Below are positions 1-33,654 of a stretch of 33,654 nt of DNA, piece by piece. Every line of letters starts with the position of its first letter. The first letter of the stretch is position 1. Source of the DNA: Opitutia bacterium. Lineage in GTDB: Bacteria > Verrucomicrobiota > Verrucomicrobiae > Opitutales > Opitutaceae. The stretch covers positions 1 to 33,654 of the forward strand of contig CANEVO010000040.1 in assembly GCA_947442255.1 (NCBI GenBank), in the 5' to 3' direction. The notes beneath the pieces were generated by a model. That model saw nothing but the letters and a program-made list of their open reading frames with translations. It had not been told where the DNA came from and did not search any database. The position numbers were made by a program, and so were the translations under genes.

Positions 1-8
1 ATGACGAG

Positions 9-23
9 CCGGTTTCCGACCGG
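9..23. repeat. short intergenic hairpin, GTAG-type family member
   Basis: CCGGT and ACCGG arms enclose a TTCCG loop. The sequence resembles the other short palindromes with a TC(C)GA centre scattered between genes in this window (107-128, 11243-11258, 21562-21606, 31697-31769, 33524-33598). No gene is seen in the first 202 bases, which hold only repeats. Confidence 0.5.
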
Positions 24-42
24 TGCCTTCGCTGAGCTTTAT

Positions 43-178
43 CAGGATGGACAGGAAGCAATCGGAGGATGGACAGGATAGGACTAGGCGAAGCCAGTCC
101 ATCACCACCGGTCGGAGACCGGTGCTACCCGGACGCATCCGGTCCATCCCGGCTCGTCTCCTGTCCATCCTGTCAAAA
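43..178. repeat. dispersed GGACAGGAT/ATCCTGTCC repeat element, copy 1
   Basis: The left end (43-69) is a 27-base stretch repeated exactly at 4706-4732. The right end (146-178) is repeated with few changes at 4768-4800. The ends carry opposed arms, CAGGATGGACAGGA and TCCTGTCCATCCTG, so the element can fold on itself. The interior differs between copies (103 versus 62 bases between left and right starts); in this copy it carries a GTAG-type hairpin. No coding potential is evident. Confidence 0.75.
107..128 (-). repeat. GTAG-type palindromic repeat
   Basis: Read on the minus strand it is GTAGC followed by a 7-bp stem ACCGGTC / GACCGGT around a TCC loop. It sits inside the dispersed GGACAGGAT element. 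The stem sequence differs from other copies while the GTC-TYC-GAC core is kept. Confidence 0.6.
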
Positions 179-202
179 GAGAGGCGTGGACCCGGATCGG
201 GT

Positions 203-1537
203 TCAGCGCCGGCGTTCCGGCGGCAGCGTCTCAATCAATTCGTTTGGCCGACCCGATCGTTTCTTCAGCGTGAAGCTGTCGTACAGCCGGCCGGTGGCGG
301 TCCGGGCCTGATAGCGGAGTTCGTCGCCGTCGATCGCGATGACCTGGAAGAGTTGCGTGTCCTCGGCCGTCCGCACCGCCCAGGAATCGTTCGCCAGATC
401 GTACATCTTCGGCCCGCTGACCGAGACCACATAGACGCTGCCGATCGCCGGATCGTAGACCTGGCTGTAGCCGCTCTTCACGTTGGTCGTGCCGACGCGG
501 AGGTGCGCGGGCACTTCGCCGCTGCGGGCATAGGTGTGATCGTGGCCGGTCAGGACGAGATCGACCTTGAACTCATCGAGGACGGGCTTCCACAGCTCGC
601 GCAGCTTCGCGTTGTCGCGATCCCGCGCCGGCGAAAACAGCGGGTGATGAAAGGTCACCACCGTCCAGCGCCCCGGATTGCGGGCGAGCACATCGCGCAG
701 CCACGGGACCTGCTCAGCCTGGCGCTCATTGGAGTTCAGCGAGACAATCCGCGTGCCTTGGTAATCGAAATAGTAACTGGTTTCGGGCAGCTCCGCCGGG
801 CCGTTTTCCGGCAGGGCGAACTGGGGCGCCCAGTGCCGGCTCAGCTGGCGCGGCGACTTTGAGTCGTCCTCCACCGCATTGGCATACTCGTGGTTGCCCG
901 GCGTGGGGACGACGGGGATGGTGGCATTCACCCAGGCGGGGGCGCCGAACCACTCGCCCCATTGGGCGTCGCGGTTCGCGTTGTTGATCAAGTCGCCGGC
1001 ATGCAGCGTGAACGCCGCGCGTGGCGACTCACGAAACGCCTCGCGAAACACCCGCGACCAGTGCGTTCGGATGTCGTTCTGCGCGTCTCCGAAGTAAACG
1101 AACGCAAACGGCCGGGCCTCGCGCGCCGCGGTGCGGAAGTGGAACCACTCGCTCCAGTTGACGCCGTCGCCGACGCGATACGCGTAAAGCGTTTCCGGCT
1201 CGAGCCCGGTGAACTCCGCGGTGTGGAAATGCGCCAGCCCGAGATCCGAGGTGAAGGGCGTGGTGGCCGCCGGCGTGGCGATGCCTTGGAGGGAACGGCC
1301 GCTTTCGTTGGCCACGGCAATTTCGGCGTGGGCGTGGGTGACGCTCGGGTCGGTGCGCCACGTCACGGCCTGCGTCGTCGCGGGATCGCCGCGCCAGGTG
1401 AGGACGACGCGGTCGGGTAGCGGTCGAGGGGCGTAGGCGGCGGCGTCGGGGTAGGGTGTCGGAGCGGGGTGCGACGGACTGTCGTGCGCGGCGAGCGTCG
1501 TCGCGAAGGCGAAAAAAGGGATCGAGAGAAATTTCAC
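203..1537 (-). CDS. secreted purple acid phosphatase-like metallophosphoesterase
   Basis: Predicted to release phosphate from organic phosphoesters outside the cytoplasm. The 444-residue protein begins with a hydrophobic signal (about 1-17), then a fibronectin-like purple-acid-phosphatase N-terminal domain (about 42-137) and a calcineurin-like metallophosphoesterase domain (about 145-360). Metal-binding motifs are visible in order: GDAQ 150-153, GD 181-182, GNHE 214-217, HH 297-298 and GHDH 331-334. The open frame extends upstream to 1792 but would overlap the end of the receptor gene; the GTG at 1537 directly precedes the signal peptide, so I take that start, although no clear Shine-Dalgarno is seen. 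It lies 86 nt downstream of the TonB-dependent receptor gene on the same strand and is probably co-transcribed with it. Family assignment is firm; substrate is unknown. Confidence 0.9.
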   Translation of the reverse strand: MKFLSIPFFAFATTLAAHDSPSHPAPTPYPDAAAYAPRPLPDRVVLTWRGDPATTQAVTWRTDPSVTHAHAEIAVANESGRSLQGIATPAATTPFTSDLGLAHFHTAEFTGLEPETLYAYRVGDGVNWSEWFHFRTAAREARPFAFVYFGDAQNDIRTHWSRVFREAFRESPRAAFTLHAGDLINNANRDAQWGEWFGAPAWVNATIPVVPTPGNHEYANAVEDDSKSPRQLSRHWAPQFALPENGPAELPETSYYFDYQGTRIVSLNSNERQAEQVPWLRDVLARNPGRWTVVTFHHPLFSPARDRDNAKLRELWKPVLDEFKVDLVLTGHDHTYARSGEVPAHLRVGTTNVKSGYSQVYDPAIGSVYVVSVSGPKMYDLANDSWAVRTAEDTQLFQVIAIDGDELRYQARTATGRLYDSFTLKKRSGRPNELIETLPPERRR

Positions 1538-1623
1538 GGTGAGAGGAAACGAAAGTGCCGGATCGCGCGCAAGCGGCGCGATCCGGCGATGGTTGGGTGG
1601 GAGGTCGGAGCTGATCGCGGGAA

Positions 1624-4509
1624 TCAGAACCGGAGGCTGAAGCCGGTGGTCGCGCGCCAGGAATACGTGGTGTAGTCCTCGGGGTTGTCGGGGCGCTGAT
1701 AACCCTGATAGGAGATCTGCGGCTCGGCGGTGAGGTTGTTCACGTTGAAGAACAACTTCAGGTTCTGATTCACCTGGTAGCTGGAGTCCCAATTGAGCGA
1801 CTCATAGGCGCCGAAGTAGTCGTCGAAGGTGTTGTCGACATCGAGACCCTCGAGAAAATCGGCGCGGTAGGTGTAGCTGAGCCGGCCGCGGAAATTGCCG
1901 GCCGCGTATTCGAGGGCCGCATTGTAGATCGTGTCGCTGAAGCCGTAGGTCGGCAGCTTCTCGGTGAGCCGGCCGGGATACTTGCCGTCGCTCTCGGTGA
2001 ACGTGCCAGAGAGCGAGACGCTGAACCCGTTGAGCGGCCGGGGCAGGAAGTTGAGCTTCTGGCGCGCGATCAGCTCGAGTCCGTAGTTCACGGCCCCGAG
2101 GGCATTCTCCGAGGTGGAGAAGATGTAGGGCCCGGTGGCATCCGGAATGGGGTAGCCGGCGGCGTCCGTCGTGGTGAACCGGAGCGTGGTGCCGTAGTAA
2201 AAGCCCTTCATCTTCTTGTAGAACAGGCCAGCGGAATAGAGGCCGCCCTTCGGAGTGTAGTACTCGAGCTGGGCATCGAAGTTGTTCGAGGTGGTCTCGC
2301 TCAGGTTCGGATTGCCGCCGGAGATGTTGCCGGTATTCGGATCGAGGTTCAGCCCAGCGACTAGATCGTCGATGTCGGGCCGGGCGTAGCTCCGGTTGTA
2401 GCTGGCGCGGAGGATCAGGTTGGGCCGGATCTCATGCCGCAGGTGCAGGCCGGGCAGCCACATCGTGTAGTCGCGCTCCGCCCGAATGGGAGTCGGCGTG
2501 GCCGGGGTCGCGCTGTTGTAGCGATAGGTGTCGGACTTGAACGTGTTGTGCTCCGCCCGGAGCCCGGCGATGAGGGTGGTGCGGCGCACGGTCAGCGTGC
2601 CCATGAAGTAACCGGCGGCGATGTCCTCCTGGGCCCGGTAGTCGTTAATCACCCCGTTGAGCAGGGCGTCCGTGGCCTGCCGGGCGAAGAGCTCGGGCCG
2701 GCTGGCGAGGAGACTTTCGACCTTCCGGATGTCGGGCTCGAGCAGGAGCGGGATGCCCATCGAGGTGCGCGTGCTCCGGCGCAGCAGGTCCGCATAGGGG
2801 AAGCCGCTGGCACTGGTGCCGGTGCGATAGGTGACCGACGCCTGGTCCTGCTCCTTGGTGTTCGTCCGGTACTTGCCGCCGATCTTGAGCGCGCCGCTGA
2901 GGCCCGCGCCGACGAACTTGCGCTCCCAGTCCAGCTTGGCGCTCGTGGCCTCCTCCGCGCCGTCGCGGGGTGAGAGGGTCAGATCGCCGCGATTGATGGT
3001 CGAGGTGTTGAGCGGATCCTTGCCGTTCAGAATGGTGTACTTCGGATGGGCGCGATCAGTCTGGTCGTAGCCGATGTTGAAGCCCGGATTGCGGACCACG
3101 TAGGCGACGCTGCGGTCGCGGTTCGACTCGTTGGTGGAGCGGAAGAGATCGAGCGTGATCGTGTCGGCCTGCCGCTCGAACTTGCCGCCCAACGAAGCGC
3201 CGTAGACATCGTTGTCCGTCTCGATCTGATCGTTCTGATAGCGGATGTCGTTCAGGACATTCGGCGCGCTGCGGCCCGTGTTGTAGGTCGCCTCGGCAAT
3301 GCTCTTCGTGCCGGTGGCGCTCCCGAAACTGTGATTCGAATTGATATAATAGCGATTCCGGGGCTTCTCGGACACCACCCGGTTGTGGCTGTAGAAGGGC
3401 CGGAAGTAGAATGTGGCGCCCGTGCTGGCCCGAAAGTCGAGGGAGAGGTTTGCCCCCTGCGCCTCGGTGTCGCGGAAGTTTGTCTGGGGCGTGCCATTGG
3501 TGTGAAAGTACATCGGATCCGTCAGCCCGAGGGCCGGCTCGTTCGCGGGCCGCAGCAGCGCGTAGTCCTTGTCGAGGTTGTCGTAGTCGCGCGCGGTCTT
3601 GTGTCGCGTGAGCGTGAGGCTGAGGCCGAGGTTCTTCTCGCCGCCGCCCACGCTGTACAAATCCAGGTAGTTCAGGCCGGTGTCGTAGTCCCATTTGCCA
3701 TACTTGTCGTAATAGACTCCGCTGCCCGTGAGTTCGATGGTGCGGCCGTCGCGCTGGAAGGCGGAGCGGGGGATGACGTTGATGATGCCGCCGATGGCGT
3801 CGCCGTCACGATCCGGTGTCGCCGCCTTGATCACCTCGATGTTGCTGATCCCGTCCGCGGTGAGCTGGCCGGTGGAGAAGGCCCGGCTGTTGTCGGAGGT
3901 CGGCATCCGGTTGCCGTCGATCTGGAAGGAATTATACTTCGCCTCCAGCCCGCGGATGTTCACCCCGCTCGGCGTGCCATCCTCGTCCTCGTTGACCGAG
4001 AGCCCGGGGAGTTGCTGGAGCGTGTATCCGATGTTGCCATTCAGCATCGGGCCGAAGGTCTCCTCGGAGACGATGTTCACGATGCCACTGGCGGTCTTCT
4101 GCTGGTTAATCGCGAGCGCCTGCCCGCGGACGGAGGAGGCGACGGTGAACGCCTCCATCTTCAAGGCCGCGCCCTCGAGCGGTGTGTTGACGAGGGTGAC
4201 GCCGGAGCCCGTGACGGTGACCTCGCGGGTCTGCGCATCGAGGCCGACGTATTCGATCCCGACCTGCTGCATTCCGGCCGGAATGCCGGACAGGACAAAG
4301 CGGCCGTCGGCGTCGGTGTAATCGACGGCCGTGGTGCCGACGACGCGGACAATGGCGCCCTGCAGCGACTTGCCGGTGGACGCGTCCGAGACGCGGCCGG
4401 CGATCGATCCCGTGGCCTGGGCCAGGGCGGAGGCCGCAACGCCCGCCACGAGGATTAGGCTGGCGCACGCCCGCAGCGCGCGTCGACCGGAAGAAGAGAA
4501 CAGGTTCAT
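1624..4509 (-). CDS. TonB-dependent outer membrane receptor
   Basis: An outer membrane active transporter energised by TonB. The 961-residue protein has a signal peptide (1-30, ending ALA-Q), a carboxypeptidase-regulatory-like beta-sandwich (about 33-115), a 'MEAFTV' TonB-box-like stretch, a plug domain (about 135-250, with 'VNIRGLEAKYNSFQIDG') and a 22-strand-type barrel ending in Phe (GFSLRF), the usual outer-membrane signature. The segment after the TonB box (GQALAINQQKTASGIVNIVS) resembles the Xanthomonas/Caulobacter receptor subfamily. Members of that group often serve carbohydrates or organic phosphates. The phosphatase gene follows 86 nt downstream, so an organic phosphate ligand is a reasonable inference, not shown. 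The pair is bracketed by copies of one dispersed repeat. Confidence 0.93.
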   Translation of the reverse strand: MNLFSSSGRRALRACASLILVAGVAASALAQATGSIAGRVSDASTGKSLQGAIVRVVGTTAVDYTDADGRFVLSGIPAGMQQVGIEYVGLDAQTREVTVTGSGVTLVNTPLEGAALKMEAFTVASSVRGQALAINQQKTASGIVNIVSEETFGPMLNGNIGYTLQQLPGLSVNEDEDGTPSGVNIRGLEAKYNSFQIDGNRMPTSDNSRAFSTGQLTADGISNIEVIKAATPDRDGDAIGGIINVIPRSAFQRDGRTIELTGSGVYYDKYGKWDYDTGLNYLDLYSVGGGEKNLGLSLTLTRHKTARDYDNLDKDYALLRPANEPALGLTDPMYFHTNGTPQTNFRDTEAQGANLSLDFRASTGATFYFRPFYSHNRVVSEKPRNRYYINSNHSFGSATGTKSIAEATYNTGRSAPNVLNDIRYQNDQIETDNDVYGASLGGKFERQADTITLDLFRSTNESNRDRSVAYVVRNPGFNIGYDQTDRAHPKYTILNGKDPLNTSTINRGDLTLSPRDGAEEATSAKLDWERKFVGAGLSGALKIGGKYRTNTKEQDQASVTYRTGTSASGFPYADLLRRSTRTSMGIPLLLEPDIRKVESLLASRPELFARQATDALLNGVINDYRAQEDIAAGYFMGTLTVRRTTLIAGLRAEHNTFKSDTYRYNSATPATPTPIRAERDYTMWLPGLHLRHEIRPNLILRASYNRSYARPDIDDLVAGLNLDPNTGNISGGNPNLSETTSNNFDAQLEYYTPKGGLYSAGLFYKKMKGFYYGTTLRFTTTDAAGYPIPDATGPYIFSTSENALGAVNYGLELIARQKLNFLPRPLNGFSVSLSGTFTESDGKYPGRLTEKLPTYGFSDTIYNAALEYAAGNFRGRLSYTYRADFLEGLDVDNTFDDYFGAYESLNWDSSYQVNQNLKLFFNVNNLTAEPQISYQGYQRPDNPEDYTTYSWRATTGFSLRF

Positions 4510-4705
4510 GTTTGGTTGGTAGTGACCGCGGTCTGCCGCTCACGTCGAACGGAGCATCCTGCGATCGGGACCAGTGATAACCCGGGCGGATGTCGGTCCC
4601 GTGGAGGTTGCGCAACGATTCGGTTACAACAGCTCCGCGGAAAAGCGTATCGTTAAACCGGATTCAGGACGACCCAAACGTCCGCGCCGAATCTCCCGGA
4701 GTTGA

Positions 4706-4800
4706 CAGGATGGACAGGAAGCAATCGGAGGAGCGACAGGATCGAAGCTGACGGCGAACGCCGGTCAATCCCGGCTCGTCTCCTGTTAATTCTGTCAAAA
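4706..4800. repeat. dispersed GGACAGGAT/ATCCTGTCC repeat element, copy 2
   Basis: The first 27 bases are identical to 43-69 and the last 33 closely match 146-178, in the same orientation as copy 1. Copies 1 and 2 therefore flank the receptor-phosphatase pair as direct repeats about 4.6 kb apart. Confidence 0.75.
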
Positions 4801-4830
4801 ACCTGAATCCGAAACTTCCCCATTCAGAGA

Positions 4831-4894
4831 CAGGATGGGCAGGATACTGAAACAGGATGGAGTGAGACCCGGAACGTCTCCTGTCCATCCTGTC
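4831..4894. repeat. dispersed GGACAGGAT/ATCCTGTCC repeat element, copy 3
   Basis: Opposed arms ACAGGATGGGCAGGA (from 4832) and TCCTGTCCATCCTGTC (4879-4894) enclose a central AACAGGATGGAG. This copy lies 30 bases from copy 2, making a repeat cluster upstream of the glycosyltransferase operon. Confidence 0.65.
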
Positions 4895-4940
4895 CAAGAA
4901 GGATTGATGCAGTTCAGGTTCGATCATCCGTTTTTTTCCG

Positions 4941-4970
4941 GAATGTAACGTGATCGCCGCGGGTTTGGCA
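4941..4970 (+). promoter_or_regulatory. GAATGTAAC box with following CGCGGGTTTGG
   Basis: GAATGTAAC (4941-4949) is followed by CGCCGCGGGTTTGG (4956-4969). The same two words occur upstream of the methyltransferase (11419) and TPR (12335) genes. It lies about 74 nt before the GTG of the glycosyltransferase. TAAC also sits two bases before that GTG. It is a candidate promoter or regulator site, identified only by recurrence. Confidence 0.35.
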
Positions 4971-5016
4971 CCGGGATCTGTTTTCCTGCGGGAATATCCG
5001 CCGCGCTTTCTAACCC

Positions 5017-6177
5017 GTGAAAATCGCCCTCATCTCAGAAACCTTCCCGCCCGAGATCAATGGCGTGGCGATGACCTTCGGCGTGATTGCGCGCCAGCTC
5101 GGCGCCCGCGGACACACCGTGACCGTCTACCGCCCGCGGCGCGACGATCTCCCCGCGGGGGAGACGCATCCGGAGTTCACCGAGATCCCGCTGCCGGGCC
5201 TGCCGATTCCGGGCTACCCGCAGTTGCGCCTTGGGTTCCCGGCGGGCGGGCGCCTCCGCCGCTGTTGGACCGCGGATCGCCCTGATCTTGTTCACGTCGC
5301 CACCGAGGGGCCGCTGGGCGCCTCGGCGATCGGGGCTGCCCGCGCGCTCGGAATTCCTGTTACCTCTAGCTTCCACACCAACTTCCACGCCTACACCCGG
5401 CACTACGGGTTCGGGATCGCCCACCGGCCGGTGCTGGCCTGGCTCCGGTACGTTCACAATCGCACCTGCCGCACGTTCGTCCCGACCCTGGAATTGTGTG
5501 CCGAGCTTTCTTCGCTCGGCTTTCGCGGTGTCACGCTGCTCTCACGCGGCGTCGATACCTGGCAGTTTCATCCCGCCCGCCGCGCGGAGGAGCTGCGGGC
5601 CCGCTGGAAGGCCGATTCCGATGACCCGGTCGTGATTCATGCAGGGCGCATGGCGGCCGAAAAGAACTACGGGCTGCTCTTCCGCTGCTTCGCGGCGATG
5701 CGGCAGGCCAATCCGCGGTGCCGTTTCGTACTGGTGGGCGACGGCCCCCTGCGGGCGCGCCTGCAGCACGAGCACCCCGAGTGTATTTTCACCGGCTTCA
5801 TCCCGCGCGTCGACCTGGCCCGGCACTACGCCTCGGCGGACATCTACATTCACGCCAGCCTGACCGAGACCTTCGGCAACGTGCTCACCGAGGCGATGGC
5901 CAGCGGGCTCGCGGTGGCGGGCTTCGACTACGCGGCGGCGCGCCAGTTCATTCGTCATGGCGAGAACGGCCTGATCGTCGCGTGCGATCAACCGGCGGCC
6001 CTGGTGGACTCCGCGGTGTACCTGGCCACCGACCCGCTGCTGCGCGCGCAACTGCGGCCGGCGGCCCGCGCCGTGGTGGAGGCGCAATCCTGGGATCGGG
6101 TGATCGTCCGCTTCGAGGCCGATTTGATCCAGGCCGCCGGGCTTCCGTCGTCGGCATCTGAACCGGGTCTCGCGTGA
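5017..6177 (+). CDS. GT4-family glycosyltransferase, probable glycolipid synthesis
   Basis: A retaining GT-B glycosyltransferase of 386 residues. The N-terminal Rossmann domain opens with MKIALISETFPPEINGVA (1-18), typical of the subgroup that includes plant/cyanobacterial sulfoquinovosyltransferase SqdX/SQD2 and mannosyltransferases acting on lipids. The C-terminal domain has the sugar-nucleotide motifs HAGRMAAEKN (208-217), the conserved GDGPLR (241-246) and the E-x7-E pair (E284, E292). Length is normal for the family. The start is GTG at 5017, beginning directly with the first beta strand. It is the first of four genes that overlap by 4 nt (GTGA here), and the company of a diacylglycerol glucosyltransferase, a lipid kinase and a PlcP-like enzyme argues for transfer of a sugar to a membrane lipid. 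Donor and acceptor cannot be read from the sequence; an LPS or capsule role is possible. Confidence 0.88.
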   Translation: MKIALISETFPPEINGVAMTFGVIARQLGARGHTVTVYRPRRDDLPAGETHPEFTEIPLPGLPIPGYPQLRLGFPAGGRLRRCWTADRPDLVHVATEGPLGASAIGAARALGIPVTSSFHTNFHAYTRHYGFGIAHRPVLAWLRYVHNRTCRTFVPTLELCAELSSLGFRGVTLLSRGVDTWQFHPARRAEELRARWKADSDDPVVIHAGRMAAEKNYGLLFRCFAAMRQANPRCRFVLVGDGPLRARLQHEHPECIFTGFIPRVDLARHYASADIYIHASLTETFGNVLTEAMASGLAVAGFDYAAARQFIRHGENGLIVACDQPAALVDSAVYLATDPLLRAQLRPAARAVVEAQSWDRVIVRFEADLIQAAGLPSSASEPGLA

Positions 6178-7367
6178 ACGCCCGCATCCTGATTCTCACC
6201 GCGGGTTTCGGCGAGGGGCACAACGCCGCGGCCCGGGCGCTGGCGGCGGCGTGCGATGCGCAGGGCGGTCCGGGAACCGCCCGGGTGGTTGACGCCTTTG
6301 CCCTGGCGGCACCCCGGATCGACGCGATCGCCCGCTGGATCTATCGCCTGCTGATCACGCGGGCCCCCGGACTGTGGAGCCTGTTCTACCGCTGGCTCGA
6401 CCGGTCGTCATGGGCGGAGCGGTTGATGGATTTGCTCGCCGGAGAGCGGCGCGTGCTCGACCGCATCCTCCGCGAGGAGCGGCCCGAGTTCATCTGCAGC
6501 ACTTATCCGGTGTATGCGTTTCTGCTGCAGGGACTGGGTGCCGCGGGCCGGCGGCTGCCGCGGTACTACAATGTCGTCACCGACTCGATCAGCATCAATT
6601 CCCTCTGGTGGCGCGCCGGGGCCGCGGGTTGGTTCGTGCCCAACGCCGACTCGGCCGAGGTGATGATCGCGGCCGGCGTCGACCGGACCCGGATCCATGT
6701 GCTGGGCTTTCCGGTCACGGATTACTTTTTGCGCCATGGCGCCCAGCTGGGCCCCGGGGAAATCTCCGCGGCCAGTCCGCCCCGGGTGCTCTGTATCGTC
6801 AATGCGGGCACATCGGCCGCGGCGGACATGGCCCGCCGGCTGCTGACCGACACGGACTGGGAGGTCACCTGCACGGTGGGTCGCAATGCCGCCCTCGAGG
6901 CGGAACTCAGCCAGCTGGCCGGCGCCCGGCGGCCGGTGACGCGCATCCTCGGCTGGACCGACCGGGTTCCGCACCTGCTCCTCACGCACCACGTGGTGCT
7001 CAGCAAGGCGGGCGGCGCCACCACGCAGGAGGCACTCGCCGCCCGGTGCCCAATGATCGTGAACCAAATCGTCCCCGGCCAGGAGGAAGGAAACTACGAA
7101 TTGCTGCGCCGGCACGGCATCGGGGCGCTGGCGGAGACGCCCGCCGCGATGCTGGGAACGCTCGACCGGGCCTTTGCGAACGAGGGTGCCGTGTGGCGCC
7201 AGTGGCGGACCGCGCTGGCCGCGCTTTCGCGGCCGGGTGCGGCGGGAGCCATTGCGGAGTTTCTGCTGGGTCCCGCCGCGCGCACTTCGGCGGAGCCGGA
7301 GCCGGTGCCGATGCCGTTCCGACCGGAACGCGAGGCGCGTCCCGCGCCCCAGGAGGCCCGCGAATGA
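6174..7367 (+). CDS. MGDG synthase/UgtP-like diacylglycerol glycosyltransferase (GT28)
   Basis: Predicted to move a hexose from a UDP-sugar to diacylglycerol, making mono- or di-glycosyldiacylglycerol at the inner membrane face. The 397-residue protein has the MGDG-synthase N-terminal motif LTAGFGEGHNAAA (8-20), the VVTDSISINSLWW segment (134-146), and the GT28 C-terminal donor-site motifs KAGGATTQEA (278-287) and VPGQEEGN (300-307), close to those of UgtP and plant MGD. A short Pro/Glu/Arg-rich tail (about 365-397) is unlike the family core. The GTG start overlaps the previous stop in GTGA (6174-6177), and its own stop overlaps the next start, so translation is probably coupled. MurG-like enzymes share the fold, but the N-terminal motif favours the diacylglycerol group. 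Confidence 0.88.
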   Translation: MNARILILTAGFGEGHNAAARALAAACDAQGGPGTARVVDAFALAAPRIDAIARWIYRLLITRAPGLWSLFYRWLDRSSWAERLMDLLAGERRVLDRILREERPEFICSTYPVYAFLLQGLGAAGRRLPRYYNVVTDSISINSLWWRAGAAGWFVPNADSAEVMIAAGVDRTRIHVLGFPVTDYFLRHGAQLGPGEISAASPPRVLCIVNAGTSAAADMARRLLTDTDWEVTCTVGRNAALEAELSQLAGARRPVTRILGWTDRVPHLLLTHHVVLSKAGGATTQEALAARCPMIVNQIVPGQEEGNYELLRRHGIGALAETPAAMLGTLDRAFANEGAVWRQWRTALAALSRPGAAGAIAEFLLGPAARTSAEPEPVPMPFRPEREARPAPQEARE

Positions 7368-8308
7368 AGACGCGTTTCATCTTCAATCCGCACTCCGGAC
7401 ATAATCGGCGCCGTCCGGCCTTCGCCCAAACCATCCGGGACTTCATCGCCCGGCACGGGATCGAGGCCGATTTCTGGATCACGGAGGGCCCGGGGCACGC
7501 GACGGCACTGGCCGCCCAGGCGGTGGAGCAGGGCTATGGCGTGGTCGTGGCCGTGGGTGGCGATGGAACAATGAACGAGGTGGCCCAGGCGCTGATCGAT
7601 GCGCCGACGGCGCTCGCGCTCGTGCCCTGCGGTTCCGGCAACGGACTGGCCCTGCATCTCGGCGTGCCGCTGGCGGCGCCGCGCGCTCTGTCGCTGGCGA
7701 CCGGCCTGGGCAGCCGGATTGTCGCAATCGACACCGGCCGGGCCAATGGGAAGCCGTTCTGCAATGCTATGGGCCTCGGCCTCGATGCGGAGGTCAGCCA
7801 TCGGTTCAACCGGCTCACCCGCCGGGGCCTGCCGGCCTACGCGCGTATCGCGGTGGGCGCCCTGCGGTCCCTGCACGGGGAGACCTGCACGATCGTGGGC
7901 GACGGACACCGGGAGACGATCGATGCCCTACTGATCGCGGTGGCCAACTCTGATCAATACGGCAACAACGCCCGGATCGCCCCCGGGGCCCGCGTCGATG
8001 ACGGGCAGCTCGATCTGGTGGCGATTCGGCCGGTGGGTCTGATCGGGGCGGTGGGACTCGGGGCGAGACTCTTCCTCGGCACGATCGACCAAAGCCCGCA
8101 CGTGCGGCGGCTGCGCGGCGTCCGGTTCCAGATCGAGCGCCGCGCTGCGGGATTGATTCACACCGACGGCGAGACCCACGCCACGGGTCCGGTCGTCCTC
8201 GTCGAGGTCAACCCGCGCAGCCTCCGCGTGCTCCTCCCGGCCGCGTCGCCGGTGGCTCTCCCCGTCACCCGGCCCCTCGCGGCGGCGCCGGCCCTACACT
8301 CTTTATGA
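7364..8308 (+). CDS. diacylglycerol kinase-family lipid kinase
   Basis: A 314-residue member of the DgkB/YegS/sphingosine-kinase-like family, which phosphorylates diacylglycerol or a related lipid with ATP. Visible motifs are FNPHSG (7-12), the nucleotide-binding GGDGT (65-69) with following MNEVAQAL, and GSGNGLA (90-96); a second beta-sandwich domain follows with NAMGLGLDAEVS and the late TDGE motif before the C-terminus. The ATG at 7364 is chosen over an upstream open frame because AGGAGG (7351-7356) lies seven bases before it and because it overlaps the previous stop as ATGA. The stop overlaps the next gene's ATG in the same way. In context it would recycle diacylglycerol to phosphatidic acid, or balance the glycosyltransferases; the direction of lipid flow is inference. 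Confidence 0.9.
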   Translation: MKTRFIFNPHSGHNRRRPAFAQTIRDFIARHGIEADFWITEGPGHATALAAQAVEQGYGVVVAVGGDGTMNEVAQALIDAPTALALVPCGSGNGLALHLGVPLAAPRALSLATGLGSRIVAIDTGRANGKPFCNAMGLGLDAEVSHRFNRLTRRGLPAYARIAVGALRSLHGETCTIVGDGHRETIDALLIAVANSDQYGNNARIAPGARVDDGQLDLVAIRPVGLIGAVGLGARLFLGTIDQSPHVRRLRGVRFQIERRAAGLIHTDGETHATGPVVLVEVNPRSLRVLLPAASPVALPVTRPLAAAPALHSL

Positions 8309-9108
8309 AGCTGAACGTCCGCACCGTGATTATTTCCGACGTCCATCTCGGCACGTCCGACTCGAAGGTGAACGAGGTGAATCACTTTCTCCGGCACACC
8401 CGCTGCGCCAAGTTGATTCTGAATGGTGACATCATCGACGGCTGGCAGCTCACGCGCAGCGGGCAGTGGAACAAGGCGCACACCCGGTTCGTCCGGATCG
8501 TCCTGAAGAAACTGGAGAAGAAGAACACCGAGGTCGTGTATCTGCGCGGAAACCACGACGACATTCTCTCCTCCTTCCTCCCACTCGCGTTCGAGAATCT
8601 CAGCATCGTGGAAGAGCACATTCACGAGGGGCCGCGCGGCCGCTACCTCGTGCTGCATGGCGACGTGTTCGACGTGGTGACGAAGAACTTCGTCTTCCTC
8701 GCGCACCTTGGCGACTGGGGCTACCGGGTCCTGCTCACCCTCAACCGCCTCTACAATCTCTGGCGGTCGTGGCGGGGCAAAAAGTACTGGTCGCTCAGCA
8801 AGGCGATCAAGGCGCGGGTGAAGAAGGCAGTGAACCACATCTCCAACTTCGAGGAGCACATTGCGCAACTCGCCCGGCAGCGCGGCTGCATTGGCGTCAT
8901 GTGCGGTCATATTCACACCCCGGCGGACAAGATGATTGGCGACGTGCACTACCTGAACACCGGCGACTGGGTGGAATCGCTGACGGCCGTCGTCGAGCAC
9001 TGGGACGGCCGGTACGAGTTGATCGATTTCGCGCACTTCCTGCACCAGTTCCCGATGGCCCCGGACGCCGTCGAGGATGCGTCCGAGGAAATGGCCGCGG
9101 CGACCTGA
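8305..9108 (+). CDS. LpxH/PlcP-like metallophosphoesterase (phospholipid or UDP-diacylglucosamine hydrolase)
   Basis: A 267-residue calcineurin-like phosphoesterase of the group commonly annotated UDP-2,3-diacylglucosamine diphosphatase. Metal ligands are visible: D12-x-H14 (SDVHLGT), D42 (GDIIDGW 41-47), N83-H84 (RGNHDD), H118 (LHGD) and H202-x-H204 (CGHIH). Several stretches (GDIIDGWQL, YWSLSKAIKARVKKAVN, NTGDWVESLTAVVEHWDGR) match, as I remember them, the Sinorhizobium-type PlcP group, a phospholipase C that turns phosphatidylcholine or phosphatidylethanolamine into diacylglycerol under phosphate limitation. Its position behind two glycosyltransferases, one of the diacylglycerol type, supports that reading: it would supply diacylglycerol for glycolipid synthesis. 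Classical LpxH activity in lipid A synthesis remains possible. Start ATG at 8305 overlaps the kinase stop. Confidence 0.88.
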   Translation: MKLNVRTVIISDVHLGTSDSKVNEVNHFLRHTRCAKLILNGDIIDGWQLTRSGQWNKAHTRFVRIVLKKLEKKNTEVVYLRGNHDDILSSFLPLAFENLSIVEEHIHEGPRGRYLVLHGDVFDVVTKNFVFLAHLGDWGYRVLLTLNRLYNLWRSWRGKKYWSLSKAIKARVKKAVNHISNFEEHIAQLARQRGCIGVMCGHIHTPADKMIGDVHYLNTGDWVESLTAVVEHWDGRYELIDFAHFLHQFPMAPDAVEDASEEMAAAT

Positions 9109-9162
9109 GCAACGCCGGGCGGCGGACGCGATCCACCGGGGATCGAGCGAAGACGACGGCAG

Positions 9163-9191
9163 GTTGGACAGGATAGACAGGACTCAATCGG
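9163..9191. repeat. GGACAGGAT repeat element, partial copy 4
   Basis: TTGGACAGGATAGACAGGA followed by CTCAATCGGCGGA resembles the left end of copies 1 and 2. No right end is recognised nearby. Confidence 0.5.
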
Positions 9192-9232
9192 CGGATGAAC
9201 CGGACCGGAGCCGGAGCCGGAAAGTTCGTAGT

Positions 9233-9281
9233 CCCGCCTTCAGGCGGGCCTCGTCCTTCCCTTGCCACCTGAAGGCGGAAC
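9233..9281. repeat. paired inverted repeat CCGCCTTCAGGCGG / CACCTGAAGGCGG
   Basis: A tight hairpin (CCCGCC-TTCA-GGCGGG, 9233-9248) is followed about 20 bases later by the inverted word ACCTGAAGGCGG. No T-run follows, so it is not an evident terminator although it lies downstream of the lipid operon. Confidence 0.5.
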
Positions 9282-9450
9282 CACGAACCCCAGCCATCGC
9301 CTGGCTGTGGTTGCGAGCGTGAGCGAGTGGCAGCTCATGGCCGGATGCAGGGCCTGTCGGAGGAATGCTTCGCCCAGGCCGGGTGGAAGTTGGACTGGCG
9401 CGGGGGAACCTGGCGCCGTTCAAGGTAAAGTGTAGCCGACCAGACGTCGT

Positions 9451-9471
9451 GGGCGCGCATGAGGCGCGCCC
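9451..9471. repeat. 8-bp GC hairpin
   Basis: GGGCGCGC and GCGCGCCC enclose ATGAG. There is no T-run. Its compactness is like that of the other intergenic palindromes of this window. Confidence 0.45.
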
Positions 9472-9530
9472 CTGCGAAATACGGCGAGGGTCGTGGCTCG
9501 TCCACGCCCGGCTCCGGCCACGTGATCGTC

Positions 9531-9554
9531 GTGACAATGTCGACGGAATGTCAC
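9531..9554. promoter_or_regulatory. inverted pair GTGACA...TGTCAC
   Basis: GTGACA (9531-9536) and TGTCAC (9549-9554) are perfect inverted half-sites 12 bases apart. The right half lies in GGAATGTCAC, the same word found upstream of other plus-strand genes, and the same half-sites form the dyad before the phytase gene at 16521. It lies about 90 nt before the small ORF at 9645. A regulatory role is conjecture. Confidence 0.3.
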
Positions 9555-9644
9555 GGCCAGCCCCTTGCCAAGGCGGTGTGGCGGCGCAGCGTGCGCGAGA
9601 ATTCTTCACCTCCTTCTGGCGCCTCCGTTGCTCCATTTTCGCCC

Positions 9645-9827
9645 ATGATTGCCACGCTCGTCCTGCCCACCGGAACTCCGGCCGATCCCGAATTGCTCTT
9701 CCAGCTTCAATTGCGCGTGGCGCGCCGGGCGGATGAGGTAGTGCGGGAGTCCGCCGACTCGCTGCAGCCGGCGTGGCTGGCGTGGATCCAGGCCGAACGC
9801 GAGGTCTTCGCTGGGCTGGAAGGGTAG
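9645..9827 (+). CDS. small hypothetical protein
   Basis: A 60-residue frame starting MIATLVLPTG and ending just 14 bases before the convergent neighbour's stop. It reads as a plausible soluble helical protein (QLQLRVARRADEVV ... WLAWIQAEREVF), with a Trp-rich C-terminal part. I recognise no family; there is only a faint resemblance to DUF2934-type short proteins, not reliable. The open frame extends upstream to 9459, but that part is low-complexity repeat translation and the ATG at 9645 fits better. No clear Shine-Dalgarno is present. It may be a real small gene or chance. Confidence 0.4.
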   Translation: MIATLVLPTGTPADPELLFQLQLRVARRADEVVRESADSLQPAWLAWIQAEREVFAGLEG

Positions 9828-9841
9828 CCCTGCCGGCCGGC

Positions 9842-10117
9842 TCAACGGCGTCGCCGAGGCGAGTTCCGATCCGAAATTCGCGTGCGCAGTGCCAGCCACC
9901 GCTGCTGGATCCAGTTCTCCCGCAGGCCGCCCGCGGCGCTGATTTCGCCCAGCAACCGATACAAGTCCGGACCGAAGGGGTTCGCGGCGGACTTGTTGAA
10001 CCGGCTTTGGCATTCGCGCCAGCGCTGGCGTTGTTCCGGGTTCATCGCGCCCTCGGTGGCGTCGAGCAGCGCGTAGACGAGATTGACTTCCTCCTCGAAG
10101 AGCGGGTCGGTGGTCAT
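9842..10117 (-). CDS. small hypothetical protein following an ApaH-like phosphatase
   Basis: A 91-residue acidic-to-basic protein with a mostly helical look (LFEEEVNLVYALLDATEGAMN...), a central NPFGPDLYRLLGEI segment and a strongly basic end (NSPRRRR). I do not recognise a domain. Its ATG lies only three bases after the stop of the phosphatase gene on the same strand, so the two are almost certainly co-transcribed and possibly translationally coupled. Its function is unknown; the basic tail could bind nucleic acid, but that is speculation. Confidence 0.7.
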   Translation of the reverse strand: MTTDPLFEEEVNLVYALLDATEGAMNPEQRQRWRECQSRFNKSAANPFGPDLYRLLGEISAAGGLRENWIQQRWLALRTRISDRNSPRRRR

Positions 10118-10120
10118 GAA

Positions 10121-10783
10121 TCAGGATTTCGAATATTTTTCGCGAGCCCGGACCTGCACGAGCGTGCGGCCGGGAAGAATACAGGCCGTGAGATGTCCGC
10201 CGTAGACGCAGCCGGTGTCGATCCCGAGCGACCAACGCTCGCGAGCGGGCTCCGGCCGCGGGGTGTGGCCGTAGATGACGAAGGGTGGACCCTGCCACTG
10301 CGCGGACCAGTGCGGGGCGGCGGGATACTCGGAGCGCTTGTACGGCTGGCCGTCCGGGCCGACGACCTGGATGCGCGTTACAACCCGCGCGGGTTGCCCG
10401 CGCCAGGGCCGCCCGGGCAGGAAGCCGCCGTGGACCAGCACGGTGTCGGCGTCCGGCACCTGGCGGGTGATAGGCATGGACTCGAGATAGGCCCAGTCCT
10501 TCGCCCGGAGTTGCTTCAGCGTGTCGTAGTCGTACTTCTTGAGGTGCGTGGGATCCCCTGTGCGACGGTAATTGAGCAGGCGGAGCTCGTGGTTGCCGAG
10601 CAGCGCGCAGTGGGTGTGCGCCCGAGCCAGGTCGAGGACGCGGGCGCTGTCGGGGCCCCGGTTGACGAGATCCCCGAGCAGCACAATCCGATCGCCCCGG
10701 CCGGGCTTGAGTGCCTGCAGCAGCTCCTCGAATTCCGTCGCGCAGCCGTGGATGTCGCCGATGACGATCGTCCGGTCACTCAT
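10121..10783 (-). CDS. ApaH/PPP-family metallophosphatase
   Basis: A 220-residue cytoplasmic phosphatase of the serine/threonine-protein-phosphatase/diadenosine-tetraphosphatase fold. All PPP signature motifs are present: GDIHG (9-13), GDLVNRGPDS (37-46), GNHE (63-66), VHGG (near 116) and GHT (near 172). The length and the start at the first motif fit bacterial PrpA/PrpE/ApaH-like enzymes. It may hydrolyse dinucleoside polyphosphates or phosphoproteins; the sequence does not decide between them. No signal peptide, so it differs from the exported phosphatases in this window. It heads a two-gene minus-strand unit with the 91-residue protein. Confidence 0.9.
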   Translation of the reverse strand: MSDRTIVIGDIHGCATEFEELLQALKPGRGDRIVLLGDLVNRGPDSARVLDLARAHTHCALLGNHELRLLNYRRTGDPTHLKKYDYDTLKQLRAKDWAYLESMPITRQVPDADTVLVHGGFLPGRPWRGQPARVVTRIQVVGPDGQPYKRSEYPAAPHWSAQWQGPPFVIYGHTPRPEPARERWSLGIDTGCVYGGHLTACILPGRTLVQVRAREKYSKS

Positions 10784-11039
10784 CGTGCGAAGCCGCGGAA
10801 CCAGCTTCCGACGGAAGAGAGCACCCGGCCCGGCGAGAAAGAGAAGGCGGTGGAGGCGGGCATGGTCGTGCCGGACGGTCGGGTGCGTCGCGGATTGAGA
10901 CGAGGCGATAGCGGCTCCGTCACCGAAATGTTACCGGGGGCAAGTGCCGCCTGGAGACCACGGCGAGGCAGGCTGGCTGCTTCGCAAACCCAAGGGTTTT
11001 TATGCTGGGGTTGGACGGGCCTTTTTTTGGTCGGTCGCG

Positions 11040-11184
11040 TGCCATTGTCACGAACTTGTTAACTCCCACAAAGAGCGATCGCTGAATTGAACGGATCGAA
11101 TCCTTCGCGCGTCTGCCCCCATGTTCATAGTTTTGTGTGTGACAGGTCATACGGGGCCGCCCAGGGATGGGCGGCCTCTTTTTT
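11040..11184 (+). ncRNA. candidate small RNA ending at an orphan terminator
   Basis: A textbook intrinsic terminator ends this stretch, yet no plus-strand coding gene lies between 9827 and the terminator. A short transcript starting somewhere after about 11040 is the simplest explanation (TTGTCA occurs at 11045). The 5' end is not defined and no known RNA family is recognised; tmRNA and tRNA were considered and rejected. It could instead terminate a longer unannotated transcript. Confidence 0.3.
11155..11184 (+). terminator. strong rho-independent terminator
   Basis: A perfect 8-bp stem GGCCGCCC / GGGCGGCC with loop AGGGAT is followed by TCTTTTTT. The minus strand has no T-run after the hairpin, so it acts on plus-strand transcription. 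It is the clearest intrinsic terminator in the window. Confidence 0.85.
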
Positions 11185-11242
11185 GTGCCTGACTCCCGGG
11201 TGCGGCGGGCGTGGCACGGTCGTTAGTCGGTCACGATTTTCA

Positions 11243-11258
11243 CGGGTCGGGAGACCCG
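11243..11258 (-). repeat. GTAG-type hairpin family member
   Basis: CGGGTC-GGGA-GACCCG, preceded by CA and followed by CGCCAC. Nearly the same sequence occurs twice at 31700-31773. Confidence 0.6.
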
Positions 11259-11418
11259 CGCCACGCGATCCGCATAGCGCGGCGGAGCCGCAACCAAAGT
11301 GGAGCTCGGCCGTCCAAAAATCCTCGCGAAAAACAGTGAATCACCGAGTCAGCAGTTCAATGGACTCCGGTGCAGTCGATCGGAGCGGAAGAGCGGGCTC
11401 GCACCGGCATCTTGACCG

Positions 11419-11457
11419 GAATGTAACCCCCGCGGTTTGTGGACGGAGTCGGTCCAC
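11419..11457 (+). promoter_or_regulatory. shared upstream box plus GTGGAC/GTCCAC dyad
   Basis: GGAATGTAAC then CCCCGCGGTTTGTGG (11419-11442) matches the sequence before the TPR gene in 20 of 22 core positions. It merges into an inverted repeat GTGGAC-7-GTCCAC (11439-11457). It is about 53 nt before the methyltransferase ATG. It is likely promoter or operator DNA; the factor is unknown. Confidence 0.4.
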
Positions 11458-11473
11458 GCCTACTTCGAGTCGT

Positions 11474-12295
11474 ATGATGATTGAACCGGAAGGGAGCGTC
11501 GGCGTCCAAGGCGGGGCGGAAGGGATCGTAAACTACTTCACCGCGCCGGAGTCGGCCCGGCGTTACGCCACGGGCCGCCCGAGTGGACACGCGCGCGTGC
11601 TCGAGGTGTTGCAGCGTGAGCTGGCGTCCCACCTGCCGGTGGAGCGGGCCTTGGACGTCGGTTGCGGCACGGGGCATTCGACGGTCGCGCTGCTGCCCTA
11701 TGCGCGGGCGATCGTCGGGGTCGACTCGTCCTCCGAGATGCTGGCGCAGGTGCCTCGGGCGCCACGGATCGAGTACCGCAAGGGTTATGCGGAGGATCTG
11801 CCCTGCCGCACGGAAGACTTCGAACTCGTGACGGTGAGTTCGGCGTATCATTGGTTTGATCACGATCGCTTTCTCACTGAGGCCGCCCGGGTGCTGCGAC
11901 CCGGCGGCTGGCTCGTCCTGTACAAGGCGGGCTCCATGGGCCGGTTGCCCAGCCGGCCCGACTTCGAGTCCTGGCGGCGCGAGGTCCTGAATCTCCGCTA
12001 TCCCAAAGTGGCCCGGAACGATGAACCGCTCACGACGGCGCAGGCTGAGCGGTTCGGGTTCACCGAGGTGATGATGGAAGCGCTGCCTTATGCGCAGCAG
12101 TACACCCTGGAGAGCTACGTGGAGAATCTCATGACCCACAGCCGCATCATCCGCGTGGTCGATGGGGGGCACGAGCCCTCGGGCGCTGCGCGCGCCTGGC
12201 TGCGCGCGGAGCTTGCCTGGTTCTTTCCTCCGGAGGGGATCGAGTTGATCCACGAGGCCCGGATTCACGTGCTGCGCCGGCACGCGCGCGCCTGA
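11474..12295 (+). CDS. class I SAM-dependent methyltransferase
   Basis: A 273-residue Methyltransf_11-type protein. S-adenosylmethionine motif I is DVGCGTGHS (61-69), followed by the acidic-loop motif VDSSSEML (83-90), the post-II segment LPCRTEDFELVTVSSAYHWFD and motif III RPGGWLVLYKAG. Such proteins (UbiE/BioC/Tam-like) methylate small molecules; the substrate cannot be told. The C-terminal half contains an aromatic-rich cap. Two consecutive ATG codons (11474 and 11477) are possible starts. An upstream open frame back to 11087 runs through repeats and the terminator and is not used. No obvious functional link to neighbours, but its upstream box is shared with the next gene. Confidence 0.88.
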   Translation: MMIEPEGSVGVQGGAEGIVNYFTAPESARRYATGRPSGHARVLEVLQRELASHLPVERALDVGCGTGHSTVALLPYARAIVGVDSSSEMLAQVPRAPRIEYRKGYAEDLPCRTEDFELVTVSSAYHWFDHDRFLTEAARVLRPGGWLVLYKAGSMGRLPSRPDFESWRREVLNLRYPKVARNDEPLTTAQAERFGFTEVMMEALPYAQQYTLESYVENLMTHSRIIRVVDGGHEPSGAARAWLRAELAWFFPPEGIELIHEARIHVLRRHARA

Positions 12296-12334
12296 GCCGG
12301 CCACCGCTCAACGGCCAACCGGACGATGTTGCGC

Positions 12335-12357
12335 GAATGTCACGCCCGCGGTTTGTG
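12335..12357 (+). promoter_or_regulatory. shared upstream box before TPR gene
   Basis: GAATGTCAC then GCCCGCGGTTTGTG nearly duplicates the box at 11420. It is about 55 nt before the TTG start preferred for the TPR protein, the same distance as in the methyltransferase gene, which supports that start over the ATG at 12326. Confidence 0.4.
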
Positions 12358-12391
12358 CGCGATCGACGGGGGAGGTTCGTTTGCCGCTAAC

Positions 12392-13276
12392 TTGAATCTG
12401 AAGCGGGCTCGATCTCTTTCATGGCTCCGGCTGGGGCTGGCCTTGGGGACGGTCGTCGTGCGCGCTGCACCGCCCGATGAGTGGAGCGCCGCCGTGGCGC
12501 TTTATGATGGGCGCCACTACTCGGCAGCCCGGGACATTTTCCAGCGCGTGGCGTCCTCGCGTCCGGACGATCCGGAGGTCAACTTCTACCTCGGCCGCCT
12601 GGCGCTGTGGTTTGACGAGGAAGCGGCGGCGCTGCGTCACCTCGAGTCCGCGGTGGCCACGGCGCCCGGTGACGCGCGCTTGCAAAATGCGCTGGGCGAC
12701 GCCTACGCGCTCGCGGCGCGCAATGCCCCGTTGCTGGCGAAATACTCGTGGGCGAAGAAGTGCCGGGCGGCCTACGATCGCGCCGTGGCCCTTGAACCTG
12801 CCAACCCGGCGTTCCGCTGGAGCCGGGTCGCGTATTATCAACTGGCCCCGCGGCTCGTGGGGGGCGGCATGGCAAAGGCCCATGCGGAGGCGCTTGAGAT
12901 GGGCCGCCTGGAGCCGATGAGCGGACGAATCGCTTCCGCGACGCTGTTGCTCGCCGAGGACAAACCGGAGGACGCGTTCGCCCTCTTCGAGGAAGTGCTG
13001 CGGGACGTCCCGGACGACTTCCTGGCGCTTTATCACGTGGGACGGTGTGCCGCCCTCAGCGGCGAGCACCTTGAGAAGGGTCTGGCCTCGCTCCAACGCT
13101 GCCTCGAACTCACGCCGCCGCCGGGCGATGGCAAACCGACCCGGGCGAGTATCCATTACCGGATGGGCAACATTCACGAAAAGGGCGGAGATCGGGCCGC
13201 GGCGGATCGCGAGTACGCCCTGGCAAAGGCCGCCCATTCCGACTTCCGACCCGAGAAGATGGCCCTGAAGAATTGA
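12392..13276 (+). CDS. exported tetratricopeptide-repeat protein
   Basis: A roughly 294-residue protein with an N-terminal signal-like segment (basic KRAR then a hydrophobic run WLRLGLALGTVVVRA) and several TPR helices across the rest (for example YDGRHYSAARDIFQRVASSR, NFYLGRLALWFDEEAAALRH, DAFALFEEVLRDVPDDFLALYHVG and a final YRMGNIHEKGGDRAAADREY). TPR arrays mediate protein contacts; here probably in the periplasm. The start is uncertain: an ATG at 12326 gives 316 residues, but it would place the shared upstream box inside the gene and puts 22 unlike residues before the signal, so the TTG at 12392 is preferred. It precedes phoD on the same strand by 109 nt. No specific function can be assigned. 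Confidence 0.75.
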   Translation: MNLKRARSLSWLRLGLALGTVVVRAAPPDEWSAAVALYDGRHYSAARDIFQRVASSRPDDPEVNFYLGRLALWFDEEAAALRHLESAVATAPGDARLQNALGDAYALAARNAPLLAKYSWAKKCRAAYDRAVALEPANPAFRWSRVAYYQLAPRLVGGGMAKAHAEALEMGRLEPMSGRIASATLLLAEDKPEDAFALFEEVLRDVPDDFLALYHVGRCAALSGEHLEKGLASLQRCLELTPPPGDGKPTRASIHYRMGNIHEKGGDRAAADREYALAKAAHSDFRPEKMALKN

Positions 13277-13345
13277 GCGGTTGGGAGAAACGGAATTGCT
13301 GGAGCATCCAGCCGGCGCCAGCGTCTTTTCACCCCTCCCTCGACT

Positions 13346-13362
13346 GGAACGTTGATCGTTCC
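13346..13362. promoter_or_regulatory. inverted repeat upstream of phoD
   Basis: GGAACG-TTGAT-CGTTCC is a perfect 6-bp dyad ending 24 nt before the phoD start. It has the form of an operator; there is no T-run to suggest a terminator for the TPR gene. Function is not established. Confidence 0.35.
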
Positions 13363-13385
13363 GAGCATCGCAACCTCCCCAGCTT

Positions 13386-14972
13386 ATGTCCTCGCCCCTG
13401 TTCCCCCTAGCCGGCCAGTCCGCGCCGTTGCCCCGCCGCACGTTCATTCGCGGCGCCCTGTCGTTCGCCGCGGCTGCCTGGTGCTCCAACCGTGCGCCCG
13501 GCGCGGTCGGCGCCGCGCCGCGCTTCCAGACTGATCCATTCAGCCTTGGCGTCGCGTCCGGCGATCCGACTCCTGACGGCGTCGTACTGTGGACGCGCTT
13601 GGCTCCCCGGCCGCTCGAACCCGGCGGCGGCCTGGGTGCCGATTCGGTGGACGTGGCCTGGCAGGTGGCGGAGGACGAGGCAATGACCCGCGTGGTCCAG
13701 CAGGGCACCGCCGTGGCCAACGCCGCCTGGGGGCATTCGGTTCACGTGGAGGTCGAGGGCCTGCAACCCGCCCGCTGGTATTGGTATCAGTTCAAGGCCG
13801 GTGGGGCGATCAGCCCGAAGGGACGCACGCGGACGATGCCGGCGGCGGGCGTGATCGCGGAGCGGCTGCGCTTCGCGTTCGTCTCGTGCCAGAAGTACGA
13901 GACGGGCTACTTCACCGCCTACGAGCACCTCGCGCGCGAGGATCTCGATTTGATCGTGCACCTCGGGGACTACATCTACGAGCGGGGCGACGAAGCGCAG
14001 GCGGTGCGGCCGCATGGCACGCCGGAGATCTTCACGGTCGACGACTATCGCGCCCGCTATGCCGTCTATAAATCTGATCCGGCGCTGCAGGCGGCGCATG
14101 CGATGGCGCCGTGGATCGTGACGTGGGACGATCATGAAGTCTCGAACAACTACGCGAATGCGATCCCCGAGTTTCCCGAGCGGATGACGACCGCCGGCTT
14201 CCTCCGGCGCCGTGCGGCGGGCTACCAGGCATATTTCGAGCACATGCCGCTCCGGCGCAGCGCGCTGCCGACCGGACCCGACATGCTGCTGTATCGTCGG
14301 CTCAATTACGGTCGGCTCGCGTCGTTTCACGTCCTCGACACGCGGCAGTATCGGACCGATCAGCCGCAAGGCGACGGCAACAAACCGCCCGGGCCCGCGC
14401 TGCTTGATCCGCAGGCGACGATCATGGGCGACCGCCAGCGGGACTGGCTTTTCAGCGGGTTGACCGCGTCTGCCGCGACCTGGAACGTCCTCGCCCAGCA
14501 GGTTCTGCTGGCCCGCGTCGACACGGTCGCCGGCCCCGACGTGGGTATCAGCATGGACCAGTGGGGCGCCTACGAGATCGAGCGGAGTAAGCTCCTGCGA
14601 CATCTGCAGGATCGGCGGATCGCGAACCCGGTGGTACTGACCGGCGACATCCACACCAACTGGGCAAACGAGTTGCTGGTCGACTTTGACCGTCAGGAGT
14701 CGAAGAGCGTCGGCACGGAGTTTGTCGGCACGTCCATCACCTCGGGCGGCGACGGGATGGAACGATCGCCCACGCAGGACGCGCTGCTGGCGGAAAACCC
14801 CTGGGTGAAGTTCCACAATCGCGAGCGCGGCTATGTGAGTTGCGACGTGACGCCGGGAGCCTGGCGGACGGATTTTCGCACGGTGCCGTATATCCGACGC
14901 CGGGGCGCGCCAGTGCAGACGCGGGCGTCCTTCGTGGTCGAATCGGGCCGCCCGATGCTGCAACGCGCCTGA
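13386..14972 (+). CDS. phoD: PhoD-family alkaline phosphatase, Tat-exported
   Basis: A calcium/iron-dependent phosphodiesterase/phosphomonoesterase that frees phosphate from organic phosphates outside the cytoplasm. The 528-residue protein starts with a twin-arginine signal (PRRTFIRG, R17-R18, then ALSFAAAAW), as PhoD enzymes usually do. A PhoD N-terminal domain (about 50-150: FSLGVASGDPTPDGVVLWTRL) is followed by the catalytic domain with FVSCQKYETGYF (165-176, including the metal-ligand Cys168), HLGDYIYE (192-199), TWDDHEVSNNY (246-256) and GDIHTNWANEL (near 418). Length and motifs are complete. It follows the TPR gene on the same strand and faces the phytase gene convergently. Confidence 0.95.
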   Translation: MSSPLFPLAGQSAPLPRRTFIRGALSFAAAAWCSNRAPGAVGAAPRFQTDPFSLGVASGDPTPDGVVLWTRLAPRPLEPGGGLGADSVDVAWQVAEDEAMTRVVQQGTAVANAAWGHSVHVEVEGLQPARWYWYQFKAGGAISPKGRTRTMPAAGVIAERLRFAFVSCQKYETGYFTAYEHLAREDLDLIVHLGDYIYERGDEAQAVRPHGTPEIFTVDDYRARYAVYKSDPALQAAHAMAPWIVTWDDHEVSNNYANAIPEFPERMTTAGFLRRRAAGYQAYFEHMPLRRSALPTGPDMLLYRRLNYGRLASFHVLDTRQYRTDQPQGDGNKPPGPALLDPQATIMGDRQRDWLFSGLTASAATWNVLAQQVLLARVDTVAGPDVGISMDQWGAYEIERSKLLRHLQDRRIANPVVLTGDIHTNWANELLVDFDRQESKSVGTEFVGTSITSGGDGMERSPTQDALLAENPWVKFHNRERGYVSCDVTPGAWRTDFRTVPYIRRRGAPVQTRASFVVESGRPMLQRA

Positions 14973-15343
14973 CCGGGGTAGCCCTGCCGGTGAGGGCAGG
15001 GACCTCTTCACTGCTCAGCTCGATGCAGTCCCGCCGCTCACGCCGCGAGGTCCCAAGCGTTTGGCGATCGAAGGCCGATCATTCCGTGTATTCTGTGCCT
15101 TCGGTAGTTTAAAGAACCCCGAGCTTAACCACTGAGTACACCGAGTGGAGCCGTCGCACTGGAACAGGAGGAACGGGAAGGCCAGGAAGTGAAGTTCGGT
15201 CGATTCATGGCTTCCTAAATTTCGGCTCAAGCCCGGCTCGCTCAAGGTAGAGATTCGAAGCCAGAAACTTCTTCATTGCTCCACTCGATTACTCCGCGGA
15301 CCACAAAGTTCGCCTCTTCGCGGTTTCTCATGCCCGATCCCGG
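14973..15343. other. 371-nt convergent spacer between phoD and phytase
   Basis: No gene is seen. It starts with a GTAG-led hairpin (14978-15000) immediately after the phoD stop and contains AACCACTGAGTACACCGAGTGG (from 15127), a degenerate relative of the CACCGAG repeat at 27964. No T-run terminator is visible on either strand. Confidence 0.6.
14978..15000. repeat. GTAG-led hairpin after phoD
   Basis: GTAG followed by CCCTGCC-GGTGA-GGGCAGG. It begins five bases after the phoD stop, and could fold in the mRNA 3' end. A related GTAGCCCTGCCGG occurs at the end of the small gene at 9825. Confidence 0.5.
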
Positions 15344-16444
15344 CTAAGGTCTCCCGGTCGATTTCAAGTCCGCGCCGGCGAGATCGGCCCAGGCGTAGAA
15401 GTGGAACACCCGGCCATGGGACATCGCCACGAAGAGCCCGCCCGGAAAAACCGGCGAGAGCGCGGCCGAGGTGACATCGCAGCCGTCGCTTTCAAGTGTG
15501 GCGAGCGGAACGATCTTCCGCAGGGGATGGTCGTGGGGCCGGCCCGCGATGCCCTCGCGCGGGAAGACGCGAAACGTGTTGCTCTGCTGATCGGACACGA
15601 GGACGTAGCCGGTGCCGTTCGGAAATTTATAGATCGAGATGCCCTCGCGGTCCTCGGTGAAGCCGTCGCGGCCGAAGACCGCCAGTTCCTCGTCGGCGTC
15701 GTCGGCGGCCGGGTCGGCGTGGTATTTCCGGATGCCGTAGTTCTCGTCGCTGTAGTACACGTAGCCGAGTTCGTTATCCACGGCGATGGCCTCAATTTCC
15801 TTCTGTCCGCTCCAGGTGCCGAACGAGCGCGTGAAGATCGCCCGGATCGTGCCGGTGCCGTCGTCGACGAGTCGATATTGATGCAGATAGCCCTGGCGCG
15901 GCGCCTGGTAGTCTGAGCGGCTGACGAGGGCGAAAAGGGCGCCGTCTGAAGCCCGCGTGTAAAGGGCGACGCCCATGCCGTCGCGGGCGAGTTCGTCCTC
16001 AAAGATCGGCAGCCCGCCGCCGTCCACGGGTGCCATGTCCGGCAACCGGTAGACGCGCAGACGGTGGGCGTAACGCTCCGTGACCACGGCGAGGTCGACC
16101 TTTCGGCCGCCGAGCATGACGTCGTAGGCGACATCGACATTGTTCGGACGGACGAGGCCGCGAATGACCTTGTCGCGATGAATTTTGCCATCGAGGCCGA
16201 AGACATAGAGCGCGCCGTCCGCGTCCTTGTCGGTGCCGAGCACGAGGCTCGCGGCCGGGTGGGCCCGGTTGATCCAGATGGCGGGATCGTCCGTGTCGTG
16301 CTTGGTCGGCTCCGTGATCACGCGCGGCTGAATCGATTCCGCTGCGGCCATCGGAGGGCCGGCGAGGACGGCGAGAACGGCGGCGAGGAGGAACGCAGCC
16401 CTGGGCTGGCGGCGCGTTCGACGTGAGCGAGAAATTCCGGGCAT
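15344..16444 (-). CDS. secreted beta-propeller phytase
   Basis: A calcium-dependent 3-phytase that removes phosphates from inositol hexakisphosphate. The 366-residue protein has a basic N-region and hydrophobic signal (about 1-36, cleavage after AAA), then a six-bladed propeller of normal length. The two phytase signatures are present: D-TDDPAIW (50-57) and NNVDV (101-105), plus the acidic calcium-site stretches GTDKDADGALYVFGLDG, EIEAIAVDNELGYVYYSDEN and EDREGISIYKF. It starts with ATG at 16444, and its upstream region carries a TGTCAC/GTGACA dyad. It is divergent from the amidohydrolase-inositol dehydrogenase pair. Family assignment is strong; phytase activity itself is inferred. Confidence 0.93.
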   Translation of the reverse strand: MPGISRSRRTRRQPRAAFLLAAVLAVLAGPPMAAAESIQPRVITEPTKHDTDDPAIWINRAHPAASLVLGTDKDADGALYVFGLDGKIHRDKVIRGLVRPNNVDVAYDVMLGGRKVDLAVVTERYAHRLRVYRLPDMAPVDGGGLPIFEDELARDGMGVALYTRASDGALFALVSRSDYQAPRQGYLHQYRLVDDGTGTIRAIFTRSFGTWSGQKEIEAIAVDNELGYVYYSDENYGIRKYHADPAADDADEELAVFGRDGFTEDREGISIYKFPNGTGYVLVSDQQSNTFRVFPREGIAGRPHDHPLRKIVPLATLESDGCDVTSAALSPVFPGGLFVAMSHGRVFHFYAWADLAGADLKSTGRP

Positions 16445-16520
16445 GGAGCTGCTGGTGTTGTCGGGCGAAAGGTCGCTACCCGGGAGCGGTCGGAAGAGCG
16501 GGTCAAGGCCGGTCCTCGGC

Positions 16521-16538
16521 TGTCACCGCGATGTGACA
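16521..16538. promoter_or_regulatory. Pho-box-like dyad TGTCAC-6-GTGACA
   Basis: A perfect inverted repeat whose plus strand also reads as two TGT(C/G)AC words 11 bases apart, one DNA turn, followed by a further CTGTCGATTGTCG. PhoB-type sites are direct TGTCA-like repeats at an 11-base period, so this is a candidate response-regulator site about 77 bases upstream of the phytase start. The family's binding site in this phylum is not known to me. Confidence 0.4.
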
Positions 16539-16548
16539 ATGAGCTGTC

Positions 16549-16570
16549 GATTGTCGCAGACACGGCAATC
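16549..16570. promoter_or_regulatory. imperfect dyad GATTGTCG / CGGCAATC
   Basis: Seven of eight pairs match around a CAGACA centre. It lies 10 bases from the TGTCAC dyad, in the same divergent control region. Confidence 0.3.
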
Positions 16571-16631
16571 GGACGGATCCGGGACTCCTGCCGGGGAACG
16601 TGCGCCGCCTCCTCACCCGCTGGTTGCTGCG

Positions 16632-16671
16632 CGAGCAATTCGGTGTCGCACCTGCGACACGGAATTGCTCG
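16632..16671. promoter_or_regulatory. 19-bp near-perfect inverted repeat with CC loop
   Basis: Left arm CGAGCAATTCGGTGTCGCA and the right arm match in 18 of 19 pairs with only CC between them, so the DNA is almost fully palindromic. No T-run follows. Its core, TGTCGCACCTGCGA, recurs inverted at 16818-16831 inside the start of the downstream gene. An operator pair with looping is possible; a repeat insertion is the alternative. Confidence 0.5.
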
Positions 16672-16755
16672 TGGCCCGAAGGCTGGACTTTGGCCGCCGA
16701 TGACCGGGCGCCGACCGGGCTTGCGGCGCGTTTCGACGGGCCGCTAGGTTGCGCC

Positions 16756-18285
16756 ATGAGCATCCCTCTCGCCCCGATCGAGTTCCGGCCCGCGGATTCC
16801 GTTCGGCCGATCCCTTCTCGCAGGTGCGACAGGCGATCGGTCGGAGCGGGTAGGCCGAAGCGAGCGGGCCTTCTATTGCTGGGCGCGGCCGCGGTGGGGT
16901 GGGGCCTGGCGATGGTGGGAGTGGCGGAGGCGCAGCCCCATGAGACCGATGCCTACCTGGAGTCTTCGCGGGCGCAATGGGAGGCGCTGGCGCAAGCGAT
17001 CTGGGAGCAGCCGGAGCTCGCGTTGCAGGAGAAACAGTCCTCGGCTGCGCTCGCCGCTGCGCTGGCGAAGGAGGGGTTTCAGATCACCTGGGGCGCCGGC
17101 GGCCAGCCGACCGCTTTCGTGGCGGTCGCGGGATCCGGGAGTCCGGTGATTGGGCTCATGGCCGAATACGACGCGCTGCCCGGGCTCTCGCAGGTCGCAG
17201 GCAAGGCGAAGCGCGAACCGGTCGTGGCGGACGGTTCAGGTCACGCCTGCGGGCACAATCTACTGGGCACGGCCTCGGTGGCGGCGGCAGTGGCCGCGAA
17301 CCGCGAACGCGTGGCGCGGAAGCTGCCCGGCACCATCAAGCTCTTCGGCACGCCGGCGGAGGAGGTCATGATCGGCAAGACTTTCATGATTCGCGCCGGG
17401 GCTTTCCAAGGCGTCGATGCGGTGCTCGCGTGGCATCCCGACGATCAGAACCGCGTGGTGAACCGCGCCCGGCTCGCGGCCGCGGCCGTGGACGTGGAAT
17501 TTTTTGGCCGGTCGGCCCATGCCGCGTCGTCACCGTGGCTTGGACGCAGCGCGCTCGATGCATTGGTGCTGTTTGATCACGGGATGGCCCTGATGCGGGA
17601 GCACATCCGGCCGACGGCCCGGATGCATCGTCGGATCACCGGTGGCGGTGCAGCGGCGAACGTGATCCCGGATTACACCAAGGGCGACTACTGGGTCCGC
17701 GACGTGAGCGGCGAAAGCGTGAACGAGATGATCGCGCGGCTGAAGAAAGTCGGCGCGGGCGCCGCGCTGGCGACCGAGACCCGCGTGCAGTTCACGCTGC
17801 TTTTCTTCGGCCGCGAGGTGCTGCCGAACGACGCGCTGAGCCGGGTGATGCAGGATCAGTTCACGCGGATTGGTGCGCCGGCGTTCGATGCCGCAGACAC
17901 CGCCTTCGCGCGCGAACTGCAGCAGGAACTCAATGCCGCCCCCGCGGGGCTCGCGGCATCCGTCATGCCCTATAACCCGGGCAACGGGAACACCGCCTCA
18001 TCGGACATCGGCGAAGTCGCCGCGGTGGCGCCGCTCGCAGAACTTGGCGTCGCGGTGCGGCCAATCGGAACCCCGGCGCACCACTGGGTGCAGACGGCCT
18101 GCGCGGCCCACGCGGTCGGACACAAGGGCATGCTTACCGCCGCCAAGGTCCTCGCCGGCACAGCGGTGGAATTGCTCGGCAACCGGGCGGCCGTGCAGGC
18201 GATCAAGGACGAGTTCGCCGCCAAGACCAACGGTCGCCCCTACGTCAGCCCGCTGGCGCCCGACGCAATTCCCAGGGCATTCTAG
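16756..18285 (+). CDS. exported M20 amidohydrolase, AbgB-like
   Basis: A metal-dependent amidohydrolase of the M20 group, closest in motif content to subunit B of p-aminobenzoyl-glutamate hydrolase. The 509-residue protein carries a long basic leader and a hydrophobic signal (about 36-60, ending VAEAQ), unusual for the cytoplasmic AbgB. Zinc-site motifs are LMAEYDALPG (134-143), GHACGHN (162-168) and TPAEE (near 211), with the dimerisation/lid region from about 250. Substrate is unknown; amide-linked acyl-amino acids are typical. The ATG at 16756 is chosen; the frame extends to 16600 through the inverted repeat, which is unlikely to be coding. It precedes the inositol dehydrogenase gene by 128 nt. 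Confidence 0.88.
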   Translation: MSIPLAPIEFRPADSVRPIPSRRCDRRSVGAGRPKRAGLLLLGAAAVGWGLAMVGVAEAQPHETDAYLESSRAQWEALAQAIWEQPELALQEKQSSAALAAALAKEGFQITWGAGGQPTAFVAVAGSGSPVIGLMAEYDALPGLSQVAGKAKREPVVADGSGHACGHNLLGTASVAAAVAANRERVARKLPGTIKLFGTPAEEVMIGKTFMIRAGAFQGVDAVLAWHPDDQNRVVNRARLAAAAVDVEFFGRSAHAASSPWLGRSALDALVLFDHGMALMREHIRPTARMHRRITGGGAAANVIPDYTKGDYWVRDVSGESVNEMIARLKKVGAGAALATETRVQFTLLFFGREVLPNDALSRVMQDQFTRIGAPAFDAADTAFARELQQELNAAPAGLAASVMPYNPGNGNTASSDIGEVAAVAPLAELGVAVRPIGTPAHHWVQTACAAHAVGHKGMLTAAKVLAGTAVELLGNRAAVQAIKDEFAAKTNGRPYVSPLAPDAIPRAF

Positions 18286-18292
18286 TAGAGAC

Positions 18293-18348
18293 AACCACTA
18301 ACTCGCACTAACGGGACCCTAACCCCCGCTGGTCCGTGGCTAGTGGTT
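18293..18348. promoter_or_regulatory. nested inverted repeat between amidohydrolase and iolG
   Basis: AACCACTA (18293-18300) pairs perfectly with TAGTGGTT (18341-18348), and inside it ACGGGACC nearly pairs with GGTCCGT. The resulting 56-nt hairpin lacks a T-run. It may be an operator, attenuator or mRNA-stabilising structure. Confidence 0.4.
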
Positions 18349-18413
18349 CACTCGTCTCCGAGCCACCGTTTTTCGTGGCGGCGCGGCCCCGGCTCAGGGC
18401 ATCGTGGCGGCCT

Positions 18414-19433
18414 ATGAGCACGCTGCGGGGGAAATCCAAAATTAATGTCGGCCTGGTGGGCCTGGGTCGGATGGGCCTGGCCTACGGTCGCTACCTCTCG
18501 GGACGCGTGCCCGGCGTGACCTTGACGGCTATTTCCGATCTCCGGCCCGACGCCGTCGAGGCGGCCCGCCTCGAACTCGGCGTGGCGAAGGCGTATGCGG
18601 ATTACCAGGACCTCGTGACGGATCCCGATGTCGATGCCGTCGTGGTGGTCACGCCGACGAAGCGACACAGCGAGGTCGTGATCGCGGCCGCCGCGGCGAA
18701 GAAGGCGATTTTCTGCGAGAAGCCCCCGGCGGTGACGCTCGAAGACGCGCTCGGGATGCAGGCGGCCATCGCGCAGCAAGGGGTGTTCTTCCAACTCGGC
18801 TTCATGCGCCGGTTTGACTCCGGCTATGCGGCCGCGAAGAAAAAGATCCTCGCCGGCGCCATCGGCGAGCCGTGCGTGTTCACGGCGACCTCGAAGGATC
18901 AGGTCCGGCCGCCGCTCGACTATCTGCGGCCGGAGAACAGCGGCGGGTTGTTCGTCGACATGGGCATCCATGATTTCGACCTCGCGCGGTGGTTCATGGG
19001 CGATGTGTCCAGCGTGTACAGCACGGCCGGCGTCCTCGCCTATCCCGAGATAAAGCCGATCGGGGACTGGGACAGCGCGCTGGCCAACCTGCGTTTCAAG
19101 AGCGGCTGCATCGGCATGGTGAACCTCGGGCGGAAGGCCGTGCACGGTTACGGAATCTATGCGGAGATCGCCGGAACCGAGGGCACGATCCGGATCGGCT
19201 ACGATCGCGAGACGCCGATCCTGATCCTGACCAAGGACGCCGTGACGCACGATACGATCCCGAGCTTCGAGGAACGCTTCGAGAACGCGTTCGTCGCGCA
19301 ACTGCAGGACTTCGCCCGGAACCTGGTTCAGGATCGCCCGCCATCGATCACGATCGAGGACGGCATCAGCGCTTTGAAGATCTCGCTCGCCGCCACGCGC
19401 TCGGCCCGGACGAACCAGATCGTCGAACTCTAG
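18414..19433 (+). CDS. iolG: inositol 2-dehydrogenase-like Gfo/Idh/MocA oxidoreductase
   Basis: An NAD(P)-dependent dehydrogenase expected to oxidise myo-inositol to scyllo-inosose. The 339-residue length is typical. The Rossmann motif is GLVGLGRMG (13-21); the catalytic Lys lies in CEKPPA (101-106); QLGFMRRFDSGYAAAKKKI (127-145) and FVDMGIHDFDLARWF (180-194, carrying the catalytic Asp182 and His186) closely follow the IolG pattern. The ATG at 18414 is selected; an upstream GTG at 18336 would add 26 residues unlike the family and would run through the inverted repeat. It is downstream of the AbgB-like gene, and the divergent phytase would generate its presumed substrate. Other cyclitol or sugar substrates cannot be excluded. 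Confidence 0.85.
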   Translation: MSTLRGKSKINVGLVGLGRMGLAYGRYLSGRVPGVTLTAISDLRPDAVEAARLELGVAKAYADYQDLVTDPDVDAVVVVTPTKRHSEVVIAAAAAKKAIFCEKPPAVTLEDALGMQAAIAQQGVFFQLGFMRRFDSGYAAAKKKILAGAIGEPCVFTATSKDQVRPPLDYLRPENSGGLFVDMGIHDFDLARWFMGDVSSVYSTAGVLAYPEIKPIGDWDSALANLRFKSGCIGMVNLGRKAVHGYGIYAEIAGTEGTIRIGYDRETPILILTKDAVTHDTIPSFEERFENAFVAQLQDFARNLVQDRPPSITIEDGISALKISLAATRSARTNQIVEL

Positions 19434-19442
19434 GACCAAGGC

Positions 19443-19468
19443 AGGTTCGACCGGATGGACAGGAACCT
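19443..19468. terminator. weak hairpin in convergent gap iolG/coaX
   Basis: AGGTTC and GAACCT form a 6-bp dyad filling the 36-base gap between converging genes; the centre carries GGATGGACAGG of the dispersed repeat. There is no T-run, so a terminator role is only suggested by position. Confidence 0.25.
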
Positions 19469-19469
19469 A

Positions 19470-20258
19470 TCACGCAACCGGCGTCGCGTCGCGGTTCAGC
19501 CCCTCGGCGTACTTGAGTCCTTCGAGGACGAGTTCGGGCACGATTTCGTCGAAGACGCTTTCCTCCTCGAAGAGCCAGGCGAAGCCGCCGGTGCCGATAA
19601 TCCGCGGCTGCTGGGAGGCAAAGGCCTCGATCTGCAGCAGCGAGAGGATCTGCCGGATCGCCCCGACGTGACCATGATAGACGCCGGACTGGATGCTCTC
19701 CACGGTGCTGCGGCCGAGTGCGACCTCCGGTCGGGCCAGTTCGACGCGGGGCAGCCGCGCAGTTTTGCTGGCGAGCGAGTCGAGCGAAACGCCGATGCCG
19801 GGAAGAATGGCGCCGCCGAGGTAGTCGCCGGTGGCGGTGATGACGTCGAAGGTCGTGGCCGTACCGCAGTCGACGACGAGGATGTCGCGCCCGGGATGGC
19901 GTTGCAGTGCGGCGATGGCATTCGCGATTCGATCGGAACCGACCTCGTGCGGATTGCGGTAGCGCACCTTCAGCCCGGTCTTGACGCCGGCCTGCAGGAC
20001 GAAGGGCTGGCTCTTGCAGTAGGAGATGCAGGCCTGGCGCAGGGCGAAGAGGGCCGCCGGCACGACGCTGCAAATCGCGGTGCGGGTGATCGCGCGCGGG
20101 TCGATGCCATTTTCGCGCAGGACGGCGGAGAAGAAAACGCCGAGCTCATCCGCGGTGCCCAGCGGATGGGTCGATTTGCGGAACTGGGCGCGCAACACGT
20201 CGTTTTCAAACACGCCGCCGTGGATCTGGGTATTGCCGACGTCGAGGCAGAGGAGCAT
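19470..20258 (-). CDS. coaX: type III pantothenate kinase
   Basis: Phosphorylates pantothenate, the first step of CoA synthesis; type III enzymes resist CoA feedback. The 262-residue protein shows the ASKHA-fold motifs: DVGNTQIHGGVF (6-17), the central DCGTATTFDV and GGAILPGIG, then a late IGTGGFAWLF. Length is standard. The ATG at 20258 is used; the frame upstream continues into coaBC and is not coding for this protein. It is the last gene of a minus-strand panB-panC-coaBC-coaX set, 25 nt after coaBC. Confidence 0.95.
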   Translation of the reverse strand: MLLCLDVGNTQIHGGVFENDVLRAQFRKSTHPLGTADELGVFFSAVLRENGIDPRAITRTAICSVVPAALFALRQACISYCKSQPFVLQAGVKTGLKVRYRNPHEVGSDRIANAIAALQRHPGRDILVVDCGTATTFDVITATGDYLGGAILPGIGVSLDSLASKTARLPRVELARPEVALGRSTVESIQSGVYHGHVGAIRQILSLLQIEAFASQQPRIIGTGGFAWLFEEESVFDEIVPELVLEGLKYAEGLNRDATPVA

Positions 20259-20283
20259 GGGGTGAGAGGACCGGCCGAAGCTG

Positions 20284-21492
20284 TCAGGATTGGGACGAGA
20301 GTAAACGCTCCAGCGCGGCCGCCAGATCGGGGCGCGTGGCACACGCCGTCGAGGTGCCGTCCCGGCCGTGGATGGTGGCGGGGAAATTCGTGTCGGTCTG
20401 CTCGGCGAGGTCGTTGTGCACGACGAAGTCGGGCGCGGCGCGCGCGAGCAGTTCCCGGACTTCCGCCTGCGCCGCCTCCGGGGTGGCATGGTCCGTCAGC
20501 TTGAAGGCCACGATCTGGATGTCGCGGCGCCGGCTGCGCTCGCGGAGGGTGTCGATCAGTTTGGGATTGGGCCGCAGGCGCAGGAGCCGCGCGGTGTGGG
20601 AGTCCAGCTTGCCCGGTGCGACGGTCGCATCCGCGCCGGTTTCCGGGACGAGCTCGACCGAAAAATCGCTCACGGCCGCCGCGTGAATGATGGCGTCGAA
20701 ATTGTTCGCGGCGAGGAGTCGCGTGAGGAGCCGATCCAGATCGGCGAAGGAGCTGAACGTCTCCTCGCAGACCCGACCCTGGGCCGGCGTGGCGTGACGC
20801 GCCCGGGCGAGCACCACCTCGTGGCCGGCTTTGGCCAGGTGCTCCGCGATCATCGCGCCGGTGCGGCCGGTGCTCAGGTTGGTGAGCACGCGCACGCCGT
20901 CGATCGGCTCGGCGGTTCCACCGCTGGTGATGAGGACCCGCAGCCGGCGGCCGGGCGGGGTGAGGGCGGCTGTCACGGCGGCGACGATCGCGTCGGGCTC
21001 CGCGAGCCGGCCGGCGCCGGTCTCACCGCAGGCGGTCCGGCCCTCGCCGACGGGAATAAATTGCGCGCCCCAATGGCGGAGGCGCGCGACGGAGGCGACG
21101 GTTGCCGGGTGGGCCCACATGGCGGGATTCATCGCGGGCGCGAAGAGCAGCGGCTGGTTCGCTTCGCGCGCCAGCAGCAACGCCCCCGGCAGATCGTCGG
21201 CGAGGCCGGTGGCGGCGCGATTCAAGGTGTTCGCGGTCGCGGGGCAGACGAGGATGAGGTTCGCCCAGCGGGCGAGTTCGATGTGATCCAGCGCCGCGCC
21301 CGCGGCAAAGAGTTCGGTGGCCACGGGCGCCCCTGTGAGTCCCTCGAGCGTGGCCGGCCCGATGAACTGCAGGGCGGACGACGTCGCCACGGTTCGCACG
21401 CGGTGGCCTAGTTGCACCAGCCGCGAAATCACCTCGCAGGCTCTGTACGCCGCGATTGATCCAGAGACAATGACAAGGAGATTGGCTGGCAT
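20284..21492 (-). CDS. coaBC: bifunctional phosphopantothenoylcysteine decarboxylase/phosphopantothenate-cysteine ligase
   Basis: Carries out two consecutive steps of CoA synthesis. The N-terminal FMN-dependent CoaC domain (about 1-180) has GSIAAYRACE, the active-site His in DHIELARWA, PATANTLNRAATGLADDL, PAMNPAMW and the Cys in TACGETGAGRL. The CoaB domain (about 190-402) has ITSGGTAEPIDGVRVLTN and STGRTG, and a NPKLID segment that corresponds to the conserved NPKxD-like loop, followed by IVAFKLT. The length of 402 residues is normal. The open frame continues upstream to 22491 through the panC gene, but the ATG at 21492 begins directly with the first strand. Located between panC and coaX. 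Confidence 0.95.
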   Translation of the reverse strand: MPANLLVIVSGSIAAYRACEVISRLVQLGHRVRTVATSSALQFIGPATLEGLTGAPVATELFAAGAALDHIELARWANLILVCPATANTLNRAATGLADDLPGALLLAREANQPLLFAPAMNPAMWAHPATVASVARLRHWGAQFIPVGEGRTACGETGAGRLAEPDAIVAAVTAALTPPGRRLRVLITSGGTAEPIDGVRVLTNLSTGRTGAMIAEHLAKAGHEVVLARARHATPAQGRVCEETFSSFADLDRLLTRLLAANNFDAIIHAAAVSDFSVELVPETGADATVAPGKLDSHTARLLRLRPNPKLIDTLRERSRRRDIQIVAFKLTDHATPEAAQAEVRELLARAAPDFVVHNDLAEQTDTNFPATIHGRDGTSTACATRPDLAAALERLLSSQS

Positions 21493-21561
21493 GGCTTCAA
21501 TTCGGGTCGCCGACGGGCGCTGGTCCTGATGTTTCACAGCCTCCGCACGCCCTTGCCGTCC

Positions 21562-21606
21562 GTAGCGCCAGTCTTCGACTGGCGGGACGCCGGTCAGAGA
21601 CCGGCG
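21562..21606 (+). repeat. pair of GTAG-type hairpins between coaBC and panC
   Basis: GTAGC then GCCAGTC-TTC-GACTGGC (21567-21583), followed by CGCCGGTC-AGA-GACCGGCG (21588-21606). The second hairpin resembles the inverse of the first. They occupy much of the 188-base gap that separates coaBC from panC on the minus strand. Confidence 0.6.
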
Positions 21607-21680
21607 CCACTCCTGGCGGCTGCGACAGCGGGTTGGGGGTGCCGTGAAATAATCGCGCCAGTCCCCGGGTAAGAATGCGA

Positions 21681-22439
21681 TCAGAGCGTGACATGATCGA
21701 TCAGGCGCACGCCTTCGACGCGGATGGCGGCCAGGCGTTCGCCGCCGGCATCGCCGACATAGTCGACGTCGAACCCGGCCGCGCGCAGCCGAGACGCCGC
21801 GGTGGCGGCATCCGGCGACGAACGCAGCAGGGCAGGAAACTGGGTGACGTGTGCCCGCGCCTCGGCGGACAACCGTCGGTTGCGCGAACTCAGGGCGACG
21901 CCGTCGTGATCGCGGATCGTGGGGCACGAGACAATCGTCACGGGGAGGAAGAAGGCGTCCGCCATGCCGCGAACGAGCTGCAGCTGCTGCCAGTCCTTCT
22001 CGCCGAAGTAGGCCCGCCGGGGCTGCACGAGGTTGAGAAGTTTCAGCACGACCGTGAGGACGCCCTCGAAATGGCCGGGGCGCTGCAGGCCCTCCCAACG
22101 GCTGCTGACATCGTTCTCCGTGACCTGGAAGCGGTAGCTGTCGGGGTAGATCTCCTCCATCGCAGGCGCGAACACGGCGTCGATGTAGGGTGCGGCGAGC
22201 GCCATGTCCGCCTCGAGCGTACGGGGATACCGGGCGAGATCGGCGGGATCGTTGAACTGGGTTGGGTTCACAAACACGCTGAGGACGACGCGTTCGTTCT
22301 CGGCCCGCGCGCGGGCGAGCAGCGAGACGTGTCCGGCATGCAGCGCGCCCATCGTCGGCACGAAGCCTACGCTGCGGCCCTGCCAGTCGGGATTTCCGCG
22401 CAAGGCCCGCCAGGCTGGGAGGTCGGTGCAGAGTTTCAT
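21681..22439 (-). CDS. panC: pantothenate synthetase
   Basis: Joins pantoate and beta-alanine using ATP. The 252-residue protein has the nucleotidyltransferase motif PTMGALHAGHVSLL, SVFVNPTQFN, FGEKDWQQLQLVR and the KMSKS-equivalent SSRNRRLS. It is somewhat shorter than the usual 280 residues, the difference lying in the C-terminal lid domain. Its ATG overlaps the panB stop by 4 nt (ATGA at 22436-22439), so the pair is translated together. Confidence 0.95.
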   Translation of the reverse strand: MKLCTDLPAWRALRGNPDWQGRSVGFVPTMGALHAGHVSLLARARAENERVVLSVFVNPTQFNDPADLARYPRTLEADMALAAPYIDAVFAPAMEEIYPDSYRFQVTENDVSSRWEGLQRPGHFEGVLTVVLKLLNLVQPRRAYFGEKDWQQLQLVRGMADAFFLPVTIVSCPTIRDHDGVALSSRNRRLSAEARAHVTQFPALLRSSPDAATAASRLRAAGFDVDYVGDAGGERLAAIRVEGVRLIDHVTL

Positions 22440-23227
22440 GCGACCACCTCGGCCCGTGCCGGGAAGGAACCGCCGCGCACCGCCGTCGCATAGTGGGTGA
22501 GCGCCTCGTGGACGAGTTCGTGTCCCTTCAGGAAGCGCCGTGCGAATCGCGGTTGGAAATCCGGATCGAGTCCGAGCAGATCGGTTAACACGAGGACCTG
22601 CCCGGCGGTGCCGCCCCCCGCGCCAATGCCGATGGTGGGAATGGCGAGGTCGGTCGTTACCGTGGCGGCGAGCGCCTCCGGCACGCATTCTAGCACGAGT
22701 GCGAAAGCGCCGAGTTGCTCGAGTTGCCGGGCCTCCTGGCGCAGGCGTTCGGCTTCGTGGGTCGCGCGGCCCTGCATCCGGTAGCCGCCGATTTGATGCA
22801 CGGACTGGGGGGTCAGGCCCAGATGGCCCATGACGGGAACGCCGCTTCCGACCAGATGAGCAACGATGTCCTCATGACCGGCCAGGCCCTCGATCTTGAC
22901 GGCATTCGCGCCCGCTTGGAGCAGGACGCCGGCGGCGGCGGTCGCGACATCCCGGCCCTGGCGGGCGGTAAGAAAAGGCAGATCGGCAATGACGAAAAGG
23001 TCCGGCGCCCCCCGGCGGACGGCCGCGACATGAGAGCGCAGCATCTCGACCGTGGCGTGGACCGTGGAGGGAAGGCCATGGACGACCATGGCGGCGCTGT
23101 CGCCCACGAGGATGGCGTCTACTGACGCCGACGCCACGAGCCGGGCCATGAGCGCATCATACGCCGTGACGACGACGAGCGGACGCTGTTCCCGTCGAGC
23201 GCGGGCAAAATCAAGGATGGTCTTCAC
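22436..23227 (-). CDS. panB: 3-methyl-2-oxobutanoate hydroxymethyltransferase
   Basis: Makes ketopantoate, the first committed step of pantothenate synthesis. The 263-residue TIM-barrel protein shows TAYDALMARLV, LVGDSAAMVVHG, ADLPF, ANAVKIEG, MGHLGLTPQSVHQIGGYR, LVLECVP and IGIGAGGGTAGQVLV. The last differs from the commoner GAG..CDGQVLV by lacking the Asp, a small oddity. Start codon is GTG at 23227 (MKTILDFARAR). It leads the panB-panC-coaBC-coaX set; panE and panD are not present here. The 267-base gap before it contains no gene, only short dyads such as TTCCGT-GA-ACGGAA. Confidence 0.95.
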   Translation of the reverse strand: MKTILDFARARREQRPLVVVTAYDALMARLVASASVDAILVGDSAAMVVHGLPSTVHATVEMLRSHVAAVRRGAPDLFVIADLPFLTARQGRDVATAAAGVLLQAGANAVKIEGLAGHEDIVAHLVGSGVPVMGHLGLTPQSVHQIGGYRMQGRATHEAERLRQEARQLEQLGAFALVLECVPEALAATVTTDLAIPTIGIGAGGGTAGQVLVLTDLLGLDPDFQPRFARRFLKGHELVHEALTHYATAVRGGSFPARAEVVA

Positions 23228-23494
23228 GCGGCCGGGGGATTTTCCGTGAACGGAAGACCTGCCGACAGGTGAGGGAGAACGTGAGTGCTTGTCGCATGGC
23301 GATCAGGCCGCAGTGTCCCGGAAACGGGTGGGTTGAGGAGGCTGACATGTCCGGTCGCGAGCGAGTTCGCGCCAGAGGACGAAGACAGTCGTCGTCGTCG
23401 CCGATTGCGCAAATGTAAACTGTGTCAGCGGCGGACGGGACGAAAGGGCGCAAACCCGACCGAGCCCGGCGGAAACGGGCCGCCTGCCTGCGGC

Positions 23495-25156
23495 TCACCA
23501 GCGTGCGGCGCGGGCGGTCACTTGAATCTCGCCGCGAGGCAGCGGCAGATCGAGGCGCTCGATCGCGCGGTCGAAAAGGAGGCGGCGCTGTTCGGGCGAG
23601 AGGCCGGGTTCGAAGACAGCGAGGCGGTAGTCCCGGTAGGCCTCTTCGTTTTCCTTTCGCACCGCCATGCGATTGGTCGTGATGAGCGCAGCGTCCACGC
23701 GTTCCCGTTTCGGATCGTTGAGCAGTTCGGCGGCCTCGTGCCGGATGGTATCCTGTTCGTTCACCAATTCTGCGAGCCGGCGGCCGTACTCGTCGGCGAC
23801 CGCGGCGAGCTCGGCATGGACCTTCGCCATGACCTCGGCCTCGTTGGCGGGTGCGGGGACGTTGGCATTGCGGGCGGGGAGCACGGCGACCCGCATGCCA
23901 TTGTCATCGAAACGGTAGGCGGCGCGAATCCGGACGTCGTTGTCGTAGCGCCGGCCGCTGATGGCGTCGGCCTTCACGGTCGCATCCCGCTGGGCAAGGG
24001 CGCGGTCGCGGAGGACGGTGCCGACCCGGTAGGCGAGGATGGGCGGCAGTGGCGCCTCCTCCTCCTTGTGTTCCTCCCGCGGAGCCTCGGATAGTCCGCG
24101 GCGAATCTCCTCGGCGAGCGTCTCCAGTTTCTCGAATTGGGGCTCCTGTTCGACCACCAGCGACTTGAGCGAGCTGCGAATGAAGCCGAACGCCGCGCCG
24201 TCGTAGGCGTGGATGCGATCGTAGAGCTCCTTCTTGAGCTTGGACTTGATCGTCTGGTAGGCGGCGAGTTTGGTGGCGACCTCGGGCGGCAGGGTGTCCG
24301 GGAACGCCACGCGGGCCGGCTCGGGCGAGAAGAAAATGTGCGTCGGCGCGGCACTCACGGGCGGTGTGCCATCGGCTTCGACGGCGGCGAGCAGCTCCAT
24401 CACGATCTCGCGCAGCAGGCGGCGCTGCGGCGCGGCGAGCGCGTGGTGGTAGTAGGCGTAGCCGCGCATCACCATGGCGATCTCCAGCGGGGAGAATCCG
24501 CGCTTCTCGCGATCGACCAGGTGCCACTGGCGCTGGGCTGTCCAACTGATATTTCCCGTCACCAGATCCCGGCGCAGGTCTTCGGCGGCTTTCTCCAACT
24601 CGGCGACTTTGGGAGTCTGGATTCGGGCAAATTCCTCGAGGGCCTGGCGGCGCACGGCCGGCTCGGATTCGCGATGGCGATCGATCACCGCACGCAGTTC
24701 ATTTTGGAGGACCACCTTCGCGGTGCGGTAGGCCTCGAGGTCGAGGTGTTGCGAACGATAAAGCGAGGTGGTGTGAATCCGCGTGCCGAGCGCCGGATAA
24801 AAGAGTTCGTTGACGTAGGGGGTCAGCTCCAGCGGCGCCGCGAGCCGGCCGGGCGCATTCACGAGGTGGGCCACCGGGCGATCGAGGGGCGGCGGATTGG
24901 GCGGGAAGAAAATGGGGACGCGCTCGTCGCGCCGCACGCGGCGCTCCGGGATCAGCGGAATGAGATCGCGGAACGACGGATCATCGAGCTGCGACCGCTG
25001 CATCTCCTGCTGCTGCTGCTGGCGGGAGAGGGGCTGGGCCGAGGCCGGCAATCCGATCGAGGCGGTGGCAATGACCGCGGCGGAACGGAGCAGCTTTAGG
25101 AAAGCGGGGCGGCCGAAAGGGGCGGGCACCGCGGGAACCGGCACGGGGGAGGACAT
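23495..25156 (-). CDS. large exported protein of unknown function downstream of pit
   Basis: A 553-residue protein I do not recognise. It has a signal-like hydrophobic stretch (about 20-41, ending PASAQ), a Gln-rich patch (QQQQQEMQ), then a long charged, mostly helical body with likely coiled-coil segments (for example EFARIQTPKVAELEKAAEDL, LETLAEEIRRGLSE and LAAVADEYGRRLAELVNEQ). No enzyme motif is visible. The ATG at 25156 is the first start that precedes the signal; the longer frame to 25531 overlaps pit. It is the last gene of a minus-strand run after DUF47 and PiT, 80 nt from pit, so it may be co-expressed with phosphate uptake. A periplasmic or outer-membrane-anchored structural role is conceivable. 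Confidence 0.8.
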   Translation of the reverse strand: MSSPVPVPAVPAPFGRPAFLKLLRSAAVIATASIGLPASAQPLSRQQQQQEMQRSQLDDPSFRDLIPLIPERRVRRDERVPIFFPPNPPPLDRPVAHLVNAPGRLAAPLELTPYVNELFYPALGTRIHTTSLYRSQHLDLEAYRTAKVVLQNELRAVIDRHRESEPAVRRQALEEFARIQTPKVAELEKAAEDLRRDLVTGNISWTAQRQWHLVDREKRGFSPLEIAMVMRGYAYYHHALAAPQRRLLREIVMELLAAVEADGTPPVSAAPTHIFFSPEPARVAFPDTLPPEVATKLAAYQTIKSKLKKELYDRIHAYDGAAFGFIRSSLKSLVVEQEPQFEKLETLAEEIRRGLSEAPREEHKEEEAPLPPILAYRVGTVLRDRALAQRDATVKADAISGRRYDNDVRIRAAYRFDDNGMRVAVLPARNANVPAPANEAEVMAKVHAELAAVADEYGRRLAELVNEQDTIRHEAAELLNDPKRERVDAALITTNRMAVRKENEEAYRDYRLAVFEPGLSPEQRRLLFDRAIERLDLPLPRGEIQVTARAARW

Positions 25157-25236
25157 GGCGGGCGGAGGCTTGGGATCACCGACTGGGAGAAGGTGGCTGA
25201 AACCGGGAAAAAAACAACCCCGGCTCGCGGCCTCTG

Positions 25237-26304
25237 TCAGGATCCGAAAAGCCGGCCCAAACGGACCAAGGCATACCCCAGAATGCCGGTGATCGGAATC
25301 GTCAGCACCCAGGCCCAAATGATGCGTTCGACGACGCCCCATTTGACGGCGCTGAAACGCTTCGAAGCGCCGACGCCCATGATCGCGGTGGAAATGACAT
25401 GGGTGGTCGAGACGGGGATGCCTTCGCGGGCGGTGATGTGGAGGATGAGGGCCGCGGTGGTCTCGGCGGCGAAGCCATGGACGGGCTGCATCTTCACCAT
25501 CTTGTGTCCCATCGTGCGGATGATTCGCCACCCGCCGGCGGCGGTGCCCGCCGCCATCGTCAGAGCGCAGGTGATGATGACCCAGAACGGGACCGCCTGG
25601 AACTCTGTCACCCGGAGGAAGGAGGCCCAGTGGGGCAGGCTGTCGAAGGCGCCCGTCGAGGTGCCGCTGAAGAGCGCAAGGGTGATGATCCCCATTGTTT
25701 TTTGGGCGTCGTTCGAGCCGTGCCCGTAGCCCATGAAGCCGGCGCTAAGGAGCTGGGCTTTGCCGAACACTGAATTCACCCAGCGTGGCGTGGCACGGTG
25801 CAAGCACATCGTCAGCAGCCACATCAGGACGGCTCCCGCCACGAAACCGATCAGGGGCGAGCTGAACATCGGGAGCACGACCTTGGGCCAGAGCCCGATA
25901 TGCGCGCCCTTGGCGTCGGTGGTGGACCAGACCAGCACGTCCCAGTTGCCCTTGGCGGTTGCGAGGGCCGCCCCGCACAGGCCGCCAATCAGCGCATGGC
26001 TCGAACTGGACGGCAGGCCCAGCCACCACGTGAAGAGATTCCAGATGATGGCGCCCAGGAGAGCGCAGAGGATCGTTAACATGTTGACGGCCGTCGGCTC
26101 GACGAGGCCGCCGCTGATGGTCTTCGCGACGGCGGTGCCGGCGAGTGCGCCGATGAGGTTCCAGAAGGCCGCCCACATCACGGCCTGCCGGGGCGTCAGG
26201 ACCTTGGTCGAGACCACGGTGGCGATCGCGTTCGCGGTGTCGTGGAAACCGTTGATGTACTCGAAGACAAGCGCGGCGAACAGAACGAGCAGAAAGAGCG
26301 TCAT
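25237..26304 (-). CDS. pit: PiT-family inorganic phosphate transporter
   Basis: A low-affinity, ion-coupled phosphate permease of the inner membrane. The 355-residue protein has about ten hydrophobic helices and the duplicated PiT signatures: NGFHDTANAIATVVSTK near the N-terminus and GHGSNDAQKTMG in the second half, plus PSSSSHALIGG and GIPVSTTHVIS. Length is at the short end for the family, typical of bacterial forms paired with a DUF47 protein. The DUF47 gene lies 73 nt upstream on the same strand, the usual arrangement. Confidence 0.95.
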   Translation of the reverse strand: MTLFLLVLFAALVFEYINGFHDTANAIATVVSTKVLTPRQAVMWAAFWNLIGALAGTAVAKTISGGLVEPTAVNMLTILCALLGAIIWNLFTWWLGLPSSSSHALIGGLCGAALATAKGNWDVLVWSTTDAKGAHIGLWPKVVLPMFSSPLIGFVAGAVLMWLLTMCLHRATPRWVNSVFGKAQLLSAGFMGYGHGSNDAQKTMGIITLALFSGTSTGAFDSLPHWASFLRVTEFQAVPFWVIITCALTMAAGTAAGGWRIIRTMGHKMVKMQPVHGFAAETTAALILHITAREGIPVSTTHVISTAIMGVGASKRFSAVKWGVVERIIWAWVLTIPITGILGYALVRLGRLFGS

Positions 26305-26377
26305 GAAGTCAGGCGGCGGGAGCGCCGATCTCGGAACGGTTGATCGCCGCGCCGGAAGGAAATGACTTTCCGCCGGA

Positions 26378-27019
26378 TCATGAATGCTTCAGCACGATCT
26401 GCACCACAATGTTGCCGGCGTTGCGGCAACGGTCCACCGCCTGCTCGACCATCTCGTAGAGCTCCTGGAGGATGACGAGTTCCTTGGCGTCGTACGGGCC
26501 ATGGTAGAGGTCTTTGAGGAGCATGAGCATGACCTTGTCGGCCTCGCCTTCGGCGAATTGCAGCCGGTCGTTGGCCTCACGAATTTTCTCGATGGTGGTG
26601 CCGCCGCGGAGCTGCCTCACCATGAAGGACACCGTCTCGACGGCCTGGAGCATGAGCTCGGCCTGGCGCTCGAAGGCGGCATTCGGGACGCGGCCGGGAT
26701 AGATCGAGAGCCGTTCCACGATTTTTTCGACCTGCTTGGGTATGCGGTAGAGGGCGAACGATAAAGCCTCGATGTCCTCGCGCTCGAGGGGGGTGACGAA
26801 GGTCTTGCTCAGCTCCTCGATCAGAGTCGCCCGAATCCGCTTCTCCTTGCGGCGGGTCTGAATGAACTCGTCGAGCGTCGCCGCGCTGGTGCCGCCGGCG
26901 GCGATTTTTTTCAGGTAGCTCGTAAAGAGATCGACACTGGTCTTGGCCTCCTCGGCGCCGGCCTCGAGGAGGTCGAAGAACTTGTCGTCCTTTCCGAGCA
27001 GTTTCTTGAGGGAGAGCAT
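26378..27019 (-). CDS. DUF47 PhoU-like Pit accessory protein
   Basis: A 213-residue all-helical protein of the DUF47 family, related to PhoU and usually encoded with PiT transporters, where it modulates transport. Recognisable segments are KDDKFFDLLEAGAEEA near the start, ETVSFMVRQL, and the metal-binding-type EGEADKVMLMLLKDLYHG and YEMVEQAVDRCRNAGNIV at the end. Length is typical. It precedes pit by 73 nt, a gap holding a GGAAA/TTTCC hairpin (about 26351-26375), and follows the ElyC-like gene by 49 nt. Confidence 0.92.
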   Translation of the reverse strand: MLSLKKLLGKDDKFFDLLEAGAEEAKTSVDLFTSYLKKIAAGGTSAATLDEFIQTRRKEKRIRATLIEELSKTFVTPLEREDIEALSFALYRIPKQVEKIVERLSIYPGRVPNAAFERQAELMLQAVETVSFMVRQLRGGTTIEKIREANDRLQFAEGEADKVMLMLLKDLYHGPYDAKELVILQELYEMVEQAVDRCRNAGNIVVQIVLKHS

Positions 27020-27068
27020 GGTGCGTGTTCAGTAGTGCGGGCAGGTGCGATGGCGAAGCAAATCGTGC

Positions 27069-27851
27069 TCAAGCCTTTCCCCGCAACCAAATCCAAGCGT
27101 AGCCCAGACATTCGCGGGTCGCCGCCGTGCTGCGCTCGAGCGACGGGACGTCCCACAGAAGATCCGTCCAGTGCCATTTGTCCCGGTGGGTTAGCAGATC
27201 CGTCGGGCAGGCCAGGGGCTCGAGCCCGGCATGGCGAAACAGCGCCATGGACCGCGGCATGTGCCAGCCGGTGGTGACCAGCGCGAGGGGCGCGTCGCCG
27301 ACCATCGCGCGGACGGCCAGCGATTCGTCCTCGGTGTCGCGCACCTGTTCACTCAGGACGATGCGATCGGGATCGATTCCAAGGGAGATGGCCGCCCGGG
27401 CCATCACGGTCGCGTGGCTGCGCCGTTCCCGGACCGGCGGGCCGGAGAGGAGCAACTTCGCGTTGGGCAGCACGCGCATCAGCCGCACTCCCTCGGCGAG
27501 ACGGCGGTTGGCGGAATCCGAGAGCTGGTTGAGATCCGCCCGGCCGGGGGTGTAACCGTTGCCCGAACCGAGCACGACCACATAGCGGCACCGGGCCAGT
27601 TCGGCCGGCACGTCCCGCGGGGTCACTTCCGGAATGGAGGGGTACCAGTTCTCGAATGGCCGGACCAGCCACGTGCTGACCGTGATGTTGCTGAAGAGCA
27701 GCAGCAGGCCCGCGCCCGCGCCCACCAGCGTACCGCCGGGGCGGCTCGATCGGCGCCGCCAGCACAGGAGCGCGCCGACCGTCAGCAGCAGCAGGCAAAA
27801 GGGCAGTGGCATGAGCACGTAGCCGGCGAGCTTCTTGACCCAGAAAAACAT
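27069..27851 (-). CDS. ElyC/YdcF-family (DUF218) membrane protein
   Basis: A 260-residue inner-membrane protein with two N-terminal hydrophobic helices (about 9-27 and 43-60) and a DUF218 domain (from about 88: YVVVLGSGNGY, the family's early GxG motif, then LSDSANRRLAEGVRL, LLLSGPP, RDTEDESLAVRAM and TTGWHMPRSMALF). This plan equals E. coli ElyC, linked to envelope and peptidoglycan integrity; the biochemical activity is not settled. Start ATG at 27851 places the first helix at the N-terminus; an upstream frame to 27971 is repeat DNA. It may head the DUF47-pit unit. Confidence 0.88.
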   Translation of the reverse strand: MFFWVKKLAGYVLMPLPFCLLLLTVGALLCWRRRSSRPGGTLVGAGAGLLLLFSNITVSTWLVRPFENWYPSIPEVTPRDVPAELARCRYVVVLGSGNGYTPGRADLNQLSDSANRRLAEGVRLMRVLPNAKLLLSGPPVRERRSHATVMARAAISLGIDPDRIVLSEQVRDTEDESLAVRAMVGDAPLALVTTGWHMPRSMALFRHAGLEPLACPTDLLTHRDKWHWTDLLWDVPSLERSTAATRECLGYAWIWLRGKA

Positions 27852-28161
27852 CCCGCGATCGAACACGCCGGGAGAACGCGGGGCGAGCCTCGGTTTCGGT
27901 GGGTGGAATGATGCGATCGGAGGGTGCCGGCGCCGCGCCGGATCCGTTTTGCCATCCCCTGATTTGACCACCGAGGCACCGAGACACCGAGGCTGGGGTC
28001 TTCTCGGTGTCCTCCGTGTCTCGATGGTTCAACCGCTCGGGCTCGAGTGGCGTGAAAAACTTCGACTCTCGACCTCCGCGGTTGCGTGCCGCATCAAGAA
28101 TTCTTTCGTTCTTCCCCGACTGGCGGGCTGCCCGCCGCCATTTGTTCCCCTTCGTCGCTCC
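27852..28161. other. 310-nt divergent spacer with long inverted repeat
   Basis: It separates the ElyC-like gene (minus) from the sugar-binding-protein gene (plus). The main feature is the inverted repeat at 27964-28032; no gene, terminator or clear promoter is recognised. Confidence 0.5.
27964..28032. repeat. long imperfect inverted repeat with CACCGAG words
   Basis: TTGACCACCGAGGCACCGAG... (27964-27991) faces its near complement (28003-28032) across an 11-base loop. Arms are about 28-30 bases with a few mismatches and small indels. Similar words appear at 15127. It has the appearance of a dispersed non-coding repeat rather than a terminator, as no T-run follows. Confidence 0.6.
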
Positions 28162-29142
28162 ATGAAAAAACTCCTCGCTGTCCTGTTGCTGGCGTTCGCC
28201 GGCACCTCCCTCGCCCCGGCCGCCGATACGTATCGCATTGCCGTGATCCCGAAGGGGACCACCCATGAATTTTGGAAGTCCATCCACGCGGGCGCGGTGA
28301 AGGCCCAGCGGGAGTTCGCCGCCCAGGGAATCAGTGTGAACATCATCTGGAAGGGCCCGCTGAAGGAGGACGATCGCGAAGCCCAGGTCCAAGTGGTCGA
28401 GAACTTCATCGGCCAGCGCGTCAGCGCGATGGTGCTCGCTCCGCTCGATCGGCGCGGGCTCGTGGCCCCGGTGGAGACCGCGGTGCGCGGGAAGATCCCG
28501 GTGGTCATTATCGATTCCGCGCTCGATTCGAAAGCGGCGGCGAGTTTCGTTTCCACCGACAATCGCGAAGGCGGCCGGATCGCCGCCCGCAACCTCGGCC
28601 AGGCGCTCGCCGGCCAGGGCAACGTGATCCTGCTGCGCTACGCCGTCGGTTCCGCGAGCACCGAGGAGCGCGAGGAGGGGTTCCTCGAGGTGATGAAAAA
28701 AGATTTCCCGGGCATCAAGCTGCTCTCCACCGACCAGCATGCGGGCGCAACGCGGGACACCGCCAAGCGCGTCGCGGAAACGCTGCTCAACCGCCACGGC
28801 CGCCAGGTCAACGGCGTTTTCGCCTCCAATGAGTCGTCCGCCACGGGCATGCTGCTCGCGCTGCGTGACGCCGGCCTCGCGGGCGGCAAGGTCAAGTTTG
28901 TCGGATTCGACGCCGGCGAGGCGCTGGTCGCCGCACTCAAAGCCGGCGACGTCGAGGGCATTGTCGTCCAGAACCCGATGCGCATGGGCTACACCGGCGT
29001 GAAGACGGCCGTGGCCGTGCTGCGTGGCGAGAAGGTGCCGGCCGTGATCGACACCGGCGTGGGCTTCGTTACGAAGGCGAACATGAACAGCCCGGAAATG
29101 GCCGAGCTGCTGAATCCGCCGCTGGATCAGTATCTGAAGTAG
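28162..29142 (+). CDS. sugar ABC transporter substrate-binding protein (ribose type)
   Basis: A periplasmic binding protein of 326 residues that delivers a sugar or cyclitol to the importer encoded next to it. Signal peptide: MKKLLAVLLLAFAGTSLAPA (1-20). The mature part starts DTYRIAVIPKGTTHEFW and follows the type I periplasmic fold, with the ligand-contact stretches STDNREGG, VFASNESSATGMLLALRD and FVGFDAGEALVAALKAG. The ATG at 28162 is chosen at the signal; the frame upstream lies in repeat DNA. Ribose, inositol, xylose and similar ligands are all seen in this group; the nearby phytase and IolG-like genes make inositol worth testing. The ATPase gene follows after five bases. Confidence 0.9.
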   Translation: MKKLLAVLLLAFAGTSLAPAADTYRIAVIPKGTTHEFWKSIHAGAVKAQREFAAQGISVNIIWKGPLKEDDREAQVQVVENFIGQRVSAMVLAPLDRRGLVAPVETAVRGKIPVVIIDSALDSKAAASFVSTDNREGGRIAARNLGQALAGQGNVILLRYAVGSASTEEREEGFLEVMKKDFPGIKLLSTDQHAGATRDTAKRVAETLLNRHGRQVNGVFASNESSATGMLLALRDAGLAGGKVKFVGFDAGEALVAALKAGDVEGIVVQNPMRMGYTGVKTAVAVLRGEKVPAVIDTGVGFVTKANMNSPEMAELLNPPLDQYLK

Positions 29143-29147
29143 AGCGC

Positions 29148-30650
29148 ATGACCGCCCTCGTCGCCCCCGCCGCCCTCCGTCTCGCCGGCATTGAGAAGAG
29201 CTTCGGCGCGACGCGGGCGCTGCGCGGGGTGTCGCTTGAGGTGACGCCGGGGTCGGTGCACGCGTTGATCGGCGAGAACGGCGCGGGCAAGAGCACGCTG
29301 ATGAAGATCCTCAGCGGCGCGCACGCCGCCGACGCGGGTGTGATGGAACTCGGCGGCCAGCCCTACCTGCCGGCGAATCCCCACGACGCGCGGCTCAAGG
29401 GCGTCGCCATGATCTACCAGGAACTCAACCTTGCGCTCCCTCTTTCCGCCCGCGAAAACATCCTGCTCGGCGCCGAGCCCGCCACGCTTGGCTGGATCGA
29501 CCGGGCGCAGGCGCGCGACCTCGCCCGCGGGGCGCTCGCGCAACTTGGCCACGAGGGCCTCGATCTCGAGCGCCCGGCCGGTTCCTTCAGCATCGCCGAG
29601 CAGCAGGTGATCGAGATCGCGCGGGCGCTGCTGATGCGGCCCAAGGTCCTGATCATGGACGAGCCGACGAGCAGCCTCACCCAGGCGGACGCCGAACGGC
29701 TTTTCACCACGATCCTCCGGCTCAAGGCGCAGGGCGTGAGCATCATCTACATCAGTCATTTCCTCGAGGAGTGCCGGCGGATCGCCGATCGCTATACGGT
29801 GCTCAAGGACGGCGAGACGGTCGGCAGCGGCGACATGCCGGCGGCCAGCCTGAACACGATCGTGACGCTCATGACCGGCCGCGAGGTGAAGGATCTCTAT
29901 CCGCACACCGATCACCCGCTCGGCGCCACCGTGCTGGAGGTCCGCCACGCCGCGGCGGCCCCGCAATTGCGCCGGGCCAGCCTGCAGGTGAGGGCGGGGG
30001 AGATCTTCGGTCTCGCGGGCCTGATTGGCGCCGGTCGGACCGATCTGCTGCGGGTGATTTTCGGCCTCGACGATCTCGACACGGGTGACGTCTGCATCGT
30101 CGATGCGCCGCCCGCTCGCGCCACGCCGGGCCGGCGATGGGCGCAGGGCGTCGGATTCCTGAGCGAGAATCGCAAGGAGGAGGGGCTCATGCTGTCGCAG
30201 TCGATCGCCGACAATCTCACGCTGACCAAGCAGTCTTCCTTCGGTCGCCTGGGTTGGATCAATGGCCGCCGGCAGCGTGACGCCGCGCAGCGATGGGTCG
30301 ATGCCCTGCGCGTGAAGTGCCGCGATGTCAGCCAGCCGATCAGCCAGCTCTCCGGCGGCAACCAGCAGAAGGTGGCCCTCGCGCGGTTGCTCGAACATCC
30401 GGCGCGGATCTTCCTGCTCGACGAGCCGACCCGCGGCATCGATGTCGGGAGCAAGGCCCAGATTTACGATCTCATTGGCCAACTCGCCGCTGCCGGGAAG
30501 GCCGTCGTGATCGTCAGTAGTTACCTGCCCGAACTGCTGGGGTTGTGCGACACCATCGGCGTCATGTGCCGCGGCGAGCTCACCGCCATCCGCCCGCGCC
30601 GCGAATGGAACGAATCGGACATCATGCGCGTGGCCACGGGCAGCGCCTAG
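29148..30650 (+). CDS. sugar ABC transporter double ATPase (RbsA/MglA type)
   Basis: The 500-residue ATPase powers the importer with two fused nucleotide-binding domains. The first has a standard Walker A (GENGAGKSTLMKIL, about 43-56), the degenerate signature FSIAEQQVIEIARALL and Walker B VLIMDEPTSSL. The second has the weakened Walker A GLIGAGRTDLLRVIFG typical of RbsA, an intact signature LSGGNQQKVALARLL and FLLDEPTRGIDVG. This asymmetry is normal for the family. It lies between the binding-protein and permease genes, and all three are clearly one operon. Confidence 0.95.
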   Translation: MTALVAPAALRLAGIEKSFGATRALRGVSLEVTPGSVHALIGENGAGKSTLMKILSGAHAADAGVMELGGQPYLPANPHDARLKGVAMIYQELNLALPLSARENILLGAEPATLGWIDRAQARDLARGALAQLGHEGLDLERPAGSFSIAEQQVIEIARALLMRPKVLIMDEPTSSLTQADAERLFTTILRLKAQGVSIIYISHFLEECRRIADRYTVLKDGETVGSGDMPAASLNTIVTLMTGREVKDLYPHTDHPLGATVLEVRHAAAAPQLRRASLQVRAGEIFGLAGLIGAGRTDLLRVIFGLDDLDTGDVCIVDAPPARATPGRRWAQGVGFLSENRKEEGLMLSQSIADNLTLTKQSSFGRLGWINGRRQRDAAQRWVDALRVKCRDVSQPISQLSGGNQQKVALARLLEHPARIFLLDEPTRGIDVGSKAQIYDLIGQLAAAGKAVVIVSSYLPELLGLCDTIGVMCRGELTAIRPRREWNESDIMRVATGSA

Positions 30651-30671
30651 ACCTGGTTCCCCCCCATCCCC

Positions 30672-31634
30672 ATGAAAGATCGCGCCAAGTCCCTTCTCGC
30701 GGAGGCGGGCCCGTTTCTCGGGCTCATCGTGGTCATCGCGCTCTTCGCAATTCCGACGGAAACGCGCGAGATCTTCCTGAGCTATCACAACTTCAAGATC
30801 ATCTTCACGCAGACGGTGATCGTCGCGATCGGCGCGCTCGGGATGACGCTGATCATTGTCAGCGGGGGCATCGATCTGTCGGTCGGCTCGGTCATCGCCT
30901 TCACCAGCGTTGTCGGCGCGATGTTGATCCAGCGCGACTGGGGCACGCTGCCCGTGGTGGCGGCGATGGTCGGGGCCGGCGGGGCGATCGGGTTGCTCAA
31001 CGGCACGGCTATCGCCGGCCTCCGGATGATGCCCTTCATCATCACACTTGGGACGCTCGGCATTGCCCGCGGGGTCGCCAAGTGGCTGGCCGAGAATCAG
31101 ACGGTCAACTACGACGCGTCGCCGATCAACGGCTGGATGACCACGGCGGATCCCTTCGGCTACGCGCTGCCCGCCGGCGTGTGGGTGACGCTCGGGCTCG
31201 CGGTGGCCACCTCGCTCGTCCTCAACAAGACCGTGCTTGGCCGCCACATCTTCGCGCTCGGTTCCAACGAAGCGACGGCGCGGCTCTGCGGCATCCCGAC
31301 GGTGCGGCTCAAGATCCTCGTGTACGCGATCGCGGCCTGCTTCTTTGGGCTCGCGGGCCTCTTCCAGCTCTCGCGGCTGCGCCAGGGCGATCCCACGGTC
31401 GCGGTGGGACTCGAACTGGATATCATCGCCGCGGTGATCATCGGCGGGGCGAGCCTGTCCGGCGGTGTCGGCACGATTCTGGGCTCGATGATCGGCGCCC
31501 TCATCATGGCCGTCCTGCGCAACGGTACCCAGATGATGGAATGGCAGACCTACTTTCAGGAGATCATCATCGGCCTCGTGATCATCGTGGCGGTGTTCGT
31601 TGATCGACTGAGACAGGGGCGGCAGGGGAGTTGA
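30672..31634 (+). CDS. sugar ABC transporter permease (RbsC type)
   Basis: A 320-residue integral membrane protein with about eight to ten hydrophobic helices, forming the translocation channel. Family landmarks are GMTLIIVSGGIDLSVGSVIAFTS, LGRHIFALGSNEATARLCGI (cytoplasmic coupling region) and DIIAAVIIGGASLSGGVGTI. It starts 21 nt after the ATPase stop and ends the three-gene operon. Specificity lies in the binding protein, not here. Confidence 0.95.
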   Translation: MKDRAKSLLAEAGPFLGLIVVIALFAIPTETREIFLSYHNFKIIFTQTVIVAIGALGMTLIIVSGGIDLSVGSVIAFTSVVGAMLIQRDWGTLPVVAAMVGAGGAIGLLNGTAIAGLRMMPFIITLGTLGIARGVAKWLAENQTVNYDASPINGWMTTADPFGYALPAGVWVTLGLAVATSLVLNKTVLGRHIFALGSNEATARLCGIPTVRLKILVYAIAACFFGLAGLFQLSRLRQGDPTVAVGLELDIIAAVIIGGASLSGGVGTILGSMIGALIMAVLRNGTQMMEWQTYFQEIIIGLVIIVAVFVDRLRQGRQGS

Positions 31635-31660
31635 GGGGAGGGGAGGAGGACCAGGGCAAA

Positions 31661-31682
31661 GTTGAGGATTGAGAGTTGAGAG
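31661..31682 (-). repeat. short heptad repeat, minus orientation
   Basis: Three 7-base units of the CTCTCAA/TCCTCAA type read on the minus strand. The same unit class forms the long array at 33423-33520, and in both places it lies next to a GTAG-type hairpin. The 194-base gap (31635-31828) otherwise holds that hairpin pair and no gene. Confidence 0.5.
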
Positions 31683-31696
31683 CACCGAGATGGCGC

Positions 31697-31773
31697 GTAG
31701 CACGGGTCTCCCGACCCGTGAAAACCGTACCGAAGCTCCATCCGTTCTTCACGGGTCGGGAGACCCGTGCCAC
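31697..31773. repeat. pair of opposed GTAG-type hairpins
   Basis: GTAG then CACGGGTC-TCCC-GACCCGTG (31701-31720), and the inverted version CACGGGTC-GGGA-GACCCGTG then CCAC (31750-31773). Each folds alone, and the two can also pair with each other over 77 bases. The sequence is nearly the same as 11241-11263. Confidence 0.65.
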
Positions 31774-31828
31774 TTATGCTTGATTCCTCTTTCTTCCGAG
31801 CGTTCGAACCGTAGGCTCCGCGGACCCC

Positions 31829-33322
31829 ATGAGCGAATCGATCCGCCCCGAGTCCGATCGCCGCGCCGCGTTGCTGCCGACGCTCGGCTTCTTCAGCGCC
31901 ACCATGCTCGTCGCCGGCGGCGTCATCGGCTCCGGTATCTTCCGCAAGCCGGGCGTCATGGCCGCCGAGGTGGGGTCGCCCGAGGTGCTGCTGGGCGTGT
32001 GGCTCGTCGCCGGCGTAATCTCGATCTTCGGCGCGCTGACGAATGCCGAGCTCGCCGGCATGATGCCCAAGACCGGCGGGCAATACGTCTACCTGCGCCG
32101 CGCCTTCGGCCCGTTCGTCGCTTTCATCTACGGCTGGGCCCTGCTGGCTGTGATCCAATCCGGCTCGATCGCGGCGCTGACCTACGTCTTCGCCGAATAT
32201 TCCACGCGGCTCATCCTGCTGCCGGAAGCGAGTCCGGAACTCGTCGCCTGGGTCCTGCACGTCCCGGTGATCGGCGACATCGCGCCGTTCCGTGAATTCG
32301 GGATCAAGGGGCTGGCGGCCACGATCATCATCGGGCTGACAATTGTGAACTACCTCGGGGTGCGGTTCGGCGGCGTGGTGCAGAATGTTTTCTCGGTGGC
32401 CAAGATGGGCGCGATGGTGGGCCTCGCCGCGGCGGTGCTGCTGGCGCCGGGCGTCGGGTCGGTGGCCAACCTCACGACCGACAGCGTGCTGGTTCATCCG
32501 ACGGGCTTTGCGTGGTGGGCGGCCGTGGCGGCGGCGTTGCAGGGCGCGTTCTGGGCCTACGACGGCTGGCATAAAATCACCTACATCGGCGGCGAGCTGA
32601 AGTCACCGCAGCGCGATCTGCCGCGGAGCCTCATCCTCGGCATCCTGATCGTGACGGCGCTCTACCTTTTGCTCAGCGCCATCTACGCGTACGTCCTGCC
32701 GATCGACGAAATGGCGCGCTCGAAGCTCGTGGCGGCGGATGTCGCCGAGCGCGTCTTTACGGGGGGGGGACGATGGATTGCGGTGGCGGTGATGCTCTCG
32801 ACCTTTGGTGCGGCCAACGCCGTCATCCTGACGAGCGCCCGCGTTTATTTCTCGATGAGCCGCGACCAGCTCCTGCCGGCGAGCCTCGGCAACGCGCACG
32901 AGCGCTTCCATACGCCGTCCGCCTCGCTCGTGCTTCAGGGCTTCTGGAGCGTGCTGCTGCTCTTCAGCGGCACGTTCGACACGCTGACGGACACGCTGAT
33001 TTTCGTGAGTTGGTTCTTTTACGTCGCGAATGCCGGCGCCGTGTTCGTGCTGCGGCGCCGCGAGCCGGACGCACCGCGGCCCTTCCGCGTGCCGGGCTAC
33101 CCCGTCGTGCCGATTATCTTCGTGGCCTTCGGTCTCGTTTACCTCGTGCTCACGCTCGCCAACGACATCTCCGCGTACCGGCAGGCTGTGGCCGCGGGGC
33201 GGCCGGCGTTGCTCAATACCATTCTAGGACTCGCCCTCGTGTTCAGCGGCACGCCGGTATACTGGTACTATCGTTGGAAGTCCGGGGCGAAGAACCCGTC
33301 GACCGGCGCGTCGCCGTCGTAG
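31829..33322 (+). CDS. APC-superfamily amino acid transporter
   Basis: An inner-membrane amino acid permease or exchanger of the LAT-like group. The 497-residue protein has about twelve hydrophobic helices. The first carries the substrate-site motif GGVIGSGIF (29-37 region), followed by GALTNAELAGMMPKTGGQYVYLRRAFGP, typical of the family, and FWAYDGWHKITYIGGELKSPQRDLPRS in the middle. The C-terminus is hydrophilic and short. The start ATG at 31829 follows repeat DNA. It is on the same strand as the ABC transporter but separated by 194 bases of repeats, so it is probably a separate unit. Substrate is unknown. Confidence 0.92.
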   Translation: MSESIRPESDRRAALLPTLGFFSATMLVAGGVIGSGIFRKPGVMAAEVGSPEVLLGVWLVAGVISIFGALTNAELAGMMPKTGGQYVYLRRAFGPFVAFIYGWALLAVIQSGSIAALTYVFAEYSTRLILLPEASPELVAWVLHVPVIGDIAPFREFGIKGLAATIIIGLTIVNYLGVRFGGVVQNVFSVAKMGAMVGLAAAVLLAPGVGSVANLTTDSVLVHPTGFAWWAAVAAALQGAFWAYDGWHKITYIGGELKSPQRDLPRSLILGILIVTALYLLLSAIYAYVLPIDEMARSKLVAADVAERVFTGGGRWIAVAVMLSTFGAANAVILTSARVYFSMSRDQLLPASLGNAHERFHTPSASLVLQGFWSVLLLFSGTFDTLTDTLIFVSWFFYVANAGAVFVLRRREPDAPRPFRVPGYPVVPIIFVAFGLVYLVLTLANDISAYRQAVAAGRPALLNTILGLALVFSGTPVYWYYRWKSGAKNPSTGASPS

Positions 33323-33337
33323 CCGCAACCAAAGTGC

Positions 33338-33404
33338 AGGGCCGAGCTCCGCTGCGGCCGCTCCTGGCGCGTTGAATGAACCGGCCTCGACGGAGCTCGG
33401 CCCT
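33338..33404. repeat. 14-bp perfect inverted repeat
   Basis: AGGGCCGAGCTCCG (33338-33351) and CGGAGCTCGGCCCT (33391-33404). Preceding GCCGCAACCAAAGTG and the GAGCTCGGCC word also occur together at about 11289-11313. The spacing is 39 bases and no T-run follows. Confidence 0.65.
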
Positions 33405-33422
33405 CGGAAGGCAGGAAACGAT

Positions 33423-33520
33423 CAACGCCGAACGCCGAACGCTCAACGCTCAACGCCGAACGCCGAACGTCGAACGTCGAACGTCGAACGCCGAACGCCG
33501 AACGCCGAACGTTCAACGTT
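33423..33520 (+). repeat. tandem array of fourteen 7-bp units
   Basis: Units are of the form (C/G)AACGCC, GAACGTC, CAACGCT and CAACGTT: the first five bases are nearly constant and the last two vary. No unique spacers are present, so it is not a CRISPR. It is directly followed by a GTAG-type hairpin. Confidence 0.8.
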
Positions 33521-33523
33521 CAA

Positions 33524-33598
33524 GTAGCGCCGGGTCTCCGACCGGCGAGGGTGGTGGTTGCAGTGGCACGTACTTCGCCGATCGAGACCGGCGCTATG
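33524..33598. repeat. GTAG-type hairpin pair
   Basis: GTAG-CGCCGGGTC-TCC-GACCGGCG (33524-33547, one bulged G) and, inverted, CGCCGATCGAGACCGGCGCTAT (from 33576). Arrangement is the same as at 31697-31773. Confidence 0.55.
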
Positions 33599-33600
33599 GG

Positions 33601-33637
33601 TTGAGAGTTCAGCGTTAAAAGTTAAGCGTTGAGCGTT
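33601..33637 (-). repeat. inverted heptad array
   Basis: Read on the minus strand it is a run of AACGCTC, AACGCTT, AACTTTT, AACGCTG, AACTCTC units, facing the plus-oriented array at 33423. The two arrays bracket the GTAG-type hairpin pair. Confidence 0.55.
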
Positions 33638-33654
33638 CTCCCCTCCGTCGTCCC

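Follow-up and report, generated by a model that had tools for sequence, protein, structure and literature searches.

An Opitutaceae contig that appears to carry one flank of a phosphate-starvation gene cluster

Genes and repeats of the window

We analysed positions 1 to 33,654 of contig CANEVO010000040.1 from an Opitutia bacterium (Opitutaceae, assembly GCA_947442255.1); this whole stretch of 33,654 nt is called the window here. It seems to form one side of a gene cluster for phosphate starvation. All of the genes named in the original prediction, which had proposed a neighbourhood for acquiring and sparing phosphorus, were present where it had placed them, while Rfam and tRNA scans of the window were empty. 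The features are as follows (TBDT, TonB-dependent receptor; PAP, purple acid phosphatase; DGK, diacylglycerol kinase).

1..4, plus strand: stop codon of phoR, inferred from alignment to the nearest genome; the body of phoR lies outside the window
43..178, no strand: dispersed intergenic repeat, copy 1, flanking TBDT-PAP (direct repeats 43-79/139-178)
206..1537, minus strand: PAP-like metallophosphatase (Metallophos PF00149 6e-20; Pur_ac_phosph_N PF16656 3e-19)
1627..4509, minus strand: TonB-dependent receptor (TIGR01782 over cut-off)
4704..4801, no strand: dispersed repeat, copy 2; a further partial copy lies at about 4831-4898
5017..6177, plus strand: GT4 glycosyltransferase, first gene of the operon (Pfam GT4/GT1; lipid glycosyltransferases are the top two NCBIfam names, with every NCBIfam match under cut-off)
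6174..7367, plus strand: MGDG-synthase/UgtP-type GT28 glycosyltransferase (PF06925 1.7e-15)
7364..8308, plus strand: YegS/BmrU-type lipid (diacylglycerol) kinase (TIGR00147, 131.6 bits against a cut-off of 118.65)
8305..9108, plus strand: PlcP-type metallophosphoesterase, last gene of the operon (intact metal motifs, similarity, context)
10124..10783, minus strand: ApaH/Pnkp-like metallophosphatase, ApaL (PF00149 4e-19)
11477..12295, plus strand: SAM methyltransferase (PF08241 5e-21; start uncertain, 11087 or 11477)
12326..13276, plus strand: TPR protein between the methyltransferase and PhoD (Pfam)
13386..14972, plus strand: PhoD-type exported phosphodiesterase/phosphatase (PF09423 3e-116; PF16655 1e-34)
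15347..16444, minus strand: beta-propeller phytase (PF02333 1.7e-38)
25240..26304, minus strand: PiT-type phosphate transporter (PF01384 2.6e-97)
26381..27019, minus strand: DUF47/PhoU-like partner of PiT (PF01865 2e-6, just over cut-off)

At the left edge, positions 1-103 of the window align to positions 1218-1326 of contig L001 of the nearest genome (G001). That segment begins with the stop codon of a PAS-HisKA-HATPase kinase of 395 aa, which lies directly 5' of GT4 in the nearest genome. By this alignment, the gene of the phosphate sensor PhoR seems to end exactly at the left edge of the window. Note that only this putative end of phoR is seen in the window, with phoB and the pst genes outside it. 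The nearest genome shows phoR alone, where a contig ends, and had no PstB match over the cut-off.

The PAP-like gene lies beside the TonB receptor on the same strand, as predicted; the two are likely co-transcribed, and the phosphatase is likely exported. It matched solved plant PAPs with an E value of 3e-9, and the PAP metal-motif blocks were kept in all eight aligned sequences (the window and seven relatives). The tyrosine of the GDxxY motif is the ligand that gives purple acid phosphatases their colour, and it was replaced in the same eight sequences, which read GDLIN, GDLVN or GDLID. Thus the identity originally proposed stands for the N-terminal and metallophosphatase domains but not for the hallmark tyrosine, and the protein is a predicted purple acid phosphatase by domain architecture only. 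In 7/7 relatives mapped, a receptor 68-71% identical to that of the window shared a contig with the PAP ortholog. The repeats on either side of the pair resemble each other closely, 43-79 and 139-178 matching 4706-4742 and 4761-4800 at 95% and 90%, respectively. In the nearest genome, phoR and GT4 have no TBDT-PAP pair between them, and positions 1258-1352 align to the dispersed repeat.

The glycolipid operon GT4–GT28–DGK–PlcP spans 5017-9108 on the plus strand, placing the PlcP/LpxH-like phosphoesterase in the company of lipid genes that had been foreseen for it. The substrate of GT4 is probably diacylglycerol, going by sequence, and the MGDG/UgtP-type gene matched a processive DAG beta-glucosyltransferase in the PDB (3e-22) and plant MGD1 (1e-14). 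The four genes were intact as an operon in 16/22 loci on the relatives' contigs, and this putative membrane-swap operon is widespread within the genus. In seven loci of the same family but outside the genus, GT4 adjoined PlcP in every case and all four genes were together once; GT4 was beside PlcP in none of the seven loci fetched from other families.

The PhoD protein is full length, with PhoD_N and PhoD domains and 581 bits to PDB 2yeq; its NF058638 score was 672 bits, under the cut-off of 1000. The twin-arginine start read from its sequence agrees with the predicted Tat export. The methyltransferase-TPR-PhoD order is kept in a second relative, G005, and in the nearest genome it runs across two abutting contigs. 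Likewise, the phytase identity held, with matches of 1.6e-28 to the beta-propeller phytases 1qlg/1cvm of the PDB and an NF045638 score under cut-off. The ApaH-like gene fared less well. It is a metallophosphatase and in relatives lies near phoR, the porin or PlcP, but none of the ApaH, Pnkp and PrpE models scored over cut-off and it has no clear phosphorus role. The pantothenate, sugar-ABC and amino-acid permease genes within or adjoining the span are not phosphorus genes. Next to PiT lies a 553-residue protein, whose AlphaFold model has a mean pLDDT of 55 and consists mostly of helices. Since the strands alternate and several promoters would be needed, one large operon was rejected, in line with the several transcription units first proposed.

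Candidate Pho boxes

PhoB-type direct repeats are 7-mers at 11-bp spacing. We trained a motif of this type on eight porin promoters of relatives, with the window excluded; 7/8 porin hits in the scan of the relatives' upstream regions are training sequences. The candidates in the window are:

4601..4629, minus strand: candidate Pho box for TBDT-PAP, three degenerate units (E=0.087)
4943..4971, plus strand: candidate Pho box for the glycolipid operon, three degenerate units at 11-bp spacing (E=0.104)
10917..10934, plus strand: second candidate in the ApaL/methyltransferase intergenic region (motif scan)
11045..11062, plus strand: best candidate of the window, 5' of methyltransferase-TPR-PhoD (shuffle p=0.002)
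16522..16550, minus strand: candidate for the phytase, divergently shared with an M20 amidohydrolase (shuffle p=0.002)

The five best sites of the window are all intergenic, four of them ahead of either the PhoD unit or the phytase and one (9251) downstream of PlcP. The joint TBDT/GT4 intergenic region gave a shuffle p of 0.008. None of the window sites survives strict correction over 30 tests, the p values of 0.002-0.008 at three promoter regions being nominal; the CoaBC-PanC gap also reached a nominal p of 0.042. Candidates for the shared PhoB-type site that had been suggested as a check were found at the PhoD-unit and phytase promoters, more weakly at TBDT-PAP/GT4, and not at PiT/DUF47.

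In the relatives, G005 carries an equivalent candidate site between ppk and the methyltransferase. Upstream regions with E<0.05 numbered 1/10 for GT4, 2/7 for the PAP-linked receptor (0.087 in the window), 0/4 for PAP and 0/2 for PhoD. For GT4 promoters in other genera the smaller of two p values was at most 0.028 in 5/7, with shuffles that keep base composition only; gene starts are approximate throughout, and most so in this set. The same motif found no site in the pstS promoters of two genomes (G129 and G100), where gene starts are also approximate. Of 57 upstream regions from families outside the phosphorus and island groups, seven had E<0.05, and in each of the seven the promoter is divergent, with a phosphorus or island gene on its other side. 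Before counting these 57 we had put four families of uncertain role with the phosphorus or island genes, namely GH3-like (2/2 with E<0.05), abhydrolase (1/4), a second TonB receptor (1/4) and F15 (0/1). The inner pst/pho genes were set aside too, and some divergent sites enter the counts twice, once per side.

The PiT/DUF47 pair is present as predicted; the porin-promoter motif found no site before it in the window and the nearest genome lacks it. On both counts, a housekeeping role in low-affinity import is the likelier one for it. PiT/DUF47 and the ApaH-like gene were rejected as Pho-controlled members, neither being preceded in the window by a site that is its own. This is not absolute, since one DUF47 upstream region in G025 scored E=0.04; the ApaL upstream regions that score share the methyltransferase's region.

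Linkage in relatives and alternative explanations

In two relatives (G005 and G013) the pst-phoU-phoB-phoR operon could be read as followed directly by GT4-MGDG-DGK-PlcP, and in several the full porin–pstSCAB–phoU–phoB–phoR operon adjoins the glycolipid operon. The pho/pst and glycolipid genes of G005 were identified by Pfam, PhoB and PhoR there being best-match names under curated cut-offs. Requiring PstB over its cut-off, we found PlcP and PstB on the same contig and no more than 33 kb apart in 10/23 relatives with both genes (expectation about 0.36). In a class-wide sample, 12/47 genomes with both had them within 16 kb (expectation about 0.56). For both samples and both distances the linkage is thus about 10- to 35-fold over expectation, in a test that treats genomes as independent although they are related; three genomes (G001, G023, G035) occur in both samples. 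Several of the genomes that count as misses do so because their contigs are short. In G117, a complete genome, about 2 Mb separate PlcP from PstB, in G078 160 kb, and a close pair was found in 0/9 of the f17/g28 genomes with both.

Around this core, the presence and arrangement of PAP, phytase, PhoD, PiT/DUF47 and ppk vary, yet they recur next to the pst/pho and glycolipid genes. The nearest genome has no TBDT–PAP. A PAP ortholog (about 70% identity) lies on the PlcP contig in 9/13 relatives having one, in differing arrangements; in three of these nine (G007, G012, G020) one of the genes is a fragment at a contig end. Among 38 relatives, PhoD is on the PlcP contig only in G005, and PiT only in G005 and G023. 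In relatives, then, pst-phoU-phoBR is linked to phosphorus-sparing and phosphorus-scavenging genes of variable content, as in a phosphate island. The proposed comparison of gene order across Verrucomicrobiota therefore revealed a variable order in which the same phosphorus genes recur beside a core that includes the phosphate regulator operon. The grouping exceeds chance, and a locus for scavenging organic phosphate and saving membrane phosphate is supported.

We considered whether the operon could instead serve the envelope, making lipid A or a constitutive glycolipid, with a true UDP-2,3-diacylglucosamine hydrolase and incidental phosphate neighbours. The metallophosphoesterase motifs DxH, GDxxD, GNHD, HGD and GHxH are intact in 15/15 aligned members (of 17 in the family, the fragments G019 and G020 being left out). 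Plasmid-borne homologs from proteobacteria and Parabacteroides (the 15 records listed out of 31) match the enzyme at 44-50% identity and at least 200 bits, in a comparison set that holds no characterised PlcP. The public names of these homologs are LpxH or UDP-2,3-diacylglucosamine diphosphatase, as the envelope explanation would have it. PRK05340 gives the gene 40 bits, the LpxH model TIGR01854 weakly matches the PlcP gene in 5/38 genomes, the operon's glycosyltransferases could produce constitutive sugar lipids, and the Pho site before GT4 is weak. Against this, the best match to a solved LpxH reached only 23.5 bits, TIGR01854 scored over cut-off in 0/38 genomes (1/14 controls did), and the enzyme is linked to pst across families. 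The E. coli-type LpxH thus shares the metallophosphoesterase superfamily, with weak similarity, and the lipid A step is here open to LpxI. The presence of LpxI in 35/38 genomes, the nearest included, would make the LpxH-like enzyme dispensable for lipid A and argues that it acts as PlcP, which would cut phospholipid. A role as LpxH was dropped on these grounds, and we regard the envelope explanation as improbable.

Still less probable, in our view, is that TBDT-PAP, PhoD and the phytase serve carbon, iron or inositol scavenging at a hot spot for exported-enzyme modules. The breadth of the receptor family (TIGR01782), the presence or absence of TBDT-PAP among close relatives with dispersed repeats on both sides, and the widely differing gene order would all suit such a hot spot. 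However, the same phosphatase types recur by pst/PlcP in several arrangements, and candidate sites of Pho type were found ahead of the PhoD unit and the phytase and, more faintly, ahead of TBDT-PAP. Finally, chance clustering in a phosphatase-rich genome is very unlikely: PAP-like and PhoD-like matches occur in 28/38 and 27/38 relatives, many of them distant and elsewhere in the genome, but the PlcP-PstB linkage, albeit counted over related genomes, disfavours it.

Proposed mechanism and known systems

With good confidence, we read the window as the right-hand flank of a Pho-regulon island, with a scavenging and a membrane-swap arm under PhoR-PhoB and PiT/DUF47 outside that control. Gene identities, linkage in relatives and recurrent candidate Pho sites are observed; regulation, enzyme products and direction of flow we infer. 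PhoR would lie just left of base 1 and, by synteny, be preceded by the porin-pstSCAB-phoU-phoB operon. Low phosphate would act through PhoR-PhoB to switch on both arms. Outside the cell, TBDT-PAP, PhoD and the phytase would release phosphate from organic esters, and this phosphate would enter via the porin and Pst. In the membrane, PlcP would cut phospholipid to diacylglycerol with release of phosphate, GT4 and the MGDG/UgtP-like enzyme would convert the diacylglycerol into sugar lipids, and the lipid kinase could return any surplus to phosphatidic acid. PiT/DUF47 would provide low-affinity uptake independently of PhoR-PhoB.

More tentatively, and with rather less than even likelihood, the operon may be Pho-controlled with a built-in return valve. 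PlcP and the glycosyltransferases would lead to mono- and diglycosyl lipids and the kinase back, both directions of the switch being encoded together and attached to phoBR, while TonB receptor-phosphatase cassettes would be exchanged by recombination at the dispersed repeats.

If the island reading is true, a regulator-linked scavenging and membrane-saving locus would be a single genetic marker of this strategy in Verrucomicrobiota, and the locus makes the swap of phospholipids for sugar lipids under phosphate starvation directly testable in a Verrucomicrobium. Our literature search on Verrucomicrobiota found no lipid-remodelling study, only a noted PlcP homolog, and that on Opitutaceae phosphatases found nothing on point.

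Close parallels exist in other groups. In the plcP-agt/plcP-glycosyltransferase operons of marine heterotrophs and methanotrophs, as here, PlcP is found with lipid glycosyltransferases and putative Pho boxes lie in front; their glycolipid products have been shown, and a verrucomicrobial PlcP homolog was already noted (PMC4796936, PMC9239053). Unlike in those operons as described, plcP is here the last gene, a lipid kinase lies inside and phoBR is attached in relatives.

In Flavobacterium johnsoniae, the label of PhoBR operon covers OprP, PhoR, PhoB, a TonB receptor and a glycosyltransferase (pf04101), and the Pi-depletion table gives what appear to be induction values of 5.42 for the glycosyltransferase, 8.02 for the TonB receptor and 8.59 for PlcP; OprP (-1.3) and PhoR (0.76) were not clearly induced (PMC8115612). 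Receptors adjoin phosphatases there as here. By contrast, PlcP is an orphan gene in that species, its PusCD systems have a SusD-like partner of a kind not seen in our locus, and DGK and GT4, both in the operon here, were not met among the genes described (PMC8115612).

The phosphate islands of HIMB59 likewise carry pstSCAB-phoU with phoR-phoB, with content that varies among relatives at one position, and the larger ones also hold ppk, alkaline phosphatase, an LpxH-like enzyme, a glycosyltransferase, a diacylglycerol kinase and a methyltransferase. The HIMB59 paper counts neither the glycosyltransferase nor the diacylglycerol kinase among genes of direct phosphorus function. The locus described here differs in belonging to another phylum, in having GT4-GT28-DGK-PlcP in one operon, and in the TonB receptor-phosphatase pairs, phytase, OprO/P-type porin and PiT/DUF47 that join it. 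The kind of locus is therefore known from the HIMB59 islands and the Flavobacterium PhoBR operon, and ours is a Verrucomicrobiota variant, in which the gene sets of marine alphaproteobacterial phosphate islands and of Flavobacterium recur in another phylum.

Gene content and the link between the glycolipid operon and the pho genes

Taken as a whole, the window is probably the right-hand flank of a Pho-regulon island with a scavenging and a membrane arm. It spans 33.7 kb of an Opitutaceae (Verrucomicrobiota) genome with a G+C of 66%, and 26 genes were placed in it; Pfam, NCBIfam and PDB sequence searches confirmed the identities of the named phosphorus genes. G001, the nearest genome compared, has in common 48% of the sampled 31-letter words of the window, and the PlcP-like protein encoded on its contig L001 (uncultured Opitutae bacterium UppL3_bin-435) is 97% identical to that of the window. 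Interspersed with the phosphorus genes or next to them are an M20 amidohydrolase, a Gfo/Idh oxidoreductase, coaX-coaBC-panC-panB, a 553-residue unknown, a YdcF-like protein, a sugar ABC importer and an amino-acid permease, none with an obvious part in phosphorus metabolism.

Features discussed (window positions)
206-1537 (-), PAP-like metallophosphatase (PAP)
1627-4509 (-), TonB receptor (TBDT)
5017-9108 (+), glycolipid operon GT4-GT28-DGK-PlcP (GT28, MGDG/UgtP-like glycosyltransferase; DGK, YegS-type lipid kinase)
10124-10783 (-), ApaH-like phosphatase (ApaL)
43-178, 4704-4801, 4831-4898 and 9158-9223, dispersed intergenic repeat, TCCTGT[TC][AC]ATCCTGTC family
9251, candidate Pho site downstream of PlcP
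11045 and 10917, candidate Pho sites 5' of methyltransferase-TPR-PhoD
16539/16520, candidate Pho sites 5' of the phytase

The glycolipid operon is complete in 16 of the 22 loci retrieved with the PlcP protein; at least one gene is missing in the other six, two of them at contig ends (L007, L020). In G005 and G013 it directly follows porin-pstS-pstC-pstA-pstB-phoU-phoB-phoR (the G005 genes typed by Pfam), and from this gene order the operon appears to be tied to the pho operon. PstB scored over its curated cut-off in 23 of 25 PlcP-bearing relatives (exceptions G001 and G022), and the two genes share a contig within 33 kb in 10 of these 23, against 0.36 expected under random placement, and within 16 kb in six, against 0.17. 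In a second, class-wide draw of 113 genomes, PlcP was found at E<=1e-40 in 50, and PstB over the cut-off in 47 of these; 12 of the 47 have both within 16 kb (0.56 expected), and no further genome is gained at 33 kb (1.15 expected). The 12 come from five families (f1, f20, f23, f31 and f43). Against linkage, the distance is about 2 Mb in the complete genome G117 and 160 kb in G078, and the nine f17/g28 genomes all lack the linkage. GT4 adjoins PlcP in all seven Opitutaceae loci retrieved from this draw, and all four operon genes were matched in G094 only; GT28 was not matched in G121, G117, G111 and G078, nor the lipid kinase in G129 and G100. Seven loci retrieved from other families have PlcP beside pst without a glycosyltransferase resembling that of the window. 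Linkage of pst with PlcP thus extends furthest, the GT4-PlcP pair less far, and the four-gene operon least. GH3-like and alpha/beta-hydrolase-like genes (F11/F20; the hydrolase below the Pfam cut-off) recur beside PlcP or phytase (L178:13835-16623, L162, L150, L175) and are perhaps lipid-related.

Public sources name homologs of the PlcP-like enzyme LpxH/UDP-2,3-diacylglucosamine diphosphatase. Solved LpxH matches the window enzyme with 23.5 bits only, and the LpxH model TIGR01854 is over its cut-off in 0/38 relatives and 1/14 control genomes. LpxI, the alternative lipid A hydrolase, was found in 35 of the 38, G001 included, and not in G006, G020 and G027. In every family member of sufficient length for alignment, 15 in all, the metal-motif blocks are intact; two fragments were excluded. 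By context and exclusion, the enzyme is a probable PlcP. Homologs of 44-50% identity occur on plasmids of proteobacteria and of a Parabacteroides (best 15 of 31 records). In the one plasmid region examined, from Mitsuaria sp. 7 (L179), ppk1 and then a Ppx/GppA gene come after the PlcP-like gene, much as ppk lies near PlcP in Opitutaceae relatives. The G019 gene (C190:75964-76618) was matched in two pieces, contains a TAG and misses its 3' part; it may be a copy in decay or reflect a fault in the assembly.

The left edge and the variable content of the island

A PAS-HisKA-HATPase sensor kinase lies at L001:34-1218, immediately 5' of the GT4 gene; PnpS and PhoR are among its top three NCBIfam models, all below curated cut-offs. 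Since L001:1218-1326 aligns to window bases 1-103, window 1-4 (atga) would hold the stop codon of the kinase gene, and the left window edge appears to be the end of phoR. In the window the TBDT-PAP pair sits between this end and GT4; in L001 this interval is free of genes, and L001:1258-1352 aligns to the dispersed repeat, copies of which flank the pair on both sides (43-178, 4706-4800). No PAP match at E<=0.001 was found in the G001 genome, estimated as 94% complete. The simplest reading is that the TBDT-PAP cassette was gained or lost at the repeats, in either direction. The divergent TBDT-PAP/GT4 layout recurs in G018 and G021 (the latter via PAP-TBDT and GT28-PlcP).

The PiT/DUF47 pair is also missing from G001, whose contig L149 runs continuously from the PiT 3' end (window 25300) to the end of the YdcF-like gene (27069); window 25301-27068 corresponds to L149:4664-4665, the flanks are 98% identical, and the G001 genome has no PiT match. 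Island content therefore changes even between genomes 97-98% identical. PiT shares a contig with PlcP in only G005 and G023 among 38 relatives; with DUF47 it adjoins pho-operon genes in G025, G080 and G100, and alone in G046. The 553-residue protein (23498-25156) is mostly helical, with no Pfam or NCBIfam match and a predicted model of poor quality. It was found in five relatives (G001, G005, G019, G024, G025), usually adjoining PiT, porin or phoR, and all organism names among the best 120 of its 137 hits, most of them unnamed, are Opitutus, Opitutaceae or Verrucomicrobia.

The gene predicted to encode a purple acid phosphatase has both PAP domains, but the GDxxY tyrosine is replaced in 8/8 aligned proteins (the window and seven relatives: GDLIN, GDLVN or GDLID; the PDB alignment likewise shows it lacking), and PAP-like metallophosphatase is the better name. 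Orthologs of about 70% identity occur in 13 relatives, nine of which have it on the PlcP contig (G018, G021, G024, G009, G015, G022, and G007, G012, G020 with one gene cut by the contig end); some have it upstream in divergent orientation, others downstream in convergent orientation. G008 has the two on separate long contigs. A TBDT ortholog (68-71%) accompanies PAP on its contig in all seven relatives mapped. Phytase orthologs lie on the PlcP contig in G009, G015, G020 and G019, and beside PhoD in G001; PhoD itself shares a contig with PlcP in G005 only among 38 relatives, and in G001 the PhoD and PlcP contigs abut. Polyphosphate kinase 1, of which the window has none, adjoins PlcP or lies within about 2 kb of it in G005, G009, G015, G020 and G025 (Pfam-typed on the G009 member).

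The islands of G009, G015 and G020 (L171-L176) have a second exported module, a phytase-like esterase (PF13449), TonB receptor, class-V aminotransferase and phytase, with Pho-type candidate sites 5' of the phytase-like gene. In other loci (L161, L152, L163 and L164) ApaL adjoins phoR (G018, G021), adjoins the porin, and follows PlcP (G013); it is a recurrent, unexplained island neighbour.

Conserved content without conserved order is as expected for a functional neighbourhood rather than one operon. This bears out the several transcription units of the original prediction; of the gene order to be compared across Verrucomicrobiota, what holds is that the same phosphorus genes recur around pst/PlcP, but the order varies and genes come and go.

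Candidate Pho sites

The Pho matrix (two units near [CT][CT]GTCAC at 11-bp spacing) was trained on porin promoters of eight relatives, excluding the window. Its five best window matches, the sites listed among the features, are all intergenic; coding matches start at rank six. Shuffle tests of 15 intergenic regions (smaller of two statistics) gave p of 0.002 for ApaL/methyltransferase, 0.002 for phytase/M20, 0.008 for TBDT/GT4, 0.03 for PlcP-o91, 0.042 for CoaBC-PanC and >=0.13 for the rest; under strict correction no single region passes.

Upstream regions with E<0.05
porin 8/10 (seven are training sequences); pstS 3/7
TonB receptors 10/18; PAP-linked receptors 2/7
ppk 3/3; methyltransferase 3/4; phytase-like 3/3
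phytase 2/4 (window and G001)
GT4 1/10 (<0.11 in 7/10)
PAP 0/4; PhoD 0/2; PiT 0/3; DUF47 1/4
ApaL 2/5, both regions shared with the methyltransferase
families of the relatives not set aside as phosphorus/island 7/57

In the last group, each of the seven scoring regions shares a divergent promoter with a phosphorus or island gene on its other side: a phytase in two cases, a TonB receptor in two, and porin, phytase-like and GT4 in one each. In other genera p<=0.028 was reached at 5/7 GT4 promoters and two porin promoters, and not in G117, G078 and two pstS regions. With 1/10 in relatives but 5/7 in other genera, the GT4 site is weak yet recurrent. PAP and PhoD are taken to be genes that follow TBDT and the methyltransferase, respectively, in their units. 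The proposed shared PhoB-type site thus has nominal support at ApaL/methyltransferase, phytase/M20 and TBDT/GT4, but in the window does not extend to PiT/DUF47.

Proposed mechanism and known systems

Low phosphate would be sensed via PhoR with Pst/PhoU, activating PhoB and switching on the candidate promoters. Exported enzymes would liberate phosphate; PlcP and the two glycosyltransferases would swap phospholipid for sugar lipid, and the lipid kinase, possibly a return valve, would convert diacylglycerol back to phosphatidic acid. The joint reading, a Pho-controlled membrane-swap operon with this valve plus TBDT-phosphatase cassettes exchanged at repeats, is put forward tentatively, as a somewhat doubtful one.

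Exchange of phospholipid for sugar lipid is established in plcP-agt bacteria by deletion and heterologous expression (PMC4796936; PMC9239053). A verrucomicrobial PlcP was noted already in 2015 (PMC4796936), whereas methanotrophs of the Verrucomicrobiota yielded no PlcP (PMC9239053). For Flavobacterium johnsoniae, a pf04101 glycosyltransferase is assigned to the PhoBR operon, as are OprP and a TonB receptor; the Pi-depletion table lists 5.42 for this enzyme and 8.59 for PlcP, apparently as induction values (PMC8115612). The content of HIMB59 phosphate islands varies and includes pst, phoBR, ppk, LpxH, glycosyltransferase, diacylglycerol kinase and phosphatase genes (PMC10734472); such gene sets recur here in another phylum. 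Given these precedents, the window, whose Verrucomicrobiota form was not found described in the literature searched, is a variation on a known type of phosphate island.
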